Position numbers and translations under genes: made by a program
Shown here: positions 1 to 64,000 of the stretch, in pieces
How the letters are laid out: each line of letters starts with the position of its first letter
Numbering within the stretch: the stretch's first letter is position 1
The notes under the pieces: model-generated
Database searches by the model: none
What the model saw: only the letters and a program-made list of their open reading frames with translations
What the model was told of the DNA's origin: nothing
Assembly (NCBI GenBank): GCA_963575645.1
Contig: OY754472.1
Coordinates: 29,947,401 to 30,011,400 of the forward strand
From: Xanthostigma xanthostigma
Lineage: Eukaryota > Arthropoda > Insecta > Raphidioptera > Raphidiidae
DNA: 64,000 nt
Direction: 5' to 3'

Positions 1-220
1 ACATTTTTACTAGATCACTATTAATAATCGACCCAAAACAAATTCCGTCCTCTCTTTTTAAAAGACTACAATTTTCTTTAAGACCTTTTTTTATTAAAAT
101 ATTTATAGATGTATATGTTTATCGGGGTAAAAGTCCTTTTACTCGTTAAACATGCATCTACATCTATTATTATACTAATGACAATAGAAATCAACAATAT
201 TTATTTATGTTTATATCGAT

Positions 221-680
221 CAGAGCCGGATTAACCCTGTCCGGGCCCCTAGGCAATGCAATCAGGTCTTTTCAAGTCGATGAAGGGATGCGAGTAACTT
301 TCAGATGATCGGCTCCAGGCATCCTGTTACTTCAATGTCCTATGTGATATTGTAACAACATGATTACTTTGACTAGATGCTGCAGCATCGCCTTACCTGA
401 CTCGTTAGCTTTATTGAAATAGTCTTAATGAATAGGTTATAGATAATTGATGAGGTTTTTTGATGGGTCAGGAAAGAGAATTAAGACGTGACGTAGTTAT
501 TTTAAATTTTATCTTGTTAAATGCAATAAATTACAATAAACAACGAAAGAAAGTAATATTGTTGGGAAATTTCATACAAATTTTCAAATAAAATTTTCTG
601 CAATGAAAAGTTTTTTTTCTTGGTGCGTTCACGGGCCCCTAGGCAGTTGCCTACTCTGCCTAATGATTAATCCGGCACTG
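221..680. mobile_element. hAT-like non-autonomous element
   Basis: The left end reads CAGAGCCGGATTAA and the right end, on the other strand, CAGTGCCGGATTAA, so the termini are imperfect inverted repeats of hAT style. GGGCCCCTAGGCA occurs just inside both ends. The flanking octamers ATATCGAT and GTTGCGAT share only their last four bases plus one internal position, so the 8-bp target duplication expected of hAT is at best decayed. The interior has no coding capacity. Confidence 0.6.
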
Positions 681-1401
681 GTTGCGATTTTTCCAACTCA
701 AATTTATTTTGATGTATGATTGGGTTGTAAAATGTATTGCAAACTACAACAGCGGTGATTAATTCAGTTTCATAGTTGACTTATATTTACAAAGGTCATT
801 TTAATCAAGTTTCTTTGACCCTTCGGGAGCTATGAAATATATATATATTATATATATTGACATGTGGTATAAGCATTTTAAATAACTTGAAAGTAATTTT
901 AGCACGCGGAAGTCGAATTTGAAATATGAGCAGCAATTAAATAGATAAAGTTTGATTAATTTCTTAATCTGAACCACAGTTCTAAATCCTTGGTGCTACT
1001 TCAAATCGCTATACAATTAAAAAAAAAGGTTTTGTCGTTGTGGTGCTACCACATATTATACATATTTTACTAGATAAAGCATTGTCCAAACTCACTGATT
1101 TTCTCATAGACCGACTCTTTACCCCCGCGACTTTGCTAGGGTAACGCAGATTTTTAATCGTAGCTTCTCAATGCTCCTTAATTCAGTGCTTTTAACCTTT
1201 CAACTCTCCGCAGCGCCTTAAAGTTTTCAGCCGTTACGAGTCTTAATTTCTGCACGCCCAATTGATATTGCGGATTATTGCGACGAATTAAATCTCGGAG
1301 TATGTTTCTTTGAGACTGAGAAACAAGTCAAAGTTTTTTTCCTCAACAACCTCGTAGGAGCTTACTCGAGAAAGCTTCGTGTATTTTAATTTTATTATAC
1401 A
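681..1401. other. Unannotated AT-rich spacer
   Basis: No gene or element boundary is visible. A short alternating AT tract lies near 838-860. The rest is low-complexity, AT-rich sequence with stops in all frames. Confidence 0.5.
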
Positions 1402-1786
1402 ACAGCAGCCCGGCCCGGTTTCACCCGGGCGCGATAGATATAAATCTGCAAAATGTATTTCGTTTGCGACTCGGCGTCTGAACTAATAGCTTTGGACAAA
1501 TTCTACCAGATTTGCTTCGGAACTAATAGCTTTGAGCGAATTCTGTCAGATGTCGCCACTTGATACTAAAACCGTTTTTTTTGTTTGCTTCTGAACTAAT
1601 AGCTTTGAACAAATTGTATCAGATGTCCGTACATGTTACTAAAACAGTTTTTTTTAACAATTTTTGTACAAAATGTTATAAAAATTATTCTATAGTGTAA
1701 ATTGGACCAAGTCACATTTACAAAATGTCATTAGTGATTTCGGAGATTAGCGCGGACAAAATTTATGTACGAGAATGTTAACTATA
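1402..1786 (-). mobile_element. Helitron family B, non-autonomous, complement orientation
   Basis: On the minus strand the 3' end shows the hairpin CCCGGGTGAAACCGGG followed by a decayed CTAG terminus. The 5' part matches the intact family copy at 15880-16175 (GTCCGCGCTRATCTCCGAAA). Two adjacent 40-bp units containing CTRAACTAATAGCTTTG are the family's internal minisatellite. It abuts a second Helitron on its 5' side. No Rep/helicase coding sequence remains. Confidence 0.7.
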
Positions 1787-2145
1787 CTTATACTAATATA
1801 ATATAAAGCTGAAGAGTTTGTTTGTTTAGTTGGCTGAACGCGCTAATCTCAGGAACTATTGGTTCGAATTAAAAAAAACATTTTTGTTGGATTGCTCATT
1901 TATCGAGTAAGGCTATAGGCTATATAATATCACGCTACGACCAATCGGAGCGGAGCATCAATGAAAAATGTTGCAAAATATAACTCAAAATTTATCCGTC
2001 CGACCTAAACTTTTGAACGGTAATTCCGATCATCATGAAATTTGGACACAACTTTCTTCTTGGTAAACTAAGATGATTGTGCGTACTCATGTCCCTCCCC
2101 CCATTCGTTTTTTTGCACCCGGATGAAACCGGGCGGGACCGCTAG
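1787..2145 (+). mobile_element. Helitron family A, non-autonomous
   Basis: The 5' region reads TATACTAATATAATATAAAG and continues with the conserved CGCGCTAATCTCAGGAACTA block. The 3' end has the hairpin CACCCGGATGAAACCGGG and terminates in CTAG before a host T. These are the diagnostic Helitron features: no terminal inverted repeats, 3' hairpin, CTAG|T end. About 360 bp, no open frame. Confidence 0.85.
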
Positions 2146-2390
2146 TTCTTTTATAAAGATAAGGATTGGATTATGCTTGCTTGCAGAGTGTAAGCAAATA
2201 AACACTAAACATTGACATCTATGTCTCGACGTTAATGAAAAATACGTAGGTGTTCATCATTTATTGTATACGATCTTAGAGGCGAAAAAAATTCATCGTT
2301 CTTAGAGCAGTTGGCCTTGCTTTATTTCCTACATGCTTTTGTATCACAAGTGTAAGAATACACGCGCAATATTGTTATAGAGTCGCGACT

Positions 2391-2663
2391 ACACTTGCGC
2401 GCTCAAAAAGTTACACTTAAATGAGCGTGCGTACTTGTCAAGCATAAACCTGCACGGGGAAAAAAGCCTGTTCGTGAAGGTACCCGTGTTATTTAACGGA
2501 ATAGCGCACATCAGACCAGCACCTGCAACCAGCAGTCAGCATGCAATTTCTGTCTAGCCGTGGGCTAATGATACGTCGTTTTGATTTCTTCATTTGCACT
2601 GATTAAAACTACTTGAAAACTGCAAAAGGCCTACATTATAAAACCTGAACTAAAATTTGCTAG
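2391..2663. repeat. Left part of an older dispersed repeat split by the solo LTR
   Basis: The segment around AAGCATAAACCTGCACG (2440-2456) has an inverted counterpart, CGTGCAGGTTTAAGCTT, at about 3320 on the far side of the LTR. The block GTTCGTGAAGG...CGTGTTATTTAA recurs diverged at about 43950-43980. It is therefore a member of a dispersed inverted-repeat family into which the LTR element inserted. Boundaries are uncertain. Confidence 0.45.
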
Positions 2664-3251
2664 TGTAACAAAAGTTGTAGTCCGTGGTGGAAATTATTTA
2701 TTTACAATAATAAACATTTAACAAAACAGTTAAACACACAAACGAAAGCGTACTTCTTTAACTTAATAATAACGTTAACAGAAACAAAATAACGACAGTT
2801 CCAAATAATAAAATAAAAGACTAAGTAACAGAGAATATAGAGTCACTAAATTATGTACACAAAATATTTACAACACAACAAAGTTTATCTAGTAAACTTA
2901 TTCACACTTGTCTATTAACTATATTCACACGATTATTTACGAAAAGTTATTTATGTAATACCAGATTTATATAATTGCACTCAATGTCACAACGCACTGG
3001 CACTGTATCAACACATGAACGCCTCGCGAACAACTGCCTGACTGACTGACTTGCCAACCACTCCGCTCGCATTTTATAGCTTTGTCCCCCGCCTGTCGAA
3101 TGTTCTAGAAGTTCAACATTTTTTTACATGCATTGTCTTCTCCAGGCAGTTCTCTGAAGGTCGGGTTTTTACCTGCTTTCCTTTGTTAATGTTGTCGTGG
3201 TCTGGAACATTTTATGGAACACATTATCGTCCCAACAGGGGGCACGCAACA
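2664..3251 (-). mobile_element. Solo LTR of an LTR retrotransposon
   Basis: On the minus strand the 588-bp unit begins TGTTGCGTGCCCCC and ends TTGTTACA, the TG...CA rule of LTRs, and it is flanked on both sides by CTAG, a 4-bp target duplication as expected for gypsy-like integration. It contains a TATA box, a heat-shock element and an AATAAA signal in LTR order (U3, R, U5). No internal domain is adjacent, so it is a recombination-derived solo LTR. An alternative is a captured host promoter fragment, but the matching ends and target duplication favour the LTR. Confidence 0.75.
3071..3110 (-). promoter_or_regulatory. LTR promoter: heat-shock element plus TATA box
   Basis: On the minus strand a TATA box (GCTATAAAATG) lies at about 3071-3080. 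About 20 bp upstream of it (3098-3110) is GAA-TG-TTC-TA-GAA (read on the plus strand), three alternating pentamers matching the canonical heat-shock element nGAAnnTTCnnGAAn, with another TTC close by. The spacing fits an HSF-driven RNA polymerase II promoter. Function is inferred from sequence only. Confidence 0.6.
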
Positions 3252-3375
3252 CTAGTTTATGCAGATATGTGCTGGTCTTAGTGTGCGACTACCAGGTTGC
3301 AAGTTTGTGCTGTTCAGGTCGTGCAGGTTTAAGCTTCTTAAGGGTGCGCGGATTTTAAAATTACACCTAAATATA
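3252..3375. repeat. Right part of the repeat split by the solo LTR
   Basis: Begins with the second CTAG target copy and carries the inverted counterpart of the 2440 block. It grades into AT-rich sequence near 3370. Confidence 0.4.
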
Positions 3376-3489
3376 ATTTTTTATGAATTTGACTCTATTC
3401 AATAAATAACTGTGATCCATTGAAGTTAATGATAGGTATTTGGAAAAAAATCCGTGGCATAATGATCGAAAATGAAGCAATACTGATAT

Positions 3490-3836
3490 TTTTTTAAACT
3501 TGCATTTAATGCTGACGTTCGATACGTTTTGTGTCATCTTCAAAGTTTTCTGTAATTATATTTTCTTTGTTATAAAATTGTTCTAAATTAAAATGTAATT
3601 ATGTGGAAATAAATATTAGAAACTCGCCAAATGCTGTGAAATTTTTTAAACTTGCATTTAATGCTGGCGTTTCGATACGTTTTGTATCATCTTCAGAGTT
3701 TTCTGTAATTATATTTTCTTTGTTATAAAATTGTTCTAAATTAAAATATAATTATGTGGAAATCAATGTTAGAAACTCACCAAATGCTGTTTGTAACATT
3801 GATTTCCACATAATTTAATTTTAATTTAGAACAATT
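3490..3836 (-). mobile_element. Tandem dimer of a short element with hammerhead-like core
   Basis: Two direct copies of a 152-153-bp unit start near 3496 and 3648 (AAACTTGCATTTAATGCTG). On the minus strand the second copy reads CTGAAGA-T-GATAC-AAAAC-GTATC-GAAAC: a hammerhead-type core around a perfect 5-bp stem. The first copy has lost one A of GAAAC but keeps the following GTC. The end of the second unit is repeated inverted at about 3790-3836. Tandem plus inverted partial copies are typical of Penelope-like retroelements and retrozymes. No protein is encoded. Confidence 0.5.
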
Positions 3837-4392
3837 ACATGTGCCGTAAAAATGCCAGCTTTCGTCGCTAAGCGCGCACGGTAGTTCAGCGTCTCCCCTC
3901 CAAGCAGCTGCACATAAGCGAATAATCAATTTAGATTATTCGCGGGTGCTTGTTTGTACTAACCTTTAAGTAGTTCATTTGAATAAATATGTATTTATAA
4001 TGCTTTCCAATTTAATAAAATAATTGTTGTGTCTGTGTATGGAACGTGTTCTAAATTACAGTAGTTGTTTAACAATCGAAATAACAGTCTATAAGTTATT
4101 ATTATTCATGCTTTTGTTGTTTTGTTATTGTTGGTTGTTGTTGCTCAATTAACTTTTGTCATTCATAACACTTAACTGGTGCGCCGAGAGCGGCTCAAAG
4201 TGAATCCCCTTAAAAGGCGACATGACAGCTTCGATGTATACTGACACTCCAGTTCGTTATTAATTTATTGTATTATTATTATTAATTTATTACTGACACG
4301 CACCTATCCATGATTCGTAACTATATCGCGTGAAACAACTTCGGAATTTTGGTTTCAAAAATGCGCATTCAGGTACGGCTTCGAAATATCTT

Positions 4393-5126
4393 TCTGTAAT
4401 TGGGCGACAGGACCATTCTAACTTCGCAAATATATTGACATTTGACATATAAGAAATAAAATAGCATTTCTTAACGTGTTTGGTGACGCGGATAACGGCT
4501 AGTCGGGCTAGTAATAAATATTATATCTATGTTAAAAACGAACTAAATGATTTGGAAAAAATCTGATTTTCATCGCTATGAAACGCGAAATAAAAATTCG
4601 TTAACATTACCTCTGCATAAATTAGCCACCGTACAAAAAAAATTTACATATTTCCTTTAAATTTTTCAATAAATTACCTCACATTTCAAAATTTTAAAAA
4701 TGGAAAAATTTAAAAAAAAGTTGAAATAATTTTTAACTGCAAACTGTTTTTATAATATGATGAATTTTTTAACTATAAATTCATTGTTACATTTGATTTC
4801 ACATGTAAAAATGAACAGCATGCTTGTCATTTACCTGACTGATTTCTTTTTGACAGATCTTTAGAGTAAAAGAACAGCCGTTTTTTTTTTAATAAAAAAC
4901 ACCGTTATATTTTATATCTTCTGCGCATGTGTTGATTTTCCCCAAAAACAATAGGGCTCTTCATATTTGCATACCAAACATCCTCCCAAAATTTGGTTTC
5001 AATCCGTTCGTCCGTTTGACCTGTATCGTACTCACAGAGTTTTTCCAAAAATATGTTTTTTGGATCGGGGGACCTCAAAACAAAAAATATTGTAAAATTT
5101 TGAAAAGTTATTTTTGACCTAAACTA
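4393..5126 (+). mobile_element. Dispersed repeat family D, possibly Helitron-derived
   Basis: This segment matches 43985-44590 in opposite orientation along its length: GGGCGACRGGACCATTC at one end, then TTCTGCGCATG, then CCTCCCAAAATTTGGTTTCA, and finally GACCTAAACTAGT. Both copies end in CTAGT, which would fit a Helitron 3' terminus, but I see no convincing hairpin before it. Non-coding. Confidence 0.55.
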
Positions 5127-5399
5127 GTACCATTCCCCACTTGTGGGTTGAAATGGTAACATACTGAAAAATTTAAAATTTTGTGAATTTTGACCTAAAT
5201 TATGTAGTTGGAATGGTAAAATTCCTTCGTACTCCTGCAGTCTGCTTCGTGTCTTATATTTAGAATTTTAGGATTTTTTTTTTTAGTGTAAAAGTGGGTG
5301 GCGGCCAGGGCAAAATTCTGATTTCACACCCTTTAAAAATGTTTTGCTTGATATAATAGTTAATACCAAGGCTCACATCACTGATTGCTAATTCAGATC

Positions 5400-5880
5400 T
5401 TTGCGTCTCTGCTACGGTGCGAAGAGCACGATTGCTATACCTTTAAATTCCATAACTTTATATATTTAATAATTTACTATATAAACTATTGTGTATCTAC
5501 TCAATGTGCGGTGAGTGAAGGCAACAAAGCGTATCGAAATTATATCTGCGTCTCTTTCTTCGATGTAATTCCCTGATTTCTCCGATGATAGGATTGGTTG
5601 ATGTACTTGCATTCAATCTGAATAAAGTATCTCTGTTTCAAATACTTTGTCTTTTTCTATGACGTTAACATGGGCGTACTCAGCTTTTGGGCCAGGAGGG
5701 GGCAAATTAGAAATTTCTTAAGCCGTGTCCCCCGTGCTTGTTTTACCTTCCTGGATACGCCAGGGTAGTGCTTACGGCGTAAAAAAAGACAGAAGTGCAT
5801 GTTTGCACTCTAATGGTTCGATTGCAATTTTATTCCTATGCTCAGTATAGAATAAAAGTATATGCATAACTTAAACTATC
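5400..5880. repeat. 400-bp dispersed repeat, copy 1
   Basis: Closely matches 10100-10515 in direct orientation, sharing long blocks such as TACTCAATGTGCGGTGARTG and TGACGTTAACATGGGCGTAC. It contains a smaller unit beginning CATGGGCGTACTCAGC and ending GGATACGCC, which may be a nested hAT-like MITE. Only this copy keeps the middle part of that unit (AAATTAGAAATTTCTTAAG). No coding frame is conserved between copies. Confidence 0.65.
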
Positions 5881-6604
5881 TACAGAATTTTCTGTACAAT
5901 TTTTTTGTAATTTTTGTGTACATCAATCGCTTTTTATAACGTAACACAACACGAATTTTATTTCCAACTTTCCGAGCCTACCATAAAATTTATATTAAAT
6001 TTGCGCACATTTTCATTAAATAAATAGGTCTTATTGGCTGCGTCTATTCATGTGAAGATATATTTGCCTGCTTTTATTTCATTTTCCAATTCAGTTTCGC
6101 AGCTGATGTGCGAACGGGCCTTGACGCTTCTTCAAACCGGGTAATATAACTCGATACTAACTCAATTAGTTACCCGAGTCGTGACGTGCAGAATTGTTCA
6201 CATGTGCGCCGGTTGCGAAGGCAACTCGTTGTACACATGTGAGTGATGTGTTACAGGCGCATGTGTCACTTCCATCTAGCGGTCAACGCGCGAACTGACA
6301 GCGCGCTCTCTAGACATACATCTGGATTATACAAGTCTCTACTTGTTTATTCATTCGATGCGTTATGTTAAACCGGTATTAGTTCGGACCCGTCTCGCTA
6401 GATGGCGAAATTTATGTTAGTTTTTTTTGTTTTTATTTTATGAGTACCGGCAAGCGAGCGCCCAGGAGTAGGGTTAATTGGGTCCAACGCCGATTCAAAA
6501 ATTATTTTTTTTTTTAATTTGAAAATTCATATTAAGTATGCATCAATTGATACTTTCGCCAGTTCTCCATTAGAATCTAGGAATTAGGGGCTTGTCATAA
6601 AGGA
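5881..6604. other. Unannotated region with a CpG-rich block
   Basis: Mostly AT-rich, but 6100-6320 is unusually rich in CpG and has palindromic stretches (CACATGTG occurs twice). No open frame or known element end is recognised. Confidence 0.4.
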
Positions 6605-7055
6605 GTCATGATGATCGGAGTTACCGTTCAAAAGTTTTTGTCGGATGGACAAATTTTCAGTTACCTATATTTTTTTGCAACATTTTTCATTGATGCTCCG
6701 CTCCTATTCGGAACCCAAAGGGATGGTGAGACCTCTGGTGAGAAATGCGCCGAACTGTCCTTAGGGGGGTTTTTGACAGGTAAACATTGACTTAGAAAAG
6801 CATGATGGAGGCTCAGCTAGCCTCAATCATGCTTTTCTAAATCAATGTTTTCCTTATGCCTCCATAGTTTACCTGTCCAAAACCCCCCTTAGGACAGTTC
6901 GGCGCATTACTCACCAGAGGTCTCACCATTCTTTTGGGTTCCGAACTGGTCGCAGCGTGATATTATATAGCCTATCCAACGAAAAATGTTTTTTTCAATT
7001 CGAACCAGTAGTTCCTGAGACAAACAAACTTTTGAGCTTTATATATTAGTATAGA
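6605..7055 (-). mobile_element. Helitron family A copy interrupted by a fold-back element
   Basis: The right end is the complement of the family 5' terminus (TCTATACTAATATATAAAGC), followed inward by the AACTACTGGTTCGAATT block. The left end lies inside the CATGATGATCGGAGTTACCG block, so the 3' hairpin and CTAG terminus are missing. A 239-bp fold-back element splits it at 6707-6945. Confidence 0.75.
6707..6945. mobile_element. Fold-back MITE inserted in a Helitron
   Basis: Termini TTCGGAACCCAAA and TTTGGGTTCCGAA are the ends of nearly complete inverted arms of about 115 bp. The centre (CATGATGGAGGCTCAGCTAGCCTC) forms the loop. Comparison with other family A copies shows the Helitron sequence interrupted between GCTCCGCTCC and TTGGTCG. 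The target duplication is not clear, so the superfamily is unassigned. Confidence 0.75.
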
Positions 7056-7084
7056 TTGAATTGATACACGCTCGCCTATTCTCA

Positions 7085-7200
7085 AGTACAATTCATTGTC
7101 CTTCGTTATTTTGCTAAAACTAAAAAAAAAAAAACACTCTTTTATAGCAATGTGAACTAAAAAGTAAAAAAATTAATCGTAATATTTAAAATTTAATTTT
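7085..7200. repeat. Fragment of repeat family L
   Basis: Contains CTTTTATAGCAATGTGAACT and AAAAAGTAAAAAA, the signature also found at 25110-25145 and, palindromically, at 55850-56060. Truncated. Confidence 0.5.
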
Positions 7201-7226
7201 TAAAGGAAGCACTTTATTACTGCTTA

Positions 7227-8384
7227 CAGGGCCCTCGTAAGGCCTCACGCCGCCCGCGTGCGGATTCATAATTGACGCCCCTTATTGTGGATAAACTCAC
7301 TAGACGATAATATGTCAAATTGAAAAACGTGAAAACGTTAAAAATCCTAAATAACTAATACTGTAAGTGCTTAATAGAAACTTTGTTTCGTTGTCTTTTT
7401 GCAAATACTTCTTCATAGAATCAGACATTTTGTTTTTTTCTTCTTGCCTAATTTTCTTAAACTGCCCAAATTGTGCACCCGAAGGTTTTTTTCTTTTATT
7501 ACTTTCCTGAAATGGAACAATGCTTCACTTCACATCGTCATTACAAAACGATTTGGACAGGTAAAAATACTAATAAGAGAATTAATTTGTGAAAACAAAT
7601 AAAAATGTGAAAAATGTTACAGTGAAAGATACTTTACAAATGATAGGCTAAAAGTAAAAACGAATCAAATTTTTAATCAGGACAAAAGCGGGATGAAATA
7701 ATTTTTAAGCAAAAATGATTTTAAAAAAGTCGAGCACAAAAACGAAACACAATCATTGAAACATGGAGCTAAATTTAATTCTGAAATATATTGAATTTTG
7801 AAAATTCATTCCCTACAGAGTGAACTTCAAAAATTCTCTCTTTACGTTAAAAAAATCACTCCGTGGAGTAAACTGTTCTCTACAAAAACAGTTTACTCCG
7901 TGCGATTTTTCACGGCGTTCTTCTCCTGTCGTACTTATGAATGAGAGAAAAATTTAGTTTCACCGCTGAGCTGAGAGAATTCAGTCAAAATAATCATTAG
8001 TTTACCAATTAGTAAAAAGTATTTGTTTATTGAAAAATACTTTACTTCACTCGCACTCTTGCAGGAATCGACAGGAAAATTCAAGATATAAAGATACGCG
8101 GGAGTCTCCCGATAGGGGCGCCCTGTCTACGCGCTGATGTGAACTAACTATCGAATCGAAAACTGCGCGCGAAATATTTCGAATTCGAATTTCATTAAAA
8201 AATAAATAACTACTCGTAAGAGTTTTCACGCAGGCTTGAGTATGCAAATAAAATTGATATAATATCAGTTATATATTTTTTCTATACAGTACAAAAAACA
8301 TAACACAACTAGGCCATTTGCCGCCCCTTGAATGTGCCGCCCGCGTGCGTCGCACACATCGCACTATAGGGCGCGAGGGCCCTG
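7227..8384. mobile_element. hAT non-autonomous element with 8-bp target duplication
   Basis: Ends are CAGGGCCCTCG and CGAGGGCCCTG, flanked on both sides by the identical octamer ACTGCTTA (7219-7226 and 8385-8392), the hallmark of hAT transposition. Subterminal GCCGCCCGCGTGCG is present at both ends in inverted orientation. The 1158-bp interior has no transposase; it carries an internal hairpin around 7858-7905 (GGAGTAAACTGTT / AACAGTTTACTCC). Confidence 0.9.
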
Positions 8385-8392
8385 ACTGCTTA

Positions 8393-10099
8393 AACTGTCA
8401 TCTCGATTTTTTTTAGTTTATTTTAAAGCATATGTTAAAAATAGTACATAGTCTGTCATATTCCGAAAACAAGACTACAAAAATTTTCTGAAATATTGAT
8501 TAATAAGCTTAATTAATAATTTTCATTTAAAACAATCTTTTTTACAATATTTAAAAGAGGTCTCCAATGTAACATTTATTTAAAAAATACGCTTCATGTC
8601 ATTCGTAAATTGAACACATTTTTTTCGAGGAAATAACTGAATTTCCAATTTCATTTTAAATGTTCACAGTATTTCAGTGTATGTGTCTGTACTCTGTGTC
8701 TATGTTATTTTGTGGCTTGTGTTTTTATTATAGCTATAGGCTAGGCCACAAGGGCACACAACAAATATTTCTTTCATTTTTCTGCACAGAACAAAATGAA
8801 ATAATGGAACTTTTTTGTGGCTTCCATATAACTCACACAGTGGTATTACTGTTACCTTTTCTTCAGAACTCACTATTGTTATCTCGGCAACTACGAAAAA
8901 ATTTAAGAACAATTATTGAAAATTATTGATTAGTAGTCTCTCTCTCTCTCTCTATCGAAATTCGTGTATCCTACTAAATACCAAAGGAAGCTGAAATATT
9001 TCTTTCTTCAACTCGAGATTTACTATCGGAAACTAAACTGGAAGTTTTTCTTCAAATGGCAACATATATTTTTTTTACATTTTCGAACTCTTCATTTTTT
9101 TCTCTATACATTCTTATAAAATTTTACATAAAAAAATATTCGATAAAAACGTTATCAATTTATATTTTTCATAAGACTCCCAAATATAAATTACCAATAA
9201 CTATATTATTATTGTATAGGTATTTAATTAATAAATTAATAACGGTTTTCTTCAATATTTTCTTATGTAACCTTATGAAAATTTCCGTAAATCTCCCTTA
9301 TTTTTAAATATTTCATTTTTTTGGTAGACGTACTTTCCTCAAACATCGTAATAATAGTTTTGATAGAAAAGGAAATTGGACATCCCATTCCAATCACTTA
9401 TATTATAATGTTGGTGTTTGATTTTTTTTCGATGTCGTCCGACGTCGGTAGACATCGGGGGATCCTTGGCTACGCGATCGTAATAGTGCACTTGACAATA
9501 GATTGACCACCTGAGTCGTGTCCTGTATGTAATATTAGAAGACAGCGTTTAAGTGGTATTCATAACTGTGAATCATCCCTCTCTCTTTTTGTTGGTTACA
9601 CGACTTCCTGTCCTCCTCACTTCTGGGAATTGTGTATTTTAGGAAACTTCCGCGCGAATCGAGACTGTTTTTTGTTGTAAAACATACAAAATTTAAAGAC
9701 TGTAATAGCAGCATTAAAAATAGTAATAATAGCCCAAGAGTTAATGTATTTGGAATCTAATTTAGGCATGGAAGTGGCATACTTTATAATGTAGTGCAAT
9801 CATTGCATTTTGCGCCGCCAAAGTTTGGCCGTTTTTAGGTGTAATCAACCTTTAAATATGCACTAGTAGAGTTGAAAACGTCAACTCATTTTGGCAAAGT
9901 TAAGAATTGAGATATTCACAGTATATCAAATACACCTTTTCTGAATTGTATTTAAAAAGACAGAACAAAATTCCGGTCGGAACGCCTCGGCACACTGTTT
10001 TGAACATTCCTTATTCACCCCTTCAAGGAAGTCTGACACATAAAAGCTACAGCTCGCTTGAAACTTAGCCAAATCTAGCGGTAAAACCAGCCTTTAGTA
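8393..10099. other. Unannotated AT-rich region
   Basis: Contains a CT dinucleotide run at about 8937-8954 and a short dispersed block at about 9218-9290 (GTATTTAATTAATAAATT...TTTTCTTATGTAACCTTA) that recurs at about 32855-32925. Frames of 60-90 codons here are strongly AT-biased and show no domain or relative, so I do not call genes. Confidence 0.45.
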
Positions 10100-10515
10100 T
10101 CTCAAAGAGTACTATGCGGTAAAAACACGATATAGGTACCATATATTTGATAATTTACTATATGAATCATTGTCTATCTACTCAATGTGCGGTGAATGAA
10201 GACAACAAAATGTATCGAAAATATATCTGCGTCTCTTTCTTCAATGTAATTCCCTGATTTCTCCGATGATCGGATTGGTTGATGTACTTGCATTCAATCT
10301 GAATAAATATCACTGTTTCAAAAACTTTATCTTTTTCTATGACGTTAACATGGGCGTACTCAGCTTTTGGCCCAGAAGGGTTCCCCCGTGCTTGTTTTGC
10401 CCTCCTAGATACGCCATAGCTTACGTCTTAAAAAAAGACATAAGTATATGTTTGCACTCTAATGGTTCGATTTCGATTTTATTCCTATGCTCGGTATAGA
10501 ATAAAAATATATGGT
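10100..10515. repeat. 400-bp dispersed repeat, copy 2
   Basis: Second copy of the repeat at 5400-5880, same orientation. The middle of the nested CATGGGCGTACTCAGC...GGATACGCC unit is shortened. Small indels break every frame relative to copy 1, arguing against coding function. Confidence 0.65.
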
Positions 10516-11080
10516 GTATACATTCCTATGCATGTACTGTACGAATTTTCAAAGAAGACTGGTCTATGGAATGTATTATGCCCTTATTGCAGAAGAGCGC
10601 ACAGGCATTTTATATTAGTAAAAGTTATTGATCCTAGAACCGCTTCTATGCAATAAGGAACATAATGGTACACGCCAGCGACTTCTCGCCCTTTCCCCAC
10701 CGATCTTCTTTAGCCGAGCGCACTGTACATGAATGCATTAGGTATGATTATTATAACGAATGAATCTAGCTCTAGTTTTCGATTCTGAGACTTGTAGTGC
10801 TTCATAGAACAGAGGAAAAGTGCAAATACATGTATACACTGTTTAAAAAAAATATTGTTTCAATCGATAGATAATTTTTCGACAAGGATCGATTTAAAAC
10901 TCTACTATATGCTTTTCATTTCATATATGGAGAAATATATATAACAATCTTTTATGCAACTCAGCATAAGATACCAAACACACATTTTGTATAAATCAAT
11001 AAAATTACTGCATAGACTTCAGCAACCTGAAAGATGTAAACATTAGTTTTTTTCCTATTGTAACAGAGACCCCCCAGCAG

Positions 11081-11246
11081 GCGACGACAAAAAATTATGT
11101 ACAAAAATTTGAGAATAACAAACCGATTGTTGCCCCATAACAATCTGTGTATCATTGTTAGAAAAACAAGCCGATTGTTGAACAATCTGTGTGTCATTGT
11201 TAGACTGACGAGCCGATTGTTGTCTTGCGAAATTCTTTGTCGTCGC
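11081..11246. repeat. Small inverted-repeat unit with CCGATTGTTG repeats
   Basis: GCGACGACAAA at the left is mirrored by TTTGTCGTCGC at the right. Between them, ACRAGCCGATTGTTG occurs three times, alternating with AACAATCTGTGTRTCATTGT, in units of about 45-55 bp. The repeats are partly complementary, so several hairpins could form. Not assigned to any known family. Confidence 0.5.
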
Positions 11247-11700
11247 ATGTTACACTATGAATACTTGTACAATAAGCCTCGGTATATTATATCGTCGTAA
11301 GTAGGAATATAATAACGTAAAAAGACGAATTTTTCCCAGTCTTGTGAAATTCTAAAGACAGCATGTCCCGTTTCTAGCTCCCGAATAGAATAGCGCTAGA
11401 AAAAGACAGATGCAAACCTCTTCTCTGTGGAATGTTATGAATTTATGGAATGAGTTTTTTTCTCTTCCACAAAGAGAATATTTTGCCAGGTCTTTTTTTT
11501 TCTTTGACTCTCGCGTTTCCGTGTATACTGTGTATGCTTTCAGTGCGGCGTGTTTGTGTATGATTTGATATGTGTCCTGCGAAACACGAGGACTCCGGTG
11601 TTGTCATTTTGCTGGAAGTTTTGTTTAATCTATAGCGGACATTAATTCCGATAATAATCTTGGGCAACTCAGGTCGCAGTGCCAAAACACTGTCGACAAG

Positions 11701-11919
11701 TATTAATAAGAATCGCAGGATTGTGGACAAAAAATTCTTTATTCAGTGTACGACGTTTCATCTATAAATTTAGACTTGTTCAAGTACAATTAATATTAAT
11801 TGTACTTGAAAAAGTCTAAATTTATAGACGAAACGTCGTACACTGATTAAAGAACTTTTTGTCCACAATCCTGCGATTCTTATTAATACTTGTCTCGATG
11901 GACACTATTTCTAATATAT
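11701..11919. mobile_element. Fold-back element, hammerhead family a, copy 1
   Basis: Two inverted arms meet at an AT-rich centre near 11790. Each contains TCTAAATTTATAGACGAAAC (or a one-base variant) and CCACAATCCTGCGATT. The element is flanked by a perfect 12-bp direct repeat, ACTGTCGACAAG, at 11689-11700 and 11920-11931. The right arm is longer by a tail containing CGATGGACAC. The asymmetry and 12-bp duplication match the copy at 20614-21140. No protein is encoded. Confidence 0.8.
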
Positions 11920-12353
11920 ACTGTCGACAAGATAGTTTATTGTGGCATTGCGGCTTTATTATATTAACCCCTTCGCCCCTGAATTGTATTGTTGGAACAC
12001 AAAATATTTTTTAGGTTGTTAGACTTCTTTAGGGTGTAATTAAGGTATATTGAGTGAAAAACTAAATTTCAAAACAGAATTTTGGAAAATCACATGTCCA
12101 TTGTAATGGACAACTGGTCAAAAAATAATTTTTTACGATAATAACTAGCATTTACTTTTTAAGTATAGTTAGTAAAGTTCACATAAAGAAATTAAAATAA
12201 ATATCCGCACAAAAAAAAAATTACATCATGAAAATACATAATCAGAATGTACACTTTTACCAGCTTTGCGTGAATCTATGACTGCGGTCAACACTTGACT
12301 CGATATTACTTCCACCCACATAGTATTTCTTTGTTTTGTTTGGCTTGCCTACA

Positions 12354-13072
12354 TTAAGGAGGTTGATCCGTTACAGTCCCAATAAAAAGTAAGTCGAATT
12401 CTAAATGGGATCTTTTCCATAATAAATTTTTACAAAAGGTTATAAGTCGATTATACCAATAAATTATTGTCATAAAGGAATAAATAAATATTTTTTTTAA
12501 TATTAATTAAATATTTCAGTATTTTACTTAATGGACTAACTTTTGAATTTTTTGTACAAAGTTAGGTTAAAAAAAATAAATTTATGTAAATATCTGTATT
12601 TTACATATTTTTTTGCAGTAAATAATTAAAAAAAGAAATTAGAAGTAATAAAAATTAAAATTAAATCATTAAAAAGTTGAAAATTCAGTTAAAATTGTTA
12701 AAACTGCCAAGAATAAAAATCCATAATCGAAAAGTGCTAAGGTTTAATAATTTTTTTTATTGATTAAAAGTCTCCTAATTAAATTGGAAATAATATTAAA
12801 ATATGCGTAAGACATCGATGCTTTACATATTTAGTTTTCGGAACTATTGACATTATTTGGTAATTTGCAAAAAAATAAAATGAACAGTTTGCATGCTAGG
12901 TTGACATATTTTCCATAAGACTACATGTAAAAGTCTTTTTTAATTTTTAACTTTATAAATCTCCTAATGATTTTTAATTTTTTACAGAAAATTTTGTCAT
13001 AAAAAAATCTATTAAAAAAACTTTATTTCAGATTTTTTTCATTATCTTCGTAAAACGGCTCAACCTCCTTAA
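12354..13072. mobile_element. Terminal-inverted-repeat element, 719 bp
   Basis: TTAAGGAGGTTGATCCGTTA at the left and its near-perfect complement (AACGGCTCAACCTCCTTAA) at the right define the ends. TTAA at both extremities could be a TTAA target or part of the repeat. The interior is very AT-rich and non-coding. Confidence 0.55.
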
Positions 13073-13374
13073 ACCACAGGCACAATGAAATGTTTAGGTA
13101 TATTTGATATTTAATTATACTGACTTAAATGACACGCGTTACAAATAATAATATGTCCATTGAAATGACTGCCAAGACCGAAAGGGTTAAATTTGTTTAT
13201 TGACGAAATATAAAATTTTAGCCCTTGATACACCCCTTCATTTTTAATATTATTGTCAATCCAACATCTGCCCCAAATTAAATATACCCTACAGCATGAA
13301 TGAATCAATGAATAAATGAGGCGTTATAGCTTAATAGGCCGTTATGCACGTAATCCTAAAAGAATTTTTGTAAG

Positions 13375-13755
13375 ACCCTACAGTAAGTAAATCTGTATCT
13401 GTGTTTTCATAAAATTTATAAGGCCGGTCCTATTGAGTTGATTTTATTAAAATCTTAGCAACATATTTTAATGTTTACTAAAGGGTTAAATTTCAATTTT
13501 GAAACTATTCGGGAAATTTTTTTCGATATTTTTGGACCCAAAAATATTTTCCAACCCCTAAAACTCAATCTTAAAATGGCCCATTTCTCTTTGTTTAAAT
13601 GAGGGGAAGTTAACAATACCTATATGTTTCATCATGTATTTAAATTTTAAATTGATTTATGAGAAATTCATAAAATGACAAAAGAATCTCAATAAAATAA
13701 CGCTCAAACTTGAAAATTTAATTAATTAGGTTTTCAACCACCTGACGACCACTAG
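13375..13755 (+). mobile_element. Helitron-like family F copy
   Basis: Ends in GACGACCACTAG before T. Its last 160 bp match the end of 28480-28808 (AATGAGGGGAAGT...ATATGTTTCATCA) and its first half matches 18190-18440 (TTTCAATTTTGAAACKATTC, CCCAAAAATATTTT). The terminal CTAG|T suggests Helitron, but the 3' hairpin is weak. Confidence 0.5.
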
Positions 13756-14537
13756 TTCTTATTAAACAATTATTATTGTAACTATTTTCAAGTAGATAAA
13801 ATTTGGTTGTTAAAATGCTATTAAAAAAAATAATAATAATCTATAGTAATATATTATTTTTTCTCCTTTCTGTTATTATTTGTGTACCAACTGTTTATTA
13901 TTTTTATTTCTTACTATTATATTAATATTGGCTCACTGAATAATTGGCAACACTGAAATGAGGACATTCTAAAACACCCACACAACGTACTTGAATTCAG
14001 CATGTACATTGCATTTAATACTTAAAAAAATGTGCTATTGTTCACCTAAGATTAGCAAGCATTGTTGCCAGTATCAGTATAGCCTAGTCAAGAAGTGAAA
14101 TTCATGAGAAAAATAGATCCAAATCTCCAAAAAATATGAGCAATAGTTTATTCGATTCGAAAAAATATTCCGAAAAATGCGTTTTTTTTATTTTTTTCGC
14201 CGACAAAAATTGCATTTGTTATTTACAAAAAAGCCCCTCACATTTTTGTCAATTAGTCAAAAACTATAGTCAATAGCGGAAATTGGAAAAAAGATTTTTA
14301 AAGAAGAGAAAATGTCCAATAATAAAGTCCCACTCCCACTCTCTATTAATTATTTATAGTTTTAATTTAACGTTGAAAATAGGGTTCCGCGCGGCCGGTA
14401 CAGCTCGAGCGCAACACCCTGTTTATAGAGTACAACACATAAAAGAATCCTTTTATAGTATTAAATAACAATGTAAAAATTTGAATAAAGTATGGTGTCA
14501 TCTTAGCACTTGAAAGAATAAAGTTCCGATGAAATTT
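13756..14537. other. Unannotated AT-rich region
   Basis: AT-rich with poly-A/T tracts. A short GC-rich island sits at about 14385-14420. No element termini or gene recognised. Confidence 0.4.
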
Positions 14538-14652
14538 TGACGTGATAACGTCTTATAAATTGATGAATCACCAATCTTATAAATTGATGAAACACCGGCT
14601 GCATGCACGAAAAAGTGTAACGTTCCTAACGTTCCGCCTGACCCTGTGCGTG
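14538..14652 (+). mobile_element. MITE family E, truncated copy
   Basis: Starts TGACGTGATAACGTC and runs through ACACCGGCTGCATGCACG and CCGCCTGACCCTGTGCGTG, where homology to the full copies stops. An extra CTTATAAATTGATGAAWCACC unit is duplicated near the start. Confidence 0.65.
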
Positions 14653-14765
14653 CTTTTCTCGAAAACGGCCCTAACGATTTGGATGAAATTTACTGAAAAG
14701 GGATTTTGGGGGGCAAAAAATCGTTTTAGCTAGGTCTCATCTCTCGAAAAAATCGTTTTCTTACA
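14653..14765 (+). repeat. Possible Helitron fragment
   Basis: GATTTGGATGAAATTTACTG, then GGGGGGCAAAAAATCG and TAGCTAGGTCTCATCTC, resembles the internal wording of insect Helitrons, but no terminus is present. Confidence 0.35.
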
Positions 14766-15063
14766 AATTTTATCATTATAAAAATCATTTTTTGACGTAT
14801 GAAAATACTTAAATATTGTAAGTAGGTTTTGGAATTTTATATAAACAATGAAACAATTGTTTTCAAAATATTATGACAGTTAATCTTTGAGACTTAAAAT
14901 AAATACGAAAGAAAGAAAGTTAACAAAAACAATTATTATTATAGGTGGTAAGTAATTTCAATAAATAAAATTAACCTAAATTTGAAGCGAAAGATGCAAT
15001 ATCATAGATTCGAATTATTATAATTATTATATGTAGAAGATAGGAGAAATAGAACATAAATTA

Positions 15064-15265
15064 TTGACGTGATAACGTCTTATAAATTGATGAATCACGT
15101 CAATATAAAAAGATGAAACACCGGCTGCATGCACGAAAAAGTGTAACGTTCCTAACGTTCCGCCTGACCCTGTGCGTGATTATTAAATAAGTATGATATT
15201 CGAGCGGAATACGTTATCACGTAAAACTATCGTCCGTAAATCGACTTTACAGACAACAAATTTTT
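15064..15265 (+). mobile_element. MITE family E, near-complete copy
   Basis: Begins TGACGTGATAACGTC and ends with ACGTTATCACGTAAAACTAT...CGACTTTACAGACAAC, the same two ends as the copies at 47474-47728 and 56879-57125. The inverted GACGTGATAACG motif lies at one end and just inside the other. An internal deletion leaves about 200 bp. Confidence 0.75.
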
Positions 15266-15879
15266 TTTTTAAATTTATTTTTGAAAGAGTGAGGCTATTG
15301 TTAACTAAATAATTTTTTTTTTCAAAAAACCGTCTGCATTGAAAATTTTTGCTTCACGGAGCCGTTTTTACATATATACTTAATAAGATTACGTTTCATA
15401 AAATTGTTTATTTTGTTAACATTAATATATTATAATAAACAAAATAAACAATTTTTAAAAAGCTAGCAAATTGACATACCTACCTGCGTTTTTAACTAAA
15501 TATTGTACATTTACTGATAAAATCGTTGCAATACTGAAATGTAACGTGTAAAGCGTTGGGGATTGTTTTTAATGTTTTTGTGCAGTAACGCAAATGTTAC
15601 ATGAAAGTTACCAAAATAACGACACAGGTAGGAGGTGCACACATAGAGTATAATGTAGTACACATAGATATATTTATTATGTATAGACGGGGCTCAATGG
15701 TATCCTTTCGACAATACAGGTAACCCTGCCGAGCGTGCGTACAGCAATTTGTGTTTATTTTTTATTTATTTAGAGTTTTTATATTTCCGGTTTGCTGAAC
15801 AACAAAACCGGGGACGGAAAATCTTTTTTCACTGCTCAATGTTGGATACACGATGTCCCATTTAATTCTGGTCATATTA
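15266..15879. other. Unannotated AT-rich region with a small palindrome
   Basis: A perfect hairpin (AAAATTGTTTATTTTGTT with its complement) lies at about 15409-15460. Otherwise nothing is recognised. Confidence 0.4.
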
Positions 15880-16175
15880 TCTATCTATAAAAAAAATCTC
15901 GTGTCACGATGTTCGTCCGCGCTGATCTCCGAAACCACTGAACCGATTTTAATCAAATTTTGTAAACGTATCCAACTTAGACTATAGGATAGTTTTTATT
16001 AAATATATTGAACAAAATTACCTACGGTGTTTTCTCAAAAAAACTGTTTTAGAACATGTAGCGACTTCTCATAGAATTTGTTCAAAGCTATTAGTTCAGA
16101 CTTCGGGCCGCAAACAAAATACATTTTGCAGAATTATATCTATCGCACCCGGATGAAACCGGGACGGACCACTAG
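15880..16175 (+). mobile_element. Helitron family B, intact non-autonomous copy
   Basis: Starts TCTATCTATAAAAAAAATCT, continues GTGTCACGATGTTCGTCCGC, and ends with hairpin CACCCGGATGAAACCGGG and CTAG followed by T. At 296 bp this is the shortest complete member here and has one copy of the 40-bp unit (TTCAAAGCTATTAGTTCAGA) that other members amplify. Confidence 0.85.
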
Positions 16176-16317
16176 TATTAAAGAAATGATTAGTACAAGG
16201 TTCTCACAGAATATCTAGTATAGATGATATTCGCGTACCGGATGCGAATACAAATTGTTATGTAAGAATAAAATATGGGCACCTTTTATCTAAAAAAGTA
16301 ACTGTAATCGGATTTTT

Positions 16318-16480
16318 GAAGTAAAACTTCTTTAACCGCGACTTGAAAGTAACTCAAATCTTTTTTCGGACGTAAGTTACGCAGTTTCCGCTATTTAAGC
16401 CGTCGACTGACATATGGCCGCATCATAGAAACCATCTTGAACGAAAGGTAAAACGTAGCTACGGACGCAAACCAACTTGA
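16318..16480. repeat. Repeat family J, partial copy
   Basis: Starts with the short hairpin GAAGTAAAACTTC and contains the complement of the unit seen at 52310-52720 (AACCATCTTGAACGAAAGGT). Truncated where the pogo-like MITE begins. Confidence 0.5.
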
Positions 16481-16484
16481 TATA

Positions 16485-16837
16485 CAGTAGAACCTCTTTA
16501 AGTCAAACCTCGCTGAGTCTAAATCCTCCAAAACTCTAAAAAATGTTTTTCCCACCAAGCGCCAAAACCTCCATTACTTGAAATCTTAACCCTAATAATC
16601 AGTGAGTCCCTACAAGCCATTTAGGTACGTATTTTCCCTCCGTAACTCGAAAAAATAAATTGAACCTCTGTATCTCGAACATAGCAACTCAAAATTAGTT
16701 AGAACGAACCTTAACCTCCACAAGTCGAATATTTCCTTACAAAATTCGCCTAAGTCGAAATCCTTCATAAGTCGGAAACTCTATAAGTCGAATTTTTTGG
16801 CGTCTCCTTTGAAGTTCTACTTACAGAGGCTCTACTG
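16485..16837. mobile_element. pogo/Tigger-like MITE
   Basis: Ends CAGTAGAACCTC and GAGGCTCTACTG are flanked by TA on both sides, the Tc1/mariner target duplication. The terminal sequence and the repeated AAGTCGAA words in the interior resemble pogo/Tigger-type MITEs. 353 bp, no transposase. Confidence 0.8.
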
Positions 16838-16846
16838 TATTATTTA

Positions 16847-17011
16847 TTTCTAACTTCTATACTTCTAAAGACAGTTTTATATCAGCAGATCAAATTTTTG
16901 AGAACAAAAAGAAACAAAATTGTGGACACGATCTGGTGAGACTTTTCATTTCTAATGAAACGCGATGCCTTAAGCAATTGCTTATTTTGCTTATAGGTTA
17001 ATCCGGTACTG
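16847..17011 (-). mobile_element. Truncated hAT element, family of 32936-33358
   Basis: Matches the complement of 32936-33120, including AACTTCTATACTTC, CGRTCTRGTGAG and GCAATTGCTTATTTTGCTTA, and ends in TTAATCCGGTACTG, a hAT-type terminus. Only one end survives; the other is lost near the adjacent MITE. Confidence 0.65.
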
Positions 17012-17071
17012 CCTGAGATGAGCGCGTTCAATCAAACAAACTCCTCAGCTTTATCTATTAGTACCTATAGA
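17012..17071 (-). mobile_element. 5' terminal fragment of Helitron family A
   Basis: Complement of the family A 5' end: TGAGATGAGCGCGTTCAAT, then CAGCTTTATCTATTAGTACC. It directly abuts the hAT terminus; the rest of the Helitron is absent. Confidence 0.6.
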
Positions 17072-17303
17072 TCAGCAACCTTTTGAAACGGAAGAGCCAA
17101 ATTTCCCAATTTTTAAAGAACCACTAAACATTTTCGTTTCAGTATTACAGTATTTGCTTATATAGGTACAATATATCCGAGGACGACAGGTCGCGACGGG
17201 GGCGATGCGGGTGAGACGCGAGCGAAAATGGCTAAGAGATGGACATGGTGCTCAATCATAGATCGATTAAACGATTTTTAAGGGTTTATATAATAAAATA
17301 ATT

Positions 17304-17582
17304 CAAATCTTTGATTAACGTCTGAATAGAAATCTTCAAATAAATAAAATTGTCGACCCAATTTTTCTCAGACCAATATATTGACAAAAAATATTAAAAT
17401 TACAAATCAATATAACACAAGATGACGTTTCGATCCGGATTTGGGTCTTCTTCAGAAATATCTAAAAAGAAGATCCAAATCCGGATCGAAACGTCATCTT
17501 GTGTTATATTGATTTGTAATTTTATTATTTTTTGTCAATAAATTGGTCTGAGAAAAATTGGTCGACTATTTTATTTATTTGG
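17304..17582. mobile_element. Fold-back element, hammerhead family b, copy 1
   Basis: Inverted arms each carry CAAATCCGGATCGAAACGTC. The left arm, read on the minus strand, gives CTGAAGA followed by a short stem and GAAACGTC. Flanked by a perfect 13-bp direct repeat TAATAAAATAATT at 17291-17303 and 17583-17595. The left arm has an extra tail (TTTGATTAACGTCTGA) that is also found on the long arm of the second copy. Confidence 0.8.
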
Positions 17583-17595
17583 TAATAAAATAATT

Positions 17596-18189
17596 ATTTT
17601 TTGCGTATGGAACTAGAGAGCCGCAACTTTACATAAAAAAAGCCGCAGGTTGACGACCCCTGGTATTGATAGATTACTTTTATAATGATTGTGCGACGTA
17701 TTTTGCGCTCAGGACGCTTTCAAATTGTACATCCGGTCCTCTATGCATTCTAGCATCTTCTACCGTGTTTCCGAGTGTTCTAAACTAAACAAACTGATAG
17801 TCGAAAGAGCTCAGACAGGTAAGCTCTGGTCGGAATGATGGTATTGCTGTCCGGAAACCCGTATCTGCACATTGTTCTCGTCTCCTACGGCTATAAGAAG
17901 CCAGTCAACCGTGCGCCGTACTGTCTCTGCACACTATACAGTGACGTCCGTCCGGTAGAACTATCGATTAAAAAAAAAACAAAAAAAAAACAGGAAACAT
18001 ATTGTGTAGCGGGTGACAAAATCGACAAAATAAAAAAAAATAAACTCGTGTCGCAGTGCGAAACCCTGAAGACAATATAGTGAACTTAACCCTTTTGTTT
18101 TTGGACGAAATTTAATCCCTTAATACATCCCTTAAAATAACATTTTTTTTCTCTTAGTTTCAATATTATTATCAATTTACCAAATAAAT
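17596..18189. other. Unannotated region
   Basis: Contains a moderately GC-rich stretch (17780-17960) of unknown origin, then poly-A runs. The 81-codon frame at 17835-18080 ends in lysine-rich low-complexity sequence and has no recognisable family, so it is not called. Confidence 0.4.
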
Positions 18190-18440
18190 TCATCTTTCAC
18201 TAAGTAAATCCATATCTACAAACTAACGTTTTTATAAAATTTTTATGTCCAATCCTGTCGGGCAGATTTTAATAAAATTTTGGCGGCATATTTATATCTT
18301 TACTGATAGGTTACATTTCAATTTTGAAACGATTCTGAGAATTTTTCGGTATTTTTAGGCCCAAAAATATTTTTCAACCTTAAAGTGGCCCGATTGCACC
18401 CATTTTAAATAGGCTTTGTGCGGTGATGGCTTTCAATATG
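18190..18440 (+). mobile_element. Helitron-like family F fragment
   Basis: Shares AGTAAATCYRTATCT, TTTCAATTTTGAAAC and CCCAAAAATATTTT with 13375-13600. The 3' end is missing. Confidence 0.45.
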
Positions 18441-18717
18441 TGGTCCAAATTTCGTTAAAATCAATTAACTCCTTCGAAAGTTATAGCCCGTACATATTAT
18501 ATAAATATTATATAAATAGATGCTGCCAAATTTCTTAGGAAGCTATGAAACGTCGAGAAATTTTGATCCGACCCCTAGGTCCCGCCATCCAACCGACGCC
18601 AATAGTGTAAGTGCCTTATGGCAAATACACTAAAAAACACCAACCTTTACCTGACGAATGCATTTAATGTTGGGAAAAAAGCGTCTACAGTCGATTCTCT
18701 CTGATTACACTCTCAAG

Positions 18718-18915
18718 ACCGCTGCACACGAGGCTTGTTTTGCCGCTAGAATCACTGGGATTTGTGCTGGCTGACGCGTTGGCTAGGACTGGGGACTCAC
18801 GTGGATTTCAAAATTAAAACCGAACCTATTTTCCGTGCTTGTTTTGAGCAAAAACCAATTTAAGCCAGATTTAGCAAGGAATCTGGCGAAAAAAACCAGC
18901 CTCATGTGCTGCGGC
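18718..18915. mobile_element. MITE family I, copy 1
   Basis: CCGCTGCACACGAGGCT at the left is mirrored by AGCCTCATGTGCTGCGG at the right. Related copies at 21805-22040 and 53183-53607 share the GCACACGAGGCTG terminus. 198 bp, non-coding. Confidence 0.65.
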
Positions 18916-18981
18916 CATTATATTATTCTTAATGAATTACAGTGGAGGAAGTAATGGAAAATCTTCCACACACAGTCCGTG

Positions 18982-19445
18982 CAAGGGCGGATCTAGGTTT
19001 TTGGGGCCTAGGGCTTATTGAAGTCCGATGGGGCACCATCTTTTGTTAGATCAAGAATCATTAAGTTGAGGTTTAAATTCATTATGACATCAAAATCAGA
19101 TATCCAACTTGATGACCTGGCCAAACAAATAAAATATAAATTGACCCAAAAAACTGTCAAAAATCCAAAAAATTGTCATAATTTACCAAAAAAATCTTCA
19201 AAATTCATCCGAAAAATTATAAAACTTTACCCAATGACTGGCAAAATTCGCTAAAAAAATAGTCGAAATTTACCCAAAAAATTCTTAAATTCACCCATGA
19301 TACTGATAAAATCTTTAAAGTCAATTATTTTTTACTGTACGATAAGTGCTTATTGTTAATGAAAAAGTATTAAAAATGTATAAGTATTTAATTCTTGAGG
19401 GCCCAGGGCTTAAGTCCTATTACTCCGTATATATATCCGCCTCTG
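18982..19445. mobile_element. hAT non-autonomous element
   Basis: Ends CAAGGGCGGATCTAGG and CAGAGGCGGATATATA (other strand) are hAT-like. Flanking octamers AGTCCGTG and AGTCCTTG match at seven of eight positions, a lightly decayed target duplication. A 78-codon frame inside is AT-biased and unrelated to transposase. Confidence 0.75.
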
Positions 19446-19484
19446 AGTCCTTGACTTCTTAGTTCATTGTCCGACATATTCTGT

Positions 19485-19826
19485 TTTTGACAGAATTTTC
19501 TCAAAGCTATTAGTTCAGAAGCAAACAAAAAAAACTGTTTTAGTACCAAGTAGGACATCTGATAGAATTCGCTCAAAGCTATTAGTTCACAAACAAATCT
19601 GGTAAAATTTGCTCAAAGCCATTAGTTCCGCACAAATCTGGTCGAATTTGATCAAAGTTATTAGTGCAGAAACAAATCTGGTAGAATTTGATCATAGCTA
19701 TTAGTTCAGAAGCAAATCTGTCAGAATTTGCTCAAAGCAGTTAGTTCAGACACCGGGCCCCGCGAACGCAATACATTTTGCACAATTATACTATCGCACC
19801 CGGGTGAAATCGGGTCGAACCGCTAG
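19485..19826 (+). mobile_element. Helitron family B 3' portion with 40-bp minisatellite
   Basis: The 3' end carries hairpin CACCCGGGTGAAATCGGG and CTAG before T. Upstream, the unit RCTCAAAGCTATTAGTTCAG recurs at 19571, 19611, 19651, 19691 and 19731, an exact 40-bp period, with one more unit near 19500. The 5' end is truncated close to the preceding hAT element. Confidence 0.8.
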
Positions 19827-20317
19827 TAATTTAATAAATTCATTCTGAAACCATTTTCGCGCACGCCGCTTTCTGCGATGACTAATCCTGTATCCCGCAT
19901 GTATGTAAGTAGGACTTTATTATCCCACGACAACCATCGTACCGAGTCCGAGCTGCGAACGTATCATCCAACCCACGTCCAGGAGTGTTCACTACGATAA
20001 ACTGTCCGACTGGCATCATCCAACAGTCATTATTTACTTGTCATCTAATGATCATTGACTCTACAGAGTCATCACCGTCTTGCAATGATGATCTGGAGTC
20101 CCAAAGTATTCGGAATTATAATATTGAAAATGTTGTTTTGTACGGGATTTCGTTTTTCTTGTTACGAAATGTGATGATACTATTTGTGAACGTGTAAAGC
20201 ACGTAGATTTCTGAATAACACACTTCGGTTTCATCGCGGCGGTACGGTGAAGAACTAAAATTATGAGTGTAAATTTGCTTGCCGGCAAACAAAGAAATCA
20301 TTAAGTTAGGAATAATC
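19827..20317. other. Unannotated region
   Basis: Mixed-composition sequence. Overlapping frames of 60-75 codons on both strands cannot all be real and show no family features. No repeat boundary recognised. Confidence 0.4.
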
Positions 20318-20478
20318 CTCAATTAAATAAATAAAATTATCGACCAATTTTTCAGACAATATAAATATATAATTAATACATTAACGTTTCGATCCGGATT
20401 TGGACCCTCTTCAGAACTGATCTAAAAAATATAAAAAATAATTAATCCGGATCGAAACGTTAATGTATTAATTATATA

Positions 20479-21619
20479 CTAGTGTGACCTGTGCGAATTA
20501 TTCGCACTAAATAAGTATAATAATTATCACTTTACAAAATTATTTTTTAAATATGATTGCAGGTATTCAATTCGTTTCTAATTTTGCACATTGCTTATAA
20601 CGTTCTTCTCTTTATATATTAGATATCGTGTCCATCGATAATAGTTAATAAGAAAAAATTCGCAGGTTTGTGGACAAAAGTTATATTTATAATTGTACGA
20701 CGTTTCGTCTATAAATTTAGACTTTTTCAAGTACAAAATTGAAAATTATTTAAAACAATAATTATGAAAATAAACATTAATTACTAACCATAGCAATTAA
20801 CAAAAGTTAAGGTACATAAGATAAAAACATGGCAACAAGTTTATGTATAAATGTTTTAAACAATAAAAATAAAAATTAAAAAAAAAAAAAAAAAAAAAAA
20901 AATTTTTTAATTTTTATTTTTATTGTTTAAAACATTTATACATAAACTTGTTGCCATGTTTTTATCTTATGTACCTTAACTTTTGTTAATTGCTATGGTT
21001 AGTAATTAATGTTTATTTTCATAATTATTGTTTTAAATAATTTTCAATTTTGTACTTGAAAAAGTCTAAATTTATAGACGAAACGTCGTACAATTATAAA
21101 TATAACTTTTGTCCACAAACCTGCGAATTTTTTCTTATTAGTTCTTCTCTTTGTTGTATTACAATATGAAGCTCAGATGACAATTGACAGATCGAAGAAA
21201 TATTTTACTAAAATTGTCATATAGAGGCGCAAGTAGCAAAAGCGTTGAGCTAAGCCGTCAGATGGCATCATGCAGCATTGCTGTGACGTTGTTCAGCGTT
21301 GCTCACTGTTTCAAAATTAAAGTCGTTCGATGGCAGTATGCAGTATTGTGTCTGTTATATTACAATATGAAGGTCAAATGACAGATCGAAGTGTTCACGT
21401 TGTTTCAAAATTAATGCCGTCAGATGGCAGACGTTGTTCAGCGTTGCTGTATTTTAATTAATTTACAAAAACAAAAGCAATAATACATTTTTTAGTTGTC
21501 GATGTCAGTAGAGCAAGCAATTATCTGTAAAATGATATATAATTTATGTGGAGAAATTGTGAGGTTTTTTCTAAAAAGGGAGGCAAACATCTTTAACCTT
21601 AGCGTATTAATATATATGA
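20479..21619 (-). mobile_element. Helitron family C copy, interrupted
   Basis: On the minus strand the 3' end is hairpin GTGCGAATAATTCGCAC followed by AGGTCACACTAG and T; the 5' end is TCATATATATTAATACGC. These match the uninterrupted copy at 46172-46765. It lies inside a family b fold-back and is itself split by a family a fold-back at 20614-21140. A 65-codon frame on the opposite strand (21184-21381) is shared with the other copy but lacks any domain. Confidence 0.85.
20614..21140. mobile_element. Fold-back element, hammerhead family a, copy 2
   Basis: Almost perfect inverted arms of about 240 bp meet at an A-run/T-run centre near 20880-20906. Each arm has TCTAAATTTATAGACGAAAC (one arm with GTCTATAAATTTAGAC) and the GTACTTGAAAAAGTC segment. 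The perfect 12-bp repeat GTTCTTCTCTTT flanks it (20602-20613 and 21141-21152). The homologous empty site in the Helitron copy at 46290 has only one such stretch. The left arm has the longer tail ending ATATTAGATATCGTGTCC. Confidence 0.9.
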
Positions 21620-21804
21620 TTTTGTTAATATATTGTCTGAAAAATTGGTCGATAATTATTTTATTTATTGAAGAGTTCTAATCAGACGTTAATCAAAGAT
21701 TTGAATACTCAATTAATTTTAATTTAAACTCGGAATTGACAGTGATTTGTCCGTTTCCGTGTGCCAATCGCTGTTACACAGGCGATACTCCTAATCAATG
21801 TTGA

Positions 21805-22040
21805 GGCCGCTATCCACGAGGATGGATTTTCCCCTAGATTCCTTGCTAAATTTGACTACTAGTTTTCTAGCGCTTCACACGAGACGTCTGTCAAACTTCT
21901 TTAAAATAAAAATTTAATAAATTTTAAAATCCATCTTGTGAGCTAGCAGGCGAGCCCGCAGTGACGTAATTTTCAGACTCGTACCCAGTCCGCCGGCCAG
22001 TAAAAGTCCAAGCTGTGTTTTCAGCCTCGTGTACAGCCTC
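21805..22040. mobile_element. MITE family I, copy 2
   Basis: Left GGCCGCTATCCACGAGG and right CAGCCTCGTGTACAGCC are imperfect inverted ends. The interior (CGAGCCCGCAGTGACGT, TAGATTCCTTGCTAAATTTG) matches the complement of the copy at 53183-53607. Confidence 0.6.
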
Positions 22041-22154
22041 TTTTAGACCGTTACATAGCTTCGATATTTTTCTTAAAAAAGATAATACTTCTATTATAAA
22101 AAAAATTTATGTTTTGTCGGTTTATTTTTACAAATATTCTTTTTTCTGTTCCAG

Positions 22155-22190
22155 GTACGTGCATTTCCATAATTGTTTTGGTGTGAAAAT
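22155..22190 (+). CDS. Candidate 36-nt microexon 1 of an unidentified host gene
   Basis: A strong acceptor, ATATTCTTTTTTCTGTTCCAG, immediately precedes this 36-nt segment and GTAAGTTT immediately follows. If the first base completes the previous codon, the segment reads YVHFHNCFGVK and ends with two bases (AT) of the next codon, so both introns would be phase 2 and length 36 preserves frame. A second candidate at 59010-59045 has the same length, phase and splice context and encodes YVHF at the same place, with third-position changes (TAC/TAT, GTG/GTT, CAT/CAC). This pattern argues for duplicated exons under protein-level constraint rather than chance. Frame 1 contains a stop. The gene is not recognised, and inclusion in mRNA is inferred. 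No other exon of the gene is seen nearby. Confidence 0.6.
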
Positions 22191-23339
22191 GTAAGTTTAA
22201 AATATTGTTTGTTTTTTTTTAATTAATTGCTTAATGCTCGATTGTATTGTCAGAAAATTTGATTTGACAATGACCTTAGATGGTGATCACACATATTTCT
22301 AAACTGTCTAAAATCCCTTTTTATAATAAGATAATACTTTTTCTTCATACCTTGATCGAAAGTACGTACTTTTGTCCCTTATAGCAGGGACGAAAGTTTG
22401 ACATTTACTCTCTGTTATTTATTATATTAAATGACAGCGGTAATCCTAGTTACGAGTATAAATACGCATGAGAAATTTTTTCCTCCCGCCGTTCTCACTG
22501 GGAGTAAATGTCAATCTTTCGTCCCTGCTGACGAAAGTACGTACTTTCGAGCGGATATGAAGAAAAATCGTATACACCACACGGGCCTTAAAAGTTGAAA
22601 TCTTGGCCCTTGTGATGTAATATACTATTATTACAAAACTTGCCTCTCATCTGTCGATTTATTTAATGCAAAAACACGTTTAAAAACCCAAGTAAGCCGT
22701 CAGGACTCAGGATTAGTATCGGGAGTAAAATCTGATAAATCAATTGCATGCAGTTGGGATACATGATATTTCAGCATCCTGTACTTGTGCATCTATATTA
22801 TGTATGTATGTTTAAAACCCGACATCCTGTTGTGCAGACACCAAGTCGGTATTGCAGGTATCTTACCTTGTACGTGATATCATCTTTCTGCATGTTTAGT
22901 GTCCGGACTTCGATTCTCGACATACGGGTTTCACTTAACTTCCAGTCCTTGCCGCCGCCGCGCCACTATTGCATGCGAGTTCCTTCTTCCTCGGCTGCTT
23001 CTCTTATAACTTAAAACGGATAACAGCTTGTTTCTATAGAGTACAATGTATTCAGTTTGACATTCTCCCCGGGGCTTCGTGTTTACATCTGCACATGACG
23101 ACGTCTGTCGTTTATTTCATCGTGTCTAGACTACTCGATCTTATTTTTTTTTCGCGTAAATGAATTTAAAAATATTGGATCTGGGAGATGTTATGAATCG
23201 GAGTGACTGTTAAGCTTCACTGGTCTCTCGTTTTAACGTAATGTCAACTCGTATAATACCTTCATGTATTTCTTGCCGGTCCTCCAGATGGAAGGAGTTT
23301 GTTCTAACACGGCTTTAGGTTTACTATATATTTAATACC
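22191..23339. other. Unannotated, presumed intronic
   Basis: Lies just downstream of microexon 1. Moderately GC-rich parts (22800-23120) contain frames of 60-90 codons without recognisable features. A pair of near-identical words, GGGACGAAAGTTTGACATTT at 22387 and its partial complement near 22505, forms a loose inverted repeat around 22360-22560 together with AAAGTACGTACTTTYG. Confidence 0.4.
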
Positions 23340-23640
23340 CTCTATATTGCTAGCAAAGATCTGGAGAAAGACTTAAACACTACGGTGCAGACATATATCT
23401 GTCTCACGTATTATACTCTAAGTCTCATGCGCATGTCCGTGAATGGACGCGCGTCAATTTACACATGGAACTAACTGTGAAGGGGAGGTCACTTGCTCTA
23501 TTCCACTCTAATGGCCCCATTGTAGACGCGACACTTGCGCACAACGGGTCAAGTAAAAAGAAAGAGACTGCAGAAAAACAGTCATTTGCTGTCTCACTTC
23601 ATGGGCCACGCTTCCACTTACGGCCACTAGCAATATAGAT
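23340..23640. repeat. Possible small inverted-repeat element
   Basis: CTATATTGCTAG at the left is mirrored by CTAGCAATATAG at the right, about 300 bp apart. Composition between is higher in GC than the surroundings. No target duplication is seen, so this is tentative. Confidence 0.3.
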
Positions 23641-23644
23641 ATAT

Positions 23645-23875
23645 GAGGTTTACACACGGATTTTAACGGCGCACGGGGTAGAGCCCTTTTGTGAGACGTG
23701 TGACACTCGAGTCACCGTTTCAACTGTTTTAATTCAATGTGTCCAGTTTAGGGTCACACGACAGCAGATCGAATTGTCAAGTGATCTGTCGGTGGTTTTA
23801 GGAAATGATCCTGATAATGTCGATCTGCTGTTTCGATTTGTATCTATTTTTTTCCCTTTAAGGCGCGCTTTTTGA
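23645..23875 (+). pseudogene. C-terminal remnant of a LINE ORF2 (I/Jockey-like)
   Basis: A 76-codon open stretch ends at TGA (23873-23875). It reads GVEPFCETCDTRVTVS and then TVLIQCVQFRVTRQQ, ending VDLLFRFVSIFF. This matches the C-terminal pattern of non-LTR retrotransposon ORF2 proteins, with a Cx2C pair followed by T-V-x-H-x-L-x-x-C; here the histidine position holds T, suggesting decay. The reverse transcriptase and endonuclease lie upstream in complete elements and are absent here, as expected for 5' truncation. Clade assignment is tentative. Confidence 0.65.
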
Positions 23876-24150
23876 TGTGCGTCTGGAAAGTAAAAACATG
23901 CCGAACGGCATGACGCTCTCTTATGCCGTCGTGCCTCCTGTATACCACCGCTCTCGACTCCCTTGTGTGTGCGCGCGTGTGTCGTTGCGTGTGAGCTGTG
24001 TAGTGCGTGTGCTTTTTTATTCGACTATAGTATATATTATTATTCACCGCTTGTATACAGACTATGTTTCACGACGCCTTCTTTTTTTTGTTAGTGTTTT
24101 TATTTATATAGACCTAAATAAAGTTGTTTATTTTTTTTTTGTATTATTAT
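23876..24150 (+). mobile_element. LINE 3' untranslated region and tail
   Basis: Follows the ORF2 stop directly. It includes a palindrome CATGCCGAACGGCATG, a TG/CG-rich stretch (GTGTGTGCGCGCGTGTGTCG) and an AATAAAG signal near 24117, then a T-rich and ATT-repeat tail. Together with the pseudogene this forms the 3' end of one 5'-truncated insertion. Confidence 0.5.
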
Positions 24151-24299
24151 TATTTTAAATTTTGTTTTTATATATCTGTATTATATACCTAGATGCTGAT
24201 AACCGTACGTGTTGAGCGTTTATAATCTACACTATAATCTTTCGTTTACGAACGCAATACAAAACTACTATTAGATATAGTAGCTTATCAAAATATACC

Positions 24300-24366
24300 G
24301 GTTATACCAAAGATAACATCGAATTCAAATTTTGAATTCGATGTAATTTCTGGTATACCCGGTGCG
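24300..24366. repeat. 67-bp hairpin
   Basis: ACATCGAATTCAAA is followed immediately by TTTGAATTCGATGT, and outside this CCGGTTATACCA pairs with TGGTATACCCGG (one mismatch), with small internal loops. The whole could fold as one stem of about 30 pairs. Too short for a MITE with visible target duplication. Confidence 0.6.
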
Positions 24367-24879
24367 GTTTGGTCGCCTTGTCTTGATTTGGGTTATTTAC
24401 TACTAGATAGTAAATAAACGGTTTAGTATCATTTTTTTGTTTTTTTATACTTTGATAACGACCAACTTTATTTGCAAAATAAACTATACTTGTTTGTCGA
24501 GTTCGCTGTAGTTACATTTTTCAGCACAGAGGAAATTTATAGTTGTTTTGTGACAGTTGCTGTCATATCTACATATTACAAATTTATTCAATGAAAATTG
24601 TAGCTTTTTATGGATATAAATATTATGTCAGATTCGAGAGGTTGCATTTGGGTTGGCATTATTCCGAAAAAAAGTGTAATAAATCCACCGTTAATATAAT
24701 ATATATGCTCAAATAATATATATGCACAAATAAAAAGAAATTCAAAGGCGGAATTCATTCTGAAAAAAAATCAAACTCGATTTTCGATTAAATAGAAAAT
24801 GAAAATATCAATTTTCGAATCGTTAGTCGATTTTTTTATAAATTAAATGGTTATAATACTTTCGTTTATATGAATGCAT

Positions 24880-25310
24880 GTAACTAAATTACCTATTATA
24901 TGTTTGTATCTATCTAATGGAATCTTTCAATTTATTAATCATCCACTTCTAGACTTCTGAATAATTTGAAATTTTGCACACGTATTAATAAATAATCAAT
25001 GACAATACAATAATTTATAAATTTATACAAGTACAGTCATTTGAGTGTTGGTTTTTAGGGTTATATTTAAAATGAGAGTTTAAATAAAAGAACTCTAAGA
25101 AAACCAGGTTTTTATAGCAATGCGTACTAAAAAGTAAAAAATAAATTTTAAATATAATTAAGATATTGTTCAACAGCAGTGAAGTTCATCTATATCGAGT
25201 TGGGAGGCTTTCTATCGCTGTTAAACAAAATCTTTATATTTAAAATTTATTTCTTACTTTTTAGTCCACATGCCATCAAAGTGTTTTTTTAAGTTTTTTT
25301 CTAAACTCTA
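24880..25310. mobile_element. Repeat family L, diverged copy
   Basis: Matches 55320-56060 in order: the GACTTCTGAATAATTTGAAA block, then CAATGACAATACAATAATTT, then an inverted repeat built on TACTAAAAAGTAAAAAATAA and its complement (TTATTTCTTACTTTTTAGTC). Diverged, so an older insertion than the copy at 55 kb. Confidence 0.5.
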
Positions 25311-26109
25311 TTTCTTGCTGTAAACGTTAAATACAGTAAAATGAAGCCATCGCGTGTTATATACGGACTATCAAACGTGTTTTTGTGTATGTATTGGCAC
25401 ACCAAATGCTTGTTTCTATCGAAGCAGGACCTACATTTCATTAAACGTGTCCTGTAACATCCCTATCTCATCCGGTATCCGTCAGCCGGTTTCCACGTCG
25501 AACCTGTCGTTAAAAGATCTCACACTCGCCTACCATACACATTGGAACACTGAAATTATAATAATCTATATCTTAAACAGGTGGGGCGTTTATCTTGAGA
25601 CATGCTAATATCTTCGATAAAAGTTTCAGACAAAAGTTGTTTAGTTTGAAGGGGGACATCGTTTAGAGACAAATACCACCCCTCACCCTCAACCCCTGCG
25701 CAGGGATGAGGGTGACTTTGACATAGGAACACCTATTTTTCATAATAATTTATGATTTTTCGAGAAAAAATACGCAACATTTGTCTGAAATATTTTTTTC
25801 CCGATGTCTCACTCAACCTCTAAAATGCATGTCAAAAATCGGTTTCCCGAAACTCCATTAAATTTTTATACCTAAACCTTGCACAGAAAATTACGAGAGG
25901 TACCTAAATGTTGTTTGATTTGGAAAAAAATCATCGATTAAATATAAAAAAACAAGCCCCCTTTAATTATTAAAAATTTCAGTTACCCCTACCCCCGAGC
26001 AGGGGACGGTGTTTTTTATATTTTTTATCGATGACCCTTTCCAAAACCAACTTAAGTTCACATAACAAGACCATAATGTCTGTATTATAATAATAATAAT
26101 AATTTTCCT
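25311..26109. other. Unannotated region
   Basis: Contains CCACCCCTCACCCTCAACCC near 25678 and a similar C-rich patch near 25985, separated by AT-rich sequence. An 84-codon frame at 25354-25608 has no recognisable domain. No element ends found. Confidence 0.35.
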
Positions 26110-26340
26110 ACAGTGTTTTCCATTAAATATTTATTATATTAAAAGAAATTTATTACTTAAAAAAAGTATAAATACTGCTTTTTAACGACAAAAACTTTTA
26201 AACGATAACTCCGATCATTATGTAGTTTGGACACATTAACATTCATCTCGGTAAACTAAGATGAATGTGAGTACTCATATGCCCTTCCTTCCTCATTCGT
26301 TCTTTTGCACCCGGGTGAAACCGGGCAGGACGACCGCTAG
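26110..26340 (+). mobile_element. Helitron family A, 3' portion
   Basis: Shares ATACTGCTTTTTAWCGACAA and the ACTCCGATCAT block with 57139-57330 and ends with hairpin CACCCGGGTGAAACCGGG, then CTAG (26337-26340) before T. The 5' end is missing. Confidence 0.75.
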
Positions 26341-27790
26341 TACACTATATTGTCGACAGGGTTTTGACACTGGCACCCGAGTTTGTTTGTTTTTTTTTTT
26401 TTTTTTGACCAGGGCAGTGTAATGTAATGTCAGTGCACCGAACTGTAACCACTGGCTATGCCAACGGCAGAGCGGTGCTTCGAACTTCCTCTCGGTATAG
26501 CTCCGGTAATGGTGAAACTCTCGCAAGTGCCGTAAGTGTAATCCCACAGCGCGAAGACACTATAAAGACGATGGATTAACTTTAATAATCTATTAGCGTA
26601 GTTTACTTGAAAGGTCTACACGTGACTTGTATGTATTGAATGTGCATCTACCTCAGTCAATTGTAGATTATAGACGCTCAACATCTAAGCCTATCGGCGT
26701 ATAGTGCCCGCGGTGAGAGTTGAAGCGAGGCACGCCATCAATAATATGGTAGTGAATGCCTACTTGCCCGCAGACAGTAGCGTGTGGAATAAATTCGACA
26801 TATTTATTTATAGCGGTAGAATAAAAATAAACACTCGGCGCACATGGATCTCCGAAACAGTCAAAAAATACGCTGAATCGATTTAGGCCTATGCGCAAAT
26901 TCGTATCTCGAATAGATAAGAAGCTATGACGGTTTAAAATGTATAAAAATAAAACAGTAAAAATTGACTATATCTCCGAAACTAAAAGAGATACAAGCTT
27001 GCGGATGGTCGGAATCGATTCAGGGTGTTTTTTCTGTAAGGTCGGTCTGGCCTCAGGGAATGTCGGGACTTTTCCCGATTTGCCGCCGGTCTTGTCCGGT
27101 CCGGATCCTTTTCTTACACAGTCTCGTAGCAGCATTTTATTTTCCCGGTAATTTTTTAGGTCCCAGACCGACCCTGGTGGCAATCTACAAAATCAGATGA
27201 AGCCAGACCTGGCCGCTATTTTATAAATACGAGTATGTACTTCAAATGGTTGCTAATAGCTCATTTCTGAAAATCACTGTAGACTTGGCATGATCCCGGT
27301 CTAATGTTTAAATTTACCGTACTAGTGCGTAATTGGTCACTTCACATGCCTGTATGCAGCTATTTTATAAGGTTTAGTGCAAAGAATTAATTGACTAAAT
27401 TGGCGCTATTGTAGCATAACTAGAAATTTGCGTGAATGAAATCGTTATAAAAAATTTATGCGTTTAAAAACAAAAGAAATGTTTAATATTGTTATTTTTA
27501 TTTCGGTGAAATCAATAAGCAACGTTAAAACAACAAATTATAAACACAGAATAATTTATATACTTCTAAATTTCTCTTTCTAAAATAGCATTTTTTCTGC
27601 ATATTTTTTTATGATAAAAAGTGCAAATATGTTCATATTTTTATTTTAAATCATCAGTGCATAAATACGCAATTTCGCTCACTGATTGTCACCTGTTGTA
27701 GACTATCTACTTTCATTTTCGATATTATAGAAATAGAAATTTTGTCTTTCACAATTAAATAGAGAGATTTAAGAAAAAAAAACGAGTGTG
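26341..27790. other. Unannotated region with a short inverted pair
   Basis: GGTCGGTCTGG near 27041 is mirrored by CCAGACCGACC near 27165, enclosing a GC-richer stretch with several frames of 70-78 codons that overlap on both strands and show no domain. The rest is AT-rich, including 27480-27780. Confidence 0.4.
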
Positions 27791-27794
27791 CTTT

Positions 27795-28345
27795 AGATCA
27801 CACGACTAAAGTAAAACTTCTTCCTGCCATAATTTGTTATTATTCACCTGAAAATTCACAAAATATGAATTTTAAAATGATTTTACAATTTTATTCACTT
27901 TAAACGTATTGAACAAAATATTAATTTATAAAATTGTTCAAGAACGAAATGAACAGTCTAATGTACGAAGAAAGAAATATAAACATAAAGATAATGAAAA
28001 AAAAAGTAATACATTGCAATTACTTAGCTCTCGTTGGCTTTTAAGCGTAAATCTTTATGAAATATTATTTAAAGTAGGTTTACAAAACTTTTTTTTGTCA
28101 CCCGATAGCGCCACTGGCAAGTAAAGTATGTGTCATTTTATTGTTAGTACTACTTATATTTTCGGCCACCTGATGGCGCCACTAGCCAGTGAAATATTTG
28201 TCATCCTCTTTCTATCTTCACTAACTTATATCTCCCTCTCAACTTCCGTTCGCCTCGCCCGACCACACTTCCGTAAATCTCTCGTCACGCATTCACCAGC
28301 TTACTCCCCAAGTCAAGCGTGCCTAAAGAAGTTTTACTTCAAAAA
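27795..28345. mobile_element. Repeat family J, inverted-repeat copy
   Basis: GACTAAAGTAAAACTTCTT at the left and AAGAAGTTTTACTTC at the right form inverted ends. The interior has a repeated phrase GATRGCGCCACTRGC (28105, 28170) and a CT-rich strand around 28200-28300. The two frames of 71 and 84 codons inside are not conserved in the other copies. Confidence 0.5.
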
Positions 28346-28479
28346 CTGTCACATTAGCAAGAAAAAGAAGTGTCCAATGTAGCTGATATGTTCTTTTATA
28401 TTATTGACCTAGCGAAAGAGGGGAATGAGGCTACATTTTAACTTGACCGTTGAATATTTGGCTATTTGTTTGCGTGTCT

Positions 28480-28808
28480 GCTCCTGAATTATGCAGATCA
28501 AGACGTTGATCAATTTTAATCAAATTTGGCAGCAGCATTTTTTTGAACTTAGGCTACATATAAATCATATAATAAACGGGCAAGTAAACAAGTTGTGGTA
28601 CCGATTTGAGTGTGTTAATTCGCACACAGTGTGATCAAACATATATCATTCTCTTCGTTTTAATGAGGGGAAGTGCACAATATATGTTTCATCACAATAT
28701 GTACGACATAACACAGGTAAAATCGGTTCAGGAGAAATTCATATAATGACAAAATAACTTCAACAACATTCAGACTTACTAATTAAATGAATTACGGTCG
28801 ATCACTAG
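28480..28808 (+). mobile_element. Helitron-like family F/G copy
   Basis: Has a Helitron-like 5' phrase (TTTTAATCAAATTTGGCAGC), then AATGAGGGGAAGTGCACAAT and ATATGTTTCATCA as at 13600, and ends ATCACTAG before T. The hairpin is not obvious. Confidence 0.5.
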
Positions 28809-28836
28809 TACATAGTGTTGTTGATTGTTGATTATA

Positions 28837-28937
28837 GACGAAACGTCGTACATTAATAAATCTAATTTGTCCACTATCCTGCGATTTTTCTTATTAATTA
28901 TTATCTCGATGGACACGATATCTAATATATATGTAGG
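28837..28937 (+). mobile_element. Hammerhead family a, truncated single-arm copy
   Basis: One arm only: TAGACGAAACGTCGTACATT, then GTCCACTATCCTGCGATTTT, and the tail TATCTCGATGGACACGATAT. The upstream half of the core is missing, so no hammerhead could form from this copy. Confidence 0.65.
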
Positions 28938-29209
28938 AGGTAAACACATATAGCACGTAATTTACGATCAGTATCAAAAGCAGAGTAATAAATCCACCAA
29001 ATTAAAATTCATACCGTTAAGGAAATTGTAAAAATACTAATTATAAATAGTAAATATCTGAGCAGTTGATTATTTATGGGAACCAGAAATCATGAAACTA
29101 TTAATTTTAAAATACCTACAAGGTGTAAGTTTTAAAAAATTTACTTTGTCTACACGCAATTTTATTGATACAATTATTTATATCAGTATTAGAGAAGAAA
29201 TTAGTTAAA

Positions 29210-29400
29210 CATGCTTTGGTTGATTTTTGCATGAAGTGATAACATATTATACATAATGTAAAGATGACCATGAAAACGACTAGCAAATATCATAATACTT
29301 AAGAGTGAAATAAAATTACATTATTATGAATTTTATTTTCTGCATTATGTCGAAGTTTTTAAGTTGGAATGGTTCCGTCGCCCAATGGGCTGGAATATTA
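29210..29400 (-). repeat. Family D fragment
   Basis: Matches 44395-44590: AAACATGCTTTGGTTGATTT, then AAGTTGGAATGGTTCCGTCG and CCCAATGGGCTGGAA. Confidence 0.5.
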
Positions 29401-29419
29401 TATATTAATGCAGATAAAT

Positions 29420-29555
29420 TTTATTTTAACGCGATAATATACACCCTCAAGGTCCATATTTTTAAATATTGGTGAAAAAAACTTTGAAATCCGATGAGTA
29501 GTTTTGGAGATTACCTCCTACATCCGAACTTACAAACTTTCCTCTTTATTATATT
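29420..29555 (-). mobile_element. Helitron family H, 5' portion
   Basis: Complement of the family H start: GGAGATTACCTCCTACATCC followed by AACTTACAAACTTTCCTC, as at 40550 and 61505. The 3' hairpin end is missing. Confidence 0.5.
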
Positions 29556-29859
29556 ATAGTATATAGCCATATAGGTATCTATAACTTGTAGTACCTACAC
29601 TCAATATAAAAAATACGCCCATACACATATTATGCTTACTATATAATAATAAAATGTATGCTTCGGGTGATTGCACCGTTTTTAACATAGTATTTATGGT
29701 TTTAACGTACCATGTAACAACTGCGTGTATCACTTTTACTTTCAAAATCTAAATTTATATTTTATGCATTAGCAGACACAGGGGAGCACCGTAATATTAT
29801 ATTGAATTGAGGTCATCGATTCAAATAATAAATTTACAATTTAAAACAAGTAGGAAATA

Positions 29860-30665
29860 GAGATGGGCATTGCCGAATTTTACCGCTAGGGGCTCTAGCT
29901 ATATAATATATATCGATGTTAGCAGTGTGTACAGATTACAGAATAAGTTTATTTTAAAATAATTGACCTTTGCCGATTTGTTGCGTTTACCAATGTTAAG
30001 ATCATCTTCGAGGTTTTGCATTTTCAAAGGTTTCGAAACTGAAAACAAGTGGTTACATATATGGCTATCAGAAACGACGAAAACATTGTTTATAACGATT
30101 GATCGCGCTAGATTTTTTCAGTTGAGGTCGATAACTTACGTACAATATTTATGATTTTTTAAAGATTTTTTTGAACGATCCTTTTGCTGATAATGGTGGG
30201 GGGCAGCTATTTTTATTTCTTTTTCCCGAAAAATGTTGAACAAAAATCATTTGACACCATCCACGATGCCTTGACAAAAATGTTTTTTTTTTTATTTCTC
30301 AATCTACCCTCTGAAATTAACCTACAGATTCAAAATTCAACTGTATTTGGGCCATCACACTCATTTGCCAAATTTCAAAATTTTTACGTCGAATAGTTTC
30401 AGAAACGGACGAAGCGATTCCATAAGTGTTCCGTTTTGCACGGAAATACATGAGTTTTTGTTGATATGGTAGCTATGAAAATCATGAATGCTTTACAAAA
30501 ATTCGTTCCACATAAAATGCAACACACATCGGGCGCCCAAGGAAGGTTCGTATGATTTGATGTGGAACGATTTCTTGCATTAATGATTTCCTTTTAATGC
30601 ATTACAGGAAATCGTTCCGCATAAAATGCAATTTACCTATAATACGCTTCTCATGTGCCCATCTC
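29860..30665. mobile_element. TA-flanked inverted-repeat element with internal hairpins
   Basis: GAGATGGGCAT at the left and TGCCCATCTC at the right are each bordered by TA, consistent with Tc1/mariner-type insertion. Near the right end, TTCGTTCCACATAAAATGCA and ATCGTTCCGCATAAAATGCA are direct repeats with an inverted copy between them (TGTGGAACGATTTC). About 806 bp, no transposase. A TAGAGATGGGCA hAT-type end is an alternative reading. Confidence 0.55.
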
Positions 30666-30798
30666 TATTAACCGTATTCTTTATCCGCGCATCTAGCCGA
30701 TTTTTTTTCAATGTCTTTCAGTGAAGAAAAGTATGTAATTAATTTATGCAAAATGTCTTTTCTGCAATTTGTGATGCTAACTACCTCTTAAAACTATT

Positions 30799-30841
30799 CA
30801 TTGAAACGACATAACATAATTCAATGAATAGTTATGCTGTC
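30799..30841. repeat. Short perfect hairpin
   Basis: AACTATTCATTGAA and its exact complement TTCAATGAATAGTT are separated by about 13 bases. No other feature surrounds it. Confidence 0.55.
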
Positions 30842-31081
30842 CAATTCCAAGACCGAACGTTGGCGACGCAATTAAAACCGTCTTTTTGCATATAAAATGT
30901 GCATTATGCAAGCATTTGAAGTAAGACGAGCCGCTTTAAGGTATGAATACGGAATTAGTTTTTTTCTTTATATTCCTGTATGCAGAATAGTCGAAGTAAA
31001 AGTAACGTGGTGACATACATTGGTTTGTCTTTTTTTTAAATATCATTGCTCAAAGCTTTAATTTAAATTACACTAATATAT

Positions 31082-31160
31082 AGTGTAACCTTTTTATAAC
31101 GAATCTCAAGGGACCGAGCATTTTTTTCGTTATAAAGAGTTTTCGTTATATAGAGGGAAG
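31082..31160. repeat. Possible pogo-like MITE end
   Basis: GTGTAACCTTTTTATAACGA and later TCGTTATAAAGAGTTTTCGT resemble Tigger-type terminal wording. The second end is not found. Confidence 0.35.
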
Positions 31161-31790
31161 AAAGAAAAATAACCAAATTTCACCTAATTAATTTATTCCA
31201 AACACATATAGTCTGTTAACTTTGCCTGACGTTTTTTGATTTTGTTTTGTATTTTATTAAGTATCTTATGCTGCCTTGAGATGTGGTGGAATCATCCTTA
31301 TTAAACAATAGGAATTTTTCGATAAGTTTGGCGGAGACTGATAGGCGGACAAAATATTAAGACGTTCTTTTTGAACCCCGGAAGCAGTATCCAGAGTATT
31401 CTGTTAAATTAATTGTTCTTATAATTGGTGTTCTTGGAGGAGCCAAATCGTCACTGTTGGCAAAAAATCTATTCCAACATGTCAGTGTAATGCTGAGTCA
31501 CTAGTCTATCGCATGAAAAAAGCCGTGCTTATCGGGTCGCTCCGTGTACTCCGTGCGCACGACCTAAACTCACCGTAATCGCTCATTTCATGGTTTGAGA
31601 CGCGGTGATAGTTGCACCTTGCTCCGCAAGTATCTCTTGTATGACGGTGACGAACCTGAAGTTTTGGGATGCAGAATTTTTTACGGATTTTTTTCCTTCT
31701 CATAATAATAATAATATTAATAATAATGCGTTTAACGTCATAACAGACGCCATTCGCACCATTACTATTTTTATTTATTTTAGGAGTTTG
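31161..31790. other. Unannotated region
   Basis: No element ends recognised. An AATAATAATA microsatellite lies at about 31701-31725. Opposing 65-69-codon frames overlap at 31506-31814 and are not credible genes. Confidence 0.4.
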
Positions 31791-31794
31791 ACAG

Positions 31795-32014
31795 GTTATC
31801 GGCTATGGCTTTGAACAAGGAACCATCTAGATACCTATCTGGAATTATTGAGGGAAACCATGGAAAACCTTAACAAGATGGCCGGTGCAGGAATTACTGT
31901 TTCTCGGCGAGAGGCAGCAGGAAAAAGTCCTTGCCACCTCTGCCCCCGCCTTGATTCGAACCCGGTACCTCCCGAATGCGAGTCTTGCTCTCACCACTAC
32001 GCTACATCGCTCGG
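31795..32014 (-). mobile_element. tRNA-derived SINE
   Basis: Read on the minus strand, a tRNA-like head carries A-box TAGCGTAGTGGTGAGAGC and B-box GGGTTCGAATC, followed by GGTTTTCCATGGTTTCCCTC and ATGGTTCCTTGTTC-like wording, a tail phrase I associate with repeats in many insect genomes. The order head then tail fits a SINE transcribed by RNA polymerase III. Ends and target duplication are not sharply defined. Confidence 0.65.
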
Positions 32015-32935
32015 TGTTTTACTTTAATAAGGATTAATAACTAAATAACACCTATGTGGAGTTTGTGGCGAGACTATTTTTTAATGTAATTTCAACGGAC
32101 GGACAGACAGACTGGAATCGGCTCCTTCAGCTTCATATCCAGTGACGCCAATGAATATGTACGAGACAACTGTACTGTATTTTTGAAATCGTATAAACAC
32201 GAGTTTTAACTTTTAATCTTGTTCCTTTGTTTGGTTTCGGGTGACGGATTATCCGTATGATTAAAAAGGCTAATATGAGAACTTATATAACTATAACTTG
32301 TCTAAACTGTTAAAGTAGTGTTTCATTACAAAGTGAAACTCGCTCGGGGGAGTTTGAGAAGTTTCAGAACTGTCGACTTTTTATACACGTATATACCTAT
32401 TATATAAGTACTCGGTGTAGACTTGTACTCTGGAAGCAGACTAATCTTGGTAATATTTTTCTTGTGAATTTAGCATTTCGGATGTTTTTTTCTTGTAAAG
32501 ATCGTAGTGTGATGAAATTTGAAAAGTAATGCTTTAAGTTAGGGTACTAAATGACAAGTCTTATCAGATGTTGGTACAAAAATATTACCAGTTTATGTAT
32601 CATAAATTGCGATGCATTATTTTATGTACGAGGTATGACATTATGTTAAGACGAGCGGCCAGTGAGTTTTAAGTCACACGGGTGATAAATAATAGCATTA
32701 CGTTTGAGATACATATTACATTTTTTGCACGGACCTGTTATAAAATAGCTGATTTTCAGTTCATAATAAGTATTGGTATATTACGAGTATCTCACAGTTG
32801 AGTGTTCGATCATATTAGAATCTATTTGGATTGTTTACGAAGTCTATATTACTGTGTATTTAATTAATAAATTGATAACGTTTTTCTCGAATATTTTCTT
32901 ATGTAACCTTAAGAAAGTTTTATATGAATTAAAGA
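32014..32935. other. Unannotated region with dispersed fragments
   Basis: The block around 32655-32770 (CAGTGAGTTTT, TTTTTGCACGGACC, TATAAAATAGCTG) recurs at about 58590-58680, and 32855-32925 recurs at 9218-9290. Both are low-copy dispersed repeats with unknown ends. Confidence 0.4.
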
Positions 32936-33358
32936 CAGTGCTGGATTAACATATAAGCAAAATAAGCAATTGCTTAGGGCATCACGTCTCAGGGGGCACC
33001 AAAAAAGAAAAATACCTCACTAGACCATGTTAACAATTTTTTTTTCTTTCTGTCAAATTCTCAAAAGTTTGATGTAGTTACTGATAAAACACTGTCTTAG
33101 GAAGTATAGAAGTTAAAAATTTTATTTTGGAAAATAAAAACGATTTTTTTAACTTAAAGTTTTGTAACTTATTTCAATTAATTGTATAAAAATTTCTAAG
33201 GATCGATTTTGTAGACAGTCAAATTTTCAATGAGAGGATTGTTTGTAAAATTAAATTTTTTCCCTAAAATTCTATGCTTTTTAACTTTTTTTTATCAATT
33301 TTAAACTTATTACATTCACAATTTGAAATGCTTAAGGCATCAAGGAGTCTTGGCACTG
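32936..33358. mobile_element. hAT non-autonomous element
   Basis: Ends CAGTGCTGGATTAAC and, on the other strand, CAGTGCCAAGACTCC, flanked by ATTAAAGA and ATTAAAGG, a 7/8 matching target octamer. A truncated relative lies at 16847-17011. No transposase. Confidence 0.75.
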
Positions 33359-34094
33359 ATTAAAGGGAAAGAATGGAGATTTCGAAAATGTAAAAAAATG
33401 TTACTAAGTATTTGAAAAAAAATGCATGTACACTGTAGGTTGTGTTTGTGGTTTGTGGTACAAAAAAATGTACATCACCAGTTTCCAATAAGCTAGGAAA
33501 GTATCTTTTGACTCGCGACCTTTGCGCCCTCTCCTGTTTTTTTTTTTTTATTCTGGTTCAGTCAAAACCTTATAATGTCATATGTTATTTTATATGCATT
33601 TTAATAAGGATTAATTGTTGAATAAAATGGAAATAAAGCTATCAAATTGGAAGTTCTGTGTTGTTGATTGTAGATTAGATTAGATCTGAATAAATGAGGG
33701 TGTGAGGCGCGCCTCGTCAACACCGCGACCTTAGTAGATGTATTGTGTAGCCCTGACTTGTTTATTCCTGAGTGAGGTTAAGGCTTTTGATAAAGTCTAG
33801 AATGGTTCTGGAGTCTGGAATCTGTATCCCAAACCTGGTCAGGCGTTGGGAATGGGTTTGTTGATTATAAAAATACACCAACTAAAAATCCACAATACAA
33901 TTCTACCGTTTTCCTGGATTTTCTTATGAATTAGAGAGGAAAAAAATGGATTGCAGTACGTTGTCGAGGGTAATTAAATTTTATTTTACGTCTGTAATCA
34001 TTATTAAATACATGAAAAATATCATAATTGTTATTTTGTTAATAAAAATAAAATTTAAAATACTTGAGATAAAAAATACATATATATCATTTAT
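33359..34094. other. Unannotated region
   Basis: Contains a short palindrome GAGGCGCGCCTC near 33705. Otherwise AT-rich without recognisable features. Confidence 0.4.
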
Positions 34095-34096
34095 TA

Positions 34097-35253
34097 GTCA
34101 GAGTGCCCGTCGGCAAAAATTTTATTGATACATACTCTCTCCAAACTTTGTATATGGCTTCATTAGGCCTAGTCTGACACCTATTTCCTCTATGACTTTT
34201 CTTGATTTTGGGGCGTTTTCCCTATAAAGTTTCCTAAACATGTCGTTTTGACGACATGTAAAAATTTATACATACTGTTTGGTTTTTTAATTGGATAGCT
34301 TAAAAACTTCAATCAAAACGCTAAAATAATGTTCTCTGACAAATAACATATTGAGCCATTTAAAATGTCTGACACCTCGAATATGTCGAAAAAACGACCA
34401 TAAGAAAATTTATGAATAACCAGCTGATTTTTTCAGTATCTTATATTTGAACACTGCAAAATCAAATAGTCATATTGTCTGACGGGGATAGTTTTCCTAT
34501 TTTCCAGTCTGACGCGTCAAAGTTGTCGATTTCATGACTATAAAAAAATTTATGAATAACCAGCTCATTTTTTCAGTATCTTATATTTGAACACTGCAAA
34601 ATCAAATTTTCATATTGTCTGACGGGGATAGTTTTCCTATTTTCCAGCTGGTTATTGATATTTTTTTTTTTTTAGAGTCATGAAATCGACAACTTTGACG
34701 CGTCAGACTGGAAAATAGGAAAACTATCCCCGTCAGACAATATGAAAATTTGATTTTGCAGTGTTCAAATATAAGATACTGAAAAAATCAGCTTGGTATT
34801 CATAAATTTTTTTATAGTCATGAAATCGACAACTTTGACGCGTCAGACTGGAAAATAGGAAAACTATTCCCGTCAGACAATATGACTATTTGATTTTGCA
34901 GTGTTCAAATATGATACTGAAAAAATCAGCTGGTTATTCATAAATTTTCTTATAGTCGTTTTTTCGACATATTCGAGGTGTCAGACATTTTAAATGGCTC
35001 ATGTTATTTGTCAGAGAACATTATTTTAGCGTTTTGGTTGAAGTTTTTAAGCTATCCAATTAAAAAACCAAACAGTATGTATAAATTTTTTCATGTCGTC
35101 AAAACGACATGTTTAGGAAACTTTATAGGGAAAACGCCCCAAAATCAAGAAAAGTCATAGAGGAAATAGGTGTCAGACTAGGCCTAATGAAGCCATATAC
35201 AAAGTTTGGAGAGAGTATGTATCAATAAAATTTTTGCCGACGGGCACTCTGAC
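34097..35253. mobile_element. Large TA-flanked fold-back element
   Basis: Inverted arms of about 570 bp start GTCAGAGTGCCCGTCGG and are bordered by TA on both sides, a Tc1/mariner-type target. Both arms contain a duplicated block of about 150 bp, and the word GTCTGAC occurs repeatedly (for example 34167, 34367, 34476, 34506), echoing the first bases of the terminus. A CATGTCGTTTTGACGACATG palindrome sits in each arm. No transposase, so it would need one in trans. Confidence 0.8.
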
Positions 35254-35742
35254 TATATGTACCTAGTTTTTTTACTGACATTGTGCGTAAATATTTTTTA
35301 TGGTTAAGAATAAGCTGGTTTCCATGTGTTTGTAAGTTTTGAGTGAACCAGATTTTAAAAAATCAAGCAAAGATCGCATGTCAAAGATACTTTCCTAGCG
35401 TATAGTATCTAAATCTCGATTTGAATAAAAAAACTATTTAAACTTTTTTTGTATCTTTAAGTAGGATACACGAATTATTCACTGGTATACCACTTTCGGC
35501 GAACACACTGTATAATATTATACACATCAAAAAACGTAAGATCTCTTCCTATTTGTATATATATTAGTGATACTGGTGATACGTATAGATATTTTAATTT
35601 CTTTAAAATTGTAAAAATAGCAAACGAGTGAGTCAAATGTCAATCAGACGTGCAATTGTTTGTATAAGACGCGTATCACCGCATTCGATGGCAGCAGGCT
35701 GTGGCAGCCGTCGCATATAACTGACTAATCGCATCATTAATA

Positions 35743-37181
35743 GTCCGGGAGCTGTCGATCTAAAAAGCCCCCTCATATGTGCATACACTTTTTTTTATGT
35801 AAATTAATAGTTTAAAAGTATATAAACAAGAAACGCTTGGTTTGCGTTGATTTAAATAGCCGAAAAAATGTTTAAAAAAATTAATTATAAAAAAATGACA
35901 TTAATGTTTCTCCTACATCACGGATATTGGTTGCTAGCATCTAATTTTACAAAAAATTTCGTGCTTTTTAAGAAAACATTCGCGCAAACCAATTTTTTTT
36001 GCCGAGAGAGTCAGGCAACCCTCTTAAAGTTTGTGATGAGGGAGAAAATTTCACCGTCATTCGTAACATAATTTTTTTTTTTTTTCATTTTATTCGTTTT
36101 AATGTGAATTTTAAGAATATGTAGGTTTGCGGGCTCTAAAATTGCCGGAAATACTCCGCAAACCAGTTTTAAATGCGCTAGCTCCAAGCTTATTTTCCAC
36201 TAGTAATATTTAAATCAATAAATTTATATTAAAATAAATGTTTTTTGTAGAACTACTGTTGTTCCACAATTATTATAATCTTGTTTGTTATATTAATATT
36301 GATTTTGTTTCTTACAAAATTTAATTTTTCTTTTTTTTTTATACATGATACAGTTGCTGCAGTGGAATAACTTATAGAAATTTTTCTCTTTCTTTCTTCT
36401 GTACGCTTGAAATTTACCTGCATCTGCTATAGGGTATACATAATACTTTAAGACAGAGAAGAAGATATAGAACCAAGAGAAAACAATCGATGGAATATTG
36501 ATGATATTGATCTCGATTGTTGATAATAAATAAATTATGTTGGAGCATAAACTCGTGTCAATTATTTTAAATTTATTTGACTATTTAAACTGTCTAAAAA
36601 AAAAATCCCTATTTTTCCTATGATCATATATATCCTTTCATAATTATAAATCTAAAAAAAAATTCAATATTTAATTTTATATAACATTTATTTTAATATA
36701 AATTTATTGATTTAAATATTACTAGTGGAAAATAAGCTTGGAGCTAGCGCATTTAAAACTGGTTTGCGGAGTATTTCCGGCAATTTTAGAGCCCGCAAAC
36801 CTACATATTCTTAAAATTCACATTAAAACGAATAAAATGAAAAAAAAAAAATTATGTTACGAATGACGGTGAAATTTTCTCCCTCATCACAAACTTTAAG
36901 AGGGTTGCCTGACTCTCTCGGCAAAAAAAATTGGTTTGCGCGAATGTTTTCTTAAAAAGCACGAAATTTTTTGTAAAATTAGATGCTAGCAACCAATATC
37001 CGTGATGTAGGAGAAACATTAATGTCATTTTTTTATAATTAATTTTTTTAAACATTTTTTCGGCTATTTAAATCAACGCAAACCAAGCGTTTCTTGCTTA
37101 TATACTTTTAAACTATTAATTTACATAAAAAAAATTGCATGCACAATATGAGGGGGCTTTTTAGATCGACAGCTCCCGGAC
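35743..37181. mobile_element. Large long-TIR element with near-identical 500-bp arms
   Basis: Starts GTCCGGGAGCTGTCGATC and ends in its complement, bordered by TA on both sides. The arms of about 500 bp are nearly identical; the same 67-codon frame appears in both (35868-36071 and 36852-37055) simply because the arms match. Each arm has several GGTTTGCG/CGCAAACC words in opposing orientations. The 440-bp centre is AT-rich and non-coding. Confidence 0.8.
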
Positions 37182-40100
37182 TATAATCAGTGTAAAGACC
37201 GAATTCCAGTCGTCTATTCAAGTACCTACATACCTAACGCCCGCCGTTGACTGCTGACGAGAAAAAAAAAAGTTAGAGCACTTGCGTCATTCAGTTACAT
37301 TTAATTTCACGAAGCGTCCCCGTTAAATGTGCTTCGATATATTATAATATCGTTAGATGAAATTATTGATTTCGACTATAGTATAACGAATACATATTAT
37401 AGTAGAATCTCCGTCAGTATACCTAAATCGCGCCGACGAGCTGCGCGCGTTGTGTTAGCTTGCAGAGCGATCAGACACGCCCATTCTGTTTTCTATCCAA
37501 CACAATAGTAGCATGTTGGATGACTGTCGCCTACACCAAACACGATTGTAATTGGCTGGGGACGCCAAAATCATAATGTAATATCATAATATGGTTGAAA
37601 ACCACACCCAATCTGTCCTTTTTAATGCCAAACATTATATATTTGTGAGTTTTTTTTTAACTAATTTATGTCAAACGCTGGAGAGAGGAGGTGCCATTAT
37701 TTCAAGTTTCTGCCTCGGTTCGAAAAAATCGTAGATCCGGGGCTGATAACAAACGAAACCGTATTTCCCGTTTCTTCAGAGCTACCATTGAACCATTGAA
37801 GTCCGATCTTAAATCTTTAGTTTTCACGAATTCTTTTTAACCAAACACCATTCTAAAAAAACAACAACTTAAAGTTGAAAGCCAGGAGGACAGTGACCTG
37901 TCGGTAATCCCTGTATGCATCTTCCCACGCCTTAAATCCGGTCCTGGCTGTACCTACTTACAGTGTAAGGCTGTTAAGCTGTTTCTTTTGGCCTCAACAG
38001 CTGATGCTTGTGTCACAACACATATTATTTTTGTCAAGTTTCTCAACGTTTATATTTCTGTACCGGAATTGCAGCCGCATTCAAATATTCCAATATGAAT
38101 GCTAAAAAGTTTACGTGTTTTGTAATAAATCTATTTACACGGAAACGTTTATTTAATTAAGGAATTCGATTTTTTTCAAAAATACTTGTATATAAAATGG
38201 ACCAAATATTTTCGGTTGGAATTTACTTGGTAGTGTTTTTTTAATGTTTGGAGTTTTTGTTTCTTCAGAAAAATTGGTAAACATAAAAGATCAATAAGTA
38301 TCAAGTAATCCCATATTTTGTTGTTTTTAAAAACGAAACCCGAAATAAGATCACTCTCGTGTCTGTCTGTTTGTCACATATTATTTATACATCGATGTCC
38401 TCGATGTATATTGTATTCGTAATAATCCTGTATGATTTCCTATGTCGTATGTTTCCTCGAGTAGCTGAAATCTGTTTTCGACGAAATTTTGGACACAGAT
38501 GCGTTCCCATCATGTCAAGAGCCTTGGTAAGTTAAATTTATGTAACTAAAAAATTAGTGTCCTTTTGGCCATATTTTGTATAAAAAAATATTGCTAACTA
38601 TCTGCATTTGACCGTAATAAATTAATTTCTGTTGGCTTGCTAAAAAAACATTTTTTTGTTATTCACATATTATCTGTCTAAATCATTTTCTAATTTTCAC
38701 GAAATTTGCTTAAAACTCTAAAAATTCGATTTTTATTTGTAAATAACATAATTTCCAATGCTATAAATACGTTAAAAATACCTTTTTTGCATAATTTTGG
38801 AGAATTTTAGATAATTTAATATTTCAACCGTTAGTCACTTGTTTTCTCTGATCTGCTGGAAAGTTGAAAGGTACATGTATAGTGTGTACAGTTAGATGAC
38901 CCAATTGCGGACGTATAGCGCAAATAAACAAATTGCGATTTTGGGGGTTAATATCGGGGAACAAAGTAGAAGCTTAAAAAGAATATATTTTTCAAGGGCA
39001 TCATGTGACATATCAAACGAAAGGACTCGTTATGAAAAATACGAAATATATTTTTTTTATAATTTTAAAATGCATAGTTTAAAAGATATTAAAAAAAATA
39101 TACGAAAACTGTGCATCTCCAAAACTACTGAGCCTAAATTTTTGAAAAAAAAAAGATAAGATATGGGGTCTCAGTTACAGGAAAACGAAAAGCCTAAATT
39201 TTAAAGTGGAACCCTCTTCACGCGAGTTTGACCGTTTTTTTTTTCAATTTCCTGCTTCAATTTATTTAAAAATGTACTTACATCACAGATATGTGTGTAC
39301 ACGCGAAAAATTTTCTCGCATTTTATTGATTTGCCTTTTGAGTTAGAGACTGAAAACTTTTGGGGGTTGTTTAAATTAATAGGGGGACACAAACTGACAT
39401 AAATGTCGAATCGTTGCGCCGCTCCAGGCACACGGAACCTTGTAATTTTAAGAAGCAAGTATATTTTTTCGAAGGTTTAGAAAAATGATCCTATATTCAG
39501 CATTTTTCGTGAAGTACTAGGCTAAAGTGAATCGTTTTTTAAATATATGAGGTCAAAAATCAAATAGAGAAATAACTGCATATAAGTAGCCAACAAACAA
39601 CGTCATACATAAGTGCAAAATCAATTTTTTTAAGTAATTCAAATGCTTGGACTACAGCAGAAAATGGCAGATCGTCATTAATACCTACAAAGTTACTTGA
39701 AGGATATACAAAAGCACTAGTGTTGATTTAAAGTATTTATACAAAAAATTTAAATGGATACAATGTTGTTATTGTTTCGAAAAGGATAATCTTTAATGCA
39801 TTTCACATGAGTTGATGTTGAATTTATAACCTTATGTATTGATTTTAATGTTTAATAATAATAAACATTTGATGCTTTGACGTCAGTAAATTTCTTGTTA
39901 AGTGCAGAATAAAATCGCGGTTAGAACGATGAGTGAAGTGTTCGGAGGATACATAAATTATAAATTGTATTTTTAATTTCATATGAAAAAAAAGATCCTC
40001 CAATGAAATATGTCAGATAAATAAAGTTTTTTCGATAATTTTCTTGCCGAGAGGAAATGAACTCAAAATTCGATACCAATTACTTATACATGATTCACTA

Positions 40101-40374
40101 AAAGTTTTCTTTAAAAAATACTATGTATTGAGAAATGCATTGAAAAAACTACATTTCAACAAAAATGGTAAAACAGAAAAATTTCACTGTTCGCGATTTT
40201 TAATTACGATTTTAGGAGAACGTTATTATGACCTCAACTCAATCTAAAAAAATGGCTTCATTTTATAAGACATAATCTCCCCTTTTCAAACAGATACAGT
40301 TTGAATCGATTTTCTTGCAAAATCTAACTTGATATAACTCTGCTGTTACGCAAAATGAATATTTTTATAAACTA
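37182..40374. other. Long stretch without recognised genes
   Basis: hAT-like terminal phrases (CAGCCCCGGATCTACG near 37743 and CCAGGACCGGATTTAAG near 37935, both on the minus strand) hint at decayed hAT ends. The remainder is AT-rich. Frames of 67-87 codons in 38896-40250 are lysine/asparagine-rich with no domain. Confidence 0.4.
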
Positions 40375-40612
40375 CTAGCGGCCCAATCCGACGTCGCCCG
40401 AATTTGTAGATTGCCACCATGTTTTCGTCGATTTACTGTGTAAAATTGGTCTTCATGAAAAGTATTTTTATTTTAACGCAATAATATAATAGCCTATGCC
40501 CTATGCCCATTCTGAATATTGCTGAAACATTTTTGAAATCGGATAAGAAGTTTCGGAGATTACCTCCTACATCCAAACTTAAAAACTTTGCCTCTTTTTT
40601 ATGTTTTAATAT
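40375..40612 (-). mobile_element. Helitron family H, copy 1
   Basis: The minus-strand 3' end reads CGACGTCGGATTGGGCCG then CTAG and T. The 5' part has GGATGTAGGAGGTAATCTCC. Shared in order with 61334-61550. Confidence 0.65.
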
Positions 40613-41640
40613 GCTTGACTTTTTTTCGAATAACGGTTTTATAAAACTAAACAACAAAGTGTGCTTAAAGCGGCACATAAATTTAATTAATAATTGCAGT
40701 ATAAAAAAAGAATTGAACTATTAGAAGTATTATAATTAATTTAATATTTCGTAATTGCACAACAACGGTTTTAAATTTTTAATTAGCATCTAACATGCTT
40801 CACGCTTACAGTACCAGCCAGAAAGTACAAAGAATACTAAAATATGTATTTTATTTATAAACCGAACAAACAAAAATATCTTTTAAATTATGCATTTTAA
40901 AATCATAAAAATCATCTGGAAGATAGTTCCTGTTAAACAGGAAAATAATCAGAAAAATATGTTTATAAATGCGGAAGATATGAGGTAACATACCTATTGA
41001 AAATAAAGCAATCTTTTTTAAAATGATTTTGAAACGATAGGGTCCAGTTAAAAAAAATATGGTACAAATCCTCGAACAGTTTGAACAAAACGGGGTCGAA
41101 TATTTTAAAATCGGTTAAGCCTCTCGAAAAGCTACAAATAAACAAAAAATAATTGACCAATTGATAACCTCTTTTTTAAGTCGGCTAAAAACAAAGTGCT
41201 GCGTTAATTTTCAATTTTCTGGACAATAGTGTAATATTGTTGTACTGTTTTCCCTTTAATTAAATTTATTAAAATAATACCGCCGTTTGTTGAGATAAAC
41301 CTGTAAACAATGAGACAGGTTCCTGTGAAAGGCCACCCGTCCTTAAATCATCCTATAAATACAGTAACTAATTATTATTAATTATAACTATATAATTTTT
41401 GCTTGTAAATCTAATGATGTAACTTTTTGCAAACACTAATGATTTTTAATTGTAACAAGCCATAAAACATGAGAAATTAAATTGATCTAACTTCTACCAA
41501 TTCACACGACGAGTTTTCAGTTATATTTCCAGGAGAATGAATATTATTATTCTGCTTTCAGTGAGGGGTCGCGCATCCACCTGAACGCATTCAAAATTAA
41601 CGTTTCTTAGGATGTTTAAAGTTAACAATTATCTAATACT

Positions 41641-41885
41641 ATAGCGGCCCGGCCCGGTTTCACCTAGGTGCGATAGATATAATTCTGCTAAATGTATTTC
41701 GTTTGCGGCCCGACATCTGAACTAGTAGTTTTGAGCAAATTCTACCAGATTTGCTCCTGAACTAATATAGCTTTGAGCATATTCTGTCAGATGTTGCTAC
41801 TTGGTACTAAAACAGTTTTTTTTGTTTGCTTCTGAACTAATAGCTTTAAACAAATTTTATCGTGACACGATATATCTACTTTATA
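41641..41885 (-). mobile_element. Helitron family B, internally deleted
   Basis: The minus-strand 3' end has hairpin CACCTAGGTGAAACCGGG and a decayed CTAG. Two 40-bp units (GAACTARTAGYTTTGAGCA) follow. A junction near 41860 joins this to the 5' motif ATCGTGTCACGAT, so the middle is deleted. Confidence 0.7.
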
Positions 41886-42289
41886 CATATAAAAAATTAG
41901 AAAACTATCCTATAGTGCATTGATGGCGGACCTTTTTGAGTAGTGGGTCAAATTTTGTTAATTATTTTTTTCAGTACTAGCTCGTGGGCCACTAAGTCAG
42001 TGGCGTTATTTGTAAAGGGAGAGGGGGATGGTTAAATACTATTTTTTTTAGTTTGAACTTTTTTTTGGACGACACACGACGTTTTATGGCCATGCTGGTT
42101 ACAGCGTGTTTTTTCCTATAAGCATGATTTTGCCGAATTTCGGCTTTCGTCAAAAATCGCATTTTTTTAAAGGGTATGCCTTGAAAAAATTGCAAAAATC
42201 GTACTCTTTAATATACCTTTGAAATTGAGAATCCTTACAGAAAAAATACTCTGTATTCAATTCAAAAATTGAATGTGCCTTTGATTTCT

Positions 42290-42830
42290 TTGATTTCTTT
42301 TTCTCCGCTCACTTCTTCTAAACCATGCGCCGAACCTAAAAATGGTTTTCGATAGTAGAAAGAGCAATAAACGAGGAAGGTTTCTGTATATAATTTATAA
42401 ATATTTTTTACAAAATAACTGAACTACGACGGAATTTTAGCAAAGACTACATAGTTAAAATCAGAGTCTCTGACTGTCTTTGTCTTTTTCACCGGTCATT
42501 TCTTCTAAACCACGCACCGGATTTTGAAATGGTTTTCGCTAATAGAAAGATCAATATACGAGGAAGGTTTCTGTATACAATTTGTAAATATTTTTTCAAA
42601 ATGGCTGAAATACGACGGTATTTTGTCAAAGACTGCACAGTTAAAAACAAAGTCTCTGTCTTTTTCTCCGCTCTCTTCTACTAAACCACGCACCGGATTT
42701 TGAAATTGTTTTCGGTAATAGAAAGAGCGATAAACGAGGAAGGTTCATGAATATAATTTGTAAATATTTTTTACAAAATGGCTGAAATACGACGGTATTT
42801 TGTCAAAAACTGCATAATTTTTTTATGATG
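42290..42830. repeat. Three-unit tandem array
   Basis: A unit beginning CTTTTTCWCCGSTCWYTTCT recurs near 42297, 42485 and 42658 (spacings about 188 and 173 bp). Each has ACGAGGAAGGTT and CTGAAMTACGACGGWATTTT. Divergence between units shows an old array. Non-coding; the 62-codon minus-strand frame at 42505-42693 follows only one unit. Confidence 0.75.
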
Positions 42831-43984
42831 TTATCAATTATGTTATTTTTTTTATTATGTTACTCGTTTATGCTACTATGCTACTCAATTTGGCTACTCA
42901 ACCACATTAAAATCACTGAATGGATTTACATAACGATTATTAGGTATTAAATTTAAATTTGCGAAAATGCAGTTTTCTCATTTTTTGGATTTTTAAAATT
43001 TGTGAGTAAACTATATGGCCTACAGACGTCGTTCTCTGCTTAAATTAAAGCTAATTACATTTGCTACAATATATGTTCCTATGATATTTCCCTTAAAATG
43101 AGTATTTTCCCCGATATCGGGGTCAAAAATTGACCAAATCTTAAAATTTCACTTTGTTGAAAAAACTGGTCAATTTTTGGAAAGCTGTATCTCGGTAAGT
43201 ATTGAACCTACAGAGCTGGTTCTTGTCTCAGATTGTAGCAATTTTAGTCTACTTAAAAACGTATAAAAAATATTTTATAAAAAAATGCATAGTTTAAGAC
43301 CTATATTGAGAATACCAAAAAAAGTGACCTTTCCCCCCCTCCCCCACCGCCGGCTCGTGTCCCTCCCTCGGGGGCTTTTAGTATATTCATCTGGACACCT
43401 TTAGGAATAACTGTAGCAACTTTCAAAACTACACGAATTATTTGGTCTGAATTTCTTAATTTTCCCAGGCTATTGGTTAAAACTTATTTATATTAAATTA
43501 ACATGGATGGGACTCACTATACGAATTTTAAATTAATGTTAATAATCACAGTAGTTGATGCTCACATTTTTTATTTTTATTTCAACCTTAATTATGTATA
43601 TTTTTTTGTTTATTTTTTCTTATATTATTTTCTAAATAAAAAAAAAATAATGTTTTAAAAATAGTGTTATTAAACAAATTTACATTTAACGTTAATTGTT
43701 TTTCGTTTAAATTGGTGATGTAGTCAAGTTGCAACCATATTCATGCGTTACGTTTGCAAATAAACAGATATTAGCGACGAGTGGGATCATTAACATTAAT
43801 TATGACATATGATATTTTGTCAATATACACATAATTTCTAAAATAAATATAAATTATTCCGAAAGTGTTTTGCCATAATCTTCCCACTCTCTGACATTCA
43901 AAACTCGCGCGCCTTAAAGACCAACACCACAGCACGAACCAGAAAAGCATGTTCGTGAATGTATACTCGTGTTATTTAATGGAG
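42831..43984. other. Unannotated region
   Basis: AT-rich with a C-rich patch (43327-43380). The last 90 bp (GCATGTTCGTGAATG, CGTGTTATTTAATGG) match the repeat at 2430-2500. Confidence 0.4.
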
Positions 43985-44590
43985 TATCAGACATCCCTAC
44001 TAGTTTAGGTCGAAGTTCACTTTTCAACATTTTACAATGTCTTTTCGTTTTGAGGTCCCCCGAATCCAAAAAACATATTTTTGAAAAAAACTGCGTCTGT
44101 TAATTGTGTGTCTGTGAGCACGATATACGGGTCAAACGGACGAACAGATTGAAACCAAATTTTGGGAGGATGTTTGGGGAAAATCGGCGCATGCGCAGAA
44201 GAGATATATACTATAACGGTGTTTTTTTGTATAATAATGGTATACTTTTCATAACGGCGTATTATTCTGTTTATTTGTGCAAAAAAGTTTCGTTAAATTT
44301 TTTTTACTAAACTTCATAGTTTTGGAAATATTTTGAAAATAATAAAAAATCAGCTGTCCTTTTGCTTTGTAGATCTGTCAGAAATAAACTAGTTAAGCAT
44401 GCTTTGATTAATTTTTCCATTACGTGGAACATATTATGTAGGTAAACATGGCAACGAATAAACAACTATTGAATACTGGCCAATACCCGCGTCACCTCAC
44501 GCGATATCAGAAATTTTATTTTCTTTATTATACTATATCAAATTTCACAATTTTGAAGTTGGAATGGTCCCGTCGCCCAATTGGTTGGAA
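43985..44590 (-). mobile_element. Family D repeat, complement orientation
   Basis: The complement of 4393-5126, with better conserved TCTGCGCATGCGCCGATTTT and TTACCTACATAATATGTTCC segments. The CTAGT end lies at the left. A 68-codon frame at 44104-44310 is incidental. Confidence 0.55.
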
Positions 44591-45389
44591 TTTGTTTTAA
44601 TATATAGTAATGCGATTATTTTCGATCTTTCTGGGGCACCCCTTCCGTCATACCCCTGCCTAGTTACGACCTTGCTTTACCTGTTCACATTAAAATGAAA
44701 TATTAAGTGGAAAAGAAAAACTGCTGCCACCTTAGTTTTTAAAATAGAACACTAAAGACACGTTATCCAAATGGCCGTAATTCAACAATGTAAATTAACA
44801 GTTTTACCCATCGTCGATTTCTCAAAGGCAAAGTTTTACAACGATTTGGAAATGAACAGAAAAAAAAAGTATAAATCACTTCTCAGCCATTAGCCAGGAC
44901 GGAAGTTCTGTATTCGAAGATTCACACTTTTGCGTAGGTAGGTTTTTTTTCAGTCGAATTTGAATAACAAAACAGACGAATTTCTTTTCGCAAATTAAAT
45001 TTAATTAAAATGCCTACTGTTTTTACTTAACATAAATTAACGAAGCTGCAAAATAAAGAAAAGAAATACTTGTTTATTCAATTAAGAAACAAACATGTCA
45101 GGTATTTTAAAATTTTGCAATTGTGTCAGCATTACCTTCAGTTAAAATTTAGATGGTTCTACAGTCTGTCATTTTTTACAGATATTTTATAGTTTTAACG
45201 GGATTTTTTTGATATGCTGTCTGCCCACGTGCTATCGAAGAACGAGTATAAATTGGTTAAGTAGGAAAACTGCTTATCTGCTGTTTTTTAAAGACTCAGA
45301 TACTCTAGAAAAAATATGTTTTTACAAAGCTTTCTTTTAAAAATTAGTATAGCTAATATGACATTTTAATTAGAAAAACAACAAAGCTA

Positions 45390-45470
45390 AAGCATGTATC
45401 TTTTACGCATGCGTCGATTTTTCCCCAAAAAACAATAAGACTTGTGTGCCAAAAATTAATGATGTAGTTC
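45390..45470 (+). repeat. Family D fragment
   Basis: TTTACGCATGCGTCGATTTT followed by CCCCAAAAAACAATAAGAC matches the core of family D. Confidence 0.45.
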
Positions 45471-45503
45471 GTTCTGTTATTTTTTATAACTTATGTAAAA
45501 AAC

Positions 45504-46085
45504 AGTGGCGTGTGTGAGTCGGACGAACATGTAATTATTTTGAGCCGGAACGAGATTACCTGCCAAACACGGTGGTGATATTAAAATTTCTCTTCCAAAA
45601 CGGTCAAAAACCACCCCCGGACGAGGTTAAACGCGCATTACGTTATTTCCTTTCCAAAAAAAAATGTATTTTCCTTGTTTTTGAGGATGATGAGCACTGT
45701 GGTGGTGTTGAAAATTGCCGCCGACTCTCACTAACTCCTCCACCGGCCAAATCTCACCCCCGAAACGGGTGAAATTTTCTTTTTAATTGAATTATCTCCC
45801 CTTTTCGAGGATGCTCAGCACGGTGTAGGGGTTGGTGAGAGTCGGCGGTAGTTTTCAACACCGCCACCGTGCTCAGCATCCGCAAAAACAGAGAAAAGAT
45901 ATTTTTTTTTCGGAAAGGAAATAACGTAATGCGTTTTTCGGAGGTCGTTTTTGTTGCGCAGTCCCAAAGAGAAATTTTAATATCAACCGTGTTCAGCATC
46001 TTCGAAAACGGAGGGGAGGGAGGTAATCTCGTTGCGTCTCAAAACACTTACATTTTTCGAGGTTTTTTCCGACATACACGCCACT
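45504..46085. mobile_element. Fold-back element family K2, copy 1
   Basis: Inverted ends AGTGGCGTGTGTGAGTCGG and its complement; arms meet near 45790. The phrase GAGGATGCTGAGCACGGTG recurs in both arms. The copy at 63214-64000 shares the arms but not the outermost bases. Frames of 66-81 codons are arm sequence and differ by frameshifts from the other copy. Confidence 0.7.
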
Positions 46086-46171
46086 TAAAGGTTTGTTTTG
46101 GGAACTAGAAATGTTTAAAGTAGGTTCATCTCTTCCAATGGCGTACTCTATTATAATTATTATTATTATTA

Positions 46172-46765
46172 CTAGAGTGACCAGTGCGAATTATTCGCAC
46201 TAAATAAGTATAATAATTATCACTTCACAAAATTATTTTTTAAATATGATTGCAGGTATTCAATTCGTTTCTAATTTTGCACACTGCTTATAACGTTCTT
46301 TTTTTTTTGTATTACAATATGAAGCTTAGATGACAGATCGAAGAAATATTTTACTAAAATTGTCATTTAGAGGCGCAAGTAGCAAAAGCGTTGAGCTAAG
46401 CGGTCAGATGGCATCATGCAGCATTGCTGTGACGTTGTTCAACGTTGCTCGCTGTTTCAAAATTAAAGCCGTCAGATGGCAGTATGCAGTATTGTGTCTG
46501 TTGTATTACAATATGAAGGTCAGATAACAGATCGAAGTGTTGACGTTGTTTCAAAATTAAAGCCGTCAGATGGCAGACGTTGTTCAGCGTTGCTGTATAT
46601 TAATTAATTTACAAAAACAAAAGCAATAATAAATTTTTTAGTTGTCGATGTCAGTAGAGCAAGCAATTATCTGTAAAATGATATATAATTTATGTGGAGA
46701 AATTGTGAGGTTTTTTCTAAAAAGGGAGACAAACATCTTAAACCTTAGCGTATTAATATATATGA
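46172..46765 (-). mobile_element. Helitron family C, uninterrupted copy
   Basis: Minus-strand 5' end TCATATATATTAATACGC; 3' end hairpin GTGCGAATAATTCGCAC, then TGGTCACTCTAG and T, inserted in an AAT-repeat tract. Internal short repeats (TTGTATTACAATATGAAG occurs twice; GTCAGATGGCA three times). It serves as the empty-site reference for the insertion at 20614-21140. Confidence 0.85.
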
Positions 46766-46919
46766 TTTCTATATTATGCCACTGATCGCACGTGCTTGCC
46801 ACTCACTCTCGTCCCGAAATGCTCCGTCTAACTCTAGAGGAGGAACTCAAGGTCAACCAGAAAAGGTTTTACTTACCGTAACCAACGCTGTTTTCATTTT
46901 CCTATATATTATGTAACAT

Positions 46920-47146
46920 AATATACGATATTAGATATCGTGTCCATCGAGATAATTATTAATAAAAATCGCAGAATTGTGGACAAAAAGTTATTTATTT
47001 AGTGTACGACGTTTCATCTATAGATTTAGACTTTTTCAAGTACAAATGTGAAAATTTAAAACAATAATTATGAAAATAAACATTCATTACTAACCATAGC
47101 AATTAACAATAACTTTTTGTCTACAATCCTGAGATTTTTATTAATA
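46920..47146. mobile_element. Fold-back element, hammerhead family a, copy 3
   Basis: The left arm carries ATATTAGATATCGTGTCCAT, GTGTACGACGTTTCATCTAT and ACTTTTTCAAGTAC. The right arm is reduced to AACTTTTTGTCTACAATCCT and GAGATTTTTATTAAT. Flanked by ATATTATGTAACAT at 46906-46919 and 47147-47160 (12-14 bp). The tail is again on one arm only. Confidence 0.75.
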
Positions 47147-47473
47147 ATATTATGTAACATTGTAATGTGTAAGTTACGTGGTTTTCTTGTTCAGTCGTCG
47201 ATATGTGAAAGAAGCTAACGAATTAAGGAAGCACGTCGAAACTTCGTTAATCCGCCATCAATCAATCATTTAAGCCTGAAAAAGAATTCCGCCGATTCTC
47301 AGATTGAGACGCTTCTGTGAACAATTTGGATTACCTATTAAAAACTTTTGCATTGGATTACAAATTTATTCAATGCCATCCTCACTTCGTTCAGTTCAAA
47401 GAAAGAACGGAAGTTTTTTTTTAAACTTGATTTATTTTGATTTTGGAAACCGTTTCTGATTAGTAATAAAAAA

Positions 47474-47728
47474 ATTGGTTGTCTGTAAAGTCGGTTTACG
47501 GACGATAGTTTTACGTGATAACCTATTCCGCTCGAATATCATATTTATAATAATACATAACCTAAATTTTAGTAGCTGTCAAACTATATTTTTACCGACT
47601 CTCTATCGCTTATACTGCGCTCTCGCTTGCACGCACAGGGTCAGGCGGAAAGCTACACTTTTCGGAACGTTACACTTTTTCGTGCATGCAGCCGGTGTTT
47701 CATCAATTTATAAGACGTTATCACGTCA
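47474..47728 (-). mobile_element. MITE family E, complement copy
   Basis: From ATTGGTTGTCTGTAAAGTCG through TTTTACGTGATAAC to ACGTTATCACGTCA. Contains CACGCACAGGGTCAGGCGGA and TCGTGCATGCAGCCGGTGTT. The 92-codon frame across it is incidental. Confidence 0.75.
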
Positions 47729-49944
47729 AAAAAAAACAAAGTTTTATACTTAACTCGGAACCTATTCGTGTGTGCAAAATTATTAATTTTTTATGTATTG
47801 TCAGTGTTTTCAAAAAATATAATTTTAGTGAAATGTGCCTCTTTTTGGGGGCATATTCCTAAACTCCCAACACATTGATATTAATTATAATAATTATTAT
47901 TTTTAAGACCATCAACTACTAACACTTCATATTGTCAATTAATTATTTTTTGATAATAAATTGAAAATAAATAAGACATTTTCACCAGAATGGCAATCCT
48001 AGATCTCAAACCTATATTAATAAAAAATTCAAAATATTGTGCCTTGTAGCTTTTTTCCGCCCTCCGGTTTCCAAAATATATTTTAAAATAGGTACCACTT
48101 TTTTGGAACAAGATAGTTCTTAATTTATTTCATTTTGAAAACAAAATTCAGAATTTTATAAAATGCCTCAGATGAGCTTATCTTTCGAAAAACATATTTT
48201 TTAATAAATTGTTCCTTTTGAAAAAAATTGACGTCAAAAAATGTTATAAAATTATGTCTGTTTGGTCGTTTTGCCTATAGGCATAATATAAAATAGTGGT
48301 CACAACCCAGAAGCACACGTTTTTTTTACATTTACGATTAAAGTAATCAAAACAAATAAATTTCAAAAATTCTCACTGTAAACCACAGCCTTTTCAAAGT
48401 AAGTCATAAGCGTAGTGGTATACTATGTAATTAGTCGCAGATGACATTTGTGGTGATGACTCAAAAATGTTTCCATTTTTTTTTATTACATAATTATATG
48501 GTATTGTCCTTTTACCTTCGTTTTACCTTCTGCTAAATTATCCATAACGTCCTACGACTTACCTATATAAGTCACTATATTGTATTTTATAAAAGTTGCT
48601 TTGAAAATATGTTGCAAAACGTCAGAATAAATAATGGTGGCGAAGAAGCGTATGAAAATTTCATTTAGTGTCATTGCCTCAATTGTGTAAGGTGAAGTGA
48701 GGTAAGATCGGACCTGTTTTTGTAAAGTTCCACTTTTAACACATTTATTTTTATGGCCTTTTTTAAATATTTAACATATTATATTGGTATCAACGCAAAG
48801 TAGAGTTAACACTCTATAATTTGTATTGAAAAAAACACGAATTTTCCCTGGAAGTCGTTAATAATGAACGGCTCCTCGGAGCGGAGCGAGTCGCTCTTTT
48901 TTTGTGAATGACTCACTCCGAACGCCATTGCTCTGTGCTGAGCTATTCTGTACTGTTGCATTCGCACATTTACAGTGCGCACACAGCACAGACCACAGAG
49001 GCACTAGTGAATTTTGCACCTACAGAGTTATCTTTGCTAAGTCATTTAATGTTGAATGACACACTATAAGTGTAATAGTACTAAGCTTACAGTGACTTAA
49101 ACCATTATTGTTCAGCTTTTATTATACTTTATAGTTTATCCGAAATGCAAATAATATAAGATCAGAATCATATTAAAATGACCTCAGAGCTGAGTGTGTG
49201 TATTGTGCTGTGCAATACTACGTAACTCCTGGGCATGTATGATGACAGTTCACACATCTGCAGTCTGCACTCTTGTGTAATGCGTACTGTCTAGTGTCGC
49301 TCCTTTGAACGACTTGCTCTGAGCGACTCTTTAGTGAGCGGAGCGCACGAAGCCAGTTCCCAATCCCATCACTACATATGTGTTCCATTTGTGTTTTCAT
49401 GAGACTGTATGCAAAAATTGATTAGGATGTGTGATAATTCCACATGGAACATTAGAACTAATCAAAGATTCAAATGGAACTGCGATAATCCGCAGTGTGT
49501 TTTTTATGAAACATTATATTAAGGCGATGACTTCATTGAATGTGTAGCAAGAAGAGAGTGTCTCAAACGAGTGAACTTAAATGAGCCGACAACAATACGA
49601 CGCTGCCGCCCCCCCTCACGCACCTCCTCGTACCGCTGGGTTATTGTTTCACGCTCGACCTGTGTCATTAAATGTTACTTCAAACGTGAACCTGTAAAAA
49701 CAATCTGTGCCGCGTACCGACTTATAGAGGGCCGTTTCACATTGAAAGGCATGACAATTGACAGTCGGATCTCTTTGTTTTCTTGCAACTGATGGAGATG
49801 ACAGGAACAGAGCGCTGAAGAATGAAGATGTTTTTGATAACACTAACAACAGAGTTGCCAAAAGTAATCTATTACACTTTTTAGTGTCTGCTAACTTATA
49901 CATTCCTGATCAGAATTATCTCACCGCTGTTTAAACCACGAGTT
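47729..49944. other. Long stretch without recognised genes
   Basis: AT-rich to 48850. Then 48870-49000 and 49310-49360 carry opposing GAGCGAGTCGCTC / GAGCGACTC motifs, possibly the ends of an undefined element. No open frame of note. Confidence 0.4.
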
Positions 49945-50017
49945 TATTGATTGGTGTAATGGTTAGCATGATGGCCTTCGGATCAGACTGTCGTGGGTCC
50001 GATTCCCAGCCTCGCTC
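49945..50017 (+). pseudogene. tRNA-like pseudogene or SINE head
   Basis: A-box TGGTGTAATGGTTAGCA and B-box GGGTCCGATTCCC are correctly spaced. The loop CTTCGGA would give anticodon UCG (Arg). The acceptor stem does not pair, so this is a degenerate copy or the head of a SINE, not a working tRNA gene. Confidence 0.5.
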
Positions 50018-51506
50018 CCGAGTGGTTTGTGATGTATGTTGCTTTAATTTGATGGAATTTGTCAATTAGGTGCGTCTATAAATCTGCAGTAAACAAATTC
50101 AACTGTAAAAAAGCATCAGTAAAACAAGACTCACGTCAATTCGAAACAAACAATACTCACTTCGGTACAAATACGAACATTCTCACACCACCGAATCAGT
50201 AACTATCCAACACCCACAGTGTGTAGGCCTTCATTTATTCTCTTGTATTTAAAAAGTGCCGATTACATCGGGCCAAAAATAGGGTTGGGACTTGGAAGTA
50301 ACTCAGTTCTGAATCGATTCAAAGATCGGACTCCAACAGAAGATCCGTGGGAGCCAACTCACTTCTTTCTGACTCGACGGCTCAACGGATCGGTACTCAG
50401 TGGAGCATTCTCTATACACGTGACACTTGTGCACCAGAGCCAGAACTGCTCCAATGTTCTGATGAATCAGTCTTTACTTTGTTTCATCTTTGTCTCGGTA
50501 GTCCATTACAGCACGGTACATTATCTGTTCTAGGTAGTAGGTTATACGGGATCAAGATGCAAAACATTTTTCACATCTCTAACCGAAACGAATCGATTCC
50601 GTGGGTGTCCCTATTATAACTGTACCCACGTTTAAGGACTATTTTTTCGGTGCACCTGTATAGTACAAATCTATTGAATTATTCTAAGATTCTTAACGTA
50701 TGGCTTTCTGTGTCGTGAGACTTTTAGTAGATACCCTAGTAGGCTGTAGACGACCTGCCTACGCGCCATAATGACTGTACAATATGCCGAGGCTTTAATT
50801 CTTTTCAAATAAATGCCTTACTTCCTCTCCATGTTGCACGGGGCATTGTATTCAAAACACCTTGATTACTCCCCGCGTCCGGAAGTCTGCTTCGTGAACA
50901 GAAGTGAGATTCGTTGTTCATTCACAAAATGTGTTTTAATTCACCATCTGCTCCGGTTTTTCCGGAACGAATTTGTCACTTATAACATATTAAAATATGC
51001 GCCAGGTGGAAATGAACCTGTCAGACTTCGATGCACTGGAAAAGTTTGGAGTCAAATGAAAAAAAAACAAACGTTCGTGGTCAAAAATTTCAAGAATTAT
51101 ACAAAGAGATTAGCTAGTATTTACGGTATACCCCTTATATGCATATGGGAAAGTCAGCGATCGGGACACCTGACGTCGAAGCGCATTGAAAGGTGTAAAA
51201 AATAGAGTTTTTTTTTAAACTGTAATTGTGTGGTTACAGGGTTATGTTAATATGAAAAAAATAGTTGGCAAAACCAAAAGTGCACATCCCGCAAGTTTTC
51301 CACTGTATGATAAAAAAATAACAATTAAAAAATATTTTTAATAAATTTAAAAAGATTTGAAAGAAATAAATAATTAAAAATTGAAATAATATTTTTTTTA
51401 AGTTTGCAAAAATAAAAAAAATTAAGAACTATACATAATATAATATTATATAATTAATACCAAGTGGAATAAAATAAAACAGAATAAAAAGAAAAAAATC
51501 AATTAT
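50018..51506. other. Unannotated region holding the longest frames
   Basis: Frames of 104 codons (50219-50533) and 130 codons (50813-51205) are the longest conventional ones here. Neither has a recognisable domain, signal peptide or splice context, and composition does not differ from the surroundings, so they are not called as genes. 51200-51480 is A-rich. Confidence 0.4.
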
Positions 51507-51580
51507 TCCGTAAGGAATAGAACCCAGGACCGTGCCCTTGGGGATCTAACGGCATAACCATTACGCCACGAAGCCTACCA
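51507..51580 (-). pseudogene. tRNA-like pseudogene or SINE head
   Basis: On the minus strand A-box TGGCGTAATGGTTATGCC and B-box GGGTTCTATTCC are present, followed by an A/T-rich tail. The acceptor ends do not pair. Probably a tRNA-derived retroposon. Confidence 0.5.
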
Positions 51581-52204
51581 TGTGTAGTGATGTTATCACG
51601 GTATAGAAGTGTAGCACTTGTTTTATGGATTTACACTATATTTACACAGCAATTATTATATTGTTTTTTTTTTAAACTATTAGCTGTCAAAAATAATAAA
51701 ATAAAACTGTTTATAGAAATTAAACTACTGAACACATTTTAGTGAATTTAAATAGGGTTCTGGTCTGATAGTAAACAAAGTGAATAAAATATAACCCAAG
51801 GCAATCCGACCAAAATTGCGATCTGTAGAGTCGTGACGTACATACGTTCATACGTACAGATCAACCGACAACTGCTGTTTGTGATTTTCAATTACAATTT
51901 TAATAGTATTTTTGAACTCGAATTGATTTAAAAATGGTTCTGTTTTATAGATTAGAATCTCCTCTTTTCAAAAAGCTTCAATTTGAATGGATTTCGTGTG
52001 AAATTAACTTAGATATAACTTCTTATATGAATGAAAGTCAGCTCTGACGCACAAAGCGATAATAAAGCACATACCGCTAGTTTAGCGGTATTTGCAAAAT
52101 AGTCAGACCTAATAAAACCTGCCGAGTCAGCAGTTGGTAAAACTTATGAGTGCTAAAATATCAAAAAGCAAATCCATCGCTACCTGGACTTACATAACCT
52201 TTAC

Positions 52205-52745
52205 GCGCGATTGAAGTAAAACTTCTTTTAATTTGTTTTTATCATTATCACTTTTTGGGAAAAATTCACTTACAAATTAAATCATTTGTAAATTAAATTA
52301 TGTAGACTATGCTTATTGGTTTCCGTCTTTAGCTATGTGCATTTTAATACCGCCATCTATCACTCGATGCCTTTAGATAGCGGAAACCATAACAAAAACG
52401 TGCGTCCGTAGCTGTGTTTCACCTTTCGTTCAAGATGGTTTCTACAGATGCGTTTTGATGCCACCATCTGCCAGTCGACGCCTTGAAATAGCGGAAACCG
52501 ATCGCAAAATTGGTTTACCTCCGTAGTTATGTTTCACTGTTCGTTCAAAATGGTTTCTACAGATGCGTTTTGGCGACGGCATGTGTCGGTCGATGCTTTT
52601 ATATAACAGTAATTGATTACAAAATTGGTTTGCACCCATAGCTATGTTTCACCTTTGGTTAGTTAGTCGATGCCTTTAAATAACGAAAACTGCGTAAAAA
52701 CGAACTTCCGTTTGAAAAAAGATCGCACTTAAAGAGGTTTACCGC
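52205..52745. mobile_element. Repeat family J with internal tandem units
   Basis: Begins TTGAAGTAAAACTTCTTTT and ends with the diverged mirror CTTAAAGAGGTTTACC. Between 52320 and 52710 about four units of roughly 115-120 bp repeat GTAGYTRTGTTTCACYKTTS, GGTTTCTACAGATGCG and GATGCCTTTARATA. Non-coding. Confidence 0.65.
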
Positions 52746-53182
52746 AAAAATCGATGATCTTTCAATAATTATTATTCGATGTGAACGTCGATTATCTAAA
52801 AATGTTTTAGAACAATTGTCATTTTTCAGTTACTACATACAGTAGTATCATGCTGATAGGACGATTGCAGAGTAACGAACGCATTGAATAATGATTGAAC
52901 ACACATTTGCAATCAATCACGACTTGAATTCATTGAGTACCTGCATTCATGCAACAATGGCTGCACTCGTTATGCAACTCTTGTTTGCAGTTTTATGCAG
53001 ATATATAAAACGGTTTGATTCCCTCAAATTCTTCAATTTATTGTGCATACACAATGCATATAATGGATACCCAAACTGGAGGACATCGGCGGATTCGTGA
53101 AACGTGAATACTTTAATTGTATTCAAATGTAACTATTTCTATGACGTGATTAATAGTTCGTCAATTTCATACGCTGATTTAA

Positions 53183-53607
53183 GGCAGCTGCACACGAGGC
53201 TGGAAACACTGCATGAACTTATACTGGTCGGCAGGCTGGGTACCAGACTGGAAATGACGTCACTGCGGGCTCGTCTGCTAGCTCACAAGACAGATTTTAA
53301 AATTAGAACAGGGACTATTTTTCTTGCTAGGTCCTCTGCTTGCTCTGAGCAAGAACCAATCAGGAAGCACTATCTTGCCACGTGAGCGACATGAACAAAC
53401 GCCCACAAACAAACATGGCGTCATTCTGCTCACAGTCAGACAACAGACACGTTTTGATCTGTATTTATATTTGAACTGTTACTGCGCGTAAACCAGATCC
53501 ATCCGCAAAGCAAGCTTGAAAAGACGAAGCGAGCACATAAAACCAATCAAGTAAACCAACGCTAGAAAACTAATAGTCAAATCTAGCAATGAATCTAGGG
53601 GTAAAAA
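53183..53607. mobile_element. MITE family I, extended copy
   Basis: Starts GGCAGCTGCACACGAGGCTG and follows the complement of copy 2 through GACGTCACTGCGGGCTCG and GCTAGCTCACAAGA, then carries about 190 extra bp before CTAGAAAACTAATAGTCAA and AATCTAGGGGTAAAA. The far terminus is lost. The 93-codon frame (53104-53385) arises from the element. Confidence 0.55.
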
Positions 53608-54240
53608 ATATATATTTTTAAAGAAATAAAATATAAAAATGGTAGTATTTTTTAATTATAACATTAATTAAATCACAAAAACTATCTTCGGATTGTATGA
53701 ATCCGCCTGTGTACATATTCAGACTGAAAGTTTGTAATTTTTTGTTGTTAAAATGTTAACTGTAGTCTATCAACACTGTCAAATTGAAAAACGTCGTATA
53801 TCGAGTTTTGTTGTTTTTCTTTTTTATCTTTGGATACTTTTATATTATGAAAAGTGACGTTTTGAATTAAAACTTGACTTCTCAACTTCTTTGTACATGA
53901 CAACTTCCTTTTTACGTGGAATAACATTTCACTATAATCTACCCTATTTATAAATTGTATGCACGTTGTGGTTTTAAATAGACTTGTGGGATTTTCATTT
54001 TAAAATTAAAAAAAAATGTGTTGGCTTATTATGTCGACAAATTAGTATAGAAACTTTGTTTTCGAAAACTAACTAAACTAACGATTTGACATGTTTCAAT
54101 ATTGCCGTCTAAAAATGGTGACGGTTCAAATAACATGTAATTTTATTAACTTAAAATTCATATCTTGTTAAAAAAAGCTTAATAAAACAAAGCCTATACC
54201 TAGCATTTCTGAATTCATAAGAAACATTTCAAAATAAAAC
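53608..54240. other. Unannotated AT-rich region
   Basis: No feature recognised. Confidence 0.4.
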
Positions 54241-54457
54241 AGGTCAAGTGTGAGTCGGACTCGCACACGAAGGGTTCCGTACACTATGTACTTTTTAAAT
54301 ACTTTTGTAAAAGAAACAAGAGAGGCGCTATAACAATATGTAACCAGTGGGAGTATGCAAGTAGTTCAAGAATTTCAAGGCGTGAAATTTTACATAATAC
54401 ACCCCGCCGTTTTTATATTATAAACACTAATTTTACAAAAATTTCTTGTAGAATAAA

Positions 54458-55060
54458 ATAATATAAAGTTTTGATAAATATACCATTATATCAAATAACA
54501 ACGTTATGGCAAATATCTCTGATGCGCATACGCCGATTTCCCCCAAAAAAAAAAATACAAAACTTTAGAATATTAAACCATTATGAAAAATATACCATTA
54601 TTATATAAAAACAATGTTATAGCACATATCTCTTCTGCGCATGCGCCGCCTTTCCCCCTAAAACTTTTTACAAAACTTTCTTTTAAACCATTATGAAATA
54701 TATACTATTATTATATAAAACAACTTTATTGCATATATTTCTTTTGCGCATGCGCCAATTTTTCCCAAAAAATTTACAAAACTTTTGTAAACATAGATAG
54801 AATAATAAACCGTTATGAAAAGTATGCCGTTATTATATAAAAACCAGCCTTATAGTATATATTTCTTCTACGCATGCGCCGATTTTCAAAAATTTATTTT
54901 ACAAAACTCCTGTAAAACAAAATAATAGTAAGCCATTATGAAAAGTATACTATTATCTTATAAAAACAACATTATAATATATATTTCTTTTGCGCTTGCG
55001 CCGACGTCTCTCAAAAACAATAGGCCTCTTCATATTTGCATATCAAATATCCTCCCAAAA
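54458..55060 (+). repeat. Five-unit tandem array with GCGCATGCGC core
   Basis: Units of 110-124 bp each contain TAAACCATTATGAAA-like wording, TATACYATTATTATATAAAA and the palindrome TGCGCATGCGCC or a close variant (near 54522, 54635, 54745, 54869 and 54991). The last unit continues into CCTCCCAAAATTTGGTTTCA of family D, so the array is an amplified family D segment. Confidence 0.75.
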
Positions 55061-55264
55061 TTTGGTTTCATTCCGCTCATCCATGGTGTTGGAATGGTAA
55101 AAAATGTCAAAAATGACGTTTGCATCTGTCAAAGCAATGTGTTCTAATAATTAAAATTAGTTATTCAAATCGTTAACTCAGAAGGCGTTGCATTTCACAA
55201 AATACTAATGTCAAAAGATTTGAAATGACATTCGTTTTTGAACAAATGCAATCTTTTTTAAACG

Positions 55265-56062
55265 CTTTATATTAGTTTGGGTTGTAACTAACTATGTATG
55301 TATGTAACTAACTATGTATGTATGTCCGTAACGGAATCTTTGAGCATAATTTTCACCAATTTCCCGAAGTCTGATTAATTTGAAACTTTGCATACGTATC
55401 AAGGACCGATGACAATGCAATAATTTGATAACAGTTTCCCATTATCCTTATTAGGACCCCCAGGATTAATAAATTCTTTTATAGATCCTCTGTAGTAAAC
55501 GCTTTATTTTCACCAATTTCCCGAAGTCTGATTAATTTGAAACTTTGCATACGTATCAAGGACCGATGACAATGCAATAATTTGATAACAGTTTCCCATT
55601 ATCCTTATTATTAAACGCTTTATATTAGTTTGGGTTGTAACTATGTATGTATGTCCGTAACGGAATCTTTGAGCATAATTTTCACCAATTTCCCGAAGTC
55701 TGATTAATTTGAAACTTTGCATACGTATCAAGGACCGATGACAATGCAATAATTTGATAACAGTTTCCCATTATCCTTATTAGGACCCCCAGGATTAATA
55801 AATTCTTTTATAGATCCTCAAACTAAAAAGTGAAAAATAAAATATAGTTTAAAAAAAACTAAAAAACACGCTTTATATCGGACTAAAAAGTAAAAAATAA
55901 TTGTTTTAAAATAAGCTTAAAAAGCGTTGGGCGCTCGATGTACGAAAATGTGGAACAAAGCGCCCCACGCTTTTTAAGCTTATTTTAAAACAATTATTTT
56001 TTACTTTTTAGTCCGATATAAAGCGTGTTTTTTAGTTTTTTTTAAACTATATTTTATTTTTA
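55265..56062. mobile_element. Repeat family L with triplicated block and palindromic end
   Basis: TTCACCAATTTCCCGAAGTC through CAGTTTCCCATTATCC occurs three times almost unchanged (from about 55351, 55509, 55681). Then an inverted repeat with arms of about 110 bp (TTATATCGGACTAAAAAGTA and complement) closes the element near 56062. The near-identity implies very recent duplication or an assembly artefact. Confidence 0.65.
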
Positions 56063-56878
56063 AGACAAAACATACGCAATTTTTAAATTCCCATAGTACA
56101 GTATGCAACAAACGAAGACAGACGATCCCCGTGTATGCTATGGATTAGACAAAATTGAATTTATACATTTTATTTCTATATAAAGCTGTATAAAAAAAAG
56201 TGTTTCGACGAATTCTGTTATACAAAATCTATGTAAAATTTTCTGCTCTTTCGTTTAAGACAGGTCTCGAAACGATCTGATTTAAATTGAGCGACTTATA
56301 AGCAAAAAACTGAATTTGCTCCTCTTTGGGGAGTTTTGGGTTTTTTTTAATTATTTGTTGTTCTAGCGGCAATAGAAATACATACTCTGTGAAAATTTCA
56401 ACTCTCTACCTATTACGGTTCTTGAGATACAGCCCGCTGACAGACAGACGGACAGACAGACGGACAGCGGAGGCTTAGTAATAGGGTCCCGTTTGACCTT
56501 CGGGTACGGAACCCTAAAAAGTATCATCAAAAATCTTTAAAAAGTTTTTAAGTATAATTCGTTCAAGTAATCATACATATAAATGTTACGGCCTATGTCG
56601 ACAATGCCCGAGCCATATCGGGCAATGTCCGAAATCGGACAAGGATAAAAAAATAGATTTTTTATAAACATGAAACGCTGACATTTGATTGTATCTTTAT
56701 CATGATAAGTTATCATTTACCCTTGATCACTGATATCAACTATTGAAGAATATATTTTTCAGCTTTCTATTACAATTATTGATGATTGAAACCACGTTTA
56801 ATTTATTTCGACACATTGTATTTATTTTAATGAATAAAAAAATACAAAAAGGCATTACTAATATAAATAATTATATTT

Positions 56879-57125
56879 TGACGTGATAACGTCTTATAAA
56901 TTGATGAAACACCGGCTGCACGCACGAAAAAGTGTCACGTTCCGCCTGAGCCTGAGCGTGCAAGCGAGAGCGCGGTATAAGCGATAGAGAGGTACGATCG
57001 GCCCAAGCGTCGGCTTGGACGCATTTCTCTCTCTTCTCGCGTGACGTCAGAGAGTTCATCAATGTTTCTTTATGACGTTATCACGTAAAACTATCGTCCG
57101 TAAACCGACTTTACAGACAACCAAT
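56879..57125 (+). mobile_element. MITE family E, complete copy
   Basis: TGACGTGATAACGTCTTATA to ACGTTATCACGTAAAACTAT and CGACTTTACAGACAACC. It has the longest internal part of the family, including CAAGCGAGAGCGCGGTATAA. Nested in the 56584-57819 element. Confidence 0.8.
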
Positions 57126-57138
57126 TTTTTATATGATA

Positions 57139-57724
57139 CTAGCGGTCCCAACCGGTTTCACCCGGGTGTAAAAGAACGAATGGGGAAGGGAGGAACACGA
57201 GTACACACATTCATCTTAGTTTACCGAGATGAATGTTGTGTCCAAATTTCATGATGATCGGAGTTACCGTTCAAAAGTTTTTGTCGATAAAAAGCAGTAT
57301 TTTATACTTTTTTTAACTAATATTTTTTTTTTAATTAATTAAATAAAATTAAAATAAATTTAAATGTAAGCCTTAGAAGAGCAATGTAGAAAATAAAAAA
57401 GAAAATAAAAATGTATTCGCCCAACGTAGGGCTCGAACCCACGACCCTGATATTGACAGTCGTGTGCTCTACCGATTGAGCTAGCCGGCGTTGTATTCTG
57501 ACAACGCTAATATGAGTATATTTAGTTAGTGCATTTCACCTGAATAGAAGCTTATTTTTGAGATACATTTTACAACATTTTTCATTAATGCTCCGCTCCT
57601 AATGCCTATAGCCTTCCTCGATAAATGAGCTATCCAACAAAAAAAATTTTTTTCAATTTGAACCAGTAGTTCCTGAGATTAGCGCGTTCAAACAAACAAA
57701 CTCTTTAGCTTTATATATCTCGAT
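57139..57724 (-). mobile_element. Helitron family A carrying a tRNA-Lys-like sequence
   Basis: The minus-strand 3' end (left) is hairpin CACCCGGGTGAAACCGG with CTAG at 57139-57142. The right end carries the family 5' blocks (CTCAGGAACTACTGGTTC; AAAGCTAAAGAGTTTGTTTG). Compared with 1787-2145 it has about 250 extra bp in the middle, including the tRNA-like segment. Confidence 0.85.
57418..57489 (-). pseudogene. tRNA-Lys-like pseudogene inside a Helitron
   Basis: On the minus strand, GGCTAGCTCAATCGGTAGAG (A-box region), AGGGTCGTGGGTTCGAGCCC (B-box region) and ACGTTGGGCG follow the eukaryotic tRNA-Lys(CUU) sequence closely. The anticodon loop reads CTGTCAA (GUC, not CUU), the anticodon stem is unpaired, and one C is lost from the 5' acceptor strand. 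It is therefore a decayed or re-coded copy, possibly a SINE head captured by the Helitron. Internal promoter boxes appear intact. Confidence 0.7.
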
Positions 57725-57823
57725 GCATTCAATTTCAGAACCTTGTCCGATTTCGGACATTGCCCGATGTGGCTCGGGCATTGTCGACATTGCCCGGATT
57801 CCGGACATTGACCGTAACATAAA

Positions 57824-58990
57824 TTCACCTGAAGACTAGTTTTAAATATTCACAAGTAGTTACGTAACACTAAGAAGTATATGAACACATGTTGTGATTT
57901 ATTTTTCTATTTTCTCTAAAAGTAATTTTCTTTAGAGCTTGACAGGTTATTTAGAATTCTGTCATTCTTTTACAACGAACACCGTACAATGAATAATCGT
58001 AAATACACTTGTGTTTATTGTGAGGAAGTAACTCATCTAAACATTTGAAATTGTTAACCTCTCTTCAGGAAGTCGGTACCACTAACTTTTCATAATAATG
58101 TAAACTTTCCGAGCACGATATAAATTAAGCGAGACTCTAAAAATGTTGCTCCATTCATTGTTCACAAAAATAGTACACCTTAAATCGCGTGACCGACTTA
58201 AACCAATTCCTGATTGGATTATTAAAAATAAATATTTATGAAATCATTGCCTTCTATGATAGATTTCAATTTATTAATACAGTCAATTTTCAAAATATAC
58301 TGTATAACAGTGAAATAAAAATTAATGTCAAATTAAACATAGAAATAACTGATTTGACATTAGCAGCGATGACGTCACAATATCAGAATATATTCAGACA
58401 AGCACACGTGTAAACTTAGTTAAAATTATGACGTCACTTCCACAAACTTTTTTAAAACTTTAAAACGTATAAGTTTCGATACATATCTATTTGTTATTAA
58501 ACTTGTCGATTTTTTATTGATTGATTTTAAAAAGAATAGTAGTCTTTGTACTCGTATCTTAAGCGTAAAGAATGTTATTATACGAATGTCAGTGAGTTTT
58601 TACAGTCTCGCGTGTCTTGCTACATTTTTGCACATACCCTCTATAAAATAGCTGGTTTTCATATAATTTTCTGTTGTCAATATTTTTGACAGTTGCTTAT
58701 GAAAATTACGCCTACTACCTATATATCAACAAATATTTTTAATGGTAACTGACAGGTCATTTATAGAAATAACTGTTGAATTGATTAGGTTGCATTTTTT
58801 TTTGTTTTACTTTACGTACTAGTGCTAAATGAGTCATTTTACGACCTTTATATTATAAAAGCAGCTATACGTATGTTTCATAAGGCGGTGTGCCAAAACA
58901 ATTTTATAGCCCGTAGGTAAAATTTCAACTTACTCTGAACACCTAGGTCCTAGATTATTTTTTTTAGTGAAAAATGTCATTTTTAACAAT
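57824..58990. other. Unannotated, presumed intronic
   Basis: AT-rich. 58590-58680 matches 32655-32770. The 74-codon frame at 58189-58413 has no recognisable features. Confidence 0.4.
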
Positions 58991-59009
58991 ATTCTTTTTT
59001 CTGTTCCAG

Positions 59010-59045
59010 GTATGTTCACTTCTATTCTCAAGATAGAGACATATT
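59010..59045 (+). CDS. Candidate 36-nt microexon 2 of the same host gene
   Basis: The acceptor ATATTCTTTTTTCTGTTCCAG, identical for more than 20 bases to that of microexon 1, precedes 36 nt followed by GTAAGTTT. In the phase used for microexon 1 it reads YVHFYSQDRDI, starting with one base of a split codon and ending with two (TT). Positions 1-4 match microexon 1, position 5 is Y for H and position 6 S for N, after which the two diverge. Identical length and phase mean either could occupy the same place in an mRNA, as in mutually exclusive exon pairs. The 36.8-kb separation is filled with transposable elements. Host gene unknown; expression not demonstrated. Confidence 0.6.
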
Positions 59046-59880
59046 GTAAGTTTTGTTTTTTAAATTATTTTTAATATTTTTTCAAAGGGTAAGAGGGTTT
59101 TATCAAACATGGCGCTCTGAGCGATCTTTTTATATATGAACTAAACTTTGCCTAAGTTTAAACTAAAAATATATTAAACCAAAATAATAAAAAAAATATT
59201 TTGAAGTTATTTAAAAAATCGACTGCAAATAGGTATATGAAAATTATTCTTTTTAGAGATATTGTGATTTATTTTTTGAGGTTATTCAATTTTATAATTT
59301 TTTTTCATTAATTATCATAATAATACAACTAAAAGGAACGGAAAAATGTATCAACAAACTTTTGCGAGATCCTTTAATAGTGCAAAGATTTTTTGAAACT
59401 AATTTGAAAACTTGTGTCTTAAAAGCGCTTGAATAATTGCGAACGTATGACTTTTTCCACGAATCGATTTGTAAAATGCAAAGAGAGGGTAGTATTACAG
59501 GTATTGTATACCTGTCTACTGTATTAGTATACCTCATACAGGACATACATTCTTCATAAAAAGTAAAGGAACATGTTTACAAACATTTGTCATTCAGTTC
59601 CTGTGAGATTGGAATATTTTTCATAGCCAAAATCTAATAAATATATATTTAATAAGCCTATTAATTTTTTTACTGAGTTCATCATTAATTAATAAGACAT
59701 TTTCTCTGTGCATTAGTTATAAAAATGAACCGTGTTTACTGTTTATGTTACGATCTATACCCGAATTCGGTCAATGACCGAAATAAATGCGCAAAACTAG
59801 TTTTGACCAACGAATATTGACAAACCCGAAATCTTACATTTAAACGGGTATTGAGTGTTATAAAATGAGCAAAACTAGTT
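59046..59880. other. Unannotated, presumed intronic
   Basis: AT-rich after the donor site. CCGAATTCGGTCAATGACCG near 59762 resembles the palindrome-rich ends of the 56584-57819 element. The 84-codon minus frame at 59292-59546 lacks features. Confidence 0.4.
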
Positions 59881-59881
59881 T

Positions 59882-60785
59882 TTCGTAAGAACAGCTTCGA
59901 TTTTAAGGTTTTTTTTTAAATTAGTTTTTTTATATTATTGAAAATCAGAAACATTTTGGACCGGGGAACGAATTATTTATATTGTTTAAGGGGTTGGGGG
60001 TAGTCAGAGGTATGAAGAAATTTTTAAAAAAATTTTTCGACAAAATTTAGTTTATTTTATAACGATAATAATATTTCAGCTAGACTTAACTAAATTTTCA
60101 AAAAAAAAAAATAATTTTGGACAAAGTTATAGCCATCTGTTGGACCCCTCTCACAAGTATAGGTAATGCATTGCGGTGACCATCATAACTTTGTGCTGAT
60201 TCATCCAAAATCAATAAAACAAAGAAAAGTCTTTAGTTTAATATAAAATCTAGGACTGAATCGATTTTTTTTTTGAAAATTAATAAAATGGTGGCTTTTA
60301 AAAGCTCACACCCGAATTTGCAAGGACAGATTGTTATAAAAACCAAAGTTTTCAACAAAAACAAAAATCCTTCAATCGAGTCCTTGTTTTTTTATGCCTT
60401 TAATAAGCCGTAAAAATGTCATTTAAATCCATCAAGTGGTTCTTGAATTTTAGTGGTCGCAGACTTCGAAAACATAGTTTCGAGAAAAACGCGTTTCAAG
60501 TTTTAGTCTTACCAACACCGAGTTATCTAATCCTGGGCCATATAATAATTATCTCGGAAACTATTTATTCAATTCACATGAAATTTTCAGGGAATATTTT
60601 CGAAACATCATACTACAAGAAAATACAAAAAAAAAAGAAATAGATTTTTTCAAAATCTTGACTATCTCTAACCCCTTAAACAATATAAATAATTCGTTCC
60701 CCGCCCCAAAATGTTTATGATTTTCAATAATATAAAAAAACTAAATTTTAAAAAAAATCATCATAATCGAAGCTGTTCTTGCGAA
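59882..60785. mobile_element. Long-TIR element, 904 bp
   Basis: Inverted ends of about 115 bp start TTCGTAAGAACAGCTTCGAT and include CGAATTATTTATATTGTTTA and AGGGGTT. The interior carries TCATTTAAATCCATCAAGTG and ATTATCTCGGAAACTA. No target duplication is clear and no transposase is present. Confidence 0.7.
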
Positions 60786-61333
60786 GTGCGAAGTATTGCC
60801 TGTTTTATGTATTCATTGACGCGACTATCTATTTTATTTGGAAAAACGTAAAAAAACAAATATATTATTCGACATTTACTTCCACGAAATAGATCGGGAT
60901 TGAACTGCCTTGTTATTATTGTTTTAAACCGAGATATGGTATAAAGAGCGGTCGTATAGCGAGGTATAGGCGTCTTCCCGAATTATTGTTGACATGATAT
61001 TATGTAGCAGCCACTTGATCAGAGTACAATGTACATGCATAAATAAAGGCAGTGTATGTAGACAGGTAGACTTGGAGGAGATAGACAGCATTGCGGAGTA
61101 GTGGGTGTGCTCTGAACCGAGACGACTGCTTCCGTTTCCCGTCCACCGATCCGCGTCCGCTTCTGTAGGGGGCACTTCTTTCTGTTTGTGCCTTTGCTAT
61201 ACTTATATACTGCTGGCCGTTTGCGACCATCTGTCACCTTGTTGACGCAATCCAACAAACTTTTATTTGGATAACTGAACTAAAAAAATCCCGGGAACCT
61301 TATTATTGTGTATCCTATGGCTATATTTTAATA
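60786..61333. other. Unannotated region
   Basis: Overlapping minus-strand frames of 76-83 codons (60924-61258) are in mutually exclusive phases and show no family features. Confidence 0.4.
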
Positions 61334-61550
61334 CTAGTGGTCCGGTCCGGCTTCGCCCGAATTTGTAGATTTCCAACGTTTTTTTCTTCGGCTTGTTGCA
61401 AAATTGGCCTCATCGAAAAGCGCTTTTATTTTAATGCTGAGGGTCTATTCTAAATATTGGTGAAAAAATTTTTGAAATCGGATGAGTATTGAGTAGCTTC
61501 GAAGATTACCTCCTACATCCAAACTTACAAACTTTACCTGTTACTTAATG
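61334..61550 (-). mobile_element. Helitron family H, copy 2
   Basis: The minus-strand 3' end reads TTCGGGCGAAGCCGGACCGG then ACCACTAG and T. The 5' part has GGATGTAGGAGGTAATCTTC. In line with 40375-40612. Confidence 0.75.
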
Positions 61551-63213
61551 CTATAAATCTAATAGGAATTTATTTTCCTGTTGACAGCATTGTTTTGATT
61601 GCGAAGATGTCTTTAAAAAAAAGGAATAATAGTTTGTACAATAAACAACCCTTTTTAACTCGAATTGTTCATTAGTTAATAACCAAAGACCGGACGGCAG
61701 GCCAGTTTGTTTTTAGATTTTTTTCTTATTATTGTATGCTAAATGCAATTATTGCATAATATGTAGTAATTGAGAAGTATTTTTAGATTTTTCTTTAATA
61801 AGTATTCTTTGTTGAGTTTTGTCTCTTCATCGCCGATTCGCTCCACCCGAGTACTTCTTTCGATCATTCAGGAAAAAGAATATTTGACTTCGACGTAATC
61901 CGATGTCAAATGTCAAAAAGCTTTGGGGGGACTAAATTTCGAATCGACATGATTTATCGAAGTTTCCGGTTTGTTTATCCTCTTCAAATAGGACGTTGTC
62001 CATTATAAGCTAAACGCTATACTTTTTCTAGGACAAAATCACATTTTAAGCTGAAAGTTTGGATAAACGGATACTTACGCCCGAAAAACTAAAGTGGACA
62101 TAAAAAATCATATTTTGTTTAAAAAAAATATATGTATTACACTTTGGAAAATCGGTGCCAAGACCATCAGATTCGAGTTGGATTTGGCAGACCCCTGTTT
62201 TTTCAAATCCTTGAATAATCTTCTGAAATGTGTATATGATTTCTTTCTTATTATTTTACATTACAGTTTCGTTTTCAATTCAGTAAAACTAATTCATAAA
62301 AGATTGTCGTGTTCATTGTTATATTATTTTTTTTACTATAATTAAATACGTAGGTATATATTTTGTGTAGGTTTCATTGTTCCAGCTAGTATTATATAAT
62401 AGATAAGAGGCTGTAATTTTTTTAGCGCTAGGTAAATTCATTAAACTGACGCCCTCAGATTATTCTGATGTTGGTATTTATAGTATTGTTGTACTGCAGT
62501 AATTATATAGAGCTAGTATACTAATGATAATGTACTTCAGCGTATGCGTTTTTATTACAGCATTGATAAACAGCGGCGGGTTTATAAAGATTTTAGATTA
62601 TAATCGATCCTTTTTATATTTGGACATATAGCCCAGTGCATTTAGAAATATTTTATAAGTGTGACCCAAAAATTTCAGATACATTTTTTCTTTTGTTGCT
62701 CATTCGCAAGGGTCTTCGATGGAGACCTTAACCCTGAATTTGCGCATTCTCCAAATTGCCCCGTCCACCGCCATCTTGGATTTTGTTTTTTTTCTTCAAT
62801 TGCTCATATCTCGCGTTCTAATAATCGCACAGCAATCATTCTGGGGTCGCTGGACTCGTCATGATTTACTCTTTAATTGAATGTCTGTCAAGTAAAACTC
62901 TCCAATCTACTGGAAAAAAGTTATTAGCGTCCAAAGTTTAAGTTCTTTTCCAAAAGTTCTTGCGCCCGGTTTTTCCGCGCGCATCTCTTTTCAGTGCATC
63001 TGACACCCCCACTGACAGTTTACTATTTAAAGTAGACTCAATTTCCAGTATTTTAAAAAAAAATTCATCCCAATCGGTTGATCCCTCGCCCACCAATCTA
63101 CGATCAAAGTTGCGCTTTTCATTTCGTGCTATTTTGAAGCCTCTAATACATGCGCTTCGCGCTGCATTTCTCGCTTTTGTAACTAATATAATGCAAATTA
63201 ATTAAGACCAATG
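61551..63213. other. Unannotated region
   Basis: No element ends recognised. 62660-63205 has a slightly higher GC content and two adjacent frames (67 and 81 codons) without domains. Confidence 0.4.
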
Positions 63214-64000
63214 ACATATTCGTTAAATCTGTGCTAAGAAAACGTTTTTTACATAAATTTTTACTTAAATTTATAACTCAGATCAATAGGGGTGTGTGTG
63301 AGTCGGACGAACATGTAAATATTTTGAGCCGGAACGAGATTACCCCCCTCCCCTTTTCGAGGATGCGGAACATGGTGGTAATATTAAAATTTCTCTTTGG
63401 GGTTGAGCAACCTCCCAAAACGGCCAAAAACCACCCCCGAACGGAGTTAAACGCGCATTACGTTATTCCCTTTCCGAAAAAATGTTTTTTACCTATTTTT
63501 GAGAATGATGAGCACGATGGAGTTGTTGAAAATTGCATTCGACTTTCACCAACCCCTTCGCCGGCCAAATCTCAGAATCCTCTGAAACGGGGAGATAACC
63601 CAATTATGCTGGTGATATGAAAAAAAAATCACCCGTTTTTGGGATCAGAGGTGAAGGGGTTGGTGAGAATCGACGGCAATTTTCAACACCAGCACCATGC
63701 TCAGCATCCTCAAAAACAAGAGTAAAACATTTCTTTCGGAAAGGGAATAACGTAATGCGCGTTTAACCCCGTTTGAGGGTGGTTTTTGTCCGTTTTGGAG
63801 GGTTGCTCAACCCTAAACTGAAATTTTAATATCACCACCGTGTTTCGCAACCTCGAAAATGGGGGGGAGGTAATCCCGTTTCGGCTCAAAATATTTACAT
63901 GGTCATCCGACTCACACACTCTACTATTGATCTGAGTTATAAATTTAAGTAAAAAATTAATGTAAACCGCGCATTCTTAGCACAGATTTAACAAAAATGT
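63214..64000. mobile_element. Fold-back element family K2, copy 2, cut by window end
   Basis: GTTAAATCTGTGCTAAG at the left is mirrored near 63992, and pairing continues to the last base, so the true end lies outside the window. The arms share ATGTAAATATTTTGAGCCG-like wording and the GAGGATG...GCAC phrase with 45504-46085. The 129-codon frame (63231-63620) and the 69-codon reverse frame are the same arm read from each side. Confidence 0.75.

Follow-up and report, generated by a model that had tools for sequence, protein, structure and literature searches.

A Rap1GAP gene of Xanthostigma xanthostigma has a 235-kb intron in which two 36-nt segments are very probably recursive-splicing ratchet points. 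The instance is new; the mechanism, recursive splicing, is already known from fruit flies. A ratchet point is recognised by an acceptor that runs directly into a donor and is followed by a short cryptic RS-exon. Both segments share this acceptor|donor core, and not a peptide.

The window, i.e., the whole 64,000-nt stretch that was analysed, lies inside the intron of a plus-strand gene. A GoLoco domain (PF02188, 8.5e-11) followed on the same strand by a Rap_GAP domain (PF02145, 9.9e-51) in the Pfam search identifies the host as a Rap1GAP (Rapgap1-type) gene, whose product matches PDB entries 1srq and 3brw with E < 1e-130. The intron measures 234,658 nt (C9:29928127-30162784) and is of phase 0, its limits and phase being modelled from sequence, and the junction across it reads …RCVLPPYFNQ|ASSCHSAQ… in that phase. 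The GoLoco exon upstream ends in CAG and is predicted to be joined to the downstream Rap1GAP exons as modelled; the first of these has no Pfam match by itself, and its last 20 residues fall within the PDB alignment. A preliminary description of this DNA had assigned the window to intronic sequence of a very long plus-strand gene, which agrees with this model, and the flanking exons that it proposed to look for outside the window are predicted on both the GoLoco and the RapGAP side. Rfam and tRNA scans gave no matches. The features are as follows, with positions in the window unless marked C9:

1..64000 (C9:29947401-30011400), plus strand: interior of the Rap1GAP intron, from the gene model
22124..22154, plus strand: acceptor half of putative ratchet point 1, with branch-point-like TTTAC (22127-22131), pyrimidine tract and CCAG
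22155..22160 (C9:29969555), plus strand: regenerated donor of putative ratchet point 1, GTACGT
22155..22190, plus strand: putative cryptic RS-exon 1, 36 nt, reading VRAFP* (TAA) in host phase
22191..22198, plus strand: donor of RS-exon 1, GTAAGTTT, in the weak exonic context AAT|
58979..59009, plus strand: acceptor half of putative ratchet point 2, with branch-point-like TTAAC (58983-58987), pyrimidine tract and CCAG
59010..59015 (C9:30006410), plus strand: regenerated donor of putative ratchet point 2, GTATGT
59010..59045, plus strand: putative cryptic RS-exon 2, 36 nt, reading VCSLLFSR* (TAG) in host phase
59046..59053, plus strand: donor of RS-exon 2, GTAAGTTT, in the weak exonic context ATT|
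C9:30068243, plus strand: site 3, in the same intron but beyond the window, RS-exon of 41 nt
C9:30114598, plus strand: site 4, in the same intron but beyond the window, RS-exon of 39 nt

The coordinates, the exact 36-nt lengths, the translations and the common flanks given for the two segments in the preliminary description were all confirmed, as was its view that the signals around them resemble splice signals and that the segments are related. The start reads AG|GTACGT at site 1 and AG|GTATGT at site 2, with acceptor and donor fused at both. The final 22 nt of the acceptor half are identical at both sites (AATATTCTTTTTTCTGTTCCAG), and the likeness spans positions -31 to +16 (47 nt, 87%); with relaxed gap costs it extends to about +67 at 69%, through T-rich sequence. 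Within the segments, 10 of the first 13 bases are identical, and 9 of the remaining 23, where base composition would give about 28%; the RS-exon interiors of sites 1 and 2 are unlike each other. The ratchet-point consensus alone explains neither a CAYTTC match after the donor nor the equal lengths of 36 nt.

Further copies, as the preliminary description had recommended, were sought in the window and beyond. A 35-nt degenerate pattern matches the window only twice at up to three mismatches, and in none of 100 shuffles. In genome-wide pattern searches, which skip very common words, a 30-nt pattern and the 20-mer TATTCTTTTTTCTGTTCCAG of the shared tract each have exactly two matches in the 623-Mb genome, both at these two sites, and none in the reversed control. 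The 8-kb flanks on either side of sites 1 and 2 hold no further match at equal offset. The window as a whole is repeat-rich, and sequence lying 117-200 nt before site 1, like other stretches downstream of it, matches regional repeat copies.

Scans of the surrounding region single out the same positions. A composite scan of the whole intron, with thresholds chosen after the sites had been seen, returns exactly four sites, all sense, with none in antisense and none in 150 dinucleotide shuffles of both strands. The four points divide the intron into 41, 37, 62, 46 and 48 kb, an even spacing (probability of a smallest segment at least as large as that observed, 0.0021). When YAG|GTRNGT was searched on both strands of 264 kb, the three most pyrimidine-preceded sites were window positions 22155 and 59010 and C9:30068243, all on the plus strand. 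With a weight matrix for juxtaposed sites over 264 kb, sites 1, 2 and 3 rank 1, 2 and 4; an antisense AG|GT at C9:29929577 that outranks site 3 is without a downstream donor. Among the best 20 weight-matrix sites, GTRAGT lies 36-41 nt downstream of sites 1-3 and of one other site at 13 nt, the expectation for GTAAGT being 0.013 per 50 nt. When the plus strand of the window was scanned for open segments of 12-300 nt bounded by splice signals, four candidates emerged, with these two scoring highest.

The composition of the four sites is similar. Branch-point-like YTNAY motifs are found at -28, -27, -27 and -23, and the regenerated donors are GTACGT, GTATGT, GTATGT and GTGAGC; GTAAGT, the usual ratchet-point donor in flies, stands at none of them. 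Scored with a generic splice-site weight matrix, the regenerated donor exceeds the RS-exon donor at three of the four sites, including both in the window (site 1, 7.3 vs 3.9; site 2, 7.0 vs 2.0; site 4, 7.8 vs 1.8), with the order reversed at site 3 (7.0 vs 8.1). Donor strength alone does not settle every ratchet-point case (PMC8605326). Site 4 is the weakest of the four (acceptor 5.5), and its RS-exon is in-frame and stop-free (VSKDSKAFRPQLI), which those of sites 1 and 2 are not.

The segments had been interpreted as alternative, possibly mutually exclusive, coding exons with a common YVHF start. From that interpretation the very long plus-strand gene, the intron, the splice-like signals and the relatedness stand, and the coding exons do not. 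Because the host intron is of phase 0 and both segments contain stop codons in that phase, YVHF is not in the frame of the gene; its frame would require two bases from the upstream exon. "YV" is the donor consensus read as protein, and a donor consensus can pass for a conserved peptide, as here. The differences over the first four codons do all fall on third positions, but they weigh little, because one of the three is the free base of GTAYGT. In any given frame, 47-50% of the 36-mers of this intron are open. YVHF-coding 12-mers occur four times in the window against 0.58 expected; one at 52334 (plus strand) starts with AG|CTATGT, without a fused donor, and was rejected, and the fourth lies at 62091 on the minus strand.

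Coding microexons would account for the equal lengths, the equal flanks, the common open frame and the third-position differences. Against them stand the phase-0 stops, the unlike interiors, the distance of 36.9 kb between the segments, and the two further sites of like build, which lack YVHF and whose RS-exons measure 41 and 39 nt. Moreover, the shared part is an intronic acceptor with a donor-like start, the reverse of what duplicated coding exons show. We regard this explanation as highly improbable. Slightly less so, yet still improbable, is that the segments are expressed RS-exons of the Drosophila Ubx m1/m2 type, sometimes kept in mRNA and, at sites 1 and 2, stop-bearing (regulatory). 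The equal lengths divisible by three, the placement within a single long intron at a distance of tens of kb, as in Ubx, and the GTAAGT at the RS-exon donors would fit; the stops in host phase at sites 1 and 2 and the weak donor context (scoring 3.9 and 2.0, where the regenerated donors reach 7.3 and 7.0) do not, and the interiors are divergent, unlike Ubx m1 and m2, whose full 51 nt are conserved (PMC8605326). That the pair was spread by a transposon that happened to carry a splice site is suggested by the repeat-rich window and the repeat-copy matches near site 1, and is almost certainly wrong: the 20-mer is found just twice in 623 Mb, and the likeness fades past about -31 and +16, with none at equal offset in the 8-kb flanks.

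Coding-like and splice-bounded open segments were also scored on both strands of the 264-kb region. Ten such segments, some outside the intron, were compared with Pfam and rejected: seven had no match, and the hits of the other three, two to zf-RVT and one to HTH_IclR, fell below the curated cut-offs. A 121-nt coding candidate at C9:30108715, without Pfam or PDB match, we take from its sequence to be a repeat.

For the ratchet points, the following course can be proposed. The RS-exon, with its acceptor and a GTAAGT donor 36 nt on, would be recognised by the spliceosome via exon definition, and the GoLoco exon, ending in CAG, would be spliced to the AG|GT point. This joining would regenerate a donor, CAG|GTACGT or CAG|GTATGT, which would outcompete the poorly placed RS-exon donor and be used for the next bite, the RS-exon being removed with the rest of the intron. 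With four points, the intron would be excised in five pieces. The use of the points, the order of steps and the skipping of the RS-exons are all predicted from sequence. Retention of RS-exon 1 or 2 would bring in its stop codon, and translation would halt ahead of the RapGAP domain.

The cores of sites 1 and 2 probably share an origin. A plausible if tentative history is that a ratchet-point core of ~47 nt, from branch point to donor and with the spacing of the RS-exon donor, was duplicated 37 kb away, and that selection then preserved the core alone, with drift in the flanks and the interior. If true, long introns would add to their splicing stations by copying those already present. Among 23 sites (253 pairs), the 11 same-locus pairs have an average likeness of 22.3 vs 20.7 (sd 3.9), and their best ranks are 1st, 6th and 19th of 253. 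General duplication of ratchet points was rejected since same-locus pairs are hardly more alike on average, and duplication is therefore argued for the site 1/site 2 pair only. With this near-identical pair, the way in which long introns acquire ratchet points can be tested on an actual case.

Genome-wide, TTTTCAG|GTATGT-N20-45-GTAAGT has 14 matches in 623 Mb and one in the reversed control; with the gap shifted to 80-105, this form has two, near-identical copies of one sequence. The GTACGT form has five matches (control, none), giving 19 vs 1 for both forms. None of the 19 RS-exons ends in G, 7 of 19 have a length that is a multiple of three, and one match, C2:11461011, with a poor tract (0.2), is probably false. 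Such a raw-sequence signature, enriched across this genome and made up of a fused acceptor|donor with another donor 26-51 nt downstream, would make it possible to map candidate sites in a genome without RNA. In the recursive-splicing papers surveyed here, Drosophila, human and mouse predominate.

Mutually exclusive duplicated exons have equal length and related flanks, as the segments have here; unlike in such exons, the coding homology ends at the donor-like start and the frame misfits the gene. Drosophila Ubx holds two 51-nt microexons, m1 and m2, in a ~73-kb intron (PMC8605326), which that article, where it cites Hatton et al. 1998, describes as handled by recursive splicing. Two equal-length microexon-like segments in one long intron are common to both cases, whereas those described here have stops in the gene phase and unrelated interiors. 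For Drosophila bruno-3 exon 4a, the authors of PMC2767349 propose that the splice sites are maintained to allow a 36-kb intron to be spliced recursively, the sequence that separates them being unconserved; that exon was seen in mRNA, whereas the present segments are predicted from genome sequence. The closest likeness is to Drosophila ratchet points, with the fused acceptor|donor, the long intron, the sense strand, several even sites per intron and a short downstream RS-exon with a mostly weaker donor. Fly recursive introns likewise have evenly spaced sites, with segments of about 9-15 kb (Pai et al. 2018, PMC6110457) as opposed to 37-62 kb here, and cryptic RS-exons of about 50 nt (Joseph et al. 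2021, PMC8605326) as opposed to 36-41 nt. The present case further differs in the species, in the Rap1GAP gene, in GTAYGT donors at three of the four sites, and in the near-identical cores of two of the four.

The preliminary description had set the window within introns of a very long + strand gene, and it does lie wholly within a modelled 234,658-nt intron of such a gene, Rap1GAP, with the GoLoco and RapGAP exons flanking it outside the window. With the region widened from 264 kb to 324 kb, a run of + strand exons was seen to start at C9:30162785 (C9 being the genome contig that holds the window). Translations of three downstream exons were compared with Pfam: two matched Rap_GAP (PF02145; 9.9e-51 and 1.8e-10) and that of the first exon had no match. 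The upstream exon matched GoLoco (PF02188, 8.5e-11). The four downstream exon translations, once joined, align at E < 1e-130 with two crystal structures of Rap1GAP, 1srq and 3brw. The aligned part, residues 89-419 of the 421, includes the final 20 residues of the first downstream exon. In Rap1GAP proteins, GoLoco comes first and RapGAP after.

The two 36-nt segments are placed as originally described, at window 22155-22190 and 59010-59045, each preceded by the same 22 bases and followed by GTAAGTTT. A degenerate 35-mer of tract plus start matched only these two places in the window (0 of 100 shuffles), and both a 30-mer and a 20-mer of the shared tract have exactly two matches in the 623,323,696-base genome (reversed controls 0); it is very unlikely that the tract is shared by chance. 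CCAG stands directly before both segments, which start with GTACGT or GTATGT, and an acceptor is therefore fused to a donor, the arrangement that defines ratchet points (PMC8605326). Both are most likely recursive-splicing ratchet points, each with a cryptic RS-exon, the short stretch from the AG/GT of the ratchet point to a donor a few tens of nt downstream.

The segments had instead been proposed as alternative coding exons with a common YVHF start. The host intron is in phase 0 at both ends (…RCVLPPYFNQ before it, ASSCHSAQ… after it), and in that phase both segments run into a stop, segment 1 after VRAFP and segment 2 after VCSLLFSR, which speaks against the proposal. The YVHF frame requires two bases from a preceding exon, and the host intron supplies none; in principle they might come from a further exon, which could escape detection if short and intronic, and none was seen. 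As for the shared peptide, its "YV" is GTAYGT translated one base on. Past base 13 the segments are identical at 9 of 23 positions, versus 28% expected from composition, and a 36-nt stretch is open in a frame in 47-50% of cases in the host intron.

Among YAG/GTRNGT sites on both strands of the 264 kb, the top three by pyrimidine content were both window sites and C9:30068243, all on the sense strand. A juxtaposed generic matrix ranked the same three sites 1, 2 and 4 in the 264 kb; rank 3 went to a site on the antisense strand that lacks a donor downstream, and the score of that site was reached by a mean of 0.08 sites (maximum 1) in 60 shuffles. A composite scan of the intron, combining a good acceptor, a fused donor and GTRAGT 25-60 nt downstream at thresholds set with the sites already known, returned exactly four sites, all on the sense strand, with none on the opposite strand of the intron and none in 150 shuffles.

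C9:29927934-29928126, + strand, GoLoco exon as modelled (Pfam PF02188)
C9:29928127-30162784, + strand, host intron, 234,658 nt, start GTTAGT, end TTTTCAG
C9:29969555 (window 22155), + strand, site 1, RS-exon of 36 nt
C9:30006410 (window 59010), + strand, site 2, RS-exon of 36 nt
C9:30068243 (outside the window), + strand, site 3, RS-exon of 41 nt
C9:30114598-30114636 (outside the window), + strand, site 4, RS-exon of 39 nt

Laxer thresholds gave further AG/GT sites on both strands, none with a downstream donor among the matches listed. Branch-point-like YTNAY lies at -28, -27, -27 and -23 of sites 1-4.

Donors were scored with a generic, not species-specific, matrix, taking the upstream exon to end in CAG. 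The scores of the regenerated donor and the RS-exon donor are 7.3 versus 3.9 at site 1, 7.0 versus 2.0 at site 2, 7.0 versus 8.1 at site 3 and 7.8 versus 1.8 at site 4; they fit RS-exon skipping at three of the four sites, site 3 being the exception. Read in the host phase, the 39-nt RS-exon of site 4 has no stop (VSKDSKAFRPQLI, GC 0.44) and could be a real expressed Rap1GAP microexon, though its donor stands in a weak context. At C9:29928127, the donor of the host intron itself is weak beside the regenerated donors (CAG/GTTAGT, 4.6, versus 7.0-7.8).

Genome-wide, TTTTCAGGTATGT followed by GTAAGT 20-45 bases on has 14 matches (reversed control 1); with a gap of 80-105 there are two, near-identical copies of one sequence. 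The GTACGT version added five (control 0), giving a set of 19 that covers the GTATGT and GTACGT versions of the fused donor. Acceptor scores reach at least 6 in 18 of the 19, in a pattern that fixed only the last seven bases of the acceptor. The one other, C2:11461011, is probably false. Ordinary exons mostly end in G; none of the 19 RS-exons does, and 7 of 19 have a length that is a multiple of three, about the third expected. Three matches on contig C8 (11932371, 12080433 and 12164261) share a strand within 232 kb, as do two on C5, 197 kb apart, and these groups are perhaps further multi-station introns. The first two C8 sites share CANTTTCTAAT..AGAATT in their RS-exons and, of the 253 pairs compared, resemble each other most. 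Taken together, anatomy, spacing, strand and genome-wide enrichment suggest that the four Rap1GAP sites serve as ratchet points.

The window sites resemble each other from -31 to +16 (87% of 47), and the 8 kb flanking them on each side hold no further match at that offset. Because the exact 20-mer was found nowhere else in the genome, we hypothesize that the two cores have a common origin and that their flanks and RS-exon interiors have drifted since. Over 23 sites, pairs from one locus show hardly more similarity than other pairs do, so this proposal stays hypothetical and is confined to the window pair. A literature search on ratchet points or RS-exons with duplication gave nothing visibly on ratchet-point duplication among the matches listed.

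The intron also holds other elements. Window 34095-35255 and 35778-37145 are near-perfect inverted repeats. Their arms measure 255 and 306 nt and are 99% complementary; more inverted repeats sit inside them, and both are probably foldback elements. A 55-nt unit around GCGCATGCGC has five spaced copies at window 54495-55017 and more at 4894 and 45376. Outside the window, C9:30145871-30151343 resembles an LTR retrotransposon: two direct repeats some 5 kb from each other enclose open frames that, by eye, look like gag/pol.

Literature searches did not find Rapgap1 and recursive splicing together, nor, among the matches listed, recursive splicing and Lepidoptera. The four sites cut the host intron into pieces of 41,428, 36,855, 61,833, 46,355 and 48,187 nt, and if sites were placed uniformly, spacing as even as this or more so would have P = 0.0021. 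Recursive introns of the fly also tend to even cutting (PMC6110457), but into pieces of ~9-15 kb, in contrast to the 36,855-61,833 nt found here.
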